From the NCBI RefSeq assembly GCF_000005825.2, contig NC_013791.2:3348001-3412000 (forward strand): a DNA stretch of 64,000 nt, written 5' to 3'. Both the position numbers and the translations under genes were made by a program. Source of the stretch: Alkalihalophilus pseudofirmus OF4. GTDB lineage: Bacteria > Bacillota > Bacilli > Bacillales > Bacillaceae_D. Numbering within the stretch: position 1 is the first letter of the stretch; each line of letters begins with the position of its first letter. Of the stretch, positions 1-64,000 are shown one piece after another. The notes below the pieces were generated by a model, which saw nothing but the letters and a program-made list of their open reading frames with translations, was not told where the DNA came from and did no database searches.

Positions 1-58
1 TTCCTAAGCCGATCGCCACTACAGCGACTAGTATGAGAAGCAATTTCTTGCTATTCAT
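1..58 (-). CDS. 5' end of an unidentified gene with an N-terminal signal or anchor segment (partial)
   Basis: A minus-strand reading frame opens with ATG at 58 and runs off the left edge. The 19 visible residues begin MNSKKLLLILVAVVAIGLG: a short basic start followed by a hydrophobic stretch, as in a signal peptide or membrane anchor. A purine-rich GGGAG/GAGG stretch precedes the ATG. It is divergent from the nitrate transporter gene. Too little is visible to name a family. Confidence 0.5.
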   Translation of the reverse strand, partial: MNSKKLLLILVAVVAIGLG

Positions 59-207
59 CCTCACCACTCCCACTTGATCTCAAACCACAAGGGCCGATTG
101 ATTATCTTGTTTGTTACGATCTTGCAAAAACATTTCAAGAAAAAACACATATGTTGAGCGGTATGCGTGTATTAATTTCCCCGAACACTCTTTCATGTGC
201 AATAAAA

Positions 208-384
208 GGCATTACACGCGCATGTGCAATGCCCTATCTTACCTTCATCTTATGTGTAGCTTGTACGGTTTATGTCGCATCTATCTAATACTTCCATTTT
301 AAACAAGGACCTTTCGCAAGTCAAAAGAGGATAAGTGTTTATAGTATGAAAGATTGTCAAAGAGAAGGATTGTGAATCTCTTTG
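208..384. other. Intergenic inverted repeats between the left-edge gene and narK
   Basis: The 431-base gap at 59-489 has no gene I can support. It holds two inverted repeats. GGCATT (208-213) pairs with AATGCC (228-233), with inner CAC/GTG pairs. CAAAGAGA (358-365) pairs perfectly with TCTCTTTG (377-384) across 11 bases. The second lies 37 bp upstream of the narK -35 and has no T-run, so an operator is more likely than a terminator. A direct repeat CATGTGCAAT occurs at 194 and 221. Confidence 0.35.
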
Positions 385-420
385 CAGATAAAAAGAATGT
401 GACATTTCCTGCCGAATATT

Positions 421-449
421 CTGACAATTACTCCTAATTCCTGTATAAA
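421..449 (+). promoter_or_regulatory. SigA-type promoter of narK
   Basis: CTGACA (421-426) and TATAAA (444-449) are 17 bp apart, each 5/6 to consensus. The predicted start near 456 gives a leader of about 34 nt ending in TAGGAGGACTAGTTAA before the ATG. No full TnrA box is present, unlike the two nas operons. Confidence 0.6.
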
Positions 450-489
450 AATACTTAGCGACATACCTACTATTAGGAGGACTAGTTAA

Positions 490-2010
490 ATGACTGTAAC
501 TGAGCTTTTCAAATTCAAAAATGAAAGAATCAAGGTATTGCATTTTACATGGTTCGCTTTCTTTATTTCCTTTTTCACTTGGTATAATATGGCGCCTCTT
601 GCAACAACAATGCTTGAAACTATGGACTGGTTAACCCCTCAGCATATTGCAGCTCTAGGTATTTGTAATGTTGCCCTAACCATACCAGCCCGTGTAATTA
701 TTGGTACGTTGTTAGATAAATACGGTCCTAGAAAGGTCTATTCAGCATTACTGATTATCATGTCCTTCCCCGCTATCGTATTTGCTTTTGGAGATAGTTG
801 GGCACAATTAATGATTGCCCGTTTAGTACTTGGAAGTATTGGCGCTAGTTTTGTAATCGGGATTAGAATGGTTGCTGAATGGTTCCCTCCAAAAAGCATT
901 GGTTTTGCAGAAGGAATTTATGGCGGTTGGGGAAATTTCGGGTCCGCAGTAGCTGCTATGCTTCTTCCTTGGTTCGCTCTTACTCTATTAGGTGGAGATG
1001 AGGGATGGAGATATGCACTAGCTTTCACTGGAGTAGTATGTTTTGTTTATGGGTTCATCTATTATTTTAATGTTAAAGATACTCCAGATGGAAAAGAGTT
1101 TATTAGACCCAAGAGAAGCGGGGCACTAGAAGTGAGCAGCTGGGGAGATCTAGCACAATTAATCTTCTGGACGTTACCACTCGGGGGAGCACTAGCCCTT
1201 AGTGCATGGAGACTTGCAAACCTCGGTTTCATCTCAAATACGGCTCTCTATCTTGTATATGCAGTCATTGGTATCACCCTTATCTATCAAATTTTCATGA
1301 TTTTAAAAGTGAACATACCTATCCTAAAAAAAGGAGTACCTGAGGATGATCGCTATAAATTCAAAAATGTCGGTGCTCTAAACAGTACTTACTTTGCTAA
1401 TTTTGGAGCTGAATTAGCCATTGTTTCCATGCTTCCAATGTTTTTTCAATTAACATTCTCTCTCTCTGCCTCTCAAGCTGGTCTTATTGCCGCCTCATTC
1501 GCCTTTGTGAACTTGTTAGCCAGACCTCTAGGCGGAATACTATCTGATCGGATGGGCAGCAGAAGAAAAGTGATGCTTATCTACATGTTCGGAATTACCC
1601 TCGGTCTTTTCGGAATGGGATTTATGGATTCTAGCTGGCCGCTTATATTTGCTGTCGCCATTACCGTCTTAACGTCCATGTTTATCCAAGGTGCCGAAGG
1701 GGCTACTTTTGCCGTGATTCCTATGATTAAAAAGAGAGTAACAGGTCAAATTGCAGGAATGGCTGGAGCTTACGGGAATGTTGGAGCGACTATTTATTTA
1801 ACTCTTTACACTTTTGTAACGCCTCAACAGTTCTTTTTTATCCTTGCCACAGGGGCATTAGGCAGCTTTATTATTTGCTTCTTTACACTGGAAGAGCCTA
1901 AAAATTCATTTAGCGAGGAATATTATCTTTCCTCAGATGAATTAAAATCAGAGGAAGAGGAAGTTTCTCAAACCATCAATGAAGAAGGACTTAAAAGAAA
2001 AGCCTTATAG
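490..2010 (+). CDS. narK: Nitrate/nitrite transporter, NarK/NasA-type MFS
   Basis: A 506-residue major facilitator superfamily permease placed in the cytoplasmic membrane, moving nitrate and possibly nitrite. The sequence shows many hydrophobic helices, MFS motif A (GTLLDKYGPRK, about 72-82) and its second-half equivalent GGILSDRMGSRRK. It also has the glycine-rich nitrate-signature segments GWGNFGSA (about 146-152) and AGAYGNVGA (about 425). The start has a strong AGGAGG. It is convergent with nasC across a shared terminator, so the context points to supplying nitrate for assimilation. The C-terminal tail is acidic. It could equally be called nasA; sequence alone does not separate uptake from nitrite export. 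Confidence 0.85.
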   Translation: MTVTELFKFKNERIKVLHFTWFAFFISFFTWYNMAPLATTMLETMDWLTPQHIAALGICNVALTIPARVIIGTLLDKYGPRKVYSALLIIMSFPAIVFAFGDSWAQLMIARLVLGSIGASFVIGIRMVAEWFPPKSIGFAEGIYGGWGNFGSAVAAMLLPWFALTLLGGDEGWRYALAFTGVVCFVYGFIYYFNVKDTPDGKEFIRPKRSGALEVSSWGDLAQLIFWTLPLGGALALSAWRLANLGFISNTALYLVYAVIGITLIYQIFMILKVNIPILKKGVPEDDRYKFKNVGALNSTYFANFGAELAIVSMLPMFFQLTFSLSASQAGLIAASFAFVNLLARPLGGILSDRMGSRRKVMLIYMFGITLGLFGMGFMDSSWPLIFAVAITVLTSMFIQGAEGATFAVIPMIKKRVTGQIAGMAGAYGNVGATIYLTLYTFVTPQQFFFILATGALGSFIICFFTLEEPKNSFSEEYYLSSDELKSEEEEVSQTINEEGLKRKAL

Positions 2011-2015
2011 TCATT

Positions 2016-2052
2016 AAAAACCGCTCTCAAAGCAAATCTGAGAGCGGTTTTT
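2016..2052. terminator. Bidirectional terminator between narK and nasC
   Basis: A perfect 14-bp inverted repeat (AAAAACCGCTCTCA and its complement, loop 2030-2038) has an A-run on the left and a T-run on the right, so it can terminate both convergent genes. Confidence 0.9.
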
Positions 2053-2068
2053 ACTAGTATTGATTGTT

Positions 2069-4207
2069 TTAGTTTGTAACCGAACGTATTCTCACGGCAC
2101 TAACTTTAAAGCCTGGCATTCTGCAAGTAGGATCTAGTTTTTTTGAGATTAATTGATTTACATTTTGAGTTTCTTCCCAATGAAACGGCACAAATAGTGT
2201 GTCTTTACGAATGGAAGCACTCAACCTGCTCCTGACTATAATGCTGCCTCGTTCTGACTCAATTTCAACTAAAGCCTGATCGTTAATTTTATATTCTCTC
2301 GCTGTTTCCGGATGGATCTCCATAAAAGACTCAAATTCCCTTGCAGCAAGACTAGAACTTTTGCGCGTTTGTACACCTGTTAGATAGTGAGACATGACTC
2401 TTCCTGTAGTTAAATACAAAGGAAAATCCTCTGAGGGTGTTTCCTTTTTAACTTCTGCTTTGTTAGGCACCGGGATCATTTTTGCTTTCCCGTCCGAATG
2501 AGCAAAACGTTCTTCAAATAAACGTTCTGTGCCAGGATGTAATTCATCGGTACAAGGCCATAATATTCCGTTTTCTTTTCTTAGGCGATCATACGTAATT
2601 CCAGAGTAATCAGCTAATCCACCTTTGCTGACTTTCCTTAATTCTTCAAAGATTTCTTCGGAGGTATGATAAGAAAAATAATCGCCATATCCAAGTGCTT
2701 GAGCAACTTCGCAAATAATTTGCCAGTCATGCTTTGCATTTGCCTTTAATGGGAAGCTCGCCTCTCTTAAAGTCACTCTTCCTTCAACATTTGTCATGGT
2801 CCCTGAGGTTTCTAAATAAGAAGTTGCAGGTAAAATCAAATCGGCTAGGCTGGCCGTTTCCGAAATAAACATATCTACGGCTACGAAAAAGTCTAACTTC
2901 TCTATAGCTTGTTTCACAAAAGCCGAGCTAGGATTAGATACTATTGGGTTTGAACACATAAGAAACAAACCCTTTATTTCGCCTTCATTCATTTTTTCAA
3001 ACATCTCAAAAGCGGAAACCCCCTTGCGAGGTAAATCCTTTTCCTTCACTCCCCATAGGTTTGCCACATACTCACGATGCTCTTGATTTTCAATGGACCG
3101 GTAGCCTGGCAGCTGATCTGCTTTTTGCCCGTGTTCTCTAGCCCCTTGACCATTTCCCTGACCTGTAACAGCTCCAAATCCTGAATAAGCTTTCCCCACC
3201 TTTCCAGTAGCTAAAAGAATATTCAAGAAATTCCTTACTGAGATCGACCCATCTGTCTGCTGCTCGACTCCCCTTGCGGTAAAAATCATGCCTGTTTCTT
3301 CTTTTCCAAACACAGTCGCAGCTTGCTCAATTAATTTGCTTTCTACCCCGGTTAACCTAGCAATCTCTTCTAGGTCAAGAGAAGCTACATGACTTTTCAC
3401 TTCATCAAAACCAGCTACCCTTTGTTCTATAAAAGAGTGGTCTATTAGTCCTTTTTCAATAATGACCTTTAATATTCCATTCGCTAACGCTGCATCCATC
3501 CCAGGTTTCACCTTCAAATGGATATCTGCTAGTTTAGTTGTCATCGTCTCTCTTGGGTCAATTGCTATGATAAAGCAGCCCTTCTCTTTTGCTCTTTCAA
3601 AGTATGGCATCATCGTTGGCTGACATTCAGCAATATTCGTTCCAGCTAATATGATGCACCTGGTACCTTCAATATCCCTTATGCTATTTGTAAAACCCCG
3701 ATCCATTCCAAAAGTCTGAACGGCCGCTGAGGCTGCTGATGACATACAGAGACGACCATTATAATCGATATATTTAGTTTGAAGGGCAACACGGGCAAAT
3801 TTGCCAAGCAAATAGGCTTCTTCATTCGTAATGGTTGCACTGCCATAAACAGAAAGTGCATTTTTTCCATAAGATGATTGAATGCCTGTGAACTTCTCTT
3901 TAATCAGAGCAATAGCATGTTCCCATGAGATTTCCTGAAATTCCCCATCTACATTTAATAGCGGATTTCTTATTCGATCTTTATGCAGGGCATGTTGGTG
4001 TGCATGTAACCCTTTGATACAGAGACGTCCTTGTGAAGTTGGATTATCTTTAGCAATTGTTTGATATTTTTTTCGCGTAACGGTAGATTGCTCAATCAGC
4101 TGCATTTTACATTGCATACTGCAGAAAGGACATTGAGTATCATATATTTTTTCAGTTTGGACCTCTTTTTGTTTTTTTCTAAAATAACGTAATAACAGTT
4201 CAGTCAT
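2069..4207 (-). CDS. nasC: Assimilatory nitrate reductase, catalytic molybdopterin subunit
   Basis: A 712-residue molybdopterin oxidoreductase, close to the usual size of bacillar NasC. It reduces nitrate to nitrite in the cytoplasm with electrons from NasB. The N-terminus has the [4Fe-4S] cysteines C26, C29, C33 and C63 (CPFCSMQC then GRLCIKG). A long Mo-bis-MGD fold follows, then a C-terminal dinucleotide-binding domain (from about 600, TTGRVMSHYLTG). No signal peptide or twin-arginine motif is present, which fits an assimilatory rather than periplasmic enzyme. It follows nasB by 69 nt and is probably co-transcribed from the TnrA-controlled promoter near 6690. Confidence 0.9.
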   Translation of the reverse strand: MTELLLRYFRKKQKEVQTEKIYDTQCPFCSMQCKMQLIEQSTVTRKKYQTIAKDNPTSQGRLCIKGLHAHQHALHKDRIRNPLLNVDGEFQEISWEHAIALIKEKFTGIQSSYGKNALSVYGSATITNEEAYLLGKFARVALQTKYIDYNGRLCMSSAASAAVQTFGMDRGFTNSIRDIEGTRCIILAGTNIAECQPTMMPYFERAKEKGCFIIAIDPRETMTTKLADIHLKVKPGMDAALANGILKVIIEKGLIDHSFIEQRVAGFDEVKSHVASLDLEEIARLTGVESKLIEQAATVFGKEETGMIFTARGVEQQTDGSISVRNFLNILLATGKVGKAYSGFGAVTGQGNGQGAREHGQKADQLPGYRSIENQEHREYVANLWGVKEKDLPRKGVSAFEMFEKMNEGEIKGLFLMCSNPIVSNPSSAFVKQAIEKLDFFVAVDMFISETASLADLILPATSYLETSGTMTNVEGRVTLREASFPLKANAKHDWQIICEVAQALGYGDYFSYHTSEEIFEELRKVSKGGLADYSGITYDRLRKENGILWPCTDELHPGTERLFEERFAHSDGKAKMIPVPNKAEVKKETPSEDFPLYLTTGRVMSHYLTGVQTRKSSSLAAREFESFMEIHPETAREYKINDQALVEIESERGSIIVRSRLSASIRKDTLFVPFHWEETQNVNQLISKKLDPTCRMPGFKVSAVRIRSVTN

Positions 4208-4276
4208 CTACCAATCATTCCTTCAAAAAGTAGTATAGTCAATATTAAGTCCGCACTTTAACCGATACTTCTTTCC

Positions 4277-6610
4277 CTACACACGTACACCTGTTTCGAG
4301 TTCTGAATTTTCGTTCAATTCATCTCGTAATTCATTATCTAACAGAATCTCTCGTACATGTAAAAGGTTCATTCGTTCCAGCCACTCAAAAAGCTGTTCA
4401 CTATATCTCGCGGTTTGGCGATAGTATTCAATAAGGCTTATAAAGATTTCTAGTAATTCATGATCAGAGTTCGCTACATATAACAGCTGGACAGCCTTCA
4501 TATCTTTTTGCATTCCACCTACATAAATTTCCCAACCAAGATTAGAATGAACAACCCCTATATCCCCCAACTCAATTCTTTTTTTAGTATGAATACAACC
4601 TGACACCCTGACTTTTATACGATGAGGAGTGTTTATGTGAGTGATCATCTGATCCATTTTTTCACCTAGCTTAAACACCTCCTGCTTGTCGCACAGACAA
4701 TTTTCGTCTCCCATACATTCATTCATAACCTGAACTATATTTGCATCTTTCCTCATTAACGAAAGGTCGGTTTCATTATCTATTGCACACAGGGCCTCTT
4801 CACTAACACCTAATAACGAAAGTCTTTGCTCTTCTGTTATGAAAGCTTGTCGTATACGATATTTTTCCATTAAGTCTGCAAGCTTTCTTAGTTGTTTTGC
4901 ATCTGTAAATCCTCCATACATATGAGGAGAAACGATGTAAGATCCATCATGTTGCCTCACCGCATAGGGATGATCAAAAAGTTCGAATGATGCTTCTGCT
5001 TGTTTATGGCTTGGGTTTAGCATTTTAATGTAATAATCGATGGCCGCAGCACACAGTGAACATCCTTCTTTATTTGACCAGCCCAATCGAGAAGTGACTT
5101 CTTCAAAAGACACAAGCTGCAGCGTCTGCATATTTGTCACTACTTCCTCATCTGTTAATGACGTACAAGAACATAATGAACGTTCTTCCTTCACTTCTTT
5201 AAACTCAGCACTTTGCATGTACGTCAACAAATCGCCCACCAAGGACTTACATCCGCCGCATGCACCAGAAGCCTTTGTACATTTTTTTACTTCCTCAATG
5301 GTTGTTAATGCCTGCTTTTGAGCAACTTCAATTATTTCTCCTTTTGACACTCCATTACAGTTACAAACAATAGCAGCACTTTCCATAGTAGATATCTCTG
5401 AATTCTCTGGTGAACCTTCTTGCATTAAAAGCTTCTTTTCCTTAGCCGTTATTGCTTTCTTCTTATAAATGTAATCAATTAATCGATTGGAGGCAGTGGC
5501 ATCTCCAAACATTATGGCTCCTTTAACCCTGTCATCTCTTAAAACAATTTTCTTATAAATAGATTCATCTTCGTCATAATGAATCATCGTTTTGGTTGTA
5601 TCATCCTCTCCCCAGTTTCCTGCTGAGAACACTTCCACTCCAGATATTTTTAATTTCGTTGATAAAGTAGAGCCTTGATAACCATGTGAATCCACTTCAC
5701 ATATATGTTTTGCTAGCTCTTTTCCTTGCTCATACAATGGTTTAACAAGTCCATATACCTTATTTCGGTGTTCTGCACATTCACCCACTGCGTATATATC
5801 AGGCGCACTAGTTTGAAGATAATCATTCACTTTTATAGCTCTTCTTGTTTCAATCCCGGCCTTTATTGCAAGCTGAATATTAGGTCTGACACCAGCTGCC
5901 ATGACCACTACATCTGCAGCTGCTTTAGTTCCGTCTTTAAAACGAATACCTTCTACCCGCCGTTCACCCATGATCTCAGCCGTCTCTTTTTCAAGCAAAA
6001 AATTCATTCCTTGTTGCTCAAGCTCATGCCGCAGCATTTTCGATGCGGTAGAATCCAGCTGCTTATCCATCAATGAGTTAGAAAGATGAACCACATCTAC
6101 CGCCATTCCTAAGCCCAACAGGCCTCTTGCCGCTTCCAGCCCTAACACTCCGCCGCCTATGACTACAGCTTTTTTATACCGCTTTGCACTCTCCATCATC
6201 TGAGTACAATCCTCTATTGTTCGAAAAGTATGGACTCCCTCTTTTTCTGCCCCTGGGACTGGCAAGATAAAAGGGGTAGATCCAGTTGCAATGATCACTT
6301 TATCATACTGAACTTCTTTATTTTGATTCGTACGGATACACTTTTGCTGATGATCAATCTCTGTAACGGTCTCACTTGTATACAATTGAATACGATTCTT
6401 CTCATACCAGTTTCGATCATTTAGAGTAATATCCCTTATCTTCGCTGAGCCTTGTAAAACGGAAGATAACAGGATGCGGTTATAATTGAAATGTGGCTCG
6501 CTTCCGAATATGGTAACATCAAATCGATCAGGCTGAAGCTTGAAAATCTCTTCTAGACAATGGACTCCTGCCATCCCATTTCCAATGACCACTAATCGTT
6601 GCTTCCCCAT
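4277..6610 (-). CDS. nasB: Assimilatory nitrate reductase, NADH-dependent electron-transfer subunit
   Basis: A 777-residue flavoprotein that passes electrons from NAD(P)H to NasC. Domains in order: a FAD/NAD pyridine-nucleotide oxidoreductase (GNGMAG near residue 10, GGGVLGLEAARG near 160); two BFD-like [2Fe-2S] segments (CNCNGVSKGEI near 415 with CGGCK near 460, and CSCTSLTDEE with CSLCAAAIDYY near 525); then a domain resembling the siroheme half of NasD. In that last domain C-X5-C is kept (CMGDENC, about 634), but the second NasD pair, CPRNC, is replaced by CIHTK. A working siroheme-[4Fe-4S] centre is therefore unlikely. It is paralogous to nasD at 25.8-28.2 kb. ATG follows an AGGAGGGG site. 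Confidence 0.88.
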   Translation of the reverse strand: MGKQRLVVIGNGMAGVHCLEEIFKLQPDRFDVTIFGSEPHFNYNRILLSSVLQGSAKIRDITLNDRNWYEKNRIQLYTSETVTEIDHQQKCIRTNQNKEVQYDKVIIATGSTPFILPVPGAEKEGVHTFRTIEDCTQMMESAKRYKKAVVIGGGVLGLEAARGLLGLGMAVDVVHLSNSLMDKQLDSTASKMLRHELEQQGMNFLLEKETAEIMGERRVEGIRFKDGTKAAADVVVMAAGVRPNIQLAIKAGIETRRAIKVNDYLQTSAPDIYAVGECAEHRNKVYGLVKPLYEQGKELAKHICEVDSHGYQGSTLSTKLKISGVEVFSAGNWGEDDTTKTMIHYDEDESIYKKIVLRDDRVKGAIMFGDATASNRLIDYIYKKKAITAKEKKLLMQEGSPENSEISTMESAAIVCNCNGVSKGEIIEVAQKQALTTIEEVKKCTKASGACGGCKSLVGDLLTYMQSAEFKEVKEERSLCSCTSLTDEEVVTNMQTLQLVSFEEVTSRLGWSNKEGCSLCAAAIDYYIKMLNPSHKQAEASFELFDHPYAVRQHDGSYIVSPHMYGGFTDAKQLRKLADLMEKYRIRQAFITEEQRLSLLGVSEEALCAIDNETDLSLMRKDANIVQVMNECMGDENCLCDKQEVFKLGEKMDQMITHINTPHRIKVRVSGCIHTKKRIELGDIGVVHSNLGWEIYVGGMQKDMKAVQLLYVANSDHELLEIFISLIEYYRQTARYSEQLFEWLERMNLLHVREILLDNELRDELNENSELETGVRV

Positions 6611-6685
6611 ATAGTCCCCTCCTGTTTTTAATAACTTTTATCTAAAAAACTGTCTGCACGATTTGTACCAATACATATCATTTCT

Positions 6686-6738
6686 ATTTTAACTAACCAG
6701 TAAGTGTAAAATCTTTAATCATGTCAGATCAACTAACA
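6686..6738 (-). promoter_or_regulatory. TnrA box and -10 of the nasBC operon
   Basis: 6722-6738 is TGTCA-N7-TAACA, a full match to the TnrA/GlnR consensus TGTNA-N7-TNACA. A -10 TAAAAT lies at 6686-6691 on the minus strand, putting the start near 6679. The box centre is then about -51, the position from which TnrA is known to activate in B. subtilis. No good -35 is seen, as expected for an activated promoter. Confidence 0.8.
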
Positions 6739-6760
6739 TATTCTTTTTTACCAAACACAA

Positions 6761-6794
6761 AAAAACACAACTTGTAAGAATACAAGTTGTGTTT
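6761..6794 (-). terminator. Terminator of the ftsEX/M23 operon
   Basis: A perfect 14-bp stem (63-76 with 81-94 of the 67xx block, four-base loop) is followed on the minus strand by a T-run. It lies 20 nt after the hydrolase stop codon. Confidence 0.9.
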
Positions 6795-6813
6795 GACATG
6801 TTTTACGTACGAA

Positions 6814-8169
6814 TTAACGTGGAATATATTTTAAAGGATCGACTGAGTTAGATTTCGCGCCATTCCAGCCGCCTTCGTGTACTTCAAAGTGTAAGTGCGG
6901 TCCAAACGAACGGCCTGTATTACCCATCATACCAAGGCGCTGTCCTTTTGTTACACGGTCTCCATTACTCACTTCACGATTTTCTAGGTGAGCATATAAT
7001 GTCGTGATTTGCTGGCCATTTACCATATGAGAAATTAATACGGTATTTCCGTAACTTGAAGAGTAGTAAGACTGAACAACTTGTCCATCTGCTACTGCAA
7101 CAATTGGAACGTCACCAGTACGTCCATTCTTACCAATATCAATTCCGTGGTGCATACGGCCGCCAAATGTTGCACGTGGTCCGTATGTTGATGTAATCGT
7201 TCCTGTTGCCGGACGCATAAACCCTGAGTTCGTTACTGCAGGTGCACTATGCTGCGTGTTACTGCTTGCACTCGAATTTGAACTAGAGTTTGAGTTTGAT
7301 CCAGAACTTCTTGAAGTCGATTGCTGGCTCGCAGCCGCTGCTGCAGCTTCTTCTGCTTTACGCTTTTCTTCTTCTTTGCGTTTACGCTCTTGTTCTGCTT
7401 CATATTCTGCAAGCTGCTGTGCTAATGCCGCTTCTTGCTGCTTTAGAATTTCATTTTCATTATCTAAGTTACCAAGATCGGTATGAAGCTCGCCTTCTTT
7501 TTGCTCAAGCTGACCGAGAAGACGATCTTTTTCTTGACGTTGTGCTTCAAGTTCAGCACTTAACTCTTCAAGCTCGATTAGCTGCTGCTCTAAATTAGAA
7601 AGCTCGCTTTCAACGGTCTCTTTCGCTTCTTCAAGAGCTAAGTGATCTTCCATATGTGCTTCTAGGATACTACGGTCCTGCTGAGCAATAACCGTTAACG
7701 CACTGACACGATCAAGGAAATCACCGAAATCTTTTGATCCTAAGATCACTTCTAAATAGTCAATAGATCCGCCAGATTGATACATTGAACGAGCACGATC
7801 CTTTAATAGTTCATCACGTTCTGCGATACGCTCTTCTAAAATAGCAATCTCTTCTTGAAGTTCTTCAATATGAGCACGTGTTTCTTCAATTTCTCCGCGC
7901 TTTTCACGAATCTTTTGGTTTGTTTCAGACATCTGCTCATCAATTTCCTGCATTTCAGCATTCACTGACTCGAGTTCCGCCTCAATTTTCTCTAATTCCG
8001 CTTCCGTCTGAGTTGCTTTTTCTGAGTTTTGCTGCTGCTCACGTTGAACATCAGAGATTTGTTGTTTAAGTTTACTGTTGGCATGGGCTACATCCATTTT
8101 CGGCGAAAATCCAAACGAACTGAATGTAAGTATTGCGGCTGCTGCGACTAATCCGATTCTTCTCCTCAT
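6814..8169 (-). CDS. EnvC/CwlO-like coiled-coil murein hydrolase with C-terminal M23 (LytM) domain
   Basis: A 451-residue exported protein. The N-terminus is a signal peptide (MRRRIGL then a hydrophobic run, cleavage near AHA at 28-30). A long Glu/Gln-rich coiled coil spans about 31-270, then a Ser/Asn-rich linker, then an M23 peptidase domain. Zinc-ligand motifs HHGID (about 342) and HLHFEV (about 427) are intact, so it should be an active endopeptidase cutting peptidoglycan cross-links outside the membrane. It lies directly downstream of ftsX, and its coiled coil resembles the part of CwlO/EnvC that FtsEX binds; the inference is an FtsEX-controlled hydrolase. B. subtilis has ctpB here instead. 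The start has an AGGAGGAG site. Confidence 0.82.
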   Translation of the reverse strand: MRRRIGLVAAAAILTFSSFGFSPKMDVAHANSKLKQQISDVQREQQQNSEKATQTEAELEKIEAELESVNAEMQEIDEQMSETNQKIREKRGEIEETRAHIEELQEEIAILEERIAERDELLKDRARSMYQSGGSIDYLEVILGSKDFGDFLDRVSALTVIAQQDRSILEAHMEDHLALEEAKETVESELSNLEQQLIELEELSAELEAQRQEKDRLLGQLEQKEGELHTDLGNLDNENEILKQQEAALAQQLAEYEAEQERKRKEEEKRKAEEAAAAAASQQSTSRSSGSNSNSSSNSSASSNTQHSAPAVTNSGFMRPATGTITSTYGPRATFGGRMHHGIDIGKNGRTGDVPIVAVADGQVVQSYYSSSYGNTVLISHMVNGQQITTLYAHLENREVSNGDRVTKGQRLGMMGNTGRSFGPHLHFEVHEGGWNGAKSNSVDPLKYIPR

Positions 8170-8233
8170 TCGACCTTGCTCCTCCTCATATGTAAGGCAG
8201 CAGCAAGAAGCTGCTACCTTTTATTACATTCAT

Positions 8234-9127
8234 TTAGACTTTTAAAAACTTACGAACTGACATTACGCTTCCCCATACACCGATAAACGCTCCGATTCCA
8301 ACTAACAGAGCAGCGATTTGCCATATATAAGGGAATGGCGATAACAGTGAGAAAAATAACATTTCAAACTGTGCTCCATACGCAGAGTAAAGATAGGAAT
8401 AACCAAAACCTAATACGACAATCGGAATTAAGGAACCGACTACACCTAACAGCAGTCCTTCTACAAAGAAAGGCCAGCGGATAAAGCCGTTTGTTGCCCC
8501 TACTAGTTTCATAATTTGGATCTCTCGTTTACGTGCGATAATCGTAATTTTAATCGTGTTGGCAATTAAGAACATCGCTGTAAACATCATCCCGACAATA
8601 AGAATGACGCCAATGGTTCTAGCAAGATCTGTAAAAGCGAACAAGCGCTCAACAAAATCTTGTCCATAATTCGTTGACTCTACATAAGGCATTTCATCTA
8701 TTTGCTGAGAAATAGATTCTGTTAATTGCGGACTCGCTGCTCTGACAATGAATGCATCATTAAGCGGGTTTTCCTCTCGTATCGATTCAAAAGCGCTTCC
8801 TGCTTCATTTAAACTGTCTATCAGCTGATCGAGACCTTCATCCTTACTTAAGAAGGTTACACTCTCCACGTTTGGGGTGTTTTCTATTTGAGTTCTTAGT
8901 TCTTCTTGTTGTTCAGGAGTTGCGGTTAATTCAATATAAGCTCTAATCTCAACATCATCTTCCACACTGCTTGCAAAATTATTGGCATTTAATATTAAAA
9001 GTAAAAACGCACCTACTACAAACAACATGACGGTAACAGCACTGATCGATGCAAACGTCATCCAGCCGTTTCGACCGAGATTTTTCGTGCCTTCTTTTAC
9101 ATGGCGTCCGAGGGTTCTAAATTTCAT
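8234..9127 (-). CDS. ftsX: Cell-division ABC transporter permease FtsX
   Basis: A 297-residue membrane protein with the FtsX plan: an N-terminal cytoplasmic part, TM1 (about 24-46), a large extracellular domain (about 50-165), then three more membrane segments. With FtsE it is known to activate a wall hydrolase in response to ATP turnover, probably the M23 protein encoded just downstream. Its ATG lies inside the end of ftsE (11-nt overlap), so translation is likely coupled. The length is normal for the family. Confidence 0.93.
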   Translation of the reverse strand: MKFRTLGRHVKEGTKNLGRNGWMTFASISAVTVMLFVVGAFLLLILNANNFASSVEDDVEIRAYIELTATPEQQEELRTQIENTPNVESVTFLSKDEGLDQLIDSLNEAGSAFESIREENPLNDAFIVRAASPQLTESISQQIDEMPYVESTNYGQDFVERLFAFTDLARTIGVILIVGMMFTAMFLIANTIKITIIARKREIQIMKLVGATNGFIRWPFFVEGLLLGVVGSLIPIVVLGFGYSYLYSAYGAQFEMLFFSLLSPFPYIWQIAALLVGIGAFIGVWGSVMSVRKFLKV

Positions 9128-9812
9128 AACCGTATTCCCCCCTTACCTGGTCACGCACAACTCGTCCATTCTCAATCGCTATGACACGTCTTTTTAAAGT
9201 GTTTACGATGTCCTTATTATGAGTAGCCATCACCACAGTTGTCCCGCGATGATTAATGTCCTCTAAAATATCCATGATCTCCCAAGCAGTATCTGGATCA
9301 AGGTTTCCTGTCGGCTCATCAGCAATAAGCACATCCGGCTGGTTTACAATTGCACGGGCAATTGCTACACGCTGTTGTTCCCCACCTGATAATTCATCAG
9401 GGAGTGCTCTAGCCTTACTCTTTAAGCGAACAATATCTAAAACATCCATCACCTTACGTTTAATGACCGATGGATTCTCTTCAATTACTTCAAGAGCAAA
9501 CGCAACATTTTCATAGACTGTAAGACTTGGAAGAAGCTTAAAGTCTTGGAACACTACACCGATTCTACGGCGCAGATGAGGAATTTGCTTTTCTTTTAAA
9601 GTAGATAGATTCGTCTTATCTATAAGGATATCGCCTCTTGTTGGGCGTTCTTCTCGGTACATCATTTTAATGAACGTTGATTTACCAGCACCGCTGGGCC
9701 CAACGACATACACAAATTCACCTTTTTCAATTGTTATATTAATGCCATTAATTGCAGAAACATTGTTTGGATACACCTTCCAAACGTCTTTCATTTCAAT
9801 CAAGTATCTCAC
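9117..9812 (-). CDS. ftsE: Cell-division ATP-binding protein FtsE
   Basis: A 231-residue ABC ATPase, membrane-associated through FtsX. Visible motifs: Walker A GPSGAGKST (about 38-46), signature LSGGEQQR (about 140), Walker B VLIADEP (about 160) and the H-loop ATHNKD. Length and order (cccB, ftsE, ftsX) match B. subtilis. The start codon follows a GGAAGTGAG-type site. Transcription probably begins at the extended -10 promoter near 9950. Confidence 0.95.
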   Translation of the reverse strand: MRYLIEMKDVWKVYPNNVSAINGINITIEKGEFVYVVGPSGAGKSTFIKMMYREERPTRGDILIDKTNLSTLKEKQIPHLRRRIGVVFQDFKLLPSLTVYENVAFALEVIEENPSVIKRKVMDVLDIVRLKSKARALPDELSGGEQQRVAIARAIVNQPDVLIADEPTGNLDPDTAWEIMDILEDINHRGTTVVMATHNKDIVNTLKRRVIAIENGRVVRDQVRGEYGYEI

Positions 9813-9950
9813 TTCCTTGCGTTCAGTCTCTCATGGTGTCTATTAACCTTCATGATTTCCTACGAACGCTGCTTACATAAGCAACATAATACGACGTTAA
9901 AGTCAGTACTTTTTGTAGAATATGAGCCTATCCTGTCGGCTCGCTTACCC

Positions 9951-9959
9951 ATTATACCA
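9951..9959 (-). promoter_or_regulatory. Extended -10 promoter of ftsE-ftsX-M23
   Basis: On the minus strand TGGTATAAT (TG-N-TATAAT) lies about 140 nt upstream of ftsE. No clear -35 is present, acceptable for an extended -10. The rest of the gap at 9813-10049 shows nothing else I can support. Confidence 0.55.
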
Positions 9960-10049
9960 TTTATTAAAACTTGTGCATGATCATTTATGTTACATTTTCA
10001 TTTCAAACGTGCTTTAAATTGTAAAAAAATTCGGTATAAATGGATGCAT

Positions 10050-10083
10050 AAAAAAAGATCTACCCTCAATATGAGAGTAGATC
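10050..10083 (-). terminator. Terminator of cccB
   Basis: GATCTACTCTC pairs with GAGGGTAGATC (one mismatch, short AT loop) and is followed by seven T on the minus strand. Confidence 0.88.
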
Positions 10084-10090
10084 CTTTGGC

Positions 10091-10456
10091 TTATTGAGCT
10101 TCAAGCCATGCAGCTAGGTTAGCAGCTTCGTCATCATCTAAATTTTGAGCAGGCATTGAACCTTGTCCGTTTTGGATGATGTCTTGAATTTCAGCAGCTG
10201 ACAGGCCAGTTCCTACTAGAGCTGGACCTGATGCCCCTTGAAGATCGCCGCCATGACATGCGATACAGCTTTGCTCATATGTAGCACGAGCTGATTCTGC
10301 ATCGTAATCACCAGCTGTTGCATCATCTGCAGGCTCATCTGCTGGAGCTTCATCTACTGCTGGAGACTCCTCATCAACCGGTGGAGCAGCTTCGTCTCCG
10401 CCGCCACATGCTGTAAGAGCAACAACTGCGCCAAGAGCTAATAAAAACTTTTTCAT
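10091..10456 (-). CDS. cccB: Lipid-anchored cytochrome c-551
   Basis: A 121-residue lipoprotein cytochrome on the outer face of the membrane. It has a signal peptide with lipobox LTAC (Cys19), an acidic Asp/Glu/Ala/Pro linker (about 23-50), and a class I cytochrome c domain with heme-attachment CIACH (about 66-70) and methionine ligand in GSMPAQ (about 100). It is a small one-electron carrier to terminal oxidases. Its place between yvjA and ftsE matches B. subtilis cccB. The strongly acidic linker is typical of such cytochromes in alkaliphilic bacilli (established knowledge, not proof of habitat). Strong GGAGG site. Confidence 0.9.
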   Translation of the reverse strand: MKKFLLALGAVVALTACGGGDEAAPPVDEESPAVDEAPADEPADDATAGDYDAESARATYEQSCIACHGGDLQGASGPALVGTGLSAAEIQDIIQNGQGSMPAQNLDDDEAANLAAWLEAQ

Positions 10457-10541
10457 CTGTGTTTCCTCCTTTTTATTAAAATGAATTGGATAGATATGGG
10501 TAGAAACCCATCACACAATATTATAGCCGATTTATTATCCC

Positions 10542-11414
10542 TTACGCTTGCTTGAATCCTTCCCCAAGCACCTCTGTGGCATTCGTAACAATGACAAACG
10601 CTTTTGGATCAACGGCTCGGACAATTTGTTTCAATTTTGTGACCTCCTGCTGATTGACCACACACATCAGCACAGGACGTTCCGCATCCGTATAGCCGCC
10701 ATGTCCGCTCAGCTTCGTCACGCCGCGATCGACATCTCTTAAAATGCTTTGGCGAACTTCCTCTTGATGATCAGAGATAATAAGAGCTACCTTTGCATAT
10801 CCTACCCCCATTTGCACTAAATCAATCGTTTTTCCTGTAACAAATAATGCAATTAAGGCATAAAGTGCTAATTCCAGACTAAATACGACAGCTGAAGTCG
10901 CTACGATTAAGCCGTCAATGACAAAGACACATAAGCCAAGGGACACCCCTGTGTACTTATTGAAAATTTGAGCTGCAAGATCTGTTCCTCCTGTACTCGC
11001 ATTGGCACGGAATACCGTCCCGAGTCCTAAACCGACTCCAATCCCGCCAAATAAAGCCCCTAGTAAAGGATCCTCAATCCCAACTGACCAATCTCTAGAA
11101 ATAAAAACGACAAACGGTAAAAATATCGTCCCGACTAACGTTTTTATGCCGTATTTAAAGCCACCAAGCATCAGCACCCCTAAAATAAATAAAGGAATGT
11201 TAAACGCCCATAACGTGTACGCCGGCTCAAAACCGACCGTATAAGTTAACAGCGTACTAATCCCGCTTACTCCGCCTGATGCGATCTTATTAGGTAGTAA
11301 AAATAAGTTAAATGCCAATGCCACGATTGCTGATCCAACTAAAATATACGTATAATCAATCATTCCTTGCATTAAACGGCTGCGTGGCTCAGGCAGTCTT
11401 CTTGTGTTCACCAT
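10542..11414 (-). CDS. yvjA: YitT/YvjA-family integral membrane protein
   Basis: About 290 residues with five or six N-terminal membrane segments (YitT domain) and a C-terminal cytoplasmic DUF2179 domain (about 215-285, VDRGVTKLSGHGGY). Function is not established. I place the start at the ATG at 11414, with GAGAG 10 nt upstream, rather than the GTG three codons earlier, where the site would be too close. Its position between prfB and cccB matches yvjA of B. subtilis. About 400 bp separates it from prfB, filled mainly by a 21-nt-phased repeat array. Confidence 0.85.
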   Translation of the reverse strand: MVNTRRLPEPRSRLMQGMIDYTYILVGSAIVALAFNLFLLPNKIASGGVSGISTLLTYTVGFEPAYTLWAFNIPLFILGVLMLGGFKYGIKTLVGTIFLPFVVFISRDWSVGIEDPLLGALFGGIGVGLGLGTVFRANASTGGTDLAAQIFNKYTGVSLGLCVFVIDGLIVATSAVVFSLELALYALIALFVTGKTIDLVQMGVGYAKVALIISDHQEEVRQSILRDVDRGVTKLSGHGGYTDAERPVLMCVVNQQEVTKLKQIVRAVDPKAFVIVTNATEVLGEGFKQA

Positions 11415-11536
11415 GCTTGTCACACTCTCTTTTCTTCGTAGTATGTCCTAAATCCTACGGTAGTATAGCACCACGGCCTCGCGCTGTAAACGCGAGCTCG
11501 CTAATGCGGTGAAGGGGTTGCGGGGTGCTGGCGCGG

Positions 11537-11755
11537 GACTGAGCATCAACTGAAGAACCTCGAGACCGAGCGCTCAGTTGATACAAATAACTCAGATACA
11601 GACGCTATTCCTGCCAATACTGACGCTATAAACTCCTCAGATGGCGCAATTACAAGTTAATTGCGTCAGTTCAATCTATAATTGCGCGGGTCGTGTTAAT
11701 TATTTGTGCTGCTGTCTCAATTTATTGCGTCACTTCAAGCCGTCATTGCGCCACT
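11537..11755. repeat. 21-nt-phased GCAA array A, with inverted half and palindrome
   Basis: Cores read as CGC(A/T)AT at 11603, 11624 and 11645 (exactly 21 apart), then flip to ATTGCG with GCG at 11663, 11684, a decayed unit near 11706, 11727 and 11748. Sequence between cores is not conserved. Beside it is ACCGAGCGCTCAGT (11565-11578, one change from the 14-bp palindrome seen at arrays B and D), inside a 9-bp inverted repeat ATCAACTGA/TCAGTTGAT (11545-11553, 11574-11582). The array fills the yvjA-prfB gap beyond the prfB terminator. Confidence 0.8.
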
Positions 11756-11781
11756 CTGCTCGCCCTCTTCCCGCACCGCAC

Positions 11782-11811
11782 AAAAAAAGACTGTTCCCAA
11801 AAGAACAGTCT
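11782..11811 (-). terminator. Terminator of prfB
   Basis: AGACTGTTC and GAACAGTCT form a perfect 9-bp stem, followed by seven T on the minus strand, 10 nt past the prfB stop. Confidence 0.92.
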
Positions 11812-11821
11812 CCCTGCTAGA

Positions 11822-12926
11822 TTACATCTTCAATGATGAACGTAAATATGCATTGATAAATCCGTCTAAATCGCCGTCCATGACTGCGTTTGTGTTTCCG
11901 ATCTCGAAGTTTGTGCGGTGGTCTTTTACAAGGCTGTACGGATGGAACACATACGAACGGATCTGGCTTCCCCAGCCGATTTCTTTTTGTTCACCGCGGA
12001 TTTCTGCAAGTTCTTGCTGCTGCTTTTCAATCTCTAATTGATAAAGCTTCGCCTTTAACATCTTCATTGCTTGGTCACGGTTTTTAATCTGTGAACGTTC
12101 ACTTTGACATGTAACGACTGTGTTTGTCGGCAAGTGAGTGATACGGATGGCAGAGTCGGTTGTATTAATATGCTGACCACCGGCGCCGCTCGCACGGTAC
12201 GTATCAACTTTTAAGTCCTCGGTGCGGATATCAATTTCCACATTATCATCAAGCTCCGGCATGACTTCACAAGATACAAAGGATGTGTGACGGCGTCCTG
12301 ATGAATCAAACGGAGAAATACGAACGAGGCGGTGAACCCCTTTTTCCGCTTTTAAGTAGCCGTATGCGTTATGTCCTTTAATAAGGAGGGTAACGCTTTT
12401 CACCCCAGCCTCATCACCTGGCAGGTAATCCATTGTTTCGACTTTAAAGCCGCGCTGTTCGGACCAGCGAGTGTACATACGAAGGAGCATGGATGCCCAG
12501 TCTTGTGACTCCGTACCCCCAGCACCTGGGTGCAGCTCAAGAATTGCATTATTTTTATCATATGGCTCACTTAAAAGAAGCTGCAGTTCAAAGTCATTTA
12601 GACGAGAGATTAACTCTTTTACGCCTGCTTCAAGCTCTTTTTCAAGCTCTTCATCCGCTTCTTCTTTCACAAGCTCATAGGATACTTCAAGGTTCTCGTA
12701 CTTTTCTTCAAGCTCTAAAAATACATTGACTTGTTCTTTTAAGCCGTTTGACTCATTAATTACAGTTTGGGCAGCCTCTTGGTCATCCCAAAAGTCAGGA
12801 GCAGTCATAAACTCATCAAGTTCAGCCATGCGCTCTTGCTTCGCTTCTAAGTCAAAGAGACCCCCTAAAGTCTGTTAATCTTTTGGCCATTGCTGCTAGT
12901 TCTTGCTTCACTTCTACTAATTCCAT
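11822..12926 (-). CDS. prfB: Peptide chain release factor 2, with programmed +1 frameshift
   Basis: RF2 reads UGA and UAA stops and triggers peptide release on the ribosome. The gene is in two frames. ATG at 12926 opens 24 codons ending at an in-frame TGA (12852-12854); a +1 shift there joins the long frame, giving 367 residues, the usual RF2 length. The shifted frame has the SPF stop-recognition tripeptide and the catalytic GGQ ([15 protein letters not shown]). It is downstream of secA, as in B. subtilis. Annotating only the long frame from an internal ATG would lose the N-terminus. Confidence 0.97.
12851..12866 (-). promoter_or_regulatory. RF2 autoregulatory +1 frameshift site
   Basis: The minus strand reads AGG GGG TCT CTT TGA C: an internal Shine-Dalgarno-like AGGGGG (12861-12866), then the slippery CTT before TGA followed by C. 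This is the classic prfB signal by which low RF2 favours frameshifting and so more RF2. Confidence 0.97.
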
Positions 12927-12980
12927 ACGCTCACCTCATTAATTAATTCCCTACATAGATTTATTGCCGAAAAGGCTAAA

Positions 12981-13003
12981 GGAGCCCGCATAAGCGGGGC
13001 TCC
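12981..13003 (-). terminator. Hairpin between secA and prfB
   Basis: GGAGCCC pairs with GGGCTCC, with extra GC pairs near the loop. The following T-stretch is interrupted, so it is a weak terminator or attenuator; prfB may be partly transcribed from secA. Confidence 0.6.
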
Positions 13004-13031
13004 ATTCATACCTATATTATACGTTAGCGCT

Positions 13032-15551
13032 TTATTTCCCCGCTCCGCAGCAGTTTTTGTATTTCTTGCCGCTTCCGCAAATGCACGCGTCGTTACGTCC
13101 GATCGTTTCACCTTTACGGATTGGCTGCTTTTTCTTCGGTTCTTGTTTAGATGTATCTTGATGAACTGCTTTTCCTTCAGCTACTTTTTGACGCTCAAGG
13201 TTCTGCTGTACTTGTGCCTTCATGATGTACATTGAAACCTCTTCTTCAATAGAAGCAATCATCGCTTCAAACATTTCGAAGCCTTCGAAGCGGTATTCAC
13301 GCAATGGATCGTTCTGCCCGTATGCACGGAGGTGAATCCCTTGGCGCAGCTGATCCATTTGGTCAATATGGTTCATCCATTTACGGTCAACCGTGCGGAG
13401 CATAATAACTTTCTCGAACTCACGCATATGTTCAGGTGTGAACTGCTCTTCTTTTTCATTGTAGCGAGCAATCACTTTCTCCGTAATAGCCTCCACCATT
13501 TCCTCTGGATCTAAACCTTTAATGTCTTTCTCTTCAAGCTCGCCCTCTTGGAGAAGGTTTGCATTCATATAGTTGACGATCGCCATAAGATCCCAATCCT
13601 CTGGCACTTCATTCTCAGGTGTGTGCAGACGGACTGTGCGATCAATGACATCCTTAATCATCGTCTCCACAATTTTACGCAGGTTGTCAGACTCAAGTAC
13701 TTCCATACGCTGCTTGTAAATGATCTCACGCTGCTCACGCATTACGTCGTCATATTGAAGGATTTGCTTACGAGCATCGAAGTTGTTACCCTCTACTCGT
13801 TTTTGAGCCGTTTCAACCGCACGTGAAACAAGACGGCTTTCAATCGGCTGATCCTCTTCCATGCCAAGACGCTCCATCATTGAACGCATATTATCAGAGC
13901 CGAAGCGGCGCATTAATTCATCTTCCATTGATAAATAGAATTGAGATGAACCAGGGTCCCCTTGACGACCGGCACGACCACGAAGCTGGTTATCAATACG
14001 ACGACTCTCATGGCGTTCTGTACCTAGAACATGAAGACCGCCAAGCTCGCGTACACCTTCGCCTAGTTTAATATCTGTACCACGGCCGGCCATGTTTGTT
14101 GCGATCGTTACCGCACCTTGTTGACCTGCACCCTCAATAATTTCAGCCTCACGCTCATGATTTTTCGCATTTAATACATGATGCGGGACACGGCGTTTAT
14201 TTAACAGCTTTGAAACAAGTTCAGATGTCTCAACGCTTACAGTACCAACCAGTACAGGTTGTCCCTTTTTATGGATTTCTTCAATTTCGTTAACAACCGC
14301 TCTAAACTTCGCTTCCATCGTCTTGTAGATAAGATCCGGCTTATCGATACGGGCAATTGGTTTGTTGGTTGGAATCACCATAACGTCCATGCCGTAAATA
14401 TTGCGGAATTCTTCTTCTTCTGTCTTCGCAGTACCAGTCATACCGGCAAGCTTTTCATACATACGGAAGTAGTTTTGGAACGTGATAGAAGCAAGTGTCA
14501 TGCTCTCGCGCTGGATCTGCATGCCTTCTTTTGCTTCAATCGCTTGGTGAAGACCATCACTGTAGCGGCGTCCTTTCATCAGACGGCCTGTGAATTGGTC
14601 AACAATCACCACTTCACCGTCTTCCACCACATAGTCCCCATCACGCTGCATGACGACATGTGCTTTTAAAGACTGATTTAAGTGGTGGTTTAACTGAACA
14701 TGCTTTTGGTCATATAAGTTTTCAATTCCAAACGCGCGCTCTGCTTTTGAAACCCCTTCTTCTGTCAGCTGAACAGCTTTTGTTTTCTCATCAAACGTGT
14801 AATCTTCCTCTGCTTTTAACACGCGGATAAATGAGTTTGCCTGCGTGTACAGCTGGGTTGAACGTTCAACCGAGCCAGAAATAATTAACGGGGTTCTTGC
14901 TTCATCGACTAAGATCGAATCAACCTCATCGACAAGAGCAAAGTGAAGCGGACGCTGTACCATCTGCTCTTTGTAGAGAACCATGTTGTCACGAAGATAA
15001 TCAAAGCCTAGCTCGTTGTTTGTGCTGTACGTAATATCCGCACGGTATGCTTCTGCTTTTTCTTCTTTAGTAAGGCCTGATTCGTTCAGCCCGACAGTCA
15101 ATCCTAAGAAACGGAATAACTCACCCATCGTTTCACAGTCACGACGAGCTAAGTATTCATTGACTGTTACAACATGAACGCCTTTACCTGTTAAGGCATT
15201 TAAATAAACAGGGAGTGTTCCAACTAATGTTTTACCTTCCCCTGTTTTCATCTCAGATATATTTCCTTGGTGCAGTGCAATACCGCCTAATAACTGTACG
15301 CGGTAAGGTGTCATTCCAAGGACACGTGTTGAAGCTTCGCGAACAGTTGCGAAGGCTTCTGGTAATAAGTCATCTAGTTTTTCGCCTTTTTCAAGACGCT
15401 CTTTAAATTCAAACGTTTTCTTTTGAAGACCATCATCTGATAGCTTTTTCATATCATCGGCTAGCGCATCAATTTGGTCCACGATCTTTTCGTTTTTCTT
15501 TACTTGACGCTGACTTGGATCACCGATGACTTTTTTTAGTAGTCCTAGCAT
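13032..15551 (-). CDS. secA: Preprotein translocase ATPase SecA
   Basis: An 839-residue motor that drives protein export through SecYEG. Visible: Walker A MKTGEGKT (about 100), DEVD (about 207), the preprotein cross-linking and helicase-like second nucleotide domain ([28 protein letters not shown]), the helical scaffold, and a C-terminal zinc motif [14 protein letters not shown] that binds SecB or ribosomes in relatives. Full length. The ATG follows a GAGAGGG site. Confidence 0.97.
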
Positions 15552-15927
15552 TGAATTCGCCCTCTCTTCATTCAGCTCATAACAACAACTTTCTATGAAC
15601 GTGAAGCTTTATCTCGCATATGCTCAATTTTAACAGGTTAAATCTGCCCTTACAAGGTAATTACCGCTACGGGGCCTAGAAGATGTCGACACGAACCCGC
15701 CTTACAGTCAGTGAATCGACAACGCGAATCATTGAAAAAGTAAAACTTTATTAAATGGTGGGAGATTTTTTTGCCCCATCCCGAAACCTAAGCTTCACTT
15801 AGCCTTTCTTGTTTTTCATCAAGCTTCTATTTTTGGTACCTTGCACCCAATATACGGAATAAACCCATTTTCTTGAACGTTTTCATTTGATATAGTAGAA
15901 AAAAATGCAAAAAATGAGGAAATTCTG
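15552..15927. other. Intergenic region between divergent secA and the sensor kinase gene
   Basis: 376 bases without a supportable gene. A possible kinase promoter is TATAGT at 15893-15898 with a poor -35; GAGG at 15915-15918 serves as its ribosome site. I see no convincing secA promoter, riboswitch or array unit here. Confidence 0.4.
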
Positions 15928-17559
15928 ATGAAGAACCCGCTTAGCTATTTAAAAAAGGAGAGACCGTATCAACTTCGAACACTCATCATCCTGTTAGTAT
16001 CGATTGTGGTCGTTAGTGCCCTGCTGTTAACCGGCCTTCTTGTTGCCTACGATACCGCCCAGCGCAGCGAGCGGACTCTTGAAGAGAAAGCACGGACAAT
16101 CGCTGCAACGATCGGACAAACTCCAGATGTCATTTACGGGCTGCGTAACGGGGATCAAGATGGTTCTGTGCAAACCTTTACAAAAGAGGTTCAAGACCTA
16201 ACCGATGTTCACTATATCGTCGTCATGGACATGAACAGCATCCGGCTGTCACACCCAAATGAAGAATTAATAGGGGAGAGATTTGTCGGCGGCGATGAGG
16301 ACCGGGCCTTACAAGGTGAATCCTACACGTCAGTTGCAGAAGGGACATTAGGAGAATCTATGCGTGCCTTCGTACCCGTCTATGACGGAGATGAACAGAT
16401 CGGCGTTGTCTCTACCGGTATTTTGCAAAGCCAGATCCGCTCAACGATCATTGAAGGTCAAACAAGCATCATTTACGGGCTTATTCTCGGTTTGTTAGCT
16501 GGCTTAATCGGAGCCCTGTTTTTAGCGCAAAAGATTAAAAATGTCTTAAATGGGCTTGAACCTAGTGAAATTTCACAGCTGCTTAAAGAACGCGAGGCGA
16601 TGCTTGCTTCTGTTCGGGAAGGAATTATTGCGATTGATGAAAAAGGTGTGATCGTCGTTGCAAACCGTGCGGCTCTCAGCATGTTTGAACGTGCCGGGCT
16701 TAAGGGTAATCCATTAGGACAGCATGTCGCATCCTACATGCCAAACTCCCGACTGCATGAGGTATTAGTGCATAAAGAGATGAAATTAGACCAAGCGGAA
16801 AAGCTGAATAAGCTCGATATAGTCATTAATCATGTCCCTGTTAAGACGTCCGGCCGATTAGTCGGCGCCCTAGCTACCTTCCGTGATAAAACAGAACTGA
16901 CGATGATGCTAGAGCAATTATCAGGTGCGAAAACATATGCTGAAACCCTGCGCAGCCACACCCATGAATTTATGAATAAACTCCATGTCATCTCGGCGAT
17001 GGTTTTTACCGAGTCCTATGATGAATTGCAATCTTACATTCAAACAATCTCTGACTTCTATCAAAAGGATGTCGGCTGGATCTCCGACTATGTAAAGGAC
17101 CCAGTCTTAGCCGGCTATCTTCTAAACAAATTAAGCTTCTTAGAAGAACAAGGCGTCGAAGTTGATTTGTGCGGTGAAATGCCGTGGCCTTCGATTAGAC
17201 AAGCTGAGGTGCTGGATTCTCTTATTACAGTCATCGGCAACTCGCTGGATAACGCCTATGAAGCGATTAAAGACCAAGATGTGCAGGAACTCTATATTGA
17301 CGTTTCATATTCAGAAGATGGTTACTTAGAATGGACCGTAGAAGATAACGGGCCAGGGCTTAATGAGGATCATCCGAGAAATTGGCTGGAGAAAAAGCAA
17401 ACGACGAAAAGCGGCGACCGCGGCTACGGCATGTATCTAATTAATGAAGCAATCCGCCGTACAAACGGAGAGCTCGAAATTGAATCACAGAAAGGAGAAG
17501 GAATGACCTTTAAGGCACGCATTCCCTACACCAACCATGATACGAGTACTCATTATTGA
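15928..17559 (+). CDS. CitA/DcuS-family dicarboxylate sensor histidine kinase
   Basis: A 543-residue membrane kinase. Plan: TM1 (about 19-41), an extracytoplasmic PAS/Cache sensor (about 42-172), TM2 (about 176-199), a cytoplasmic PAS (about 215-320), a dimerisation helix with THEFMNKLH (phospho-His near 350), and an ATPase domain with N-box GNSLDNAYEA and DNGPGL. This layout is that of MalK, DctS, CitA and DcuS, which sense C4-dicarboxylates or citrate. The downstream DASS symporter gene supports a dicarboxylate ligand. The response regulator gene overlaps its 3' end. The exact ligand cannot be told from sequence. Confidence 0.85.
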   Translation: MKNPLSYLKKERPYQLRTLIILLVSIVVVSALLLTGLLVAYDTAQRSERTLEEKARTIAATIGQTPDVIYGLRNGDQDGSVQTFTKEVQDLTDVHYIVVMDMNSIRLSHPNEELIGERFVGGDEDRALQGESYTSVAEGTLGESMRAFVPVYDGDEQIGVVSTGILQSQIRSTIIEGQTSIIYGLILGLLAGLIGALFLAQKIKNVLNGLEPSEISQLLKEREAMLASVREGIIAIDEKGVIVVANRAALSMFERAGLKGNPLGQHVASYMPNSRLHEVLVHKEMKLDQAEKLNKLDIVINHVPVKTSGRLVGALATFRDKTELTMMLEQLSGAKTYAETLRSHTHEFMNKLHVISAMVFTESYDELQSYIQTISDFYQKDVGWISDYVKDPVLAGYLLNKLSFLEEQGVEVDLCGEMPWPSIRQAEVLDSLITVIGNSLDNAYEAIKDQDVQELYIDVSYSEDGYLEWTVEDNGPGLNEDHPRNWLEKKQTTKSGDRGYGMYLINEAIRRTNGELEIESQKGEGMTFKARIPYTNHDTSTHY

Positions 17560-18265
17560 AGATGACCCGATGGTAGCTAAGTTTAATGCGATCTTCGTTG
17601 AAAGAATTCCAGAGTTTAAGCTTGTTGGTGTCGCACGCGGCATTGAGGAGGGCTGGACGTATTTAAACGAGGAAGCTGTTGATTTAATTTTACTAGATGT
17701 ATATATGACAAATGAGAACGGGCTGGATCTATTAATGGAACTGCGACGCGAGAATCATCCGGTCGATGTGATCGTCGTCTCCTCCGCCAATGACCGCGGT
17801 TCGATTCAAACCGCCCTCCGTTTTGGTGCGGTAGATTATTTGATTAAGCCGTTTGAGTTTGATCGTTTTCAAGATGCGCTCTTACGTTATAAGCAGACCT
17901 TTCAAGATATGAAAAAAGAAGCAATCCAGCAAGAAGAGGTTGATCGTTTATTTTTAACAAAAGGCAATTCAAACAAAAATGTCCCAAAAGCTGATCTCCC
18001 CTTGCCAAAAGGAATCACAAAAGAAACGTACATACGCGTGCTGCGAGAAATTAATAAGCATAGCGACTGGTTCTCTACCAATGATCTAGTAGACGCAACA
18101 GGCATCTCACGCGTATCATTGAGAAAATACCTGCAATATTTAACGAACTCAGATATTCTCCTGTTCGATGTCGATTATCAGCGCACAGGCCGCCCGCTGC
18201 ATCAATATAAGCTGACCAACCAAGGCTATGATTATATTGTGAGTGTATTAAAGGAAGAGAAATAA
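17537..18265 (+). CDS. CitB/DcuR-family response regulator
   Basis: A 242-residue two-component regulator. The receiver domain (about 1-120) has acidic residues D9/D10, phospho-Asp in LILLDVYM (near 54), and Lys in LIKPF (near 103). After a linker comes a C-terminal helix-turn-helix (about 165-240, DATGISRVSLRKYLQYL), as in MalR/DctR/CitT. The ATG overlaps the kinase gene by 23 nt without a good ribosome site, so translation is probably coupled. Likely target: the transporter gene 320 bp downstream. Confidence 0.87.
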   Translation: MIRVLIIEDDPMVAKFNAIFVERIPEFKLVGVARGIEEGWTYLNEEAVDLILLDVYMTNENGLDLLMELRRENHPVDVIVVSSANDRGSIQTALRFGAVDYLIKPFEFDRFQDALLRYKQTFQDMKKEAIQQEEVDRLFLTKGNSNKNVPKADLPLPKGITKETYIRVLREINKHSDWFSTNDLVDATGISRVSLRKYLQYLTNSDILLFDVDYQRTGRPLHQYKLTNQGYDYIVSVLKEEK

Positions 18266-18270
18266 GCGGG

Positions 18271-18296
18271 AACTGCCGTGTTTGCGGCAGTTTTTT
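18271..18296 (+). terminator. Terminator of the two-component operon
   Basis: AACTGCCG and CGGCAGTT pair perfectly around a six-base loop, followed by a T-run. Confidence 0.92.
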
Positions 18297-18324
18297 GGTT
18301 TGGTGCGGTGTTTTATACTGGAGG

Positions 18325-18449
18325 ACTGAGCGCTCAGTAGGAGTTTTTTAGCAAATTTGTTGTCTTTTTTAGCAAAACCGTCATTTTTTCTAGCAAACTA
18401 GGTGACTTTTCTAGCAAATCTTTCAATTATTTTAACAAATGATAACAAA
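18325..18449. repeat. 21-nt-phased array B (TTTAGCAAA core) with flanking palindrome
   Basis: AGCAAA begins at 18350, 18371, 18392 and 18413, and AACAAA at 18434: five units exactly 21 nt apart, each after a T-rich stretch; a further AACAAA lies at 18444. The perfect 14-bp palindrome ACTGAGCGCTCAGT (18325-18338) sits between the upstream terminator and the first unit. The core differs from the other arrays (GACGCAATT) but shares the period, the GCAA and the position past a gene's 3' end. Confidence 0.8.
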
Positions 18450-18553
18450 TATTGGAACACACCTACCCTCTCTCACTTTCTTTAGTTACAAAACCCTGCA
18501 TAATAGTTTCTAAAACTGTACGATAAGACTCAAATGATTCAGAATATAAAGAA

Positions 18554-18567
18554 AGAAATCGCTTTCA
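18554..18567 (+). promoter_or_regulatory. Possible cre (CcpA) site upstream of the symporter
   Basis: AGAAATCGCTTTCA matches TGAAARCGYTTTCA at 12 of 14 positions, 20 bp before the start codon. It would fit carbon catabolite repression of dicarboxylate uptake. The match is imperfect. Confidence 0.4.
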
Positions 18568-18586
18568 AGAGAGGGAGGCTTTAAAC

Positions 18587-20251
18587 ATGAAAAGTATGGT
18601 AGCGAATGTTTGGAACGGCCTGTGGAACTCACACCGCCAAACGAAGAATTTGCTCAATGTCTTTTCCTATCAAAAAGGATCAGCTGCAAAAGCTGCAAAT
18701 GCAAGCGCCACGAACGCACGTGAGGGGCAGTCGATGCAGCCGCAGAATAATGATAATGAACCGAAAAATTCGTATTCAAAAGCACAAATGATCGGACTGA
18801 TTTTAGGTCCAGCACTCTTTTTACTTACCATCTTATTCTTTTCACCAGAGGGACTAAGCTTTGAAGCAAGAGCTGTTCTTGCGATTACATTATGGGTTGC
18901 AACCTGGTGGATCACTGAAGCGATTCCGATCCCGGCAACGTCGATCCTGCCGATATTCTTACTGCCGATTACCGGTGCACTTGACGGGGGCACAGTTACT
19001 TCTGCTTACGGTGACGATATCATTTTCTTATTCCTAGGTGGTTTCTTTATTGCCACAGCTATGGAAAAATGGAACCTGCACAAGCGTATGGCTCTAGCGA
19101 TTATCGCTTTTATCGGAACAAGTACACAGCGTATTTTACTTGGATTTATGATTGCTACAGCATTTTTATCAATGTGGGTATCGAATACGGCAGCCGTTAT
19201 GATGATGGTGCCGATGGGACTTGCTATCACGGCTCAAGTAGCAGCAGCTCTTAAAGGAAAGCCTGAAGAGCGCGACTTGCCGAAATTTGAAAAAGCGCTG
19301 ATCTTCGGTGTAGGTTATGCGGGTACAATCGGTGGTCTTGGTACGTTAATCGGGACGCCGCCAAATATTATTTTAGCTGCACAAGCACAGCAATTATTTG
19401 ATGTTGAAATTTCATTTGCAAGATGGATGATGGTCGGGGTTCCTGTTGTTATTCTTCTCTTAGTCAGTGCCTGGATGTACCTTGGACGTGTGGCATTTAA
19501 GATGAGTATCACAGGCCTTCCTGGAGGCAAAAATTTAATTCAAAGCGAGCGCTCTAAGCTTGGAAAAACGTCATTTGAAGAAAAAGCTGTAGCTGCTGTA
19601 TTCTCGTTTGCTGCATTCATGTGGATCTCCCGCGAATTTATCTGGGTCGATCTTGTTCCTGAATTACGTGATGGTATGATTGCCGTATTAGCCGCTGTTA
19701 TGCTGTTTGTCATTCCAACTTCACGTAAATTTGGTTCTCGTATTTTAGAATGGAAAGACTCGCGTGATATTCCTTGGGGCGTGCTTCTTCTATTCGGGGG
19801 CGGTCTTGCGATTGCTGCTGGATTTAGAGAAACAGGCTTATCTGATTGGATGGGTACGCAGCTTACAGTCCTTGACGGCTTGCACTTAATCGTCATGATC
19901 GCTGCAACAGCTCTATTCGTTCTATTCTTAACAGAGATCACATCAAACACAGCGACAGCGACAATGATTATTCCAGTTGTTGCGTCCCTTGCACTAGCGT
20001 TAAATATTCACCCATTCGCCCTCATGATTCCTTGTGCGATGGCTGCTAACTGTGCATTTATGCTTCCGGTTGGTACCCCGCCAAATGCGATCATTTTCGG
20101 TACGGGGAAATTAAAAATTATCGAAATGGTACGAGTCGGGTTCTTAGTTAACCTTATCGCTGCAGTATTGATTGTCCTTGCCGTGTACTTCATGGTGCCG
20201 CTATTCTGGGGCATTGATCTAAATGTAGTACCAGCTGGATTCAGCTTATAA
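18587..20251 (+). CDS. DASS/SLC13-family sodium:dicarboxylate symporter
   Basis: A 554-residue transporter for C4-dicarboxylates (succinate, malate, fumarate) or citrate, sodium-coupled in characterised relatives such as SdcS. About 65 hydrophilic residues precede the first membrane segment. Family hallmarks are two SNT-type motifs (VSNTAAVMMMVP and TSNTATATMIIPV), each followed by a glycine- and proline-rich turn (GTLIGTPPNIIL and PVGTPPNAIIFG) that form the sodium/substrate sites. A GGGAGG site precedes the ATG. It is probably induced by the upstream two-component system. The N-terminal extension is unusual; the internal Met near residue 45 has no clear site. Confidence 0.88.
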   Translation: MKSMVANVWNGLWNSHRQTKNLLNVFSYQKGSAAKAANASATNAREGQSMQPQNNDNEPKNSYSKAQMIGLILGPALFLLTILFFSPEGLSFEARAVLAITLWVATWWITEAIPIPATSILPIFLLPITGALDGGTVTSAYGDDIIFLFLGGFFIATAMEKWNLHKRMALAIIAFIGTSTQRILLGFMIATAFLSMWVSNTAAVMMMVPMGLAITAQVAAALKGKPEERDLPKFEKALIFGVGYAGTIGGLGTLIGTPPNIILAAQAQQLFDVEISFARWMMVGVPVVILLLVSAWMYLGRVAFKMSITGLPGGKNLIQSERSKLGKTSFEEKAVAAVFSFAAFMWISREFIWVDLVPELRDGMIAVLAAVMLFVIPTSRKFGSRILEWKDSRDIPWGVLLLFGGGLAIAAGFRETGLSDWMGTQLTVLDGLHLIVMIAATALFVLFLTEITSNTATATMIIPVVASLALALNIHPFALMIPCAMAANCAFMLPVGTPPNAIIFGTGKLKIIEMVRVGFLVNLIAAVLIVLAVYFMVPLFWGIDLNVVPAGFSL

Positions 20252-20253
20252 GT

Positions 20254-20297
20254 AAAAAGAGGAAATCAACTTTTCTAGGCGATTTCCTCTTTTTTTC
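20254..20297 (+). terminator. Terminator of the symporter gene
   Basis: AAAAAGAGGAAATC and GATTTCCTCTTTTT form a 14-bp stem ending in a T-run. Confidence 0.92.
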
Positions 20298-20361
20298 ATT
20301 TAGACATCCTTCCAACTTGGCACCCCTTGCATATCGTGGTGATAAAGAAGGAGGTCATGAT

Positions 20362-21024
20362 ATGTATCGAAATCAACGCAGTATCAATTGGGGGGTGGAC
20401 TCGGCCGCAGCTGTCACACAAGAGCTGTATGAGTGCGTCACCTCCTCGTACGGACAGCCTGACTTTTGGGGCCGCTTCCTAACCACGATTGAAAATGTAT
20501 GCGACGGCCTGACTCCTGAAGAGATACGCTTTATCCGCGATCAAGGGATGAAGATTATGCCGATCTATAACAATTTCAGTGAAGCAGTCGGTGAACGTGC
20601 CGGGGCAGTGGCCGCACGTAATGCGATCTTCCAAGCAAGACGGCTCGGCATTTTAGAAGGCAGCTTCATTTTCGCTACTATTGAAAATTTCTTCAATGTG
20701 GATCCAGCATGGCTGATTGCTTGGTCCGATGCGTTTTATACGAGTCCTTACCGCCCAGGCTTTTTAGGCGATCCGGTAGAAGGCGGCTTTAATGATGCGT
20801 ATTGTAATGCGTCTGAGGCAAGTGAGAGCATCCGCCAGCAAGCGGTGATCTTCAGCGCAGAACCTGAGCCCGGCACAACGCCTAAAAACCGTATTCCGCG
20901 CTATAATCCAGCACGACCGAGTTGTGATGCTAATGTATGGGCATGGCAATATGGACGCGATTCTGAATCCTGCCCAATTAATACCGTCTTAATGGAAGCA
21001 AGGCTGTATGAGACCCTGGGGTAG
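20362..21024 (+). CDS. DUF1906 (Rv2525c-like, glycoside-hydrolase-like) protein
   Basis: A 220-residue protein resembling the DUF1906 family, which has a GH25-like TIM barrel and is thought to act on the cell wall. Features: WGVDSAAAV near the N-terminus (barrel strand 1 with Asp), PDFWGRFL, LTPEEIRFIRDQGMKIMPIYNNF, and WAWQYGRDSESCPIN near the C-terminus. No signal peptide is visible. I start it at ATG 20362, right after AAGGAGG; an upstream in-frame ATG at 20317 has no site. Its stop is followed within 8 nt by array C and no terminator is seen. The substrate is unknown. Confidence 0.72.
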   Translation: MYRNQRSINWGVDSAAAVTQELYECVTSSYGQPDFWGRFLTTIENVCDGLTPEEIRFIRDQGMKIMPIYNNFSEAVGERAGAVAARNAIFQARRLGILEGSFIFATIENFFNVDPAWLIAWSDAFYTSPYRPGFLGDPVEGGFNDAYCNASEASESIRQQAVIFSAEPEPGTTPKNRIPRYNPARPSCDANVWAWQYGRDSESCPINTVLMEARLYETLG

Positions 21025-21028
21025 AGAC

Positions 21029-21163
21029 TGACGCAATTAGGACCTAATAAGCGCATTTAATCACCCAACCAGCGCAGTCCGAGCTTAGACTCACGCATAT
21101 CTGCCGGCAACCGACGCAATAGCACAAGCAACCCATATAATAACCAGCCAGACTGACGCAATC
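21029..21163. repeat. 21-nt-phased GCAA array C
   Basis: CGCA cores at 21032, 21052 (20 nt), 21073, 21094, 21115, a decayed unit near 21134, and 21157. Several read GACGCAAT. It starts immediately after the DUF1906 stop and fills the gap to the hpf terminator. GACGCAAT is in the sense direction of the gene to its left. Confidence 0.8.
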
Positions 21164-21180
21164 ATCCCTCACCCCTAAAC

Positions 21181-21218
21181 AAAAACAAAGGAGCACAGCT
21201 CGTAAGCTGCACTCCTTT
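21181..21218 (-). terminator. Terminator of hpf
   Basis: AAGGAGTGCAGCT and AGCTGTGCTCCTT form a hairpin (two internal mismatches, TACG loop), followed by TGTTTTTG on the minus strand. Confidence 0.85.
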
Positions 21219-21229
21219 TTCACGTTATT

Positions 21230-21787
21230 TTAAGCTTCCGGCTCGATTAAGCCGTACTTGCCATCTTTACGACGGTAGACAACGCTTGTATCGCCATTTA
21301 CTGCATTTGAAAAGACGAAGAAATTATGGCCTAACATATCCATTTGTAAAATCGCTTCTTCTGCATCCATCGGCTTTAAGTTAAAGCGCTTTTTACGAAC
21401 CACTTCGATTTCATCTTCATCCGGCTCGACTTCTTCCTGCTCAAGAGGCTCTAACTCATTCTTGAACATATATTTTAAGCTTCCTTCTTGACGGAACTTA
21501 CGGTTTACTTTTGTTTTGTGCTTACGAATTTGTCTTTCAAGCTTTTCAATCACATTATCAATAGCAGCATACATGTCGGTATGAGTTTCCTCACCACGTA
21601 GTAAAAGCTGCGGCATTGGGATTGTAATCTCAATAATATGCTGGTTATTTAACACCTGCATGCGTACATTGACATCCGCTACAGGGGTAGTGTCAAAATA
21701 ACGCTCGAGCTTCCCAACCTTTTTCTCAACATAGTCGCGTAATGCTGGAGTTACTTCGATGTTTTCGCCACGAATATTATAATTCAT
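21230..21787 (-). CDS. hpf: Long-form ribosome hibernation promoting factor
   Basis: A 185-residue HPF/YvyD protein that dimerises 70S ribosomes into inactive 100S particles in stationary phase. The N-terminal domain (1-100, MNYNIRGENIEVTPALRDYVEKK) binds the 30S decoding region. The C-terminal domain (about 125-180, NLKPMDAEEAILQMDMLGHNFFVF) is the dimerisation module that defines the long form. A SigB promoter upstream fits stress control. ATG follows AAGGAGGAG. Confidence 0.95.
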   Translation of the reverse strand: MNYNIRGENIEVTPALRDYVEKKVGKLERYFDTTPVADVNVRMQVLNNQHIIEITIPMPQLLLRGEETHTDMYAAIDNVIEKLERQIRKHKTKVNRKFRQEGSLKYMFKNELEPLEQEEVEPDEDEIEVVRKKRFNLKPMDAEEAILQMDMLGHNFFVFSNAVNGDTSVVYRRKDGKYGLIEPEA

Positions 21788-21824
21788 AAAGAACTCCTCC
21801 TTTTCTATGTACTTAATATTCTAC

Positions 21825-21851
21825 ATACCCTTCATCTATTCCTTCTTAAAC
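21825..21851 (-). promoter_or_regulatory. SigB promoter of hpf
   Basis: On the minus strand GTTTAA (21846-21851), 15 nt, then GGGTAT (21825-21830): a full match to the general-stress consensus GTTTAA-N12-15-GGGWAW. The start near 21818 gives a 30-nt leader. B. subtilis yvyD is also SigB-dependent. The rest of 21852-22071 shows nothing I can support. Confidence 0.78.
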
Positions 21852-22071
21852 CTTTAAAAAGATTTAATAATGTGACAACATTCTACATCAGGCGTTCATA
21901 AGGTGTTCACATAACACAAGCGTTCCACCACTCCAATGGCGCAGAAGCCTTTCTAGGTAAGAAATTGCCACATCTATAACATTTCCAAAAACGATCGAGA
22001 CACACGTTCCAAAACTTCCCTCATTCGACAAAAGTAAATGAAACTGCAGGGATAATCTATCTTGAAAAAGT

Positions 22072-22100
22072 AAAAACCCATCCCGAAAACGGGATGGGTT
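22072..22100 (-). terminator. Terminator of the cold-shock gene
   Basis: AACCCATCCCG and CGGGATGGGTT form a perfect 11-bp stem with a TTTT loop, then a T-run on the minus strand. Confidence 0.93.
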
Positions 22101-22143
22101 GTATCGTTATAGCTATAGTTCATTTCCTGCCCAGGAATGTGAA

Positions 22144-22341
22144 TTAAAGCTTAACTACGTTTGCAGCTTGAGGTCCGCGAGCACCTTCAACAATTTCAAA
22201 CTCAACGTCTTGACCTTCGTCTAGAGACTTGAATCCTTCAGAATTGATAGCTGAGAAGTGTACGAATACGTCGTCTCCATCTTCACGCTCGATAAAACCG
22301 AAACCTTTTTCTGCATTAAACCATTTTACTTTTCCTTGCAT
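22144..22341 (-). CDS. Cold-shock protein, CspB/CspD type
   Basis: A 65-residue single OB-fold RNA chaperone. The RNP1 (KGFGFIE, 13-19) and RNP2 (VFVHFSAI, 26-33) nucleic-acid-binding motifs are intact, with the family start [17 protein letters not shown]. It binds single-stranded RNA in the cytoplasm. A near-consensus promoter and a leader of about 45 nt precede it; the leader is shorter than in cold-induced cspA-type genes. It is a monocistronic unit divergent from the lipoprotein gene. Which csp paralogue it is cannot be decided. Confidence 0.95.
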
Positions 22342-22394
22342 GTTTTCACATTCCCTTCGTAACTTAATTCACGTGGAATAATTTCCACACTTTT

Positions 22395-22423
22395 ACTATA
22401 GCAGCGTCAGATTCTGTTGTCAA
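22395..22423 (-). promoter_or_regulatory. SigA promoter of the csp gene
   Basis: TTGACA (22418-22423), 17 bp, TATAGT (22395-22400) on the minus strand: a perfect -35 and 5/6 -10, predicting start near 22388. Confidence 0.85.
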
Positions 22424-22601
22424 ACGGTTTCATTTTAAATTTACAGAAAAAATAGTAAATTTATAAAGTACAATACTGAAATAGTTGTAAACGTTTGCTT
22501 TTTAGGTTTCATTTTACCTAAATCAGGGAATAATTCATTGTCTCTATTATGTCCTTTCTCTTATCCTTTTCATGAGCAAAAAGAATGATTTCCCTTCTTT
22601 T

Positions 22602-22654
22602 TACCAATTGATTATAAGAATGACCTATCATCAATTGGTACTCTCTGGTAAAAT
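22602..22654 (+). promoter_or_regulatory. Operator-like inverted repeat overlapping the lipoprotein promoter
   Basis: TACCAATTGAT (22602-22612) and ATCAATTGGTA (22630-22640) are perfect 11-bp inverted arms 17 bp apart. An extended -10 TGGTAAAAT follows at 22646-22654, so the right arm covers its -35 to spacer. This looks like an operator for an unidentified repressor; it is not a terminator (no T-run). Confidence 0.55.
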
Positions 22655-22696
22655 GAAACATGACATATGGAGCAACAACATAAAGGGGATGAACAA

Positions 22697-23689
22697 ATGA
22701 AAAAAATGAAATGGCTAGGTGCTGGGATTGCCGCTGTGATGATCATGACAGGTTGTAATGAAAGCTCTACAACAGAGATTGATGAACTAGAAGAAGTGGA
22801 AGCGGCTGAACCTGCTGAGGGAGAGGAACCAGGGCCAGAAGAAGAGCCGGCAGCAGATGAAACAGAGCCTGCTGAAGAAGAAGTCAGTGAGGAGCTTACA
22901 GTAGAAGATGTTTTAGCTAAATCAATTGAAGCAATGAACGGTGTTGAAAGCTTCTCTACAGAGATGGAAGTCGATCAAGAAACGACTCTAGGTGAGGAAG
23001 AGACCATTGCAACGAAAATGACAATGAAAATGGATGCCACACAAAATCCATTTGGCCTCTATCAAGAAACGTCTATGCAAGTTCCTGATTTTGATGAAGG
23101 CGACTTAATGGCGAAAGTATACTTTACTGAAGACGGCGCATATATGAATGACGGTATGGAAGATGTCTGGTTCAAGTATCCAGATGACTTCACACAAGAT
23201 TTGCTTGCCCTTCAAGAAATGCAAATGCAGCCTGAAGAGCAGCTTGAGATCTTAAAAAGCTATTCTGAGAATTTAACGATGACAGAGGATGGCGATCACT
23301 ACGTTATTACAGTGGAAGGTTCAGATCAGACGATTGATCAAATGGCTGACCAGCTGAACATGATGTTTGGCGAAAACTTAGGTGAAGGTTTCGGTGAGTT
23401 AACATCAATGATGGATATTACTCAATTAGATTACACGCTTCACATAAATAAAGAAACATTCTATCAAGAAGCAATCGATATGATGATGGAATTCTCAATG
23501 GAAGCTGAAGGCGAGAAAATCTCGATGATTCAGCATTCAAAAGGAACATTCTCAAACTTCAACGAAATTGAAAACATTGAAGTCCCACAAGAAATTATTG
23601 ATTCTGCAGAAGAATTAGACCTTGATTTCGGCGGCTTTGAAGACTTTGATGAGACAGAGTTTGAGCTAGAGGAAGAAGAAACAGAATAA
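22697..23689 (+). CDS. DUF6612-like surface lipoprotein
   Basis: About 330 residues. The signal peptide ends in lipobox MTGC, so it is lipid-anchored outside the membrane. An acidic Glu/Pro/Ala-rich linker (about 25-70) leads to a globular domain (SIEAMNGVESFSTEMEVDQ onward) like DUF6612/LppX-type proteins, of unknown function. The protein is very acidic, with a run of Glu at the end. I start at ATG 22697, with GGGGATGAACAA upstream, rather than ATG 22667, which has no site and would put ten hydrophilic residues before the signal peptide. Monocistronic. Confidence 0.75.
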   Translation: MKKMKWLGAGIAAVMIMTGCNESSTTEIDELEEVEAAEPAEGEEPGPEEEPAADETEPAEEEVSEELTVEDVLAKSIEAMNGVESFSTEMEVDQETTLGEEETIATKMTMKMDATQNPFGLYQETSMQVPDFDEGDLMAKVYFTEDGAYMNDGMEDVWFKYPDDFTQDLLALQEMQMQPEEQLEILKSYSENLTMTEDGDHYVITVEGSDQTIDQMADQLNMMFGENLGEGFGELTSMMDITQLDYTLHINKETFYQEAIDMMMEFSMEAEGEKISMIQHSKGTFSNFNEIENIEVPQEIIDSAEELDLDFGGFEDFDETEFELEEEETE

Positions 23690-23700
23690 CATTGATTGTG

Positions 23701-23729
23701 AGCAGCGTATCTTCATGCGCTGCTTTTTA
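23701..23729 (+). terminator. Terminator of the lipoprotein gene
   Basis: AGCAGCG and CGCTGCT form a 7-bp stem followed by TTTTTA. Confidence 0.85.
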
Positions 23730-23905
23730 TTGCATAGAAAGCAAATCTTTTTGTATAATAGACCTAACAGAACAAAACGAAAAAAGCAGGGTGCGGCAAA
23801 CACCCTGCAAACGCAACTACATGTCGCTAATGGAGCGACTGACCATCAGGTTATTGCATAGAAATAGCACACCTTACTGGCAGGCAGGGTGGCTATTTCT
23901 TTTTG
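23730..23905 (+). ncRNA. Predicted antisense antitoxin RNA (RatA-like), with promoter
   Basis: A plus-strand promoter, TTGCAT (23730-23735), 18 bp, TATAAT (23754-23759), predicts an RNA from about 23766. It would contain GCAGGGTG/CACCCTGC (23786-23808) and GTCGCT/AGCGAC (23823-23839) hairpins. It would end at GAAATAGC/GCTATTTC (23861-23899) plus TTTTTG. No ORF is likely. It overlaps the 3' untranslated region and last codon of the toxin mRNA tail to tail, the txpA/ratA arrangement of B. subtilis. Confidence 0.6.
23780..23808 (-). terminator. Terminator of the toxin mRNA
   Basis: On the minus strand GCAGGGTG, a seven-base loop, CACCCTGC, then TTTTTT. It lies 85 nt beyond the toxin stop codon, so the toxin mRNA has a long structured 3' end, as in type I systems. 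Confidence 0.8.
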
Positions 23906-24006
23906 TTTAACTCCACGACGATCGTGATCACTAAGCCGAGTACCGAAACGAGCACAACAATCATTTGTGCCGATAAACTAAGCGCCTCGTATGTCGTAAT
24001 AAGCAT
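23893..24006 (-). CDS. Small hydrophobic type I toxin (putative holin-like/TxpA family)
   Basis: A 37-residue protein: MLITTYEALSLSAQMI, a single hydrophobic helix (about residues 15-31), then a basic tail ELNKKK. The TTYEALSL start, one membrane helix and lysine tail are the hallmark of the putative holin-like toxin family of Firmicutes, which damages the membrane when overproduced. A G-rich AAAGGGGGTG site abuts the ATG; the spacing is very short, as is usual in this family. An antisense RNA unit overlaps its 3' end. The gene is short enough to be missed by automatic calling. Confidence 0.78.
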   Translation of the reverse strand: MLITTYEALSLSAQMIVVLVSVLGLVITIVVELNKKK

Positions 24007-24063
24007 CACCCCCTTTCATAAAGGGAGTTCAGCCGCCACCTTGCTTATGCAGTTGCTCCTCTT

Positions 24064-24072
24064 ATTATACCA
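24064..24072 (-). promoter_or_regulatory. Extended -10 promoter of the toxin gene
   Basis: The minus strand reads TGGTATAAT. The start near 24057 would give a toxin mRNA of about 280 nt ending at the terminator at 23780. Confidence 0.65.
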
Positions 24073-24096
24073 AGCATGCACCCCTCTTTTCACCAC

Positions 24097-24132
24097 AAAA
24101 AAGCACAAGCTCCCAAATAAGGAACTTATGCT
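24097..24132 (-). terminator. Terminator after fliT
   Basis: AGCATAAG...CTTGTGCT imperfect stem with an inner TTCC/GGGA pair, then TTTTTT on the minus strand. Confidence 0.7.
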
Positions 24133-24136
24133 CATC

Positions 24137-24499
24137 TTATACTCCCCGTTTATCAAAAAACACACCATCCGTTGTTGGTCCATCGTAAGGATTTTCATAT
24201 TTTTTGTGGGTCTGTTTTTTCACTTTCAACTCAGAAAGATTGGCCTGGATCTTCGCTTGGATCACTTCAAGCCGCGCATTCAGCTTCGTATTCAGCTTTA
24301 TCAGCTCATCTCCAAGCTTTTTCTCACCAGCTGTCAGATTCTCTCGCTCAATTTGCTCAATCAATGCCGCGCGATACTCGAGCTTGAGATCAATAATCGC
24401 TATAAATTGATCCCTTGAATCATCCTCTTTAGGCAGCGGCTTTTCAGTATGTTCATACAAAGATTGTGTGGCAATATACAGTTCTTTTACGACAGACAT
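24137..24499 (-). CDS. fliT: FliT-like flagellar export chaperone
   Basis: A 120-residue, mostly helical, charged cytoplasmic protein. Its start codon shares an A with the fliS stop (TAATG), so the two are translationally coupled. Position after fliS, size and helical make-up fit FliT, the chaperone for the filament cap FliD; sequence in this family is weakly conserved, so the call rests partly on context. The C-terminal tail (YENPYDGPTTDGVFFDKRGV) is unusually hydrophilic. Confidence 0.72.
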   Translation of the reverse strand: MSVVKELYIATQSLYEHTEKPLPKEDDSRDQFIAIIDLKLEYRAALIEQIERENLTAGEKKLGDELIKLNTKLNARLEVIQAKIQANLSELKVKKQTHKKYENPYDGPTTDGVFFDKRGV

Positions 24500-24897
24500 T
24501 ATGCCTTGCCGCCCGCCCCGTGACGCTGCTTGCGATCAAGCTGGATCACTTCTTTCCATGTATCGCGAAACTCAACAACGAGCCCTTCTGCTTCTGTTAA
24601 CGCATTGGCATCGTTTTTCACGTTTGCTTCGATCAGACGGCTCAAAATAAAATCATACATCCGCATCATATTTTGCCCGACTTCATTATCTGTTTTTAAT
24701 GTCACCATTAACTCACGAATAATATTTTGTGCTTTCGTCGAGTTCAGATTGCGTTTTTCTAAATCATTTTCTTCCATTGCCAGACGTGTCTGCTTAATAA
24801 ATTTCAAGCAGCCATTATATAACATTAACGTTAACTCCCCCGGGGAAGCTGTTTTCATCGCATTTTGTTTGTAAGCCGATTGCATTGCTGTTGCCAT
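24499..24897 (-). CDS. fliS: Flagellin export chaperone FliS
   Basis: 132 residues with the FliS signature: AYKQNAMKTASPGELTLMLYNG near the N-terminus, then the helical bundle (FIKQTRLAMEENDLEKRN, AQNIIRELM). It binds the flagellin C-terminus in the cytoplasm to stop premature polymerisation and, in B. subtilis, also interacts with FliW. It has its own SigD promoter about 50 bp upstream, so it can be made independently of flaG. Confidence 0.95.
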   Translation of the reverse strand: MATAMQSAYKQNAMKTASPGELTLMLYNGCLKFIKQTRLAMEENDLEKRNLNSTKAQNIIRELMVTLKTDNEVGQNMMRMYDFILSRLIEANVKNDANALTEAEGLVVEFRDTWKEVIQLDRKQRHGAGGKA

Positions 24898-24946
24898 ATC
24901 AAGTCACCCTTTCCACTTCAATCATTGTGGTGATTTCACATTATTT

Positions 24947-24973
24947 ATATCGGCTTTTATTCGTCATTGTTAA
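24947..24973 (-). promoter_or_regulatory. SigD promoter of fliS-fliT
   Basis: On the minus strand TTAA (24970-24973), 15 nt, GCCGATAT (24947-24954). The -10 is perfect and the -35 is 3/4 to TAAA. Confidence 0.75.
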
Positions 24974-24976
24974 ACA

Positions 24977-25336
24977 TTAAATTCGTTGATCGACAATTAA
25001 TCCCGCATGTTTTAACATTGAGGCAACCATATCGAGAAATTGTTCAGGCGGAATCTCTTTGACCACTTCATCTGTTTCAAGATCAACCACTTGCACATAC
25101 ATTCGGTCCAAGTCTTCATGAACATTAAATTTCACCGACGTCTGATTCGTCTTTAACAAATCATTCATGCTCTCAACCTGATCATCCAGCAGATCCTTCG
25201 AATAATGATTCCGTCTTTCTTCTCTTACATATTCAATCCCTTTTTGAATCAATTCACCCGGTGTGTTCTCGATTGTTTTTGCAGGTTTCTTTGATAGGTC
25301 AATAAGCTGTGATGACGTTGAATGTTGAATCTCCAT
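24977..25336 (-). CDS. flaG: FlaG-family flagellar protein
   Basis: About 119 residues. The C-terminal half (KFNVHEDLDRMYVQVVDLETDEVVKEIPPEQFLDMVASM) is the conserved FlaG domain; the N-terminal half is variable and hydrophilic. FlaG proteins influence filament length in some bacteria; the mechanism is unclear. I start at ATG 25336 (GGAGG 7 nt upstream) rather than six codons earlier. Normally flaG adjoins fliD; here the nitrite-reductase operon lies between them. Confidence 0.88.
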   Translation of the reverse strand: MEIQHSTSSQLIDLSKKPAKTIENTPGELIQKGIEYVREERRNHYSKDLLDDQVESMNDLLKTNQTSVKFNVHEDLDRMYVQVVDLETDEVVKEIPPEQFLDMVASMLKHAGLIVDQRI

Positions 25337-25409
25337 AAGGCACCTCCGCAGCACGACGCTTTTTTCTTTTTTATCGGTCCATATCGCGTCCCGTTATAGC
25401 ATTTTCCAT

Positions 25410-25444
25410 AAAAAAGAAGCTGCTCTGTCACCAGAGTCAGCTTC
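25410..25444 (-). terminator. Terminator of the nasF-FNT-nasD-nasE operon
   Basis: GAAGCTG...CTCTG pairs with CAGAG...CAGCTTC (GTGA loop, one bulge), followed by TTTTTTA on the minus strand. Confidence 0.9.
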
Positions 25445-25454
25445 CTCCCATCTT

Positions 25455-25781
25455 CTATTCAATATATACATACACCCGCTCGCCCTCGATCTCCACGTCA
25501 TAACGGTTCACACAGCCTTGATCCGGCGCCTGGACCTGGCCGTCACGGACGTTCACCTTCCAATCATGCAGCGGGCAAAAGACATGTTCGCCACTGACAA
25601 TCCCTTCAGAAAGGGGACCTCCTTTATGAGGACATTTATTTTCGACTGCATGCACGGTATGATCTTCTTGTTTAAATAAAGCAAGCTCAATGCCTTCTAC
25701 CTTCACTCGTTTTCCGATCCCGACTGAGAGCTCTTGAATCGTGGCTACTAATACCTTTTTTACGCTGTTTACTGTACTCAT
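25455..25781 (-). CDS. nasE: Assimilatory nitrite reductase small subunit (Rieske)
   Basis: A 108-residue NirD-like Rieske protein. The [2Fe-2S] ligands are in CPHKG (about 50) and CPLHDW (about 70), in the CXH...CXXH pattern. It partners NasD in six-electron reduction of nitrite to ammonium in the cytoplasm. It lies 11 nt after nasD, the last gene of the operon, before a strong terminator. Usual length. Confidence 0.93.
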   Translation of the reverse strand: MSTVNSVKKVLVATIQELSVGIGKRVKVEGIELALFKQEDHTVHAVENKCPHKGGPLSEGIVSGEHVFCPLHDWKVNVRDGQVQAPDQGCVNRYDVEIEGERVYVYIE

Positions 25782-25792
25782 ACGTTTCCTCC

Positions 25793-28219
25793 TTAGGACA
25801 TCGTCACATGCGTTTTTTGATATTGCTTCTGCTTCTCTTCATTTTCAACGATCTCTTTCCACGGGTCTTTTCCAGTTGATAAAGCAATCTCCAAGCGCTC
25901 AATTAAAGCGTTTCGTCCTTCCGTATCTTCTAAGACCACCTGTTTCATATGATCAAGCCCGACACGCTCCACAAAATGAGACGTACGTTCTAGGTAACGG
26001 GCATGTTCGCGGTAATATTGCAGGAAGGCACTGATCGTATCAATGAGCTCTTCTTTCGTTTTCACTTTACAAAATAAGTCGCCCCCGCGCAGGTCAACCC
26101 CGCCATTTCCGCCGACATAAAGCTCCCACGCTCCTTCCACGCCGACAACGCCAAAATCTTTAATCCCTGATTCGGCACAGTTTCTCGGACAGGCTGAGAC
26201 GGCCATCTTCACTTTATGAGGGGTGTTAATGTATTCAAATTTTTTCTCTAGCTCAATGCCAAGACCGATTGAATCCTGTGTACCGAAACGGCAGAACTGT
26301 TCACCGACACAAGTTTTTACCGTACGAAGCGCTTTTGCATAAGCTGAACCGGATCTCATCCCTAGATCACTCCACACTTTCGGCAGGTCTTCTTTTTCTA
26401 CGCCAAATAAGTCGATGCGCTGTCCGCCTGTTACTTTCAGGAGAGGAACGCTGTACTTATCTGCCACATCAGCAATTTTACGGAGTTGATCGGCATTCGT
26501 TACGCCGCCGTACATTCTCGGCACAACCGTAAATGTCCCATTATGATTGATATTGGCATGAACTCGCTCATTAACAAAACGAGAAGATGGATCATCAGCA
26601 TTTTTGATCGGATCAACCATTTGCAGATAGTAGTTAATCGCCGGACGACACTTTGAACAGCCTTCATCCGATTCCCAGCCAAGTACATTCATCACTTCCC
26701 GAGGGTGAGATAATCCAAGCTCGCGGATCTCAGATACCACTTCCTCATGGGTGTATTCCGTACAGCCGCACATCGGCTCTTTCACATTCCCCACTTCTTC
26801 ACCCGTCGTTAACTCCAACAGGTCAGCAACCAACGGCTTACACCCTCCGCAGGATCTGCCGGCATTCGTACATTGCTTCACCTGCTCCACAGACTGCAAG
26901 CCAAGATCTGTGATCGCCGTACAAATGTCTCCTTTTGAGACGCCATTACAGCCGCAGATCGTTTCTCCGTCTGCCATCGCCACAACTGGACTCACCTTTG
27001 AATCCGAGGAAGACTCTGACGGCAGGATCGCCACTTTGCTCATTTGAGAAATGTCTTCTCCGCTCCTCATCATATTTAACAGCCGCGGGGAATCCCCGGT
27101 ATCACCAAACAGCACAGCCCCGACCACTTTATTGTCTTGAACGACGACCTTCTTATAAATGCCTTCAAATTCATCATGCACCCGGATTGCTTTTGTTTTT
27201 TCATTATCTTGAAACACCCCTGCTGAGAACACATCGACTCCTGACACTTTTAACTGGGTATAAACGATGGACCCTTTGTAGCCTGGTTCTGAAGCGGCAT
27301 CTGTTGAACAAAGATGGGCAGCAAGCACTTTGCCTTGTTCATAAAGCGGTGCAACCAAGCCGTATGCAATGCCTCGATGCTCGGCACATTCCCCGACCGC
27401 ATAGACATTTTCAGCACTTGTCTGCATATAGTCATTAACAATAATCGCTCGTTCTGTCTTAAGACCGCTTCTCTTCCCTAATTCAATATTCGGTTTGATG
27501 CCAACAGCCATGACGACAAGGTCAGTTTTTAGGACCGAACCGTCTGTAAACCGCACCTCTTCTACACGATCTTTGCCGAGGATCTGCTCGGTATTTTTCT
27601 TTAAATGGAACCTCATCCCTTGCGCTTCAAGCTCTTCTTTCAGCATCCTTCCCGCTGGCTCATCAAGCTGCCTCTCCATTAGGAAATCACTGATATGAAT
27701 GACGTCTACTTCCATATTTAAGTTTAAAAGACCACGAGCCGCTTCAAGGCCTAGCAAGCCCCCGCCAATCACAACGGCCCTTTTATAGTTTTTTGATGTC
27801 TCAATCATCGTTTCACAGTCTTTAATATTCCGAAATGCAATCACGCCTTCTTTATCCGCACCCGGCAGCGGCAGCATGAACGCATTAGAACCGGTTGCCA
27901 TGATTAACTTATCATAGCTCTGGACCATTCCTTTCTCACTGTAGACCACTTGCTTTTTCGTATCGACTTTCTTTACAGCATCTCCTGTATGCAGCGTGAT
28001 ATGGTTCTCCGCATACCACTCATAGGAATTTAGGACAATATCATCGACACTTGCATCCCCTTGCAGAACAGATGAGAGCATAATCCGGTTGTAGTTTGGG
28101 TGAGGCTCCTCGCCAAAGACCGTGATATCAAAACGATCTGGATCTTTTTTCAACACTTCCTCAATCGTTCGAATTCCTGCCATACCATTCCCAATCAAAA
28201 CTAGTTTCTCTCGCATCAA
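25793..28219 (-). CDS. nasD: Assimilatory nitrite reductase (NADH) large subunit
   Basis: An 808-residue flavo-siroheme enzyme reducing nitrite to ammonium. Order: FAD/NAD oxidoreductase (GNGMAG near 10, GGGLLGLEAARG near 160), BFD-type [2Fe-2S] (CGCNGVSKGDI near 423, CTNAGRSCGGCK near 456), a second BFD-like part (CGCTEYTHEEVV, GCSKCRPAINYY), ferredoxin-like half-domain, then the siroheme/[4Fe-4S] domain with intact C-X5-C (CVGEQFC, about 640) and C-X3-C (CPRNC, about 676). All ligands are present, unlike NasB. It works with NasE and needs siroheme from the NasF pathway. Confidence 0.95.
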   Translation of the reverse strand: MMREKLVLIGNGMAGIRTIEEVLKKDPDRFDITVFGEEPHPNYNRIMLSSVLQGDASVDDIVLNSYEWYAENHITLHTGDAVKKVDTKKQVVYSEKGMVQSYDKLIMATGSNAFMLPLPGADKEGVIAFRNIKDCETMIETSKNYKRAVVIGGGLLGLEAARGLLNLNMEVDVIHISDFLMERQLDEPAGRMLKEELEAQGMRFHLKKNTEQILGKDRVEEVRFTDGSVLKTDLVVMAVGIKPNIELGKRSGLKTERAIIVNDYMQTSAENVYAVGECAEHRGIAYGLVAPLYEQGKVLAAHLCSTDAASEPGYKGSIVYTQLKVSGVDVFSAGVFQDNEKTKAIRVHDEFEGIYKKVVVQDNKVVGAVLFGDTGDSPRLLNMMRSGEDISQMSKVAILPSESSSDSKVSPVVAMADGETICGCNGVSKGDICTAITDLGLQSVEQVKQCTNAGRSCGGCKPLVADLLELTTGEEVGNVKEPMCGCTEYTHEEVVSEIRELGLSHPREVMNVLGWESDEGCSKCRPAINYYLQMVDPIKNADDPSSRFVNERVHANINHNGTFTVVPRMYGGVTNADQLRKIADVADKYSVPLLKVTGGQRIDLFGVEKEDLPKVWSDLGMRSGSAYAKALRTVKTCVGEQFCRFGTQDSIGLGIELEKKFEYINTPHKVKMAVSACPRNCAESGIKDFGVVGVEGAWELYVGGNGGVDLRGGDLFCKVKTKEELIDTISAFLQYYREHARYLERTSHFVERVGLDHMKQVVLEDTEGRNALIERLEIALSTGKDPWKEIVENEEKQKQYQKTHVTMS

Positions 28220-28269
28220 GCTAAACCTCTCCTTTTTAAGATCTATTTATAGGGGCTATTTAATAAAAG

Positions 28270-29100
28270 CTATTTAATAGAAGCTAATTTCTGGTTGACG
28301 ACAACTTCTTTCTGATCCGCTTTCTCTTTTGACTTCAACGGATTGATCATCCAATACAAGGCTCCGACAAACAGCGCCCCGCCTACGATGTTTCCAAGTG
28401 TGACAGGTATTAAATTATGGACAAATCCAGCGATGGTAATCGTCTCTGGATGAGGGTGAACAAGCGCTAACCCGAGTACGGTCATATTAGCGATGCTGTG
28501 CTCATAGCCTGAGGCGATAAATGCAAACAACATCCAAAAAATCAAAATCAGCTTAGCAGCGTCATTTTTCGTGCGAAGTGCTGTCCAAATCGCTAAACAG
28601 ACGAGCCAGTTACAAAGAATACCGCGGAAAAATAACTCACTCGTGCTCAAATTCATCTTGTTTGCCGCAGCTGTCATCAATAGGTGATCCCCGCCAATTC
28701 CAGAAAAAATACCTGAAGCTAAAATTAACAAACATAGAGCGATTGCCCCGATAAAATTGCCTAAGTAACACCAAAACCAGTTCGTGAGCGTATCTTTCCA
28801 CGTCGTGTGACCCGATAAGGTGCTGACCGTGTAGACCATATTATTACCGGTAAAAAGTTCCGCTCCCGCAAAGATTACGAGTGTAAGAGCGACGCCAAAG
28901 GATAACCCCATCACAAGCGAAGTCACTTGCATCGACATTTCAGCGAGCGGCGCCCCGACAGACATAATCAACACAATTCCAAGACCGACATAGGCACCCG
29001 CTAAACTAGCAGAAATTAAATAACGAAAACGACTTGCCTCAAGCTGTTTCTTCTTTGAAAGTGCCATTCCATTCAGCGTCTCTAACGTATCTTTGAACAT
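28270..29100 (-). CDS. Formate/nitrite transporter (FNT) family channel
   Basis: A 276-residue membrane protein with six predicted helices and FNT features: AGAELFTGNNM (about 102) and a second-half NWLVCLAIW (about 163). FNT proteins form pentameric channels for formate, nitrite or similar anions. Placed between nasF and nasD, it most likely moves nitrite (NirC-like), feeding NasDE or relieving nitrite stress. B. subtilis nas operons lack it. A GAAAGGA-type site precedes the ATG. Formate is an alternative substrate. Confidence 0.85.
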   Translation of the reverse strand: MFKDTLETLNGMALSKKKQLEASRFRYLISASLAGAYVGLGIVLIMSVGAPLAEMSMQVTSLVMGLSFGVALTLVIFAGAELFTGNNMVYTVSTLSGHTTWKDTLTNWFWCYLGNFIGAIALCLLILASGIFSGIGGDHLLMTAAANKMNLSTSELFFRGILCNWLVCLAIWTALRTKNDAAKLILIFWMLFAFIASGYEHSIANMTVLGLALVHPHPETITIAGFVHNLIPVTLGNIVGGALFVGALYWMINPLKSKEKADQKEVVVNQKLASIK

Positions 29101-29134
29101 GTAAACGATCCTTTCTTTCCCTATAAGGGCTTAA

Positions 29135-30601
29135 TCAGCTTCCTTTGGCCAAGACGACATTGCCTGCTAGTGCTAAAGCGATCTCCTCTGTTGTACTTTC
29201 CTCATCTAATACGTGATCTGCGATAAGACCAATTTCCGCGAGACGTTTACTTGCTGCAGGCCCCATGCATATTACCCGAAGCTTATTCGACCACTCCGCT
29301 GTACTTTGGCCAGTCAGTTTAAAAAAGGCAATAAGCTTTTGCGCTTCATTCTCGCTTGTGATTATGAGAGTATTCACATGGCCTTCTTCCATTAAACGAG
29401 ATAAGGCCGTTACTTCTCCGTTTGTCACGCATTTTTCTGCGATCACCCACTTTGTTGCTTGGAGCGGAGAAGATTGATCCAGTTCGATCTCACTGCCAAT
29501 CACAAGCGCCCTTTTCCACTCATGGATACCAACCCACTCTTGTACGAGATGTCCTGCATGTCTTAAAGCTGTTTTCGTCTCATCGTTACTTGCGTAAAAA
29601 CAAGCGTTCAGTGTACGCAAGTCCATTTCGCGTTCACCAACCTCCTTCAGAAATGTTTGAACTGCCTTAGGAGAATAGAAAACGATTTCCTCATAATGCT
29701 CGATATCTTCAAACACTTCATTATCTAAACAGGTTGAATATTCAGTTAATTTTGGGTGTTCATAGACATCTGCTCCTAGTTTGCGTAGATGCTGTGCCGC
29801 TTCTTTCTCTTCTATTGTTGAAGTTGGCATTAAGATCCCTTTTCCATGAAGCATTCTGTTATCAAACCAATTTAACTTCGAACGCAGCTTGACCACTTCT
29901 CCAACTACAATAATCGCTGGATTTTGAATCTGGCCTTCTACGAGATTTGCAATAGTTGCTAATGTACCGGTAATTGTCTGCTGTCTGCTGTAAGTTCCCC
30001 ACTGACTAACCATCACAGGGGTATCAGCGCGTTTTCCATTACTGATTAACTCACTTGCAATCGTGCGGATATGTTTCACTCCCATATAGAACACGATCGT
30101 ACTCACACTTTCAGCAAGCGACTTCCACTTCACATCCGGCTTGCCATCACTCGTTTTCGTATGTCCGGTCACTACCGCAAAAGAACCAGAATGCTCCCTA
30201 TGTGTAATCGGAACGCCTGCATACATCGTCGCTGCAATACCTGCTGTAATCCCTGGTATAATCTCATAGGGGACATGGTTGTCGGCTAATAATTCAGCCT
30301 CTTCACCAACTCTGCCAAACACAGCAGGATCTCCGCCTTTTAAACGAACAACCTTCTTTCCTTTTCTCGCATGAATCAACAGCTCTTTTTGAATATCTTC
30401 TTGACGAAGCGTGTGCTTGCACGGCTGCTTCCCGCAATAGATCAGCTTGGCACTCTCTTTCGTTTCCGTTAACAATACAGGGTTAACCAACCGATCATAC
30501 ACCACGACATCCGCTTCTCTTAACGCATTCAGTCCCTTTATCGTGAGTAATTCTTTATCACCCGGACCTGCTCCAACGAAATAAACGATTCCTCTCTTCA
30601 T
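29135..30601 (-). CDS. nasF: Uroporphyrinogen-III C-methyltransferase fused to uroporphyrinogen-III synthase-like domain
   Basis: About 488 residues. The N-terminal half (1-245) is a SUMT (CobA) enzyme: VGAGPGDKELLTIKG, VRLKGGDPAVFGR and GITAGIAATMYAGVP are visible. It methylates uroporphyrinogen III with S-adenosylmethionine, the first step to siroheme. The C-terminal half (about 260-485) resembles HemD. First gene of the nitrite-reductase operon, it supplies siroheme for NasD. I start at ATG 30601 (AAGGGG upstream) instead of the in-frame TTG at 30622, which would overlap that site. Confidence 0.9.
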   Translation of the reverse strand: MKRGIVYFVGAGPGDKELLTIKGLNALREADVVVYDRLVNPVLLTETKESAKLIYCGKQPCKHTLRQEDIQKELLIHARKGKKVVRLKGGDPAVFGRVGEEAELLADNHVPYEIIPGITAGIAATMYAGVPITHREHSGSFAVVTGHTKTSDGKPDVKWKSLAESVSTIVFYMGVKHIRTIASELISNGKRADTPVMVSQWGTYSRQQTITGTLATIANLVEGQIQNPAIIVVGEVVKLRSKLNWFDNRMLHGKGILMPTSTIEEKEAAQHLRKLGADVYEHPKLTEYSTCLDNEVFEDIEHYEEIVFYSPKAVQTFLKEVGEREMDLRTLNACFYASNDETKTALRHAGHLVQEWVGIHEWKRALVIGSEIELDQSSPLQATKWVIAEKCVTNGEVTALSRLMEEGHVNTLIITSENEAQKLIAFFKLTGQSTAEWSNKLRVICMGPAASKRLAEIGLIADHVLDEESTTEEIALALAGNVVLAKGS

Positions 30602-30627
30602 GTCGACTAACCCCTTTCTCAATTACT

Positions 30628-30679
30628 ACTATAAAGGAAAATCTTTTCGGAATGGTCAGATATGTTATGTTATCTGACA
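30628..30679 (-). promoter_or_regulatory. TnrA box and -10 of the nasF operon
   Basis: 30663-30679 is TGTTA-N7-TGACA, a full match to TGTNA-N7-TNACA (also symmetric). A minus-strand -10 TATAGT lies at 30628-30633, predicting start near 30621 and a box centre near -50. The -35 is poor. This mirrors the nasBC promoter, so both operons should be induced by nitrogen limitation through TnrA. Confidence 0.85.
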
Positions 30680-30730
30680 TGGAAATTTGGATGGAAATGG
30701 ATGAAAGTTAGAACGAGAAGGATTACAGAC

Positions 30731-30763
30731 ATAAAAAAACGCACAGAAAATGGTTTCTGCACG
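30731..30763 (-). terminator. Weak terminator after the broken membrane-protein gene
   Basis: CAGAAA and TTTCTG pair around a short loop; a run of seven T follows after GTGCG on the minus strand. The stem is short. Confidence 0.45.
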
Positions 30764-30769
30764 CAACTT

Positions 30770-31107
30770 TTATAAACCAACAATATCAAATAAGTAAAGG
30801 TTAAACCGAATCATTAAATAGATCACAATAAGACTATTTGTCGTAACAAAAACCGTTTTACTTAACTGAATATGATTCCTTTTACAACTTTTTACGATTC
30901 GATGAGCGAGATAGAAAAATAATAAGAAAAACAGAGTGGGGTACCCAAAGCCATAATATAACTTTTCAATCAGGGTGAGATCCCTGGAGGGCCATCTGCC
31001 GCTCTAAATCTCGACATTCCCACCCATATAAAGAAAAATAGTTGAAAGACATAGGCTGCTAACCCAAGAATGACTAGGTATGATAAATAGACAACGAGCT
31101 TCTTCAT
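30770..31107 (-). pseudogene. Small membrane protein gene interrupted by a frameshift
   Basis: ATG at 31107, after a GGAGG/AGGGGG site, encodes MKKLVVYLSYLVILGLAAYV and a further hydrophobic stretch, stopping at TGA 30970-30972 after 45 residues. In the -1 frame, coding continues from that point (LIEKLYYGFGYPTLFFLLFF, then two more hydrophobic segments) to TAA at 30770. Joined, it would be a protein of about 112 residues with three to four helices. One missing base near 30973-30995 explains it. I do not recognise the family. A sequencing error is possible; no good start serves the second part alone. Confidence 0.55.
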
Positions 31108-31140
31108 ATTCCCCCTCTTCCTCCATCCCTTTAAGCTAAA

Positions 31141-31167
31141 GAAGACCAGCTAAATGAACTGATCTTC
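31141..31167 (-). terminator. Terminator-like hairpin after fliD
   Basis: GAAGATCAG and CTGGTCTTC form a 9-bp stem (one G-U), followed by TTTAGC, a weak U-tract. Confidence 0.55.
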
Positions 31168-31175
31168 ACAACAGA

Positions 31176-33014
31176 TTACTGATTTCCATATAATTGGGCA
31201 AATAACGATTCTGCTTGCGCATTCGCTTGCTGCATCGCTTTTTCCATGGCCGTAAACTGGCGCCAGTAACGGTCTTCTACTTGCTGAAGACGGCGTTCAA
31301 AATTGGTAATTCGGGTATTAATTGATTCAATTTCACGCCCTAGGGTGAACTGATGGTTCGCAACCTTACCGCCCATTCCACCGGCACGGCTCGAGATGCT
31401 GTCAATCCCGCTCGTCAATGTCTCACGCATGCGGCGGATGATCCCTTTTTCACCTGAAGTCGGACCATCGGAGTTAAAGATTGCAGCAACACCAGCAGGA
31501 TCTCTTTCGATTGCCTGACGAAGCCGGTCTTCATTAATCTCAAGTTTCCCACGGTCGTTATAATCACGAGAGGTTGTAATCCCGATTGCTGAGAGCTGAT
31601 TATAATCGGAACCTAGGTTATTAGAGACCATCCCGTAAATATCCGTACGCATCCGGTCCATTACACTTTGGATCATCCGGTCATTCCGCAGCATTCCGCT
31701 TTGTGCACGCTCATCCCAACGCTCTGCTTCCTTCTCGCTGATCGCGTCACGTTCTTCATCCGTAAGCGGCTTATAATCACGGTAACGCTCTTCGGTCAGC
31801 TTGCCATTTACAAAGTCGAGAAGCTCGTTGTACTGATCAACGAATCCCTTGATCGTGTCGAATACTTTGTCTGTGTCGGTGCTGACGTTTAGAGAGACTT
31901 CTTCATTACCTACCGTTTCTCCTCTGAGTGTGATGGTTACCCCATCAATGGTGAAGGTGTTGGTTTGACGTTGTGTTTCCATGCCATTGATGGTGAAGAC
32001 GGCGTTTTTGGCCTCCTGTACGTTTGAACGTGTCTCAGGATCACCTTCTTCATTTACTACTTGGTAATTTTCTTTTAGCTTCAGTACTTCATTAAAAAAG
32101 CCATCTCCAAAGACCATCTCATTTCCACTATTTTTATTGTTTATACCAGTTTCTTTACGGGTGGCTGAGACTCCATCATTATGCTCGTCATAAAAAATAC
32201 TAACCCCAACATTTGAGCGATTTACCTTTTGAAACACCTGGCTAAGAGTTTCAGAATCTTTTATAACAAAAGTATCCTTTACCTCTTTTCCATCTCTATC
32301 GAAAGTAGTGATAGACGAGGTAGTATATTTTTCAGTTTCACTCTCTTCAATAAACGTTACAGAAACTTGAGCGCCAGATGCAATCGAATTAGCAAACGTA
32401 AGTGTTCCAGTTTTGTAATCCACCGCAACTTGATTTTCATTAGGTGTTCCCTGAACTACCTCATATTCTTTACCGTTCACTTTTACAACTGTATCAGCTT
32501 CAGCATTTTCTTTTAGATTATTTACATTACCTTGAGCAAATGAAACACTGGTTGTTGCTGAGCTCGTACGGATGGTTTCAGTTTTCACTGCCCCATCTTT
32601 CCATTCAATTGCTTGATCAAACTTCTGATCCTTCAAAGCTTTACTTGTATCCACTTTCTCTTCTCCAGAAATTCTACCAGCACTAAAATTAGACTCTGCC
32701 CTAGCAAGTTCATTTACTTGAGAAATCCTTAACGAGACATTCCCGGAACTAGCACTCGCTGTTGCCGAAACTAAACTGCTATTTGAGCTCGTCACCCGTT
32801 TCGCACTTAAATTCGCACTCGTTAAAATAAACTGATCGACCATTTTATTTCGAAACTCATTAAACTTCCGGTTCACTTCACGGTACGCGTCCATCTGCCA
32901 TTCTACGACCTGGCGCTGCTTCACCATATTATCAACAGGCATCCGCTCGGCCCGCATTAAATCACGCATGATTTGCTCGGTATCCATACCCGAGGCTAAA
33001 CCACCCATCCTCAT
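31176..33014 (-). CDS. fliD: Flagellar filament cap protein FliD (HAP2)
   Basis: About 612 residues. N-terminal domain begins MRMGGLASGMDTEQIMRDLMRAERMP, the FliD_N signature; the C-terminal FliD_C domain ends in heptad-rich helices (REIESINTRITNFERRLQQVEDRYWRQFTAMEKAM). The middle is variable. Five subunits cap the growing filament and help flagellin fold. I start at ATG 33014, which follows a GAGGAG site, not eight codons upstream. SigD -10 upstream. The genes usually after it (fliS, fliT) lie about 6 kb further on, beyond the nas operon. Confidence 0.93.
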   Translation of the reverse strand: MRMGGLASGMDTEQIMRDLMRAERMPVDNMVKQRQVVEWQMDAYREVNRKFNEFRNKMVDQFILTSANLSAKRVTSSNSSLVSATASASSGNVSLRISQVNELARAESNFSAGRISGEEKVDTSKALKDQKFDQAIEWKDGAVKTETIRTSSATTSVSFAQGNVNNLKENAEADTVVKVNGKEYEVVQGTPNENQVAVDYKTGTLTFANSIASGAQVSVTFIEESETEKYTTSSITTFDRDGKEVKDTFVIKDSETLSQVFQKVNRSNVGVSIFYDEHNDGVSATRKETGINNKNSGNEMVFGDGFFNEVLKLKENYQVVNEEGDPETRSNVQEAKNAVFTINGMETQRQTNTFTIDGVTITLRGETVGNEEVSLNVSTDTDKVFDTIKGFVDQYNELLDFVNGKLTEERYRDYKPLTDEERDAISEKEAERWDERAQSGMLRNDRMIQSVMDRMRTDIYGMVSNNLGSDYNQLSAIGITTSRDYNDRGKLEINEDRLRQAIERDPAGVAAIFNSDGPTSGEKGIIRRMRETLTSGIDSISSRAGGMGGKVANHQFTLGREIESINTRITNFERRLQQVEDRYWRQFTAMEKAMQQANAQAESLFAQLYGNQ

Positions 33015-33051
33015 TCGCTTCACTCCTCGACACTGCACTTAGTTACTCTTT

Positions 33052-33078
33052 ATATCGGCAGAAGATACCTTTTAGTAA
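33052..33078 (-). promoter_or_regulatory. SigD promoter of fliD
   Basis: A perfect GCCGATAT -10 lies at 33052-33059 on the minus strand. At the normal 15-nt spacing the -35 is TTAC, only weakly like TAAA. Confidence 0.6.
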
Positions 33079-33094
33079 AGAAAAGTTTCTTGTT

Positions 33095-33331
33095 TTAATG
33101 AAGGTTAGCGCCTGTGGCTTCCTTTTGCAGCTCAATTAACTGCGATTCAAGCTTAATGAAACGTTCATTTAACTCTTGACGATCTTCTTCATCTAACTGG
33201 GGATTCATCGCTTCTTCCGCTAATTCTCTCATCTCTACAAGCGTATTCTCTATCTCTTCTAGTAACCGCGCTCTCTCCTTACTCCATTCTAAATGCTGTC
33301 TCAGAACAGACAGTTGATTCACTTGATCCAT
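33095..33331 (-). CDS. Small coiled-coil protein in the fliD region, function unknown
   Basis: About 78 residues, almost all helical and charged (LEWSKERARLLEEIENTLVEMRELAEEAM), with no signal peptide or membrane segment. I start at ATG 33331 with AGAGGGG upstream. Its place directly ahead of the fliD promoter, beside other motility genes, suggests a flagellar accessory or chaperone-like role, but no family is recognised. Confidence 0.6.
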   Translation of the reverse strand: MDQVNQLSVLRQHLEWSKERARLLEEIENTLVEMRELAEEAMNPQLDEEDRQELNERFIKLESQLIELQKEATGANLH

Positions 33332-33363
33332 TTTCCCCTCTTTCACCTAACAGCCCCCCATAT

Positions 33364-33389
33364 AAAAAGAGCAACCTCCGAGGTTACTC
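33364..33389 (-). terminator. Terminator after the yjfB-like gene
   Basis: GAGTAACC and GGTTGCTC pair around TCGGA (one G-U), followed by TTTTTAT on the minus strand. It directly follows the stop codon. Confidence 0.8.
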
Positions 33390-33589
33390 TCACAAACTCA
33401 AATCAATCGTACTCCCTAAATGAGGCTGAGCCGCTTGTTGAATCACCTTTGCATCAGCTGAACTCATTAATTTCTGCAGCGCTTCACCTTGCTGCTCAGC
33501 ATTCCCCATTGCCTTTTTATCACAGCCATAGATGCCTGTTGCTGAACCTGGCCTTGGTTTAAAGCCATTGAAAGTAGTGCGATATCCAT
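33390..33589 (-). pseudogene. YjfB-family putative motility protein, frameshifted in an A-run
   Basis: ATG at 33589 follows a strong AGGAGGGTTTAG. The frame reads MDIALLSMALNQGQVQQQAS, the start of YjfB-family motility proteins, then breaks at GATAAAAAGG (33513-33518 on the plus strand shows five T). Adding one A restores AIKKAMG-type YjfB sequence: MGNAEQQGEALQKLMSSADAK and an end at TGA 33390-33392, giving 66 residues. The indel in a homopolymer could be a real mutation, a phase-variable switch, or a sequencing error. Everything else about the gene looks intact. Confidence 0.72.
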
Positions 33590-33607
33590 CTAAACCCTCC
33601 TAACCTA

Positions 33608-33985
33608 TTACGAAACCAAATACTTAGAAAAAGCCGTTGAAGAATCCGCTTCCACTTTCTTAAGCTGCAGAAGCAAATTAAACTGAACCACTTCCTTCAC
33701 ACGACCAAATTCCTTCTTCTCAAAATGAGTTAACACAAGCTCCAAACTCTCACGAACTTTACCAAGTTGAACGCAGATTTCCTCCCCTTCAACTTCTTCA
33801 ACCACAGGAGCAATCGAACGTTCAATTGCCGCATACGCCTTCATAATGTCCTCAAACAAGATAATCCCTTGCTCAAACCTGCCTTCATTTAATAGAAGCT
33901 GAAGATGATGGGTCCCCTCTACCATCGTCTTAACTAAATCCAGCGACTGCTCCATGACATCACGGTATTTTTCCACTACTATCAC
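33608..33985 (-). CDS. Conserved helical protein of the flagellar region, function unknown
   Basis: 125 residues, predicted all-helical and cytoplasmic (MEQSLDLVKTMVEGTHHLQLLLNEGRFEQGIILFEDIMKAYAAIERS). No catalytic motif is visible. A SigD-like promoter precedes it, so it should be co-expressed with late flagellar genes. It may be a chaperone or a DUF8042-like protein; I cannot confirm either. Confidence 0.65.
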   Translation of the reverse strand: MIVVEKYRDVMEQSLDLVKTMVEGTHHLQLLLNEGRFEQGIILFEDIMKAYAAIERSIAPVVEEVEGEEICVQLGKVRESLELVLTHFEKKEFGRVKEVVQFNLLLQLKKVEADSSTAFSKYLVS

Positions 33986-34012
33986 TACTTCCCTAATAAG
34001 TTTCTATTAGTA

Positions 34013-34039
34013 GTATCGGTAAATTAGAAGGGAAGTTAA
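34013..34039 (-). promoter_or_regulatory. SigD-like promoter upstream of the 125-residue helical protein
   Basis: TTAA (34036-34039), 15 nt, ACCGATAC (34013-34020) on the minus strand: 3/4 and 6/8 to consensus. Confidence 0.55.
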
Positions 34040-34163
34040 GGAAAATAAAAAAACTCCAGCAATTTGCGAAAGTTTTGATTGTCATTTAGACGACAAGATC
34101 TATTAACGTTGAGTAGTGACTAGCGAGGTTCGCTTTTTTAAAGGTACTTATCTTTTATCGATG

Positions 34164-34451
34164 CTATACATAGTAGTTACTTTGCAGTAGAAAACAGCAT
34201 CTTAAATATATGGTAATCAATCGACAAAATCTAACAATCTTCGGGTGGTGACAGTGCACTGCTTGCTTCGGATTCAGCAAATTGAAAGTATCATCAGGTG
34301 ATGTTACCTTCCTTTCCTTGTACAACATACTGGACTCCCTCACCATCTTTAGACTAACAATGCTTACTCGTTTAGCTGGCTGTGATTTCTCTTCTTTCAC
34401 TACATCCATCAATGGCAACTGTAACTGCTTTCTGTAATCATACTTTCTCAT
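34164..34451 (-). pseudogene. Truncated RadC-like (JAB domain) gene remnant
   Basis: The 95-residue frame begins MRKYDYRKQLQLPLMDV and has the N-terminal part typical of accessory RadC/JAB proteins (RVSIVSLKMVRESSMLY, KVTSPDDTFNLLNP). The following sequence (KQAVHCHHPKIVRFCRL) has no likeness, and the metal-binding JAB core (HXH with downstream Asp) is missing. A deletion or recombination after about residue 61 is the likely cause. AGGAGGAA precedes the ATG. Such RadC-like genes normally travel with mobile or accessory DNA. Confidence 0.55.
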
Positions 34452-34472
34452 TTTACATTCCTCCTAAAATAG

Positions 34473-34507
34473 AAAAAGCCCCTACTCCCACAATGGAAGT
34501 AGAGGCT
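34473..34507 (-). terminator. Terminator of the 248-residue accessory gene
   Basis: AGCCTCTACTTCC pairs with GGGAGTAGGGGCT (with G-U pairs), followed by TTTTTC on the minus strand. The remaining bases to 34633 show no gene. Confidence 0.75.
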
Positions 34508-34633
34508 TAGGTCGCTTGTTTCTTGAACATCTAGTGCTCACAGAACAAACGTACGTTCATTTTTATAATATATGGTTGAATATTCATTTAGTTCGTTTTA
34601 GGTTATTGTTGTGTATCTAGGAAAAGTTTGTTC

Positions 34634-35380
34634 TTAGTAGCCATCACAAAGAGCCATCCGAAACATTGCATGTATACTAGATAAATACTCAGTAAGACTT
34701 TTCAAATCCGCTGCTAGCTTATTTAATGGCATTTCTTTTACACTTTTATGTGCTTCAATTGGTTCCCCAGACTCTGGATTTACCACTACAAAAAATGTGG
34801 ATGGTTTCTCCATGGGGATATGTTCTTCAAGGTCTTGTACTTCAACCTTTTTGTTATAATGTTTTTCTGACTCCCTAGAGTTCTGATTTGAGTCCGAATT
34901 ACTTAAATCCGAATATCTAAAGTATGTGCTTTTATCATCATATTGCTTAATATGATCAACTATCCTTTGATTGTCAGGATTAATTATCTTTGAGAGCTTC
35001 ATTGAGGCTTGTTTATGTAAAGATTCTTCATGTTCAATAATTAATTGCTCAAAATATCTATACAATGCTGAAATGTAATGACAAGAAGTAATCTTCTTCC
35101 ATTCATTTTGCTTAACCAAAACATATGGCATATTTGAATTATAGGATACTTCACCATCTTTATAGTCTATTTTCAATTTCTTGTGAATGATAACAATTAG
35201 TGATTTTAAATAAAGTTCAATTGAATGCCGATACATGTACAGATTTGGTAATAAGCCTGTTGTTTTTCTAGAAGGGTTATTTTCCCACATGAAATTAGCT
35301 GTATCATGAAAGTTTGATGCTGATACTCCAAAACCAAAATCTAAATGAGTGCTTGGATCAGTAAATTTATAATTCAACAA
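34634..35380 (-). CDS. Accessory protein of unknown function, possibly HEPN-like
   Basis: 248 residues, soluble, no signal peptide. The N-terminal half has a helix MYRHSIELYLKSLIVIIHKK that resembles the helical core of HEPN-type proteins (an R-H-x-E-L-Y-L pattern). YFRYSDLSNSD occurs near 150; the C-terminus is again helical. There is no catalytic RX4-6H motif I can assert. Codons are more A/T-rich than in neighbouring flagellar genes, and it sits beside a RadC-like remnant, both suggesting acquired DNA between motility genes. Its own terminator follows. Function unknown; a defence role is only a guess. Confidence 0.55.
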   Translation of the reverse strand: MLNYKFTDPSTHLDFGFGVSASNFHDTANFMWENNPSRKTTGLLPNLYMYRHSIELYLKSLIVIIHKKLKIDYKDGEVSYNSNMPYVLVKQNEWKKITSCHYISALYRYFEQLIIEHEESLHKQASMKLSKIINPDNQRIVDHIKQYDDKSTYFRYSDLSNSDSNQNSRESEKHYNKKVEVQDLEEHIPMEKPSTFFVVVNPESGEPIEAHKSVKEMPLNKLAADLKSLTEYLSSIHAMFRMALCDGY

Positions 35381-35400
35381 ATCATTCCCCCTTACTATAC

Positions 35401-35428
35401 AAAAGAGACCCTAGAAATCTAGAGCCTC
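35401..35428 (-). terminator. Terminator of hag
   Basis: GAGGCTCTAGA and TCTAGGGTCTC form an imperfect hairpin, followed by TTTTG on the minus strand. Confidence 0.7.
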
Positions 35429-35448
35429 CCATAAATTGAATATTAAAA

Positions 35449-36591
35449 TTATCCAAGTAACTGTAAAACAGCTTGTGGAGCTTGGTTCGCTTGTGCAAGC
35501 ATTGCTTGAGAAGCTTGAGAAAGAATGTTATTCTTCGTCATTTCCATTACTTCACGAGCCATGTCTACGTCTCGGATACGTGATTCTGCAGCTTGTAGGT
35601 TCTCAGAAGAGTTGTTTAAGTTAGAGATTGTGTGCTCTAAACGGTTTTGAACCGCACCCAGTTTAGACCTCTCTGCAGAAACCGTTTCAATTGCACTGTT
35701 AATAGTTGTAATAGCACTTGATGCTGCAGCTTGAGAAGATGAAATATCAATTCCTTTTGATGTATCAATAGTAGCGGCACCTACAGTAATATCAGTTACT
35801 ACTGCTGCGTCTGCAGTTAGGTCAACATCTTTTTCTAATACTGAGATTTCACCGATACCCTTTAAAGCATCAATAACATCTTGTTTAGAAGCAGTTGCAC
35901 TATTGTCAGCAGCTTGAGCTAATGTAACAGTAATTGTAGTTCCATCTTCACTCATTACAGCTGTTGTTTCACTAATTTCAGCACCTCCACCAAGTGCCGC
36001 AAACTCAATTGTTATTTCTGTTTCAGTATTATTTTTTACGGATGCATAATCTCCAACATCAACTGCAGATGCTGTAGCTTCATTAACTCCCAATGCTTTT
36101 GAAGTCATATTATCAATACTTAATGTAATATCTTGTCCTGCATTTGCACCAATATGAAACTTACCTGAAAAACCATTTTCACCCATTAAGTTCTTAGTAT
36201 TAAACTCAGTATTATCTGCAATACGTGTGATTTCTTGAGCTAACTGATCAACTTCTTTTTGTAATTCTTCACGGTCTTTATCGTTATTCGTATCGTTTGA
36301 AGATTGAACTGCTAATTCACGCATACGTTGAAGAATTGAGTGTGTTTCTTGTAAAGCTCCTTCAGCTGTTTGAATTAAAGAGATACCATCTTGAGAGTTA
36401 CGAGAAGCTTGATCTAAACCTCTGATCTGTCCACGCATTTTCTCAGAGATTGCAAGTCCGGCTGCATCATCACCTGCACGGTTAATACGAAGACCAGATG
36501 CTAATTTCTCCATTGCATTTTGTCCGTTTTGTTGGTTTACACCCATCTGACGGTACGTATTCAACGCTGGGATATTATTGTTAATAATCAT
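35449..36591 (-). CDS. hag: Flagellin
   Basis: A 380-residue filament protein. Conserved D0/D1 regions at the N-terminus (IINNNIPALNTYRQMG, ASGLRINRAGDDAAGLAISE) and C-terminus (RIRDVDMAREVMEMTKNNIL, ending QAPQAVLQLLG) flank a variable, surface-exposed Thr/Ala-rich middle (about 165-295). Start is ATG 36591 after AAGGAGG. The leader carries a SigD promoter and a CsrA-type hairpin, so translation should be held down by CsrA until FliW is free. Slightly longer than B. subtilis Hag because of the middle region. Confidence 0.96.
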   Translation of the reverse strand: MIINNNIPALNTYRQMGVNQQNGQNAMEKLASGLRINRAGDDAAGLAISEKMRGQIRGLDQASRNSQDGISLIQTAEGALQETHSILQRMRELAVQSSNDTNNDKDREELQKEVDQLAQEITRIADNTEFNTKNLMGENGFSGKFHIGANAGQDITLSIDNMTSKALGVNEATASAVDVGDYASVKNNTETEITIEFAALGGGAEISETTAVMSEDGTTITVTLAQAADNSATASKQDVIDALKGIGEISVLEKDVDLTADAAVVTDITVGAATIDTSKGIDISSSQAAASSAITTINSAIETVSAERSKLGAVQNRLEHTISNLNNSSENLQAAESRIRDVDMAREVMEMTKNNILSQASQAMLAQANQAPQAVLQLLG

Positions 36592-36596
36592 GTAAA

Positions 36597-36634
36597 ATTC
36601 CTCCTTGAATTTGAGTCCGCCCACGTCCTTGTGG
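36597..36634 (-). promoter_or_regulatory. CsrA-binding leader of hag
   Basis: The minus strand has CCACAAGGACGTGG (36621-36634): CCAC/GTGG pair and expose AAGGAC, near the CsrA consensus ACARGGAUGU. A second GGA is in the Shine-Dalgarno AAGGAGG just downstream. Two such sites, one on the ribosome site, is the known arrangement in B. subtilis hag. Confidence 0.75.
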
Positions 36635-36705
36635 TTGGATAGTGATATTTGAGCCGTAGGACTTTGTTATCGGCCGCTAACTAGGTCCTCGTGCTTACAC
36701 TCTTT

Positions 36706-36732
36706 ATATCGGTATGAGAGGTAAAGTGTTTA
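36706..36732 (-). promoter_or_regulatory. SigD promoter of hag
   Basis: TAAA (36729-36732), 15 nt, ACCGATAT (36706-36713) on the minus strand: perfect -35, 7/8 -10. The leader to the ATG is about 110 nt. Confidence 0.88.
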
Positions 36733-36769
36733 GTGTTTTTTTACTTTTATTTGTGACTTTTCTTCTAAC

Positions 36770-36798
36770 AAAAAAACACCTGATCCTTCGATCAAGTG
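36770..36798 (-). terminator. Terminator of the LuxR-type regulator gene
   Basis: CACTTGATC and GATCAGGTG pair around GAAG (one G-U), then seven T on the minus strand. Confidence 0.9.
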
Positions 36799-36805
36799 CT
36801 TTCCT

Positions 36806-37426
36806 CTACCTTCTATTCTTCTTCACAAAATGCGTGATAATCTCTACCTTCGACCTTACATTGAGCTTCCTCTTAATTTTCACGATGTTGTTATTAATCG
36901 TGTGGACAGAGTTATACGTTTGCTCTGCAATTTGCTCTGCCGTTTTGCCTTGAAGTAAGTAATAAATGATATCTTTTTCGGTTTGATTAAATTCAGAGTG
37001 CGAGTCGAGGCTGATCGTTAAGTCTTCCGTTCGCTTTGGCTTGTTATTGCGGTAGACCATAGCTAGTATACCCTTTTGAAACGGCAGATCTAGGCATGGA
37101 TAATGCTTGATGGCTTGATCCATTGATTTGATGAGGCAGCTGCTTTCTTTAGCGATAATGCTTGCTTGCCCATACGACAATATTTCTTTTGCGAGATCTT
37201 GCTCTTCTTCGCTGATAACCCATATGTATTTTTTCTGCTGACTGCTATACTTCTTCGTTTTCTTTTGTAGAAGTTCTAAACAAGTGCGGACGTCTTCAGG
37301 ATTATGTATCACTCGAAAGGTTAGTTCGTTTTGTTGGTATTCATTTAGACCTTCTATGATTTTTGTTTGCAAGGAAGCATCAGTCGTTATAAAGGTGATG
37401 GACTCTTTCTGTGTTGTTGTATGCAT
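36806..37426 (-). CDS. LuxR/NarL-type DNA-binding regulator with a non-canonical N-terminal domain
   Basis: 206 residues. The C-terminal 65 are a LuxR-type helix-turn-helix (SEFNQTEKDIIYYLLQGKTAEQIAEQ, VHTINNNIVKIKRKLNV). The N-terminal 130 resemble a receiver fold in size, but I see no conserved phospho-Asp/Lys set, so control by phosphorylation is doubtful. It sits between csrA and hag, where B. subtilis has no gene, and is separately terminated on both sides. Its leader carries a hairpin almost identical to the hag CsrA site. Likely a motility or post-exponential regulator; the targets are unknown. Confidence 0.72.
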   Translation of the reverse strand: MHTTTQKESITFITTDASLQTKIIEGLNEYQQNELTFRVIHNPEDVRTCLELLQKKTKKYSSQQKKYIWVISEEEQDLAKEILSYGQASIIAKESSCLIKSMDQAIKHYPCLDLPFQKGILAMVYRNNKPKRTEDLTISLDSHSEFNQTEKDIIYYLLQGKTAEQIAEQTYNSVHTINNNIVKIKRKLNVRSKVEIITHFVKKNRR

Positions 37427-37478
37427 GTAAATCCTCCCTCATTTACTGACTTACTCTATTCATTCGACAAATTTAATC

Positions 37479-37490
37479 GACATCCTTGTC
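37479..37490 (-). promoter_or_regulatory. CsrA-type hairpin in the leader of the LuxR-type gene
   Basis: The minus strand reads GACAAGGATGTC: GAC/GTC close a loop AAGGAT, and ACAAGGATGT matches the CsrA core ACARGGAUGU exactly. It lies 53 nt before the ATG; GGAGGA at the ribosome site offers a second GGA. This mirrors the hag leader. Confidence 0.6.
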
Positions 37491-37572
37491 AAAATTTCGT
37501 ATTACAAAGAATATATCATAAAAGATCCTTTTAGACTATTAGTTTTTACCTAAAATTCTGCTAAATACGACA

Positions 37573-37614
37573 AAAAAGAACAAATCTCACCAGTATGTGA
37601 GATTTGTTCTTTTT
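37573..37614 (-). terminator. Terminator of the flagellar operon after csrA
   Basis: AAAAAGAACAAATCTCAC and its full complement form an 18-bp stem (AGTAT-type loop) reaching into the csrA stop codon, followed by T on the minus strand. It separates csrA from the LuxR-type gene. Confidence 0.92.
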
Positions 37615-37843
37615 AGGTTTGATCTCGCTTGATATATCCTCTCAGCCCTTCTAAAGATACTTTTCTTGCTGCTTCATGGTTTTCCTTTTGAATATCTAAG
37701 TACACTTCTTTACGATGAATTTCAATATTTCGCGGGGCATCAATTCCAAGCTTAATTTGATCTCCGTCAACAGCAAGGATCTTAACTTCAATGTCATCTC
37801 CAATTTGGATCGCTTCTTTTAACTTTCGTGTCAGGACGAGCAT
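37613..37843 (-). CDS. csrA: Translational regulator CsrA
   Basis: A 76-residue RNA-binding dimer. The sequence [20 protein letters not shown] and the RNA-contact region [11 protein letters not shown] are intact. It represses hag translation and is sequestered by FliW, encoded immediately upstream with adjoining ends (fliW stop at 37844). A second CsrA-type hairpin nearby suggests another local target. Confidence 0.96.
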
Positions 37844-38296
37844 TTACGCCTCTCCTTTCACTGGTTGCTTAAAGATTTGAGCTTTCGTGAGGTAGTCTGT
37901 GTTGCTTAATAAAAGCTGCTTTCCTTTTTGTTTGGCAGCATTAATAATAACAGGCGCTTGCAAATTAGCCGTTGTCTCTTCAAACGGTTCTTTCACTGTC
38001 AGCATTACGAATGTCGCCACTTCTTCCTCTGATTGAATATCTAGCTGCTCAATTGTTGAGTCAGGCAGCTTCACCTGATAGCCCGGTACAAATTGAAATG
38101 GGTTAATGACAATAAATGCTACCTCTTGTGTTGTCGTTGATTGCAGCACATAAAAAGGCGTTCCTTCTTCAAAAGGAAGCAGCACAAAAGACTTCTCTTC
38201 TTCAAATGCCGGAATCCCCTTTTCAAAGCGAATGAATCGGCTTTCTTCTATTTCAATCGTTCCTGTATATTTGGTTTCAATCTTCAAATCTATCAC
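37844..38296 (-). CDS. fliW: Flagellar assembly factor FliW
   Basis: A 150-residue cytoplasmic protein that binds either flagellin or CsrA, making flagellin translation follow secretion. Typical start and core ([53 protein letters not shown]). The stop abuts csrA, so the pair is coupled. A 494-bp gap with unusual structure separates it from yviE upstream, longer than in B. subtilis. Confidence 0.95.
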
Positions 38297-38431
38297 ACCT
38301 TTTGTCGATTTCTTCCTTTATGATAGCATGTCTTCTAGCAATCTCGACTTTGTTTAACAAGATTCTTAAAAATAATTAAAAACTTTTAAAAACTTGAAGG
38401 AATTTACAAACTTATGTAGAAAATTACATTA

Positions 38432-38465
38432 TACCTAGGTAAATAGTCCGCTATTTACCTAGGTA
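38432..38465. repeat. Perfect 15-bp palindromic hairpin between yviE and fliW
   Basis: TACCTAGGTAAATAG and its exact complement flank TCCG, a UNCG-class tetraloop. No T-run follows on either strand, so it is not a standard terminator. It could stabilise or be processed from the fliW-csrA leader RNA, or be an operator. Confidence 0.6.
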
Positions 38466-38672
38466 CCTACCCCATACGACTGGTTGAACCGTTTGGGTAA
38501 CCAAGCGGCAGCCTGCCTCACATTCTTCAATATGCCTTCTCAAACGTTACGTATTTCCAATTTGAAAACAACTTAAAAAAGGGCTTTGCATAAAAGGTGT
38601 AGTGTGTTCAATCCTTTATTTTGGTGTGTTTAAATGGAGGTATGTAAGGTTTGGCGGAGACATCTTGCTGAG

Positions 38673-38790
38673 CGCGGGGCAAGTCGTTCGTTACAGGTGT
38701 GGAGTTCTGTTCAAAAGCAGTGCCCCGAACAGCATTGACAGACCTGGCGAGAGACTGCAATCCTCTGCAGCTCTCTTGCGAACTGTCGCC
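38673..38790. other. GC-rich, strongly structured island between yviE and fliW
   Basis: Within an AT-rich gap, this stretch can form CGGGGCA (38675-38681) with TGCCCCG (38721-38727). It can also form nested GGCGA (38746-38750)/TCGCC and GAGAG...CTGCA/TGCAG...CTCTC (38749-38775). No convincing ORF. It abuts the yviE stop. It may be a structured RNA or the remnant of an inserted element; I do not recognise it. The rest of 38297-38672 shows only the palindrome listed separately. Confidence 0.35.
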
Positions 38791-39372
38791 CTATAAGCTT
38801 GAATCAATAGCAGCTCCAATCGCTTGAAAGGAGATGCTATTTTTTTGTTTTACATACGTTTCGGTCTGCCATTTTGGCATGTGTACTTCTGGCTCACGCC
38901 GGTTCACAGAAATAGCTGCTTCGTGACGCGGAACTTGAAAACTGATTTCACTTGGTCGAAAATCAATCTTTGTTTGGTTCATCGAGCGAGGGATGTTCAC
39001 TAATTGTAGCTGCGGTTCAGGAGATTGGCTGTTTTGCTTTGCGATCCGTGCAATCGCTCCGCCGTACCCATGCTCTATTTCCATCATCTGAGTGCCTTCT
39101 TGAGTTTTCTTTGCAAGATACTCATAGACGATCGATTTTATCTTCCCGTAGTTATCATTGGCAAAACGTAATGGATTCTTTAGATTCGCATCAGCGAAGG
39201 CTTCTGTTTGATCTATCGATAACTGCGGATAGGTTGTGCTGATCTTAAGCGGCTCTCGATTCGTTTGGATGTTCAAGTCAGCTTGATGCTGCTTAAGCTG
39301 CAGTGTCCCTTTTTGTGATCTTAATCCCGTTTGGGCGGGAGTCGTTTGGATATTGAGTGATGCTAGCTGCAC
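38791..39372 (-). CDS. yviE: YviE-like (DUF6470) protein of the flagellar operon
   Basis: 193 residues, hydrophilic, no signal peptide. The start QLASLNIQTTPAQTGLRSQKG and repeated short beta-like stretches (LNIQT, QLSIDQTEAFAD) match the YviE/DUF6470 family, encoded between flgL and fliW in bacilli. Function unknown. It lies 23 bp after flgL and is probably co-transcribed from the flgM promoter. Confidence 0.8.
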   Translation of the reverse strand: MQLASLNIQTTPAQTGLRSQKGTLQLKQHQADLNIQTNREPLKISTTYPQLSIDQTEAFADANLKNPLRFANDNYGKIKSIVYEYLAKKTQEGTQMMEIEHGYGGAIARIAKQNSQSPEPQLQLVNIPRSMNQTKIDFRPSEISFQVPRHEAAISVNRREPEVHMPKWQTETYVKQKNSISFQAIGAAIDSSL

Positions 39373-39395
39373 AACCCCACCTCCTATTTATGAGA

Positions 39396-41117
39396 TTAAC
39401 GTAAGAAGTCGAGTAAAGACGGCTGGATAATTCGTGCCCCGACCGCCATCGCTGCACGGTGAACACTTTCTTGTGTAGTTAAATCAATAATTACTTGCTC
39501 CATATCCGCATCTTCATTTTCAGACATAATACGTTTGGCAATTACTTCTTGCTCTAGAACGCGGTTTTCAATCATCTCAACCCGGTTAATACGCGCTCCT
39601 AGATTGGCGCGGGCTGATAACACATCATCCATGCATTTATCTAATCGATCTAAATACCCGTTAATCTTGCTTCCGCTCGAGTGTTCCATATCATCCATCA
39701 ATAGTTCAAGCTCATCTGTTATCTCTTTAATAATCGCAAACAACTCAGCTGAAATAACATTTTGCGTATTTACATTGCTGGCAATGGTTACGCCTTTAAG
39801 AAGTTCAATTTCAATTGTTTCATTGTTTCCGGATACTGGTGACTTAGATGGAATGACGTTTACATTAAAGAAACGATTATTGTTTTGTTTATCAACTGCT
39901 TTAATCGCTGCCTCTATTTCTTCTATTGGTGCATAGATCGGTTGTTGATTTACATATTTCCCAGTAGCTTCGTCATATACAAAACGATACTCTTTATTGT
40001 TAAACATTAGCGTAGCAAAGTAGTCCTCCGCTTGATATGGCGGCTCAAGATCACTAAGCTCGATCTCAATACGAGTTTCTACAGTTTGCCCGTTTACTTC
40101 CACGGTTGCATTTTGAATTTCTTCTAGTGAATAACCATTTAATCCACTCACTTCAAATGAACCTGTTGCAGAACGGTAAGGAAGCTGGATTGGATCATGC
40201 CCCGGAATATTCACCGTTACTACATCATTTGCTGACGCCTGCAGTGTACTAGCTGGTATCGTTAGGGAAATATTCTGAGGCTCTTGAAACTTTAATTCGC
40301 CATTAGTGTCAGTAAATTGGACGGTTTCGCCATCAAGTGGTTCAATTTCAAATAACTGAACGTCCACCTCATTGTTTCCTTCGAGATAATTATGTTGCTG
40401 AGTGGTTAGTGGAACTTTATAAACACCATCTCCCACTGCTGCTAAGGTCACCTCAACAGTACCCCCGCCTTCAAATGGGCCAATTCGCAATGTTTTACCT
40501 TCTAAATCTTCTACATTTTCTAGATTAAATGTTTCTCGCAATTGGTCGGCATCAAAAGACAAACCAGTAAACGTGCTTTCAACGTCATAGGAACCAAGAT
40601 TTTGATACGGCATTGGATTTGGCGTATCGGAAACCCCTACAAATTGTGGTCGATTAAGATAGTTTGGCAGTTTCGATAAGTCGATTGGCTGCTTTGAAGT
40701 ATTCGTTCCATTAAATAAATACTTATTGTTAACTTTTGTATTTCCAATCGAAGCTAAGTGCTCGCTCAGCTGCTGGATTTCTTGAATAATATTTTTACGG
40801 TCGTTGGAATTATACGTATCGTTTGACGCTTGGACTGTCAGTTCACGAATACGCTGTAACGCCTGATTGACTTCACCTAAAGCGGAGTCCGAGCTCTCCA
40901 TAAAATTGTACATCTCCGCAAGATTACGTTTAAATTGAGTCACTTCTGTTACTTGCGTGCGGTAGCGCATTCCGTTCATGGCAACAACAGGATCCTGAGA
41001 CGCTCTCGTAAACTTTTTTCCTGTTGCTAGTCTATCTTGTATTTGGGCTAAATTCGCATAGCCAGAACTAATGTTTCTGAGCGCATTATTAGCTAACATT
41101 GATTGAGTTACACGCAT
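39396..41117 (-). CDS. flgL: Hook-filament junction protein FlgL (HAP3), unusually long
   Basis: 573 residues, against about 300 in B. subtilis. The flagellin-like N-terminus (MRVTQSMLANNALRNISSGY, QDRLATGKKFTRASQDP) and C-terminus (DVLSARANLGARINRVEMIENR, ending IQPSLLDFLR) are conserved. About 270 extra residues fill the middle (about 160-430), with beta-rich segments such as TLRIGPFEGGGTVEVTLAAV. It joins FlgK to the filament outside the cell; the insert is probably surface-exposed. It follows flgK by 15 bp. Confidence 0.92.
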   Translation of the reverse strand: MRVTQSMLANNALRNISSGYANLAQIQDRLATGKKFTRASQDPVVAMNGMRYRTQVTEVTQFKRNLAEMYNFMESSDSALGEVNQALQRIRELTVQASNDTYNSNDRKNIIQEIQQLSEHLASIGNTKVNNKYLFNGTNTSKQPIDLSKLPNYLNRPQFVGVSDTPNPMPYQNLGSYDVESTFTGLSFDADQLRETFNLENVEDLEGKTLRIGPFEGGGTVEVTLAAVGDGVYKVPLTTQQHNYLEGNNEVDVQLFEIEPLDGETVQFTDTNGELKFQEPQNISLTIPASTLQASANDVVTVNIPGHDPIQLPYRSATGSFEVSGLNGYSLEEIQNATVEVNGQTVETRIEIELSDLEPPYQAEDYFATLMFNNKEYRFVYDEATGKYVNQQPIYAPIEEIEAAIKAVDKQNNNRFFNVNVIPSKSPVSGNNETIEIELLKGVTIASNVNTQNVISAELFAIIKEITDELELLMDDMEHSSGSKINGYLDRLDKCMDDVLSARANLGARINRVEMIENRVLEQEVIAKRIMSENEDADMEQVIIDLTTQESVHRAAMAVGARIIQPSLLDFLR

Positions 41118-41132
41118 CTATCTCACACCTTC

Positions 41133-42704
41133 TTATCTGCCCACAACACCCAAGCCGTTAATAATACGATCAAGCATCTCATCGACCATCGTAATATTTC
41201 TAGCTGCCGCATTGTATGCATGTTGAAATTTAATCATATCGGTCATTTCTTCATCTAATGATACGCTGCTCACTGACTGCCTGCGTTCCTCTACCGTATT
41301 TCTCAGCATATCTGCATTTCTCATCATACGGTTTGCCTCATTTGTATGAACAGCCATATCACCAATCACGCTCTGATAGAAGCTTTGAACGCTCGTGTTC
41401 GTTCCCCCGTAATTAAGTGTTTTATCTTTCACATTGGCAAGTTCAAGCGCATTCGCACCACTCCCTACGAACGCCACACCGTCAACACCAGGCTTTGCGG
41501 CGGCAATTTTATTGCTGCTTGTCATAATATCCGCTGATAATTGTAAACGGCTTGCAGCTCCCGCTGGTTGATCAGATGTAGGAGATGCTCCGGTTCCACT
41601 ATAGGTGAAGAAGTTAAGAGACGGTCCTTTTTCTCCAGCCTCAATATCTTCAAGATTCCAGCCTGCGCGGTGGACTTTATTAAACTCTTCGACAAAGGTC
41701 GCTACCATCTGATCTAGATCATGCAGCATTTCAGGGTAGACACCTTTTTCCGCGCCTCCATCCATGTAACCAAACGATTCAATGATCGCTTTAATGCTTC
41801 CTCTAGACTCAAACTCGGCAACTGACATACTATTCCCGCCAAATGATAGATTCTCAACAAGACCTTCTCCGTTAGTTCCAGCAAAATCGATGGAGAGGTA
41901 GTTAACCGAATGATTTGCACCGTCAATCAGCGTAATTCCTAAGTCTTTTCCGTCACTGTCAACAAGTCTTACATTGTAAGCACCTTCTGCCACACTAGAA
42001 GCATTTCCGCCTGATTCAATGCGGTCTATCTTCACGTTTACATATTGCGATAACTCATCAATCAAGTTGTCTCTGCGATCGTAAAGGTCATTAGGAACAT
42101 ACCCGTGCGGCTCCACTTTAGAAATCTCTTCATTGATATTTTTTATTTGATCAAGAATCGAATTAAAGGCTTTTTCTTGAACACCTATCTCCCCTTTTAA
42201 ATCTTTCTGGATGATTGTTAGAGAGTTGGAAACATAATTAAACACTTCAGCCACAGCAACCCCGCGCTCCCGAACAACAGAACGCGCCCCCGAATCCTGC
42301 GGGTCTGTTGATAAATCTTGCAGCGCATTCCAAAAGCGGTCCATCGTACTTGCAATCCCGTCTGTGCTCGGCTCATTTAGGATGTCTTCCATTTTTTGAA
42401 GGCCAGTGTGGCGTGTGCTCCAGTAGCCTGTTTTACTTTGTTCATTTCTAAATTGAATATCAAGAAAATGCTCGCGCACACGCTGAATCGATCCCGCTTT
42501 CGTACCCGTCCCAAGATGCCCCGGCAGCATTGGACGGTTCATTCCAATACTTGGGTAAGGCTCTGCTTGCGTAAAATTAACACGCTGACGCGAGTAGCCA
42601 GGTGTGTTCGCGTTGGCAATATTATGACCGGTTGTGTGCAAAGCGTACTGCTGCGTCATCATCGCACGTCTTGCTGTTTCTAATCCATGAAAAGTTGATT
42701 TCAT
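41133..42704 (-). CDS. flgK: Hook-filament junction protein FlgK (HAP1)
   Basis: 523 residues. The N-terminus has the rod/hook motif ALHTTGHNIANANTPGYSRQRV; the C-terminus ends in the conserved MIKFQHAYNAAARNITMVDEMLDRIINGLG. It joins the hook to FlgL outside the cell and is exported with FlgN help. In operon with flgN, 18 bp upstream. Usual length. Confidence 0.95.
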   Translation of the reverse strand: MKSTFHGLETARRAMMTQQYALHTTGHNIANANTPGYSRQRVNFTQAEPYPSIGMNRPMLPGHLGTGTKAGSIQRVREHFLDIQFRNEQSKTGYWSTRHTGLQKMEDILNEPSTDGIASTMDRFWNALQDLSTDPQDSGARSVVRERGVAVAEVFNYVSNSLTIIQKDLKGEIGVQEKAFNSILDQIKNINEEISKVEPHGYVPNDLYDRRDNLIDELSQYVNVKIDRIESGGNASSVAEGAYNVRLVDSDGKDLGITLIDGANHSVNYLSIDFAGTNGEGLVENLSFGGNSMSVAEFESRGSIKAIIESFGYMDGGAEKGVYPEMLHDLDQMVATFVEEFNKVHRAGWNLEDIEAGEKGPSLNFFTYSGTGASPTSDQPAGAASRLQLSADIMTSSNKIAAAKPGVDGVAFVGSGANALELANVKDKTLNYGGTNTSVQSFYQSVIGDMAVHTNEANRMMRNADMLRNTVEERRQSVSSVSLDEEMTDMIKFQHAYNAAARNITMVDEMLDRIINGLGVVGR

Positions 42705-42722
42705 TTCTGCTCCTCCACTTAC

Positions 42723-43220
42723 TTAAGCTTTCGAATCAAAGGCAGAGCGGCTGTAAAGCTCTGTTTGATCTTGTTTGTTTGTTGGATTCTGATAGTGCAC
42801 ATCCTCTGTCTGCGGCACCATGAGGTCAAGGGAAAGGTTAACAAAACGCAAGGATTCTTCAATTAACTCTTTGTTTTGCTCGTTCTGCTCAGAAAGTCTC
42901 CTTACTTCCTTTAGCAAAGCTTTCTGCAATCTCTCGATCATGAGACGGTCTTCACCCTCCGTATAGGTGAGCAATGTTTGAACCGTCGCGTCTTCTCTGC
43001 CCTCTCCCTTATGCCTCATAAACTCTTCTGCTGTACGTACCCTTTTTGCATCTGCCGTTTGTATAGCACGAATCAGCTTAGCTTCCTCGCGAACAACCTG
43101 GCCAAGAGCATTCATGTCATTGGCTTTAATCGCACCAAGCTTCTGCACTGCTGTCTTATTCAATTCTTGATGAAGCTTTAACAGCTCCGCTAATGCTTGG
43201 ATCACCAATTGTGCTGACAT
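42723..43220 (-). CDS. flgN: FlgN-family flagellar chaperone
   Basis: About 165 residues, entirely helical (LVIQALAELLKLHQELNKTAVQKLGAIKANDMNAL), the FlgN domain. It binds and delivers FlgK and FlgL to the export apparatus. ATG 43220 follows AGGTGAG; an upstream in-frame GTG is possible. It lies between flgM and flgK, as yvyG/flgN in B. subtilis. Confidence 0.88.
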   Translation of the reverse strand: MSAQLVIQALAELLKLHQELNKTAVQKLGAIKANDMNALGQVVREEAKLIRAIQTADAKRVRTAEEFMRHKGEGREDATVQTLLTYTEGEDRLMIERLQKALLKEVRRLSEQNEQNKELIEESLRFVNLSLDLMVPQTEDVHYQNPTNKQDQTELYSRSAFDSKA

Positions 43221-43237
43221 GATACTCACCTGTCCTT

Positions 43238-43501
43238 TTATTTATCATTCCAGAACTCATACATTTTCTTCGCTACAGCTTCTGGATTCACTTTGTATTC
43301 CCCAGCTTCGATCTGCTTTTTAAGCGCCTCTACTTTTTCCTCGCGCGCCTTCTCGATTGGGTTTCCTTTTTGCATTTCAAGTGCTTCTGTTGAAATTTCA
43401 AGCTTATCAACTTTCTTCTTTGCACCTTGAAGCTTTTCAGATGTGTCTACTTGTTTTCTGTAAGGATTTTGCTGGATGGACTGGTATGAATTAATCTTCA
43501 T
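43238..43501 (-). CDS. flgM: Anti-sigma factor FlgM
   Basis: 87 residues. The start MKINSYQSIQQNPYRKQ and the C-terminal sigma-binding region (REEKVEALKKQIEAGEYKVNPEAVAKKMYEF) are typical. It holds SigD inactive until the hook is complete and is itself made from a SigD promoter, giving feedback. First gene of the flgM-flgN-flgK-flgL-yviE operon. Strong AGGAGGG site. Confidence 0.95.
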   Translation of the reverse strand: MKINSYQSIQQNPYRKQVDTSEKLQGAKKKVDKLEISTEALEMQKGNPIEKAREEKVEALKKQIEAGEYKVNPEAVAKKMYEFWNDK

Positions 43502-43561
43502 CGTTTTCCCTCCTTTTTTAACATCACTGACATAAAAACGTACCGATGGCTCTTACAGCTT

Positions 43562-43588
43562 ATATCGGCACGGGGGTTGTCTCTGTTA
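43562..43588 (-). promoter_or_regulatory. SigD promoter of the flgM operon
   Basis: TAAC (43585-43588), 15 nt, GCCGATAT (43562-43569) on the minus strand: perfect -10, 3/4 -35. Confidence 0.8.
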
Positions 43589-43592
43589 AGGA

Positions 43593-44033
43593 TTATTTAT
43601 CAAACCGGTCATCTAAAGAGTGATACGTTTTATTCTGGGCACTTTCTTCAGCTTTTAAATTTTCTGCCACGCGCTCTTTAAACTCTTTCTCTTTTTGAAT
43701 CTGTTCTAAACCACCTGTTATATTCCCTTTGCAGCTTTCACAGATACGGCCTTCTTGAATAAGCGCACCGCATGATTCACATGGGTAACCCATGTTTGGA
43801 AAATGAGTGACGAGGATTCGCCCTTCTTTCACAAATTGATGAATCTGTTCAAGGGGCACCTCTGTTTTCTCATGCACCTCGCGGATTGAGGCCATACGGT
43901 TTTGTTTACGACGCATAAAGCGTGAAACTTTATCGTAGTTCTCTTCTTGTTCTTTATAACATGCGTTGCATAATGGACGGAGTGCCTTTACAAATAAAGC
44001 CCCACACTTCGGGCAATTGGCTACATTTTTCAT
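43593..44033 (-). CDS. yvyF: YvyF flagellar-operon zinc-ribbon protein
   Basis: 146 residues. Two zinc-binding pairs at the N-terminus (CPKCGALF, CNACYK), a helical HTH-like middle (MASIREVHEKTEVPLEQIHQFVKEGRI) and two more pairs (CESCGALI, CESCKGN). This is the flagellar operon protein family found between comFC and flgM. Proposed to be a regulator; its role is not proven. The protein may also be transcribed with comF. Confidence 0.87.
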   Translation of the reverse strand: MKNVANCPKCGALFVKALRPLCNACYKEQEENYDKVSRFMRRKQNRMASIREVHEKTEVPLEQIHQFVKEGRILVTHFPNMGYPCESCGALIQEGRICESCKGNITGGLEQIQKEKEFKERVAENLKAEESAQNKTYHSLDDRFDK

Positions 44034-44082
44034 ATCCGCCTCTCCTCTCTTACCATTTCATTATAACGTATGCGGCGCATTC

Positions 44083-44793
44083 TTACCTAGCAAGCGTTAA
44101 CGATTCAATATGCTCTGCGCCGTGCTTCCTTAAGACGTAAGCAGCCTGCCGCACCGTTGTCCCTGTAGTATATACATCGTCAACTAACACGATTTTTTTA
44201 AGTGTTTTCACCGAGTCTATTCCACTCTGTATATAAAAAGGCGATTGATTCAATTGAGAGACTCTCGCTTTACGATTTTTCTTGCTTTGCTGCTCGCTCT
44301 CCCTCCTGCCCAGCGTCACAGTAGGAGCAAGCCACTCCTTTGTTATCAGCTCCACTTGATTAAAACCGCGAGCATGAAGACGTTCGTTGCTGAGTGGCAT
44401 GAGAACAGGCGAATAGTCTCTAAAGTTTTTAGCATAAAAGCTTTTTAGTTTGGTTGAAAAATAGCGGCTAACCTCAGCATCCCCTTGGTATTTATATTGA
44501 GCGAGCCACTCTTTCATCGTCTCATTATATGCGTAAAGCGAGGTGTTTTTGACAAGCAGGTCTTGTGCTGTTTCGTGCTGGTTCCATTTAGTACAATCAA
44601 GACATAAGGACTCAGCAGAAGATCGCCACATACCTCCGAGCACACGGCTGCACAGCTCGCATTGCTCCCCGCCTAACATTTCCAGCCCCTCTTCACATCT
44701 CTCGCAAACCAACTCTTCCTCACTTCCTAAAAAGATCGTACTCCAACTCAACTTAGCCTGCGTTTTCTCGTGACAAATTAAACACCTCACCAC
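44083..44793 (-). CDS. comFC: Competence protein ComFC (phosphoribosyltransferase-like)
   Basis: 236 residues. N-terminal zinc-finger cysteines (CLICHE, CERCEEG, CELCSRV, CLDC) precede a PRTase domain with the PRPP loop VLVDDVYTTGTTVRQAA (near 208). Needed for transformation; it acts in the cytoplasm with ComFA on incoming single-stranded DNA. Its start directly follows comFA (44794), so comFB, present between them in B. subtilis, is missing. Confidence 0.93.
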   Translation of the reverse strand: MVRCLICHEKTQAKLSWSTIFLGSEEELVCERCEEGLEMLGGEQCELCSRVLGGMWRSSAESLCLDCTKWNQHETAQDLLVKNTSLYAYNETMKEWLAQYKYQGDAEVSRYFSTKLKSFYAKNFRDYSPVLMPLSNERLHARGFNQVELITKEWLAPTVTLGRRESEQQSKKNRKARVSQLNQSPFYIQSGIDSVKTLKKIVLVDDVYTTGTTVRQAAYVLRKHGAEHIESLTLAR

Positions 44794-46140
44794 CTATACC
44801 TCCCTCTTGTTCATCCAGTTAATCTGCGCTCTCGCCCGTACCATTGCGTCAGTCTTCCCGTAATGAAAAAAGGTGACATCACCCGTTGGCATCTTGGCAC
44901 TTCTTCCAACCCGTCCTGCAATTTGAACAAGCGCTGATTCGGTAAACACATGATCTTCCGCCCCGAGTACCGCAACATCAAGGTTTGAAATGGTTATTCC
45001 ACGCTCAAGAATCGTTGTCGTTAGCAAAAGAGAATACTCTTCGTTTCGAAATCTAGCTACTTTTTCATGCCTCGCTTTATCAGCTGCATAGACCGCTTCA
45101 TGTTTAATAGATTGAGAGCCTAATAGATGAGAAATTTCCTTTAACACGTCAACTGATGGCAAGAATAAGAGCGTAGGCTTCTTAGCTTCGAGTCGTTCCT
45201 GAAGCCACTTCATCACAACAGGAGGGAGTTTCTTTTTCGTGAGACGTGTCCGCCAATTGCCGCACCAGGTGAAGGTTGGGACAGGCAGTGAAAAGCCGTG
45301 GTAACGCCTCGGTACATAAACGATTTCTAGTTTGGGTATTTTTCTAATTTGGCTGGTAGGGGTAGCTGTTAAATAGATGAGGCTCGATTGGGGCTTTCTT
45401 GCTTGTTTAATCGCATATTGGAGGCTTTTGTCGTAACTGAACGGAAATGCATCGACTTCATCTACAATCACCACATCAAAGCTTTGGAAGTACCGCATCA
45501 CTTGATGAGTGGTGGCGATCACAAGCTGGGCGTTTATGTGCTGGTCTTTACTGCCGCCGTATAGGCTTGCTATTGGTATAGAAGGGAAGACAGTACGGAG
45601 TCGTGGGGATAACTCTTTGACCACATCCACACGAGGCGTCGCAATCAATACTCTTTCACCTTTATTGATAGCCGCTTCGATTCCTTTAAAAAGCATCTCT
45701 GTTTTCCCTGCCCCGCACACGGCCCACAGTAAGAGAGAACTCTTCTCTTCTACTGCTTTGATTACAGAATTTGAAGCTTTCTCTTGAGCTAGCGATAGTT
45801 CCCCTTTCCATTTTAAAGAGGATGAGTGATTGAGAAATGGAGTTTTATCAGAAGTTGCGAGGTGGATTAGAGGCTTACATTCTTGAACTTTACCAAGTTT
45901 AATGCAATGTCGGCAGTACAAGCAGTCCTTCTGACACGTGTGACAAAAATGAGAGGCGAATAAACTGCGGTCACGGTTTCCGCACCGTACACAGCTGGGG
46001 ATAGACTGTTGATAAAGGATGCTGGGAGATTCTATTAATGCACCAGTGTGGATAAGTAAATCTAGTTCATGCTTTGGAAAGGGAATTTCTGTTCGCAGCA
46101 GGCGCTTGCCTGTGATAAATGTGAGTAAGTCGGTGGACAA
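44794..46140 (-). CDS. comFA: Competence helicase ComFA
   Basis: 448 residues, a DEAD-box ATPase pulling transforming DNA across the membrane. An N-terminal four-cysteine zinc region (CVRCGNRD, CHTCQKDCLYC) precedes Walker A AVCGAGKTE (about 142), VDEVDAFP (Walker B), LTATPT and the C-terminal QIAGRVGRS motif. The start is a TTG at 46140: AGGTGAT lies upstream and an in-frame TGA closes off anything earlier. Length matches the family. Confidence 0.93.
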   Translation of the reverse strand: MSTDLLTFITGKRLLRTEIPFPKHELDLLIHTGALIESPSILYQQSIPSCVRCGNRDRSLFASHFCHTCQKDCLYCRHCIKLGKVQECKPLIHLATSDKTPFLNHSSSLKWKGELSLAQEKASNSVIKAVEEKSSLLLWAVCGAGKTEMLFKGIEAAINKGERVLIATPRVDVVKELSPRLRTVFPSIPIASLYGGSKDQHINAQLVIATTHQVMRYFQSFDVVIVDEVDAFPFSYDKSLQYAIKQARKPQSSLIYLTATPTSQIRKIPKLEIVYVPRRYHGFSLPVPTFTWCGNWRTRLTKKKLPPVVMKWLQERLEAKKPTLLFLPSVDVLKEISHLLGSQSIKHEAVYAADKARHEKVARFRNEEYSLLLTTTILERGITISNLDVAVLGAEDHVFTESALVQIAGRVGRSAKMPTGDVTFFHYGKTDAMVRARAQINWMNKREV

Positions 46141-46183
46141 GTGGGATCACCTCGAAGGATTAGTTAAGTTTGGGGATAATGAT

Positions 46184-46224
46184 AAAAAGAAAAGCATGAA
46201 ACAACGGGTGCTGCTTCATGCTTT
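46184..46224 (-). terminator. Terminator of degV
   Basis: AAAGCATGAA and TTCATGCTTT form a 10-bp stem with a 14-base loop, followed by TCTTTTT on the minus strand, just before comFA. Confidence 0.85.
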
Positions 46225-46231
46225 ATTTATT

Positions 46232-47086
46232 TTAGCGGGATAATTTATACCATGATACACCTAGGCTTCCTTCTCCTAAATGTGTCCCGATCACCGGACC
46301 GAAATGGCTGATGTCTACTTCGACATTTTCAAATTTCACTTGGATTTCTTTTGCAAGAGTTTGCGCTGACTCTAAGCGGTTGGCGTGGATCACTGTCACT
46401 TTGTACGCCCCGCCTTGTGTCACATCTTCTTCTAGCAGCTGACAAATACGTGCCACAGCTTTCTTCTCCGTACGGACTTTTTCAAACGGTACAATGCTTC
46501 CTTCTTCAAAATGAAGAATCGGCTTGATCTTTAATAGATTACCCACTACAAGCTGCGCTGCGTTCAAACGGCCGCCGCGGTGTAAGTGCTGGAGGCTGTC
46601 TACCATGAAATAGGCTTTAAGTGTTGTTTTAATCTCTTTTAGATGCGCTAGTATGGATTTCGCATCCGCGCCTTCAGCGGCCATCTTCGCTGCTTCAAGC
46701 ACAAAATAGCCTTGAGGGGCACAACTGATTTCAGAGTCAAATCCCTCTACCGAGATATCTTCAACCATACTAGCAGCACTCATCGCAGACTGGTATGTGC
46801 CACTAATTTTGCTAGATAAGTGGATTGTAATGATTTCTTCATAGCCTTGATCTTTCAGTTTCTCAAATGTCTCGAGAAAATGTCCGATTGCCGGCTGGGA
46901 TGTCGTAGGCAGTTTTTCTGTATTCTTTAACAGCTTATAAAATTGGCTCGTCGTAAGGTCGATTTCTTCTTGATAAGAATCTTCACCAATAACAACATTT
47001 AACGGTACCATCTCTATTGAATACTGATCTCGTATATCTGGCGCGAGATACGCGGTACTATCTGTTACAATTGCGACTTTATTCAT
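46232..47086 (-). CDS. degV: DegV-family fatty-acid-binding protein
   Basis: 284 residues. The N-terminal motif VAIVTDSTAYLAP and the Ser/Thr lipid-head site (PTTSQPA near 80, HLSSKISGTYQSA near 110) mark DegV/FakB proteins, which present fatty acids to the FakA kinase. Cytoplasmic. Position beside comFA and degSU follows B. subtilis. A 14-nt tandem repeat sits in its leader or promoter. Confidence 0.92.
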   Translation of the reverse strand: MNKVAIVTDSTAYLAPDIRDQYSIEMVPLNVVIGEDSYQEEIDLTTSQFYKLLKNTEKLPTTSQPAIGHFLETFEKLKDQGYEEIITIHLSSKISGTYQSAMSAASMVEDISVEGFDSEISCAPQGYFVLEAAKMAAEGADAKSILAHLKEIKTTLKAYFMVDSLQHLHRGGRLNAAQLVVGNLLKIKPILHFEEGSIVPFEKVRTEKKAVARICQLLEEDVTQGGAYKVTVIHANRLESAQTLAKEIQVKFENVEVDISHFGPVIGTHLGEGSLGVSWYKLSR

Positions 47087-47136
47087 ATCTAATAGATCCT
47101 CACTTTACTTTCCCATCTTGGGAAGATTCAATTTTA

Positions 47137-47206
47137 AATAATTTAATTTGAATAATTTAATTTGAATAATTTAATTTGAATAATTTAATTTGAATAATTC
47201 ATTTCG
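47137..47206. repeat. 14-nt tandem repeat just upstream of degV
   Basis: Four perfect copies of AATAATTTAATTTG (47137-47192) plus one decayed copy (47193-47206). It begins 51 bp upstream of the degV ATG, directly downstream of a TATAAT -10, so it would be transcribed at the start of the degV mRNA. Such repeats readily change copy number by slippage. Confidence 0.9.
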
Positions 47207-47212
47207 ATTATA
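47207..47212 (-). promoter_or_regulatory. Candidate -10 of degV
   Basis: Minus-strand TATAAT with no good -35 at 16-18 bp. The start would fall at about 47200, within the last copy of the 14-nt repeat. Confidence 0.4.
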
Positions 47213-47291
47213 CTCGTTTTCTCTTCTATTAAATGTACCGTTAATTCTACTAAGATACAAGAGGAGAGATAGTCGATTTATGTAGGGATAT

Positions 47292-47483
47292 GGAATTGCG
47301 TCTGTTCGGTTTCTGATTGCGTCGGTGGAGCTAGGAATTGCGCGGATGTCAGGGGTATTTGCGTCGACTCAGCATGTAATTGCGCGGGTTGACAGGGAAT
47401 GCGTCAATTCAGAGCTGAATTGCGCCGGTGTGGCGAGCGATTGCGTCTGTCTAGACTGTTATTACCTCAACTGAGCGCTCAGT
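47292..47483. repeat. 21-nt-phased array D with flanking palindrome
   Basis: ATTGCG cores with GCG at 47298, 47319, 47340, 47361, 47382, 47401, 47422 and 47443: steps of 21, 21, 21, 21, 19, 21, 21. Bases between cores differ in every unit. The perfect palindrome ACTGAGCGCTCAGT lies at 47470-47483, between the array and the degU terminator. The complement GACGCAAT is in the sense direction of degU. Confidence 0.88.
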
Positions 47484-47522
47484 CCATTGTTAGTCTGTCC
47501 TTAAAGTCTTCCTCTCCCAACC

Positions 47523-47557
47523 AAAAACAAGAGATACCACTAAGCGGTACCTCTTGT
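47523..47557 (-). terminator. Terminator of degS-degU
   Basis: ACAAGAGGTACC and GGTATCTCTTGT pair (one G-U, seven-base loop), followed by TTTTTGG on the minus strand. Confidence 0.9.
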
Positions 47558-47569
47558 CCACCATACGAA

Positions 47570-48271
47570 TTAACGAACGATGACATATCCTTTTTTAATC
47601 GCTTCAACTACCGCTTGAGTACGGTCGTTTACGCTCATTTTTTGCAGGATGTTACTTACATGGTTTTTAACTGTTTTTTCACTAATGTATAATGACTCAC
47701 CGATCGCACGGTTGCTTTGACCGTCAGTCATCAGCTGAAGTACTTCACACTCACGACGAGTTAAGATATGAAGTGGCTTTCTGTATTCGACTTCACGGAA
47801 GCCGATTGACTCTTCATATTTATCGTCCTCTGTAGCTAGACGACGGTATTCTTTAATTAGGTTATGTGTTACTTTCGGATGAATGTAAGATCCGCCTGAA
47901 GCAACAACTTTAACAGCTTCAATTAGAGCACCTGCATCCATTTCTTTTAACAAGTAGCCTGATGCACCTGTTTTAAGAACATGCGTGACATATGTCTCGT
48001 CATCATGGATCGATAGGATTAACACTCTCACATTTGGATATGCTGCAACAAGCTCACGCGTTGCCTCTACACCGTTCACTTTTGGCATATTGATATCCAT
48101 TAAAATCACATCAGGGCGATGCTCATCTACAAGCGCTCTTGCTTCAGAACCATCTTCTCCGTCTGCTACAATTTCAAAATCAGGCTCCATTGCTAGGATT
48201 CGTTTAACACCTTCACGAAATAGTTGGTGGTCATCAATTAGTACTATACGGATCTTTTTATTTTCGTTCAT
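47570..48271 (-). CDS. degU: Response regulator DegU
   Basis: 233 residues. Receiver domain with DDHQ (about 12-15), phospho-Asp in [10 protein letters not shown] (near 58) and Lys in YLLKEMD (near 107); C-terminal LuxR-type HTH ([36 protein letters not shown]). It controls exoenzymes, competence and motility. ATG 48271 follows AGAGG 8 nt upstream; a GTG three codons earlier would be too close. Paired with degS. Confidence 0.95.
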
Positions 48272-48361
48272 CCTTATCACCTCTCCGTTTACACGGTATT
48301 ATCTTTGCCAATTACTAGTTCAATTAATCCAATTTAATCATGAATCATACAATATCGATCT

Positions 48362-49498
48362 TTATGTTAATGGTACAGCAATGGAAATGAGGGTGCCGAT
48401 ATCAATTTTCGATTGGATCTGCAGCTCTCCTTTGAGCATGTTGACCCTCTCCCTCATACCCATGAGGCCAAATGATCCTTCTTTTAATTTTGATGTATCA
48501 AATCCTACTCCATCGTCTTTAATGATCATTATAACCTTTGTAGGCTTAATTTCAATTTTAACTTGGATTTCTGTAGGGTTCGCATGCTTATAGGCATTTT
48601 GTACCCCTTCTTGGATTAATCGAAACAATGCCACTTCATATTCTTCTGGAATTCGTTGATCACGGCCCAAATGCTGAAACCTGACAGCAATGCCATTGCG
48701 TTCTTCAAAATTTGCTAAATACTTCTTCAATGTAGGTATTAATCCCAAATCATCTAACGCCATCGGTCTCAAATCGTAAATAATCCTTCTCACTTCCGCA
48801 AGTGAACTTTTTACCATTTTTCTAAGGTCACGAATCTCATTTAGCGCTTCTTCAATGCCGCGATCATGATAAATTCGTTCTATTAGCTCAGACCTAAGCA
48901 GAACATTCGCCATCATTTGAGCTGGTCCGTCATGAATTTCCCGGGAAAGCTTTTTCCGTTCTTCTTCTTGGGCCTCGATAATCTTAAGCCCAAACCTTTG
49001 CTTTTCCCTAGCATCTTCTATAACTTCACCTACTTGCTTTAAATCACTGGATAAGAAGTTGTAGACAACAGCCATTTGACTGGCTAATTGCTCCGCTCTT
49101 TCAATCGTTTCATTTAAATTAATCAGCCTTCGTTCGATATGGTCACGACGCTCTCGAAGCTTAATTTCTTCTTGTTGCAGTACGGCTAGCTGAACTTGGA
49201 AATCATTTGCCTGTTCGTATGCCGATTTTACTTCTTCATGACTATAACGATCGAACGCTTTGCTTACTTCCACTAAGCGATTTCTCGCAAATTTCGCATG
49301 TAAATGAGTACGATCTGTTCTTTCAATAACGCCGGCCACTTTCATCCTGACATCTTGAAGCTCTTTTTGAAGCATTTGATACTCCTGCCTCGATTTTTCA
49401 CCAATGTCAAAGATCTGTTCCCGGCTTTGTCCCACCGTATCTAATGTTTGATCAATTATCTTGTCTAACATGTTCTTGTCAGTCAAGGCTCTCACCAA
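48362..49498 (-). CDS. degS: Cytoplasmic sensor histidine kinase DegS
   Basis: 378 residues, no membrane segment. An N-terminal coiled-coil sensor region (about 20-170), HisKA_3 with phospho-His in LSREIHDGPAQMMAN (near 190), and an ATPase domain (DDGVGFDTSKLKEGSFGLMGMRERV). It phosphorylates DegU. The start is uncertain: TTG 49498, GTG 49495, TTG 49486 and ATG 49471 are in frame with G-rich sites; I give the longest. Confidence 0.93.
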   Translation of the reverse strand: MVRALTDKNMLDKIIDQTLDTVGQSREQIFDIGEKSRQEYQMLQKELQDVRMKVAGVIERTDRTHLHAKFARNRLVEVSKAFDRYSHEEVKSAYEQANDFQVQLAVLQQEEIKLRERRDHIERRLINLNETIERAEQLASQMAVVYNFLSSDLKQVGEVIEDAREKQRFGLKIIEAQEEERKKLSREIHDGPAQMMANVLLRSELIERIYHDRGIEEALNEIRDLRKMVKSSLAEVRRIIYDLRPMALDDLGLIPTLKKYLANFEERNGIAVRFQHLGRDQRIPEEYEVALFRLIQEGVQNAYKHANPTEIQVKIEIKPTKVIMIIKDDGVGFDTSKLKEGSFGLMGMRERVNMLKGELQIQSKIDIGTLISIAVPLT

Positions 49499-49742
49499 CC
49501 CCCACCGCCTTATACTGGCGCTAACTGGTGCAGAAATTTAAAGCTTGTCCATTTGCTTCATGATAAAGTTTCCGCTATCCTTATCTTACAACAATAGGAT
49601 GAAAAAAGCGTTACTTATTCCTAGCGTCCTTTTACTCATCTCGACTGCTTTATCGGATGACTACACTATAGTACCAAACCTTTATTACATAGCGATAACG
49701 CTGATTTGTAAAACTATGAAAAAAAGAGGAGGATTGGTGGCC

Positions 49743-50375
49743 TTGCTACCTATTTATTACACGATAAAAGACAGGGGAGAACATGAAATTGTCATTCAAA
49801 AGTCGCGCTTCATCTCCTACTTTTCTCGCGCGACGACAGAAGAAGAGGCTCAAGCCTTCATTGAAGAAATTAAAAAGTTAAATCGTGATGCTACTCATAA
49901 TTGCTCTGCTTATCTAATTGGAGAAACTGACAACATCCAAAAAGCAAATGATGACGGTGAACCAAGCGGGACAGCCGGTGTTCCAATGCTTGAAGTTTTG
50001 AAAAAACGTAAATTAAAAGATGTAGTTGTCGTCGTCACGCGTTATTTCGGCGGAATTAAACTCGGTGCAGGCGGACTTATTCGCGCTTACGGCGGTGCTG
50101 TCAGCGAGGGTTTGAACGCAGTTGGAGTGGTCGAGCGCAAGCTGATGTGTGTGGTGCATACACAAGTTGATTACCACTGGCTCGGCAAGGTTGAAAATGA
50201 ATTAAGACAATCAATCTTTCAACTAAAGCATATAGATTACCTTGATCAAGTGGATGTGCAGACTTATGTAGCGACAGATGAAATCGAGGCATTTGAAGAA
50301 TGGATGACCAACTTAACGAATGGTCAGGCGGAGATTAAGCGCGGCGAAGAAGTATATTTGGAGACAGATATTTGA
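49743..50375 (+). CDS. yvyE: YigZ/YvyE (IMPACT) family protein
   Basis: About 210 residues. The IMPACT-N domain has SRFISYFSRATTEEEAQAFIEEIKK, ATHNCSAYLIG, DDGEPSGTAGVPMLEVL and VVVTRYFGGIKLGAGGLIRAYGG; the C-terminal DUF1949 follows. Function not firmly known; RNA-binding or translation-linked in relatives. I start at TTG 49743, which gives MLPIYYTIK, aligned with the usual N-terminus, with GAGGAGG 10 nt upstream; GTG 49737 is possible. Reading further upstream adds a hydrophobic tail unlike the family. Divergent from degS. Confidence 0.88.
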   Translation: MLPIYYTIKDRGEHEIVIQKSRFISYFSRATTEEEAQAFIEEIKKLNRDATHNCSAYLIGETDNIQKANDDGEPSGTAGVPMLEVLKKRKLKDVVVVVTRYFGGIKLGAGGLIRAYGGAVSEGLNAVGVVERKLMCVVHTQVDYHWLGKVENELRQSIFQLKHIDYLDQVDVQTYVATDEIEAFEEWMTNLTNGQAEIKRGEEVYLETDI

Positions 50376-50407
50376 TTTGGGCTTTGACCTCGTTTGGCGC
50401 CAGGTGA

Positions 50408-50545
50408 GCGGCGCAATTAATTAGGTAGTTGATACATTAACAAGCTGAACTGACGCAATTGCGCCTGCCTTTGACGCATATAAAGTGGAGAGTGACGCGA
50501 TTCCGCCCGAGAAGGAGGCAATAACTCCTTCAATCGACGCAATCG
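50408..50545. repeat. 21-nt-phased GCAA array E
   Basis: CGC cores at 50412, a decayed unit near 50433, then 50454, 50475, 50496, 50517 (as GGC) and 50538, all 21 nt apart. Several read GACGCAATT. It follows the yvyE stop by 37 nt with no terminator between. GACGCAAT is in the sense direction of yvyE. It fills the yvyE-pcp convergent gap. Confidence 0.85.
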
Positions 50546-50586
50546 CGCCCACCCTCAACCTGCCATGCCCTTAAAATCAATAGCTG

Positions 50587-51186
50587 TTACATCGCCTCAA
50601 TCATCACCTGCATTGCCCGCAACATCTCCTCTTCACTCATACTCGGCAAACTTGGTTTGGTTAGAGCCATCTGATGACTTGCTGGAACATGAACAAATCC
50701 AGCGGGTATACTTAATCCGCGCTCGCCCAGATAGTGCAGCGTTTGATACATAATATTGTTGCAGACGTACGTCCCTGCTGTATTTGAAATGGCTGCCGGG
50801 ATCCCTGCTCCTGTTAATCTATCGACAAATGGGCGGATAGGCAGCGTCGAGAAATACGCTGCTGGGCCACCTTCGACAATTTCCTCATCTTGCTTTTTTA
50901 CACCATCATTATCAACTTCACCATCGTTGCAATTGATCGCCACACGCTCCGGCGTGATGCGATTACGACCTGCGGCTAGACCGAGCATAATTACTGCATC
51001 CGGATTAATTTCTTCTATCTTTTCTTTAACTTTACCCGCTGCCCCACTAAACGTCACCGGCAATACCGCAGCTTTCACTTTATATTCTCCAATGACTTCC
51101 CCATCAATAGCTGCTGCGATTTTGCGGGTTGGGTTGTCTTCATGATCTAAAAAGGGTTCAAATCCGGTTACTAGAATGGTCTTCAT
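50587..51186 (-). CDS. pcp: Pyrrolidone-carboxylate peptidase
   Basis: A 199-residue C15 cysteine peptidase removing N-terminal pyroglutamate from peptides in the cytoplasm. Catalytic regions are intact: RITPERVAIN with Glu (near 80), NTAGTYVCNNIMY with Cys (near 143) and FVHVPASHQ with His (near 164). It fits with the peptide-uptake operons nearby. GGAGAGAAG precedes the ATG. Confidence 0.95.
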   Translation of the reverse strand: MKTILVTGFEPFLDHEDNPTRKIAAAIDGEVIGEYKVKAAVLPVTFSGAAGKVKEKIEEINPDAVIMLGLAAGRNRITPERVAINCNDGEVDNDGVKKQDEEIVEGGPAAYFSTLPIRPFVDRLTGAGIPAAISNTAGTYVCNNIMYQTLHYLGERGLSIPAGFVHVPASHQMALTKPSLPSMSEEEMLRAMQVMIEAM

Positions 51187-51248
51187 TTATCTTCTCTCCT
51201 AATTAAACAGATAAAAGAGGTAGAAACGAATGTCTCTCCCTCGCAAAA

Positions 51249-51710
51249 TTATTTTGTAATATAAGAAAATGAGTCTTTGTATTGCTTCAGCTCAATATTC
51301 ACATCAGCTGAAATAATGCCTTCTATTTTTGCTAGTTCTTTATTTACAAAGTGAACGAGATCATCGTTATTTTTGAAATAGGCTTGCATAATCAAGTCAT
51401 GCTGGCCGGAAAAAGCACCGACAAAGCGGACTTCCGAGAAGCGGTTCAGCTCGCGTGCTATGCTCTCTTGGTAGCCGAGTTTGGTTGAGATGCCGATAAT
51501 GACTTGTACGTTTAAGCCGATTTTATTTGGGTTCATATGGATAATGAATTCAAAGACATTATCTTTTAGCATCCGGTTAATTCTTGTACGGACAGTTCCT
51601 TCACTTACATTTAATTCTTTTGCTATTTCGGTATAAGACTTCTTCCCGTCTTCTTGCAGAAAGCTTAGAATGGTGTAATCCATTTCATCGATCTTAGACA
51701 TGTTCATCAC
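51249..51710 (-). CDS. Lrp/AsnC-family transcriptional regulator
   Basis: 153 residues. N-terminal HTH (LQEDGKKSYTEIAKELNVSEGTVRTRINRML) and C-terminal RAM/ligand domain (NVQVIIGISTKLGYQESIARELNRF, VRFVGAFSGQHDLIMQAYF). These regulators respond to amino acids. It follows the first Opp operon in the same direction, after a terminator, so it may sense peptide-derived amino acids; the target is not known. Starts: GTG 51710 or ATG 51701. Confidence 0.9.
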   Translation of the reverse strand: MMNMSKIDEMDYTILSFLQEDGKKSYTEIAKELNVSEGTVRTRINRMLKDNVFEFIIHMNPNKIGLNVQVIIGISTKLGYQESIARELNRFSEVRFVGAFSGQHDLIMQAYFKNNDDLVHFVNKELAKIEGIISADVNIELKQYKDSFSYITK

Positions 51711-51760
51711 TCATTTCATTTAAGTCTTACTCACGTTTAAAAAATGAGCAACAGGTTTAA

Positions 51761-51793
51761 TAAAAGGACAGAGAATTGCTCTCTCTGTCCTTT
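51761..51793 (-). terminator. Terminator of the first Opp operon
   Basis: AAAGGACAGAGA and TCTCTGTCCTTT form a perfect 12-bp stem followed by TATT on the minus strand. Confidence 0.85.
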
Positions 51794-51799
51794 CCGTTT

Positions 51800-52735
51800 T
51801 TATTTTTCAATTACTCGTGGATCAAGCGCATCACGAAGGCCGTCCCCAATGAAGTTAAAGCATAATACGGTTATTAAGATCAATAAACCTGGGAATGTCG
51901 GGTACCACCAAGCGTTACGGAAAATCGTAATACTTTGAGAGTCCGTTAACATATTCCCCCAAGATGCATTTGGCGGTTGAACCCCAAGACCGAAGAAGCT
52001 TAGCGCTGATTCGGCAAGGATAAATCCACCTACTGCTAGAGTAGCCGCTACGATAACAGGTCCAAGTGCATTTGGTAAAATCTGTGTAAAGATAATCCGG
52101 GCATTAGACATCCCGATTGTACGAGAGGCAAGCACAAATTCACGTTTCTTTAAGGTTAAGAACTCTCCACGAACTACACGAGCTGTCCCCGTCCAACTTA
52201 GCAAAGCAAACACAAGAATGAGAATATTGATGCTTGGCTGCAGGATTGCAACGAGTGTAATTAATAAGAAAATATTCGGGAACGCAAGGATTACGTCTAC
52301 TAAACGCATTAAAAATGCATCCACCAGTCCGCCGAAATACCCTGCTACAGCTCCAATAACAGAGCCAATAGCCACTGCTCCAAGCATCGATGCAAACCCT
52401 ACATATAGAGATACCTGCCCACCGTAAAGCATACGGCTAAATAAATCACGCCCTAAATGATCAGTACCAAGCCAGAAATCAGAGCTTGGAGGAGCCAGAC
52501 GATTTCTAAGGTCTTGATAAGATGGATCATGTGGTGCAATATAAGGTGCTAGTAAACACGCAGTTGTAATTATAGCGAGTGTGATAATGCCAAATACGGC
52601 AAGCTTATTTTGTAAAAATTTACCAATGATAATCGATAGGAGAGAGCGACGTTCTCCAATTAACTGCTTGTCCTCAACCGGAGGTTTCCCTTCAGGTGTA
52701 CTCGGTTGAAATACTTGTTGTGCATTAGATTCCAT
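51800..52735 (-). CDS. Opp/Dpp-type peptide ABC transporter permease, OppC family (operon 1)
   Basis: A 311-residue inner permease with an N-terminal OppC_N segment, then the ABC permease core. The EAA loop that docks the ATPases is visible (ASRTIGMSNARIIFTQILPNALGPVI). About six membrane helices. The conserved end FNFIGDGLRDALDPR is present. Last gene of operon 1. It partners the OppB-type permease 15 bp upstream. Confidence 0.92.
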   Translation of the reverse strand: MESNAQQVFQPSTPEGKPPVEDKQLIGERRSLLSIIIGKFLQNKLAVFGIITLAIITTACLLAPYIAPHDPSYQDLRNRLAPPSSDFWLGTDHLGRDLFSRMLYGGQVSLYVGFASMLGAVAIGSVIGAVAGYFGGLVDAFLMRLVDVILAFPNIFLLITLVAILQPSINILILVFALLSWTGTARVVRGEFLTLKKREFVLASRTIGMSNARIIFTQILPNALGPVIVAATLAVGGFILAESALSFFGLGVQPPNASWGNMLTDSQSITIFRNAWWYPTFPGLLILITVLCFNFIGDGLRDALDPRVIEK

Positions 52736-52749
52736 GAAGTCTCCCCTCC

Positions 52750-53712
52750 TTAATACTCAATCCGCGGATCAAGGACTGCATATAAAATATCCGCAATTAA
52801 GTTACCAATTACTGTTAATAGTGCACCAAACATTGTGATCGCCATAATGACAGGATAATCACGCTGGAATGTCGCATCGATAAATAATTTCCCGATTCCA
52901 GGCCAGCCAAATACTGATTCAACGATCGCTGAACCGCCGATCATTGTCGGAAGCATTAAACCAAACATGGTGATAACCGGAATTAATCCGTTACGAAGTC
53001 CGTGCTTATAAATAACGCGGCGCTCTCTGAAACCTTTTGCACGAGCGGTACGTATATAATCTTGATTAACCACTTCAAGCATACTAGAACGTGTATAACG
53101 AGTGAGTCCCGCCATATCCGCTGTGGCAAGAACTAATGCTGGCAGTATCAAGTGTTTTAGTCGATCAAGTATACTGAAGTCAGCCCCTATTGTAGCCACA
53201 CCCCCAATAGGTGTCCATCCGAGTTGTACAGAGAATACCATGATCAACATAATTCCTAGCCAAAAGTTCGGTGTGGCAAGTCCAATAAACGACCCAAAGG
53301 TCACTCCATAATCCGTTAAAGAATACTGCCTAGTAGCTGAAATAACCCCAAATGGTATCGCTATTATGGCTGCTAAAAACAGCGAGGTCGCCATTAGTAG
53401 CAAAGTATTTGGAAGACGATCTAAAATCATTTCCGTTACAGGCATCTTACGTGAATAGGACGTTCCAAAGTCACCTTGAGCAACGTTACCTAACCAACGT
53501 ACATATTGCACAGGAATCGGATCATTTAACCCTAGTCGTTCAATTTGAGCTTCTCGTACTTCTGCAGAAATCTCAGGATCAAGATTTAAAATAGCAGGCT
53601 TACCTGGTGCAGCATACATAATTGCAAATGATATGATGGAAATACCAATTAGAATTGGGATCATCATGATCAGCCGTCTGATGATGTAACTAGTCATAAT
53701 TTCATTCCTCAC
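52750..53712 (-). CDS. Opp/Dpp-type peptide ABC transporter permease, OppB family (operon 1)
   Basis: 320 residues. Family start (YIIRRLIMMIPILIGISIISFAIM) and EAA loop (TARAKGFRERRVIYKHGLRNGLIPVI) are visible, ending VLDPRIEY as usual. Six membrane helices. A stable hairpin separates it from the binding-protein gene upstream, probably limiting permease relative to binding protein. Confidence 0.92.
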   Translation of the reverse strand: MRNEIMTSYIIRRLIMMIPILIGISIISFAIMYAAPGKPAILNLDPEISAEVREAQIERLGLNDPIPVQYVRWLGNVAQGDFGTSYSRKMPVTEMILDRLPNTLLLMATSLFLAAIIAIPFGVISATRQYSLTDYGVTFGSFIGLATPNFWLGIMLIMVFSVQLGWTPIGGVATIGADFSILDRLKHLILPALVLATADMAGLTRYTRSSMLEVVNQDYIRTARAKGFRERRVIYKHGLRNGLIPVITMFGLMLPTMIGGSAIVESVFGWPGIGKLFIDATFQRDYPVIMAITMFGALLTVIGNLIADILYAVLDPRIEY

Positions 53713-53739
53713 AATCCCTCAAGATAGTTTAGTAGAGTA

Positions 53740-53763
53740 GGAAGGGGAGGGAAATCCCCTTCC
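53740..53763 (-). other. Intercistronic hairpin between binding-protein and permease genes (operon 1)
   Basis: GGAAGGGGA and TCCCCTTCC form a perfect 9-bp stem with no T-run. It is likely an mRNA-stabilising hairpin giving more binding protein than permease. Operon 2 has a counterpart at the same place. Confidence 0.65.
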
Positions 53764-53780
53764 CCCCACTACTTGAAGGC

Positions 53781-55457
53781 TTACTCTGTTACGTACCACT
53801 CATTAACTTTGTAGCTGTTTAAACGTGGGTGATGAGTAAAACCTTGCAAACGGTTATTTAAAAGTACATGTTGTTCTGGATAGAATAAGAACGTGTATGG
53901 TTGCTCTTCAGCAACAATTTGGAAGATCTCAGAAATTGCTTCTGCACGCTCATCCTGATCCACAATTTTCTTGTTTGCATCTGCAAGTTCATCAACAGTC
54001 GGATTATTGTAAGAGATACTGTTTAAGCCAGCTTGATTTTCACGGGAATGCCAAATCGCTGATGGATCTGGATCAAGACCTAATCCCCATGCAAGCACAA
54101 CTGCATCAAAATCACGGTTTGGAGGATTTGTTTGTTCTAAGAACGCACCCCACTCCATTTGACGAGCTTCTACTTCAATACCGATATCACCAAGCATTTG
54201 TTGAACAATAACACCAATGTCACGACGAACGACGTTACCATCATTAGAAAGGATTTCAAAAGCGAAACGCTCTCCATCTTTTTCAAGGATGCCATCAGCA
54301 CCAGGCTCCCAGCCAGCTTCAGCTAAAAGCTCTTTTGCACCTTCAGGATCATAATCAAATTCAGGAGCAGAATCAGGATAAGCCCAGCTAAGAGGAGATG
54401 CCGGAGCATGCGCTACTTCTGCACGTCCTTCCATAATTTCATCAACGATAAGCTGACGATCAATAGCCATTGTTAAAGCTTGACGTACTTTAGGGTCTTG
54501 GAATAATGGACGCTCATTATTCCATCCAATGTAGTCATATCGTAATGCTAGAGTTGAAGAAATACGACCGTGGTCATATGTTTCAGCTGTAGCATATTCT
54601 GTAGCAGGCAGAATCATATGATCTGTTTCACCAGTTTCAAATAGTAATAATTCAGCGTTTGAATCCGACGCTACACGCCATGTGATTTTGTCTAAATATG
54701 GACCATCAGCAAAATAATCTTCATGAGCAACAAGCTCAATATATTGTCCATCTACATACTCAACGAATTCAAATGGACCGGCACCAATTGGGTTGTTACG
54801 GTTATATTCCATGTGCTCTTCAAGATCTGCTACAGGAACATCGTCTAGAATATGTTTAGGAAGAATTCCATAAGTAGTACGTGTAGAGAACGTAGCATCT
54901 ACATCAGATAAAATGAACTTTACTGTGTAATCGTCAATGACCTCAACACTATCAAGGTATTCAAAATCACCAGCACGTGGGCCTGTGTAATCTTCGTGGA
55001 TGAAGATATCGTAAGTAAACTTTACATCTTCAGCTGTAAGCTCTTCTCCATCGTGGAATAGAACACCTTCATGAATCGTATACGTATGCTCTAATCCATC
55101 TTCAGAAATCTCAGGCAATTCTGTTGCAAGGGATGGAGTTAGATTTAATTCAGGGTCAGCCTCAATAAGCTGCGCATGAATCATATCTGCTACATCACTA
55201 CTAGCTGTATCTTGAATATAAAGCGGGTTGAATGTTACCGGCTCACCCGATGTGCTTAAAACGATACTTCCACCTTGTTGAGGCTCGCCGCTTGCAGCTT
55301 CCTCACCATCACCATCTTCGCCTTCACCTTCTACTGGATCTTCAACATCTGGATCTTCATCTGTTGATGCAGGCTCATCTGAACCGCCGCATGCTGCAAG
55401 TACAAGCATAAGCGCCATGACCATGCCTAACAGCACTAACAAACTTTTCTTTGTCAT
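53781..55457 (-). CDS. Peptide-binding lipoprotein, SBP family 5 (operon 1)
   Basis: About 558 residues. Signal peptide MTKKSLLVLLGMVMALMLVL with lipobox LAAC anchors it outside the membrane; an acidic linker (about 24-55) follows. The SBP_bac_5 domain (VKFTYDIFIHEDYTG, RYDYIGWNNERPLFQDPKVRQALTMAID) binds peptides. I start at ATG 55457, with GGGGG upstream, not 18 codons earlier. Ligand range (di- or oligopeptide, nickel) cannot be told from sequence. Confidence 0.92.
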   Translation of the reverse strand: MTKKSLLVLLGMVMALMLVLAACGGSDEPASTDEDPDVEDPVEGEGEDGDGEEAASGEPQQGGSIVLSTSGEPVTFNPLYIQDTASSDVADMIHAQLIEADPELNLTPSLATELPEISEDGLEHTYTIHEGVLFHDGEELTAEDVKFTYDIFIHEDYTGPRAGDFEYLDSVEVIDDYTVKFILSDVDATFSTRTTYGILPKHILDDVPVADLEEHMEYNRNNPIGAGPFEFVEYVDGQYIELVAHEDYFADGPYLDKITWRVASDSNAELLLFETGETDHMILPATEYATAETYDHGRISSTLALRYDYIGWNNERPLFQDPKVRQALTMAIDRQLIVDEIMEGRAEVAHAPASPLSWAYPDSAPEFDYDPEGAKELLAEAGWEPGADGILEKDGERFAFEILSNDGNVVRRDIGVIVQQMLGDIGIEVEARQMEWGAFLEQTNPPNRDFDAVVLAWGLGLDPDPSAIWHSRENQAGLNSISYNNPTVDELADANKKIVDQDERAEAISEIFQIVAEEQPYTFLFYPEQHVLLNNRLQGFTHHPRLNSYKVNEWYVTE

Positions 55458-55587
55458 CGTCTTTCCCCCTAAACCTTTTTTAAGTATTTTTTCTTGCAGT
55501 CTTGCTAACATCCTACTGCTTTGCCTTTAGCCTTAGTATGTAGGCAACACCTCCCTTAATGATTAACCTTTTTCAAACATTCTTGGC

Positions 55588-56604
55588 TTACTTATAAAGG
55601 TGACAAGCTACAAAATGATCTTTTTTCACTTCTCTATATGCCGGCGTGACTTGCTTACACTCTTCCATCGCCATCGGACAGCGTGTATGGAACACACATC
55701 CTGTCGGCGGGTTAGATGGACTTGGAATTTCCCCTGTTAAAATAATGCGCTCACGTTTCACTTCTGTCGGGTGTGAACGAGGCACCGCTGATAAGAGCGC
55801 CTGTGTGTAAGGATGCAATGGATCAGCATATAAATCCTTCTTACTTGCTACTTCCATCATTTTCCCAAGGTACATTACACCGATTCGATCAGAAATATGT
55901 TTAACAACCCCCAGATCATGGGCAATAAATAAGTAAGTGAGTCCAAACTCATCTTGAAGATCTTTAAATAGATTCAATACCTGAGACTGAACAGACACAT
56001 CAAGGGCTGATACTGGCTCATCTCCAATAATCAATTTAGGATTTAATGCCAGGGCTCGTGCAATCCCGATACGCTGACGCTGACCACCTGAAAACTCATG
56101 CGGGTAACGATTGGCGTAGGCTGGATTCAAACCAACTTTTTCCATCAAATCTTCAATGTATTCCTGCCTAGCTTTCCCTTTATACATACCGTGAACGCTT
56201 AATGGTTCACGTAAGATTGTTTGCACCGTTTTTCGCGGGTTAAGCGAAGAGAATGGATCCTGGAATACCATTTGGATATCCTTACGAAATGGATGCAGCT
56301 CTCTTTCTTTCATGTTGGAGATATCTTTTCCGTCAAAGATGATCTGACCATCAGTCGGTTCATATAGACGCATTAACGTTCGTCCGGTTGTGGACTTCCC
56401 GCAGCCAGACTCTCCTACAAGACCGAATGTTTCTCCTTTTCGAACGAAGAAGCTGATGTCATCTACTGCTTTGACATGACCCACTGTTCTTTGAAACATT
56501 CCTTTTTTGATTGGGAAATGTTTTTTCAGGCCATTTACTTCAAGCAATACATCGTTCTCTTTAGCCGCGCCAGCATCCGGGCGGTCAGTTAGTTGTGTGC
56601 TCAT
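55588..56604 (-). CDS. Opp/Dpp-type ABC ATPase, OppF family (operon 1)
   Basis: About 338 residues. Walker [10 protein letters not shown] (near 70), signature [15 protein letters not shown] (near 155), Walker [13 protein letters not shown], and the C-terminal oligopeptide-transporter extension with cysteines ([16 protein letters not shown]) that binds an iron-sulfur cluster in some members. Start ATG 56604 follows AAGGAG and overlaps oppD by 20 nt. Confidence 0.92.
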
Positions 56605-57592
56605 TGTTGCTCGCTCCTTCCTCAAACAAGAAACATCTCACCTTACGTCCCGGTTCAACCTCAAGCAGCTCAGGCTGCTCTCCTACACAGCGCGCCATAG
56701 CGTGCGGACATCGTGTGACAAAGCGGCATCCTGTAGGAAAGTTGTCCGGTGTCGGCACATTCCCGGCAATCGATGTAAGCCGATCTTTTTCATCATCAAC
56801 ATGCGGTACAGATTCCATTAATCCTTTTGTATAAGGATGAAGAGGCTTATCAAACAACGGAACCACATTCGCTTCTTCAACCACCTGGCCTGCATACATG
56901 ACGACAACGCGGTCGGCAAGTTCAGCTACCACTCCCAAATCATGAGTAATGAGAATAATAGAAGAGTTAAATTTATCACTTAATCCTCGCATTAGATCAA
57001 GAATCTGCGCTTGAACCGTTACATCCAGTGCTGTGGTTGGCTCATCGGCAATTAATAGTTTCGGGTCACAGCTCATCGCCATTGCAATCATGACACGCTG
57101 CCTCATCCCGCCAGATAAGCGGTGCGGATAATCACGAAGAATTTCATCTACGCGAGAGAATCCAACGAGCTGCAGCATTTCACGAGCGCGCTCGTAAGCT
57201 TGTTTCTTTGAGAGCTTCTTGTGGTAGATGAGCGTTTCCATCAACTGATCTCCAACTGTAAATACAGGGTTTAATGAGGTCATCGGCTCCTGGAAGATCA
57301 TTCCGATATCATTTCCACGAACCTTATACATCTTGTCTTCCCCTTGCTTGAGAAGATCCTCACCATTGAATACAATTTCTCCGCCAACGGTTTTTCCGCC
57401 CGGAGAAGGTACCAGCCGCATAAGAGATAACGTAGTCATACTCTTACCAGACCCTGATTCCCCTACAATCGCCAATGTTTCCCCTTGTTTCACTTCAAAG
57501 GACACATCATCTACAACAGGAAGCTCTTTTCCTTTTTTAAAGAAATAGGTTTTTAGATTTCGAACCTCTAGCAATGGCTTGTTTTCCACCAT
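56585..57592 (-). CDS. Opp/Dpp-type ABC ATPase, OppD family (operon 1)
   Basis: 335 residues. Walker [10 protein letters not shown], signature [15 protein letters not shown], Walker [13 protein letters not shown], and the C-terminal cysteine extension ([16 protein letters not shown]). First gene of operon 1, after a long leader with a promoter and CodY-like box. Works with OppF as the ATPase pair. Confidence 0.93.
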
Positions 57593-57790
57593 AACATTTA
57601 CACCTCTTTATCCTAGAAGACTACATTCCAATTATGAAATAACGAGAAAGAGCTTGAATCTATTTCCCAGGTAAGCAAGAACAAGAAAATTATGAATTAT
57701 CAAGAGAATTGAATACTCATTCATACCTGGTATGGACTAAAACAATCGGCCATACCCATTGTCTCAGCTGCTATTATCAACTTTTCTCAT

Positions 57791-57854
57791 AGTTTTCTGC
57801 AAATTTAGTAAATTGGACTAACGTCATTATATGTCAATGTCATAAAGAATGCAA
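57791..57854 (-). promoter_or_regulatory. Promoter and CodY-like box of Opp operon 1
   Basis: On the minus strand TTGCAT (57849-57854), 17 bp, TATAAT (57826-57831) predicts start near 57819. Just downstream, 57791-57805 reads AATTTGCAGAAAACT, matching the CodY motif AATTTTCWGAAAATT at 13 of 15. A repressor there would block early transcription, fitting amino-acid control of peptide uptake. The gap at 57593-57790 otherwise shows nothing clear. Confidence 0.6.
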
Positions 57855-58157
57855 TATTCAATCTTTTTAAAATAATTTTTCTTTGTGATAAATTCTTACA
57901 GACTTCGTAATCAAAATGTAATGAAACATTGTCCTTATGCGATTTAACAGGCTTCCAATTCGAATTGTGTAAATAAAAAAGCCATTCCTTACGAATTTAT
58001 AAACAAGCTTATAGACCCATAATTGGGAGAATCAAGCAAAAAATTATATTAATATAAAGGTAAGCGTTTACATTTAATGGATGTAGATGTGTGATGTCGG
58101 ACGAGTGTATACCACATTAATATGTATCGGGTGCTGGGCAGGAATAGTGCAGAGCCT

Positions 58158-58335
58158 GATTGCGTCAGTTGTAGCCTTTAATGCGTCTTCCCTCTCTACT
58201 TATGCGTCGCTCTCTTCTATAATTGCGTCGCTTCAGACCAATATTGCGCCTCTCTCCTCTTATTGCGTCAGTCTTCGCCGCTATTTGATCGATTTCCTGC
58301 TTATATGTAATATTTCCCTGCATTAATGCGCCGGT
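58158..58335. repeat. 21-nt-phased array F (longest)
   Basis: GCG cores at 58163, 58184, 58205, 58226, 58247, 58266, then decayed units near 58287 and 58308, and 58329: steps 21, 21, 21, 21, 19, then 21. Most read ATTGCGTC or AATGCGTC; intervening bases are pyrimidine-rich and not conserved. GACGCAAT is in the sense direction of the operon-2 permease gene ending to the right. Confidence 0.88.
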
Positions 58336-58429
58336 TGCTCCACACGCAGTGGCTTTTGTACCAAAAATCTTCCGCTACCCAAAATAAAATACCGAGTTTC
58401 TTCTATATTATAACGCGTCACATAAGTAA

Positions 58430-58460
58430 AGCTCCTCTGGCCTCATCGCCTAGAGGAGCT
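58430..58460 (-). terminator. Terminator of Opp operon 2
   Basis: AGCTCCTCT and AGAGGAGCT form a 9-bp stem with a 13-base loop; TTTACTT follows on the minus strand, a weak U-tract. Confidence 0.7.
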
Positions 58461-58472
58461 ATACTCTTTAAT

Positions 58473-59387
58473 CTAGCTTTTCATTTTCGGATCGAGCGCA
58501 TCACGCAGTCCGTCTCCGATCATATTAAATCCTAGTACAACAAGCATGATCGAGAACCCTGGGAACAGCACCGTCCATGGGGCGGACTGGATGAATTGTC
58601 GTGAATCAGATAGCATCTTGCCCCACTCTGGCATCGGCGCTTGGGCACCTAAGCCGAGGAATCCAAGTGCTGCGGCTTCGAGTATCGCTGTACCGAATCC
58701 GAGCGTTGCTTGAACAATGATCGGTGCGAGACTATTTGGGAGAATATGATGGAAGATGATCCTGCCATTCTTCATCCCCTGCGCCTTGGCTGCCATAATA
58801 AATTCTTCTTCCCGCAAGCTGATGACCTTTGAACGGACCAGCCGTCCAAAAATAGGCACGTTGACAATCGCAATCGCAATCAACGCATTTTGCAATGACG
58901 GTCCTAAGATCGCAACAATTGCAATTGCTAATAGAATGCTTGGGAAAGCGAGCATAATATCGAAAATGCGAGAGATCAACATATCAATCCAGCGGCCGTA
59001 GTAGCCAGCGATCAAGCCAAGCGTCGTCCCGAAAATCAGAGCCCCTGTAACTGCAAAGAACCCGACTTGGAGGGAAAGTCTTGCCCCGTACACAATTCTC
59101 GTAAAAATATCCCGCCCAAAATCATCGGTTCCAAACCAATGTTCAGCAGAAGGACCCTGCAGGCGGTTTGACGGGTTGGTTTCAGCATAAGAGCTGCTCG
59201 TTAAAAGCGGAGCGAATATAGCAATTAAAATAAAACTAGTAATAATAATGAGCCCGACAATTGCGAGCTTATTCTTCTTCAGCTGCTTAAACGCTTCCCT
59301 CCAAGGAGAAACCGCTGTATATTGATCCTCTGGAGGGGGCGAATTAGGCTCTGGTGTCATCAACGGCTTAGCATGTTCTGTTTTCAT
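58473..59387 (-). CDS. Opp/Dpp-type permease, OppC family (operon 2)
   Basis: 304 residues. OppC_N segment followed by the permease core with EAA loop (AAKAQGMKNGRIIFHHILPNSLAPII) and the end FNMIGDGLRDALDPKMKS. Paralogue of the operon-1 OppC. Last gene of operon 2, 12 bp after the OppB gene. Confidence 0.92.
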   Translation of the reverse strand: MKTEHAKPLMTPEPNSPPPEDQYTAVSPWREAFKQLKKNKLAIVGLIIITSFILIAIFAPLLTSSSYAETNPSNRLQGPSAEHWFGTDDFGRDIFTRIVYGARLSLQVGFFAVTGALIFGTTLGLIAGYYGRWIDMLISRIFDIMLAFPSILLAIAIVAILGPSLQNALIAIAIVNVPIFGRLVRSKVISLREEEFIMAAKAQGMKNGRIIFHHILPNSLAPIIVQATLGFGTAILEAAALGFLGLGAQAPMPEWGKMLSDSRQFIQSAPWTVLFPGFSIMLVVLGFNMIGDGLRDALDPKMKS

Positions 59388-59399
59388 CCGAGTCCCTCC

Positions 59400-60401
59400 T
59401 TAATATTTAATCCGCGGATCAATGTAGGAATACAGCAGATCAACAAATAAATTAATTAAAACAAAAATGGTCGCAACAACGAGAATTCCAGATTGAATGA
59501 CCGGATAGTCACGATAATTGATGGCTTCAAAAATATAACGTCCAATTCCCGGCCAGCTGAAAATCGTCTCGGTTAAGATGGCGCCGCCTAACAGGTTCCC
59601 CGTTTGCAGACCAACCACCGTTAATACCGGAATTAATGCATTTTTCAGCGCATGTTTATAAATAACCACACCTTGTCCTGAACCTTTTGCATTGACTGTT
59701 CGAATATAATCCGAGCGAAGCACTTCAAGCATACTCGAACGGGTCATTCTTGCAATAATTGCCATCGGAATCGTGCCAAGTGCAATTCCCGGAAGAATTA
59801 AATGTTTGATCGACTCCCATGTCTTATCAAATTGCCCGCTAATGATCGTATCGAATACGTAGAGTCCGGTCGTTGAAATAATCGGATCACGCGGATTATC
59901 TCGTCCGAAAGCCGGGAGCCACCCAAGCTCTTGAGCAAAGATCCACTGCTCCATCAACGCGAGCCAAAAGATCGGCATCGACACTCCGACGAGCGCAATG
60001 AACATACTCAAATAGTCAAACCAAGAATTTTGCTTCCACGCACTGACAATACCAGCGTTGACACCAATAATAATGGCAAAAATCATTGCAAAAATCGTCA
60101 ACTCGATAGTGGCTGCTAAATATGGCCAAATTTCTTCCATAATCGGTTTATTTGTTCTAAGAGACGTCCCTAAATCCCCTGTTGCCAAGTCTTTCATGTA
60201 TAACCCGTATTGCACCCAGTACGGCTCATTTAGTCCAAGACGCTCTTCAAGATCAGCGATTGCTTGAGGAGAGGCTTGTTCACCAAGAATGGTTTGTGCG
60301 GGGTTTCCAGGTATTAAGTGAATGATTGAAAACGTCACGATTGTCATCCCGATTAAAACAGGAATCAACAATAATAAACGTCGCATCGCATAAGCCAGCA
60401 T
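59400..60401 (-). CDS. Opp/Dpp-type permease, OppB family (operon 2)
   Basis: 333 residues. Start YAMRRLLLLIPVLIGMTIVTFSI, EAA loop (TVNAKGSGQGVVIYKHALKNALIPVL), end SYIDPRIKY. Six membrane helices with one larger external loop (about 165-195) than the operon-1 copy. Preceded by a strong intercistronic hairpin. Confidence 0.92.
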   Translation of the reverse strand: MLAYAMRRLLLLIPVLIGMTIVTFSIIHLIPGNPAQTILGEQASPQAIADLEERLGLNEPYWVQYGLYMKDLATGDLGTSLRTNKPIMEEIWPYLAATIELTIFAMIFAIIIGVNAGIVSAWKQNSWFDYLSMFIALVGVSMPIFWLALMEQWIFAQELGWLPAFGRDNPRDPIISTTGLYVFDTIISGQFDKTWESIKHLILPGIALGTIPMAIIARMTRSSMLEVLRSDYIRTVNAKGSGQGVVIYKHALKNALIPVLTVVGLQTGNLLGGAILTETIFSWPGIGRYIFEAINYRDYPVIQSGILVVATIFVLINLFVDLLYSYIDPRIKY

Positions 60402-60428
60402 GATGTCACCTCGCTACTATTTAATCCT

Positions 60429-60459
60429 AAAAAAGGAGGAGTAGAGACGTCTCTACTCC
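60429..60459 (-). terminator. Attenuator-like hairpin between binding-protein and permease genes (operon 2)
   Basis: 60438-60459 is a perfect 22-base palindrome (GGAGTAGAGAC and its complement), followed on the minus strand by TCC and six T. As the operon continues, it is probably a partial terminator giving excess binding protein. Confidence 0.75.
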
Positions 60460-60470
60460 CCACCTTTTGC

Positions 60471-62135
60471 TTAGTTCTCTAGTTCAACTTCATCTAATGT
60501 TTCACTTGTAGATGGGTGTGGTACATAGTTCTTCACGTTCGAGCTACCCGCTAGTGTCGGGATTGAGTGAACAAGCGGAACCATTGGAGCATCTTCATGA
60601 ATCAGCTCTTGTACTTGCTCGTAAAGCTCAGCACGCACATCAAAGTCCACTTCTGTTTTTGCCTGAACAAGCAGCTCATTCACTTCTTCATTGCTGTAGA
60701 ATGAACGGTTACCACCAGGGATCGCATCACCGTGTAATAGGTTTGAGAAGAAATAATCCGGGTCACCATTTACACCAGACCAGCCAAGCATGAACACGTC
60801 ATGTTTACCTTGCTCTGTTTCTTCAAGATATGTTGCCCACTCTTTTGTCACGATGTTTGCCGTAATGCCGACATCAGCTAAGTTTGCTTGGATTGCTTCT
60901 GCTGCACGCTGCGGATCTGGCATGTAAGGACGAGCAACAGGCATTGTCCATAGATCAAATGTGAAGCCATCTTCAATTCCAGCTTCAGCTAAAAGTTCTT
61001 TTGCAAGCTCAGGATCATAGCTGTACTCATCAATGGCATCATTATAGCCAAGGTATCCTGGCGGGATTGTGTTTTTCGCTGTTTCTGCTAGACCGCCGTA
61101 AAGAATCGCAATTAACCCTTCTTTATCAATCGCATGGTTAAAGGCACGACGAACCACAGGATCGTTAAACGGCTCTTTATCGACATGGAAGCCTAAGTAT
61201 CCAATATTATTTGTTGTACGCTCAAACACTTGCAGGCTGTCATCGCCCTCAATTTGAGCCACATCATCAGGGTTTAACCCATCCATAATATCAATTTGGC
61301 CAGAACGTAACGCTGTCAGACGAGCCGAGTTATCAGGAATCACCTGGAAGATAACGCGGTCAAGCTTCGGCAGTCCTTCTTTCCAGTAGTCTTCGTTTTT
61401 CTCTAAAATAATTGAGTCATCACGAGACCAGCTGACAAATTTAAATGGACCTGTTCCTACAGGGTTTTCATTGATTGCACTTCCATGCTCTTCAAATGCT
61501 TGAGGAGACGTAATCGCAAAGTAGCTCATCCCCATGTTTTGCAGGAATGACCCTAACGGTTGATTTAATACAAACTCAATTTCATAATCACCAAGCACGT
61601 TGATTTCTTCAATCACGTGACCCTCGTCACCTTTATAGCCGCCAAACTGCGTGCCATACACGCTGTATGTGTAGCCTTCATCAAGGAATGCATACTTATG
61701 CTCTGGGTCAGCCCAGCGCTCGAAGTTCACTTTTACAGCTTCTGCATTAAAGTCTGTTCCATCATGAAATTTCACACCCTCTTCAAGGTGGAACACAAAA
61801 CGCAGACCAGAATCATCTACTTCCCAATCATGAGCAAGACCTGGACCGATTTCAAATGAATCGCGGTCAAACTCGATCAATGTCTCATAAATATTCTTTG
61901 TGACACGAGACGATTCACCATCTGTTACACTTGCATAATCTAAGCTGACAGAATCTCCACCACGGGCAAATACTAATGTTTGATCTCCTGTGGACTCACC
62001 CTCTGTGCCTTCTACTTCCTCTTCTGCCTCACCATCACTAGACTCTGGTGCCGACGTATCATCACTGCTGCATGCAGCAAGGAATAATACGAACGCAAGC
62101 AAGAGCACCATCAAAAACGACAATCGATGTTTCAT
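60471..62135 (-). CDS. Peptide-binding lipoprotein, SBP family 5 (operon 2)
   Basis: 554 residues. Signal peptide MKHRLSFLMVLLLAFVLF with lipobox LAAC, acidic linker, then SBP_bac_5 domain (VKFHDGTDFNAEAVKVNFERW, PFNDPVVRRAFNHAIDKEGL, ENPVGTGPFKFVSW). The sequence is DppA-like in several places, suggesting dipeptides, but the ligand is uncertain. Paralogue of the operon-1 protein with clearly different sequence, so the two systems probably take different peptides. Confidence 0.92.
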   Translation of the reverse strand: MKHRLSFLMVLLLAFVLFLAACSSDDTSAPESSDGEAEEEVEGTEGESTGDQTLVFARGGDSVSLDYASVTDGESSRVTKNIYETLIEFDRDSFEIGPGLAHDWEVDDSGLRFVFHLEEGVKFHDGTDFNAEAVKVNFERWADPEHKYAFLDEGYTYSVYGTQFGGYKGDEGHVIEEINVLGDYEIEFVLNQPLGSFLQNMGMSYFAITSPQAFEEHGSAINENPVGTGPFKFVSWSRDDSIILEKNEDYWKEGLPKLDRVIFQVIPDNSARLTALRSGQIDIMDGLNPDDVAQIEGDDSLQVFERTTNNIGYLGFHVDKEPFNDPVVRRAFNHAIDKEGLIAILYGGLAETAKNTIPPGYLGYNDAIDEYSYDPELAKELLAEAGIEDGFTFDLWTMPVARPYMPDPQRAAEAIQANLADVGITANIVTKEWATYLEETEQGKHDVFMLGWSGVNGDPDYFFSNLLHGDAIPGGNRSFYSNEEVNELLVQAKTEVDFDVRAELYEQVQELIHEDAPMVPLVHSIPTLAGSSNVKNYVPHPSTSETLDEVELEN

Positions 62136-62188
62136 GCATCATTTCCCCCTGTCTCTTCTTTGTTTTCTCTATCATTCATGCAGCGCTG

Positions 62189-63157
62189 CTAGTTATAAAG
62201 GTGGCAGGCTACAAAATGATCATCTCCTACATCCTGCAAGGCAGGGCGTTCGGTTTTGCAAATGTCCATGCATTCCGGACACCGCGTGTGAAACGTGCAG
62301 CCGCTTGGCGGATTCGATGGGCTTGGTACATCGCCTTCTAAAATCATCCGGTCCGCCTTCGCATCAGGGTCTGGCACAGGTACGGCTGAGAGCAGGGCTT
62401 TTGTATAAGGATGCTTCGGCTCCTCATAAAGCGCATCCTTCCCAGCAAGCTCAACCATCCGGCCAAGATACATCACCCCGACGCGGTCACTTATATGCTT
62501 AACGACACTAAGGTCATGAGCAATAAACACATACGTTAACTTAAACTCATCCTTCAAATCTTCCATCAAATTAAGAATTTGCGACTGCACCGAAACATCG
62601 AGCGCTGATACCGGCTCATCACATATGACAAGCTTCGGGTTCACCGCAAGCGCTCTAGCTATCCCAATTCGCTGCCGCTGCCCTCCGCTGAATTGATGAG
62701 GGTAACGATTCGCGTGATACGAACTGAGTCCGACCACCTCAAGAAGTTCGGCAACTTTTTTACGCCGCTCTTCCTTTGTCCCAATCCCGTGCACAAGAAG
62801 CGGCTCGCTGATAATCCGCTCAATGTTATGACGTGGATTAAGCGATGCATACGGATCTTGGAAAATAATCTGCATGTCTCGTCTGAGCTTTCTCATCTCT
62901 TCATCCGAGAGCTTTGTGACATCCCGACCTTCAAATTTCACTTCACCTTCTGTCGGCTCAATCAATCGTAAAATCGATTTACCAGTAGTCGATTTGCCGC
63001 AGCCAGACTCGCCAACAATCCCTAAGATTTCGCCTTCATAGACGGTGAAACTGACATCATCAACTGCTTTGACCTCGCCTACTTTTTTGCTTAGGAAGCC
63101 TCCGTGCACATCAAAATATTTTTTCAATCCGTTTACTTCTAAAAGTGGTTTAGCCAA
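62189..63157 (-). CDS. Opp/Dpp-type ABC ATPase, OppF family (operon 2)
   Basis: About 322 residues. Walker [10 protein letters not shown], signature [15 protein letters not shown], Walker [14 protein letters not shown]-terminal cysteine extension ([16 protein letters not shown]). I choose TTG 63157, with AAGGGAG 8 nt upstream; the ATG at 63181 has no ribosome site. This leaves an 8-nt overlap with the upstream ATPase gene. Confidence 0.9.
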
Positions 63158-64000
63158 CGTTCTCGCTCCCTTCTGTGTCATAAAGGAAGCACCGCACCTG
63201 ATGCCCGGCAGAATTCGTTAAGAGCTCAGGATCTTCTGTGATACAGCGGCCAAACGCCGATTCACAACGAGCTGCAAAACGACAGCCTTGCCTGATGCTC
63301 CCAGGCTTTGGTACACTCCCTGGAATCGAATACAGCCGCTGCTCTTTCTCATGAATCTTTGGCAGGGATTTAATCAATCCTTTTGTATAAGGATGCTTCG
63401 GCTCTTTTAGAATTGCACGAACCGTCCCTTCCTCCACCACTTTGCCTGCATACATCACAATCACTCGGTCACAGATTTCCGCAACCACACCGAGATCATG
63501 AGTGATCATCATAATCGCTGTCCCTTGCTCCTTATTTAACTTCCTCATCAAATCAAGAATCTGCGCTTGGATCGTTACATCGAGGGCGGTTGTCGGTTCA
63601 TCCGCAATCAGTACTTCCGGATCACAGCTCATCGCCATCGCAATCATGACACGCTGACGCATTCCACCAGATAATTGATGCGGATACTCATCCACAATTT
63701 CATCCGCACGTGGAATCCCAACAAGCTTCAGCATATCGACCGCTTTTCTTTTCGCTTCTTTTTTAGACAGCTTTTGATGGTTGCGGATCGCCTCCATCAA
63801 TTGATTGCCGATTGTAAAGAGAGGATTTAATGATGTCATCGGTTCTTGGAAAATCATCGCGATCTCATTGCCGCGAATTTTTTTCATCCGCCGTTTTGAA
63901 ACGGCTGCGAGATTCTCTTCTTTAAACAGAATTTCTCCGCCAACAATTTTACCTGGAGGATTCGGCACAAGGTTCATCACTGATAAAGATGTGACACTTT
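63150..64000 (-). CDS. Opp/Dpp-type ABC ATPase, OppD family (operon 2), 5' end outside window
   Basis: The frame is open to the right edge; 283 codons are visible. The N-terminus with Walker A is missing. Present: Q-loop region [16 protein letters not shown], signature [15 protein letters not shown], Walker [14 protein letters not shown]-loop ITHDLG and C-terminal cysteines ([16 protein letters not shown]). The internal Met near 63980 is not the start. First visible gene of operon 2. Confidence 0.93.

Follow-up and report, generated by a model that had tools for sequence, protein, structure and literature searches.

Helix-phased arrays of a short directional core past gene ends in Alkalihalophilus pseudofirmus OF4, with similar arrays in its order

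What holds a short sequence word at steps of about two helical turns, several times in a row and all in one direction, in gaps between genes where the bases between successive words differ? The question is raised by six arrays in a 64-kb stretch of DNA from A. pseudofirmus OF4 (the window, to which the positions of arrays and flanks below refer). That these arrays are real, and members of a genome-wide family, is confirmed; what they do is a matter of more graded judgement.

The six arrays of the window

All six arrays claimed in an earlier note, made from the letters of the window, are present where it placed them, and lag 21 is the top lag for repeated 6-mers in the window (104 pairs versus a mean of 31.7 for lags 10-59). 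Its picture of a uniform 21-nt step is right for most steps, but array 4 (47290..47475, minus strand) and array 6 (58154..58339, minus strand, first units degenerate), both whole nine-unit elements, have one 19-nt step after unit 4, array 4 being read as four units, the 19-nt step and five units. Arrays 3 and 5 are shorter, partial elements: array 3 (21023..21168, plus strand; about six units) starts where the upstream ORF ends, at its stop codon, with an element-model match spanning model positions 82-182, and array 5 (50403..50549, plus strand; about seven units) has a match spanning model positions 4-142. Array 1, though present, is not a single run, as its orientation flips half way, from about four units in the GCAA orientation (11573..11656, plus strand, an element-model match) to about five in the opposite one (11654..11760, minus strand), and the same layout, flip included, is found in another genome, G002. 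The GCAA core is that of the family, but array 2 (18342..18450, plus strand) departs from it with a TAGCAAA core, of which there are four exact GCAA at 21-nt steps together with decayed units; it has a near-identical counterpart in G002 at C1:3591228, at the offset of neighbouring elements. (The TAGCAAA class was followed by exact cores only, its own profile having drifted onto coding trinucleotide repeats.) The 8-9-base core is indeed kept, but conservation is wider and includes an A that precedes the first G of the core by three bases.

A genome-wide family at gene ends

The typical OF4 copy is an element of about 178 bp with nine directly repeated cores, gaAccGRCGCAATwA, all facing one way at steps of 21, 21, 21, 19, 21, 21, 21 and 21, with the 8-bp core carrying about 9.5 bits and the copies having a G-rich 5' flank and a C-rich 3' flank. 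With a sequence model, 88 matches, whole or partial, come up in the genome at E 0.01, all 88 on the main contig and none on the two small contigs. For 1.264 Mb of OF4, a phased-profile scan yields 64 blocks scoring above 18 versus 0 in a backwards-read control (75 versus 8 at scores above 14), and a whole-element profile yields 31 matches above 15, 28 of them above 30, versus 0 backwards. The nine-unit layout is held by 28 whole elements, the same 2-bp slip occurs at 25 of the 28 junctions joining neighbouring blocks of one array, and in eight arrays of the 1.264-Mb sample there is only a single block. Three GCAA at 21-nt steps occur 39 times genome-wide versus once for the reversed pattern, counts that take in overlapping matches inside arrays and some coding repeats, and a word-free scan of OF4 finds 12 windows at lag 21 versus 0-2 at each other lag from 15 to 30. 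The excess of 21-nt periodicity that the earlier note proposed as a check is present genome-wide when set against the reversed controls.

With respect to genes, 40 of 51 elements lie past a predicted intrinsic terminator of the upstream gene, as illustrated in the window by the gaps between stop codon and element 5' of array 4 (47476..47569, minus strand) and of array 6 (58340..58472, minus strand), each with such a predicted terminator. Elements between divergent genes number 0 of 31 and 2 of 35, codirectional gaps being also able to hold promoters.

A possible platform for protein assembly

The reading preferred here, plausible but tentative, is that the array is a DNA-level platform along which protein subunits line up head-to-tail, all on the same helix face. 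Subunits would assemble one per two turns, with the core as the contact word, on array DNA that would itself be curved in phase with them; one-face assembly on phase-curved DNA would thus leave the DNA bent, or perhaps wrapped. Predicted curvature is 7.2 versus a genomic 3.7 degrees per turn in 28 elements, 1.3 SD above that of column-permuted arrays for the same number, and the difference has the same sign in 9 of 10 other groups, all with an assumed set of dinucleotide values. From its position shortly after a terminator, an array could serve to pin, insulate or compact the chromosome at a distance from promoters. The data that support the platform include the fixed architecture in the genus, the selection on the core, the helix-length step in many lineages, the place past terminators and the lack of a special RNA fold, and also the recurrent 2-bp slip, the gain or loss of one 21-bp unit and the confinement of all 88 matches to the main contig.

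Conserved cores or satellite-like growth

Across 20 ortholog pairs, 70 of 1432 core sites (4.9%) have changed versus 217 of 2025 spacer sites (10.7%), with per-position change at about 3% in GCAAT and 11-15% in mid-spacer, which indicates that natural selection keeps the array cores. In the alignment of orthologous gaps that the earlier note called for, core and phase stay and spacers drift. The chief competing account, somewhat unlikely, is of satellite-like DNA whose units, roughly two helical turns long, were produced by slippage or unequal crossing-over, which dispersed in the distant past and has survived where it does no harm (past terminators), with gene conversion between copies responsible for the low divergence of cores. 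Tandem duplication growth of this kind is clear in G014, G024, G271, G119 and one G001 locus (by 21, 42 or about 81-124 bp), G001 having one perfect tandem array; the lengths of two arrays differ by one gained or lost 21-bp unit; and spacers of the same index are slightly alike between copies (0.348 versus 0.310 permuted), as they would be after common descent. Against it, the neighbour likeness expected of an ordinary tandem repeat or VNTR, and present at those loci, is absent from the OF4 elements (adjacent spacers 0.291, distant ones 0.324), the nine-unit layout is constant in 28 copies, the copies are old and mostly syntenic, and the cores are kept while the spacers drift. The original proposal of selection and not simple duplication is partly supported: the kept cores and phase and the dissimilar adjacent spacers of OF4 speak for it, and the clear tandem growth and the 18-20-bp steps of other lineages speak against its strong form.

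Improbable alternatives: topoisomerase, transcript or transposon

About 180 bp of phased curved DNA past genes is also what might be looked for in a site of gyrase-type wrapping on the 3' side of transcription units, comparable to the strong gyrase site or BIME-2, an improbable identity for these arrays. The E. coli gyrase motif, as described in the part of PMC6379681 used here, is 130 bp long with G/C content periodic at 10.75 bp, and gyrase accumulates downstream of operons being transcribed, an enrichment not encoded in the motif. That motif is symmetrical about the cleavage site, whereas the nine cores all point in one direction; a core of about 9.5 bits, a word that changes with lineage and arrays of up to 38-55 counted units also fit it poorly.

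Location at the 3' ends of genes would equally suit an element in 3' untranslated regions read at the RNA level by an RNA-binding protein. In strictly convergent pairs a terminator is predicted on the 3'-side gene in only 2 of 26, so the mRNA of that gene may cross the array in antisense. This origin is nevertheless hardly to be expected of elements of which most lie beyond the terminator of the upstream gene, whose folding is ordinary (z of -0.44 and -0.16 on the two strands for 28 elements with 20 shuffles each), whose relatives at 45 loci of other genomes are of mixed orientation with respect to genes (9 same, 15 opposite) and whose helix-length spacing would have no reason in single strands. 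Rfam 15 covariance models give no matches in the window at the gathering threshold, and none in L085:9000-15500, which holds three elements, at E up to 0.5.

One layout scattered through the genome, in copies that mostly lie to one side of a terminator, could be what remains of a MITE-like mobile element inserted past terminators, a quite unlikely source given several results. As an indirect test of terminal inverted repeats, 60-base flanks pair no better with their own partners than when swapped (-22.1 versus -22.5 kcal/mol); the two small contigs have no match to the model; a blastn search of plasmid and phage records with one element gives no matches, a weak test for sequence so diverged; and 80 of the 88 matches can be chained, order and strand agreeing, to a second genome, closely so for 73, with 8 and 4 elements unmatched. 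A role of Chi (AGCGG) in break protection, suggested by the sites flanking 28 elements (16 towards versus 4 away), was dropped because the bias of this first set was not replicated in 35 further elements (8 versus 0, 4.8 expected).

Related arrays across the order

Arrays of this kind, built on different words, turn up throughout the order, and the helix-length step is seen across many lineages. A word-free scan of 40 genomes at a strict threshold gave 3 at lag 20, 3 at lag 21 and 0 at the other 20 lags. The strict pattern GCGCAAW is positive in 3 of the 41 family genomes scanned, and four GCAA in 15 of those 41, in 79 of 249 of the order and in 16 of 121 drawn from the whole class, the 121 including 9 genomes of the order, though coding repeats contribute to all these figures and some genomes are also positive for the reversed pattern. 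Steps of 18-20 bp are found in other lineages, and in loci picked for 21-bp steps the departures from 21 are nearly all to 18-20; such shorter-only slips could reflect deletion bias. L161, L302, L359 and L360 have 13-27 units, free of slips and with every step an exact 21 bp, as plain tandem growth gives. Some arrays outside the genus could be coding, given that 10 of 45 loci fall within an open frame of at least 100 codons and that the slips at L301 and L304 are of 18 bp and leave the reading frame intact.

Lineage-specific words suggest that the protein of the proposed platform would have a drifting specificity. An extension, speculative and unlikely as a whole, is that Bacilli of this order have helix-phased, nucleosome-like positioning arrays past terminators, together with a co-evolving and fast-drifting wrapping protein, the words being each lineage's own and the spacing constant, often with a correction of 2-3 bp every 4-6 units for a mean of about 20.5 bp (10.25 bp per turn). 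Were it true, many bacteria of one order would use a sequence-coded, helix-phased DNA architecture, and there would be a handle on folding or insulation of low-GC Gram-positive chromosomes at gene ends as well as a naturally occurring series in which DNA-binding specificity drifts.

Comparison with known systems

The supposition that the arrays match no known repeat family holds among the families tested, of which none fits, and searches of an open-access library found no description of helix-phased arrays of this form. CRISPR repeats are about 23-50 bp, with newly acquired spacers of about 25-45 bp; here the whole unit is 21 bp and ortholog spacers drift by substitution. REP and BIME sequences are dispersed intergenic repeats, often past genes, but their units are palindromic, whereas the arrays are directional and have no hairpin, as the fold scores above indicate.

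Sites of the LytTR family (AgrA, HdrR, BrsR and others) are direct repeats of about 9 bp with unconserved gaps of 12 bp, a minority being 11 or 13 bp, and are of low sequence conservation between systems, according to the portion of PMC6193735 drawn on. The arrays share the 21-bp step, with some at 20, but LytTR sites are repeat pairs just upstream of promoters, while an array has from several up to dozens of units and mostly lies beyond a terminator, where codirectional gaps may hold promoters too. A LytTR half-site like ACCACTTAT does not fit in the OF4 genome (p 0.77); the half-site model reaches p 0.05 or less in 5 of 25 groups (G112, G200, G229, L427b and L433).

RemA and LrpC sites consist of repetitive direct repeats of poor conservation; such DNA is proposed to be wrapped about an octamer, and superimposing DNA on (RemA)8 gave four DNA fragments (PMC8481266, in part). 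The four-unit, 82-bp period of the arrays may resemble one RemA wrap, as a parallel only, but RemA footprints lie at promoters and protect 7 bp at a time, with 3-bp gaps. A RemA-like family is present in 8 of 8 genomes, six of the proteins having 65-70 of 70 residues identical to that of OF4; as the binder it is made less likely by its identity over 70 residues in OF4 and G003, whose array words differ. A second RemA-like protein, labelled RemB/YaaB, is 74% identical between OF4 and G003 and has 32-64% identity to five others.

BldC operators, from the sections of PMC5859096 used, have direct repeats in variable number, head-to-tail binding and strong DNA distortion, but at about 9 bp per unit (AATTxxxxC) and in Streptomyces promoter regions. 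The TAACTGA heptamers of Beggiatoaceae, many intergenic direct repeats in one genome with function unassigned, differ in being mostly just upstream of start codons, and the part of PMC4679880 that was used reports no helix-phased step. Lastly, a palindrome, ACTGAGCGCTCAGT, has just two perfect copies within the 1.264 Mb, which are found in the window next to arrays 2 and 4; it is a local feature outside the array family.

A nine-core element in the source genome

The helix-phased arrays are a real, old and selected class whose function is something we infer; many lineages of the order have them, with words particular to each. All six intergenic arrays claimed for the window in the earlier note are present and in place; the constant 21-nt step seen in them stands for most steps but gives way, in most paired arrays, to one 19-bp step after four units. 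The window is C1:3348001-3412000 of the source genome (G000, 4.25 Mb, three contigs, of which C1 is the main one). A profile scan covered it together with 60 further stretches of 20 kb, of which 58 came from C1 (61 stretches and 1.264 Mb in all), and yielded 64 phased blocks above score 18 as against none in the reversed control, and 75 as against 8 above score 14. Blocks mostly come in pairs, the first of four units and the second of five, with 21-bp steps inside each block and a 19-bp step between the two; a few blocks are shorter or longer by one unit, and eight arrays have one block only. Where one block follows another within an array, 25 of the 28 junctions have this 2-bp slip, the remaining three being +1 (array 1, window ~11573-11760), -1 and +18. 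Nine cores are visible when 25 arrays are aligned on the junction, and a whole-element profile gave 28 matches above score 30 and 31 above 15, with none in the reversed control. The consensus unit is gaAccGRCGCAATwA plus a few free bases, GATACAAT being the commonest unit 2 and GACGCATA the commonest unit 8.

A 14-bp palindrome, ACTGAGCGCTCAGT, adjoins arrays 2 and 4 (window 18325 and 47470), these being its only exact copies in the 1.264 Mb; a shorter variant lies by array 1, near 11560, and a short AT-rich tandem repeat, GAATAATTTAATTT, is beside array 4 (47150-47200). At G000:C1:3180709-3180874, GCAA also recurs in 21-nt phase, but this GCA/ATA-rich sequence is apparently a coding trinucleotide repeat rather than an array.

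Copy number and distribution

With a sequence-only model, 88 matches at E 0.01, some of them halves of one array as with array 1, were obtained from the whole genome, the best 150 of 623 candidates having been scored. All are on C1 and none on the two small contigs (9% of the genome; chance ~2e-4 if uniform), the first 5 kb of one of which, C2, has 99.8% identity to an Alkalihalophilus pseudofirmus plasmid. Within the genus, matches at E 0.001 number 85, 84, 86 and 1. About 1 Mb of one replichore outside the window (G000:C1 2103476-3100894) has none of the 88 (chance ~4e-12 if uniform), and a comparable stretch of the second genome of the species (G002:C1 2376564-3336344) has none of its 84; fewer convergent gaps there may be part of the reason.

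Age and selection

When the matches of the two genomes were chained by their order, strand and offset, 80 of the 88 were joined to those 84, 73 of the chained matches having an offset within 6 kb of their neighbour's and 8 and 4 being unmatched. When 27 elements were sought in the fetched part of the second genome, both flanks were found for 20, one for 3 and none for 4. In the 20 pairs of aligned orthologous gaps, cores change less often than spacers, at 70 of 1432 core versus 217 of 2025 spacer positions (Fisher 4e-10). Flanks of the same pairs, a mixed yardstick for substitution because coding ends are included, changed at 196 of 2907 positions upstream and 157 of 2918 downstream. Change is ~3% at GCAAT, 4.4% at the conserved A before the core, 7-8% at the first three core positions and 11-15% in mid-spacer.

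Simple duplication had been doubted in the earlier note. Among the elements of G000, adjacent spacers within one copy show no likeness, and same-index spacers are slightly more alike between copies than index-permuted ones (0.348 vs 0.310); this speaks against recent tandem growth there, and for either long-standing descent of the copies from a single ancestor or demands particular to each index. Elements have gaps in 5 of the 20 ortholog pairs (21; 1; 22 and 17; 4; 21 and 8 bases). In two alignments (loci L078 vs L235 and L072 vs L241) one whole 21-bp unit was gained or lost.

Genomic position

Genes were called by our own codon-pair method, without annotation, and terminators by a simple finder of our own. 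The first sample has 31 elements: 18 are flanked by codirectional genes, 15 of these elements having the genes' orientation and 3 the opposite one, 13 are convergent and none is divergent, against a background of 664 gaps of at least 60 bp with 122 divergent and 82 convergent. A further 39 stretches gave 38 matches above score 40, 3 of them missing a neighbour gene; the 35 with both neighbours are 15 convergent, 12 same, 6 opposite and 2 divergent.

A terminator is predicted between the stop codon and the element's 5′ end in 21/25 and 19/26 cases of the two sets, and for a 3′-side gene pointing at the element in just 3/13 and 3/21; a recount over strictly convergent pairs gave 21/25 for the 5′ side and 2/26 for the 3′ side. 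In the first 120 bases of element-free gaps the proportions are 93/215 (codirectional) and 30/80 (convergent sides), with 16/518 in coding windows. The 5′ side is thus enriched (40/51 vs 93/215, Fisher 8e-6) and the 3′ side depleted (6/34 vs 30/80, Fisher 0.047); a few of the element gaps searched exceeded the control length.

Flanks, folding and curvature

GC skew is ~+0.3 before the element and ~-0.4 after it (+0.28 and -0.21 in the second set), with G+C raised in most classes; its sign is the same for convergent, codirectional and two opposite cases, control codirectional gaps having +0.10 and +0.15. Pairing between an element's two flanks beyond the swapped-flank level was not found, nor was a special element RNA fold, folding being close to that of shuffles. 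On Bolshoy wedge values, five-unit blocks are predicted to curve by 7.2 degrees per turn versus 3.7 for genomic windows, 1.3 SD above column-permuted arrays; other groups exceed their permuted arrays in 9 of 10 cases, genome G119 being below.

Some non-orthologous elements (L073, L086, L004 and L102 upstream; L074 and L010/L110 downstream) have in common a flank of ~120-140 bp at 81-92% identity, their arrays being 44-59% alike. A second dispersed repeat adjoins them.

Candidate binders

BldC exemplifies a protein that binds head-to-tail on direct repeats (PMC5859096). The 9-bp word and 12-bp gap of the arrays are the geometry of LytTR sites (PMC6193735). A LytTR half-site model showed no better fit to G000 than to permuted columns (p 0.77); among 25 groups, 5 reach 0.05. 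RemA, an octameric ring with a LytTR-related domain, is proposed to wrap repetitive DNA in Bacillus (PMC8481266). It is unlikely to be the reader of the word, since all 70 residues compared are identical in G000 and the congeneric G003 although their words differ; identity across six proteins read of eight is 65-70 of 70.

Arrays in other genomes of the order

Four exact GCAA at 21 nt occur, coding repeats included, in 79/249 genomes and 49/105 genera. The matches listed in a named scan (80 of at least 116 stretches, many from unrelated phyla and left out of the study) include Bacillus methanolicus, Evansella, Robertmurraya, Lederbergia, Rossellomorea, Halobacillus, Lentibacillus, Domibacillus and Alkalihalophilus marmarensis, the last with the nine-unit element itself (L133). 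Words differ between genomes, examples being TTTCCGGCAACTTC (G014), TTTTTCAGCAACTTC (G024), TTTTCGCGCAAAT (G003) and GTGCAATTAAG (G112). In G014, G024, G013, G271 and G119 a step of 18-19 bp comes back after every 4-6 units (period 124 = 5x21+19 in the last), and other genomes have runs of 20-bp steps. Single steps over 49 loci (401 of 21 bp, 78 of 18-20 bp, 3 of at least 22 bp) give no rate, as loci were picked for 21-bp steps, steps recur within duplicated arrays and irregular end steps were trimmed.

By crude ORFs, 45 loci are 17 convergent, 9 codirectional same, 15 opposite and 1 divergent, with 3 lacking an upstream ORF. Some of these arrays may be coding, since an open frame of at least 100 codons spans 10 of the 45; the 19-bp steps break the reading frame. 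L301 and L304 (G024; 38 counted units each) could be coding repeats, their 18-bp slips keeping a frame that is open across the array. L336 (G271) and L337 (G119) are very long, with 52 and 55 counted units over more than a kilobase; at every fourth or sixth unit their step is 19 bp.

A word-free scan at lags 14 to 35 covered 766 kb of sequence drawn from 40 genomes in the order, of which 38 have no match to the four GCAA. At the strict threshold it gave three self-similar noncoding windows at lag 20, three at lag 21 and none at other lags, one of the six, in L409, looking coding; at looser thresholds other lags turn up singly. The new words are ATTACAGCTTA, TTTATGAGCCTT, GTACCGTTTAT, TTCGGTAAAT and AATCTTCGAAA.
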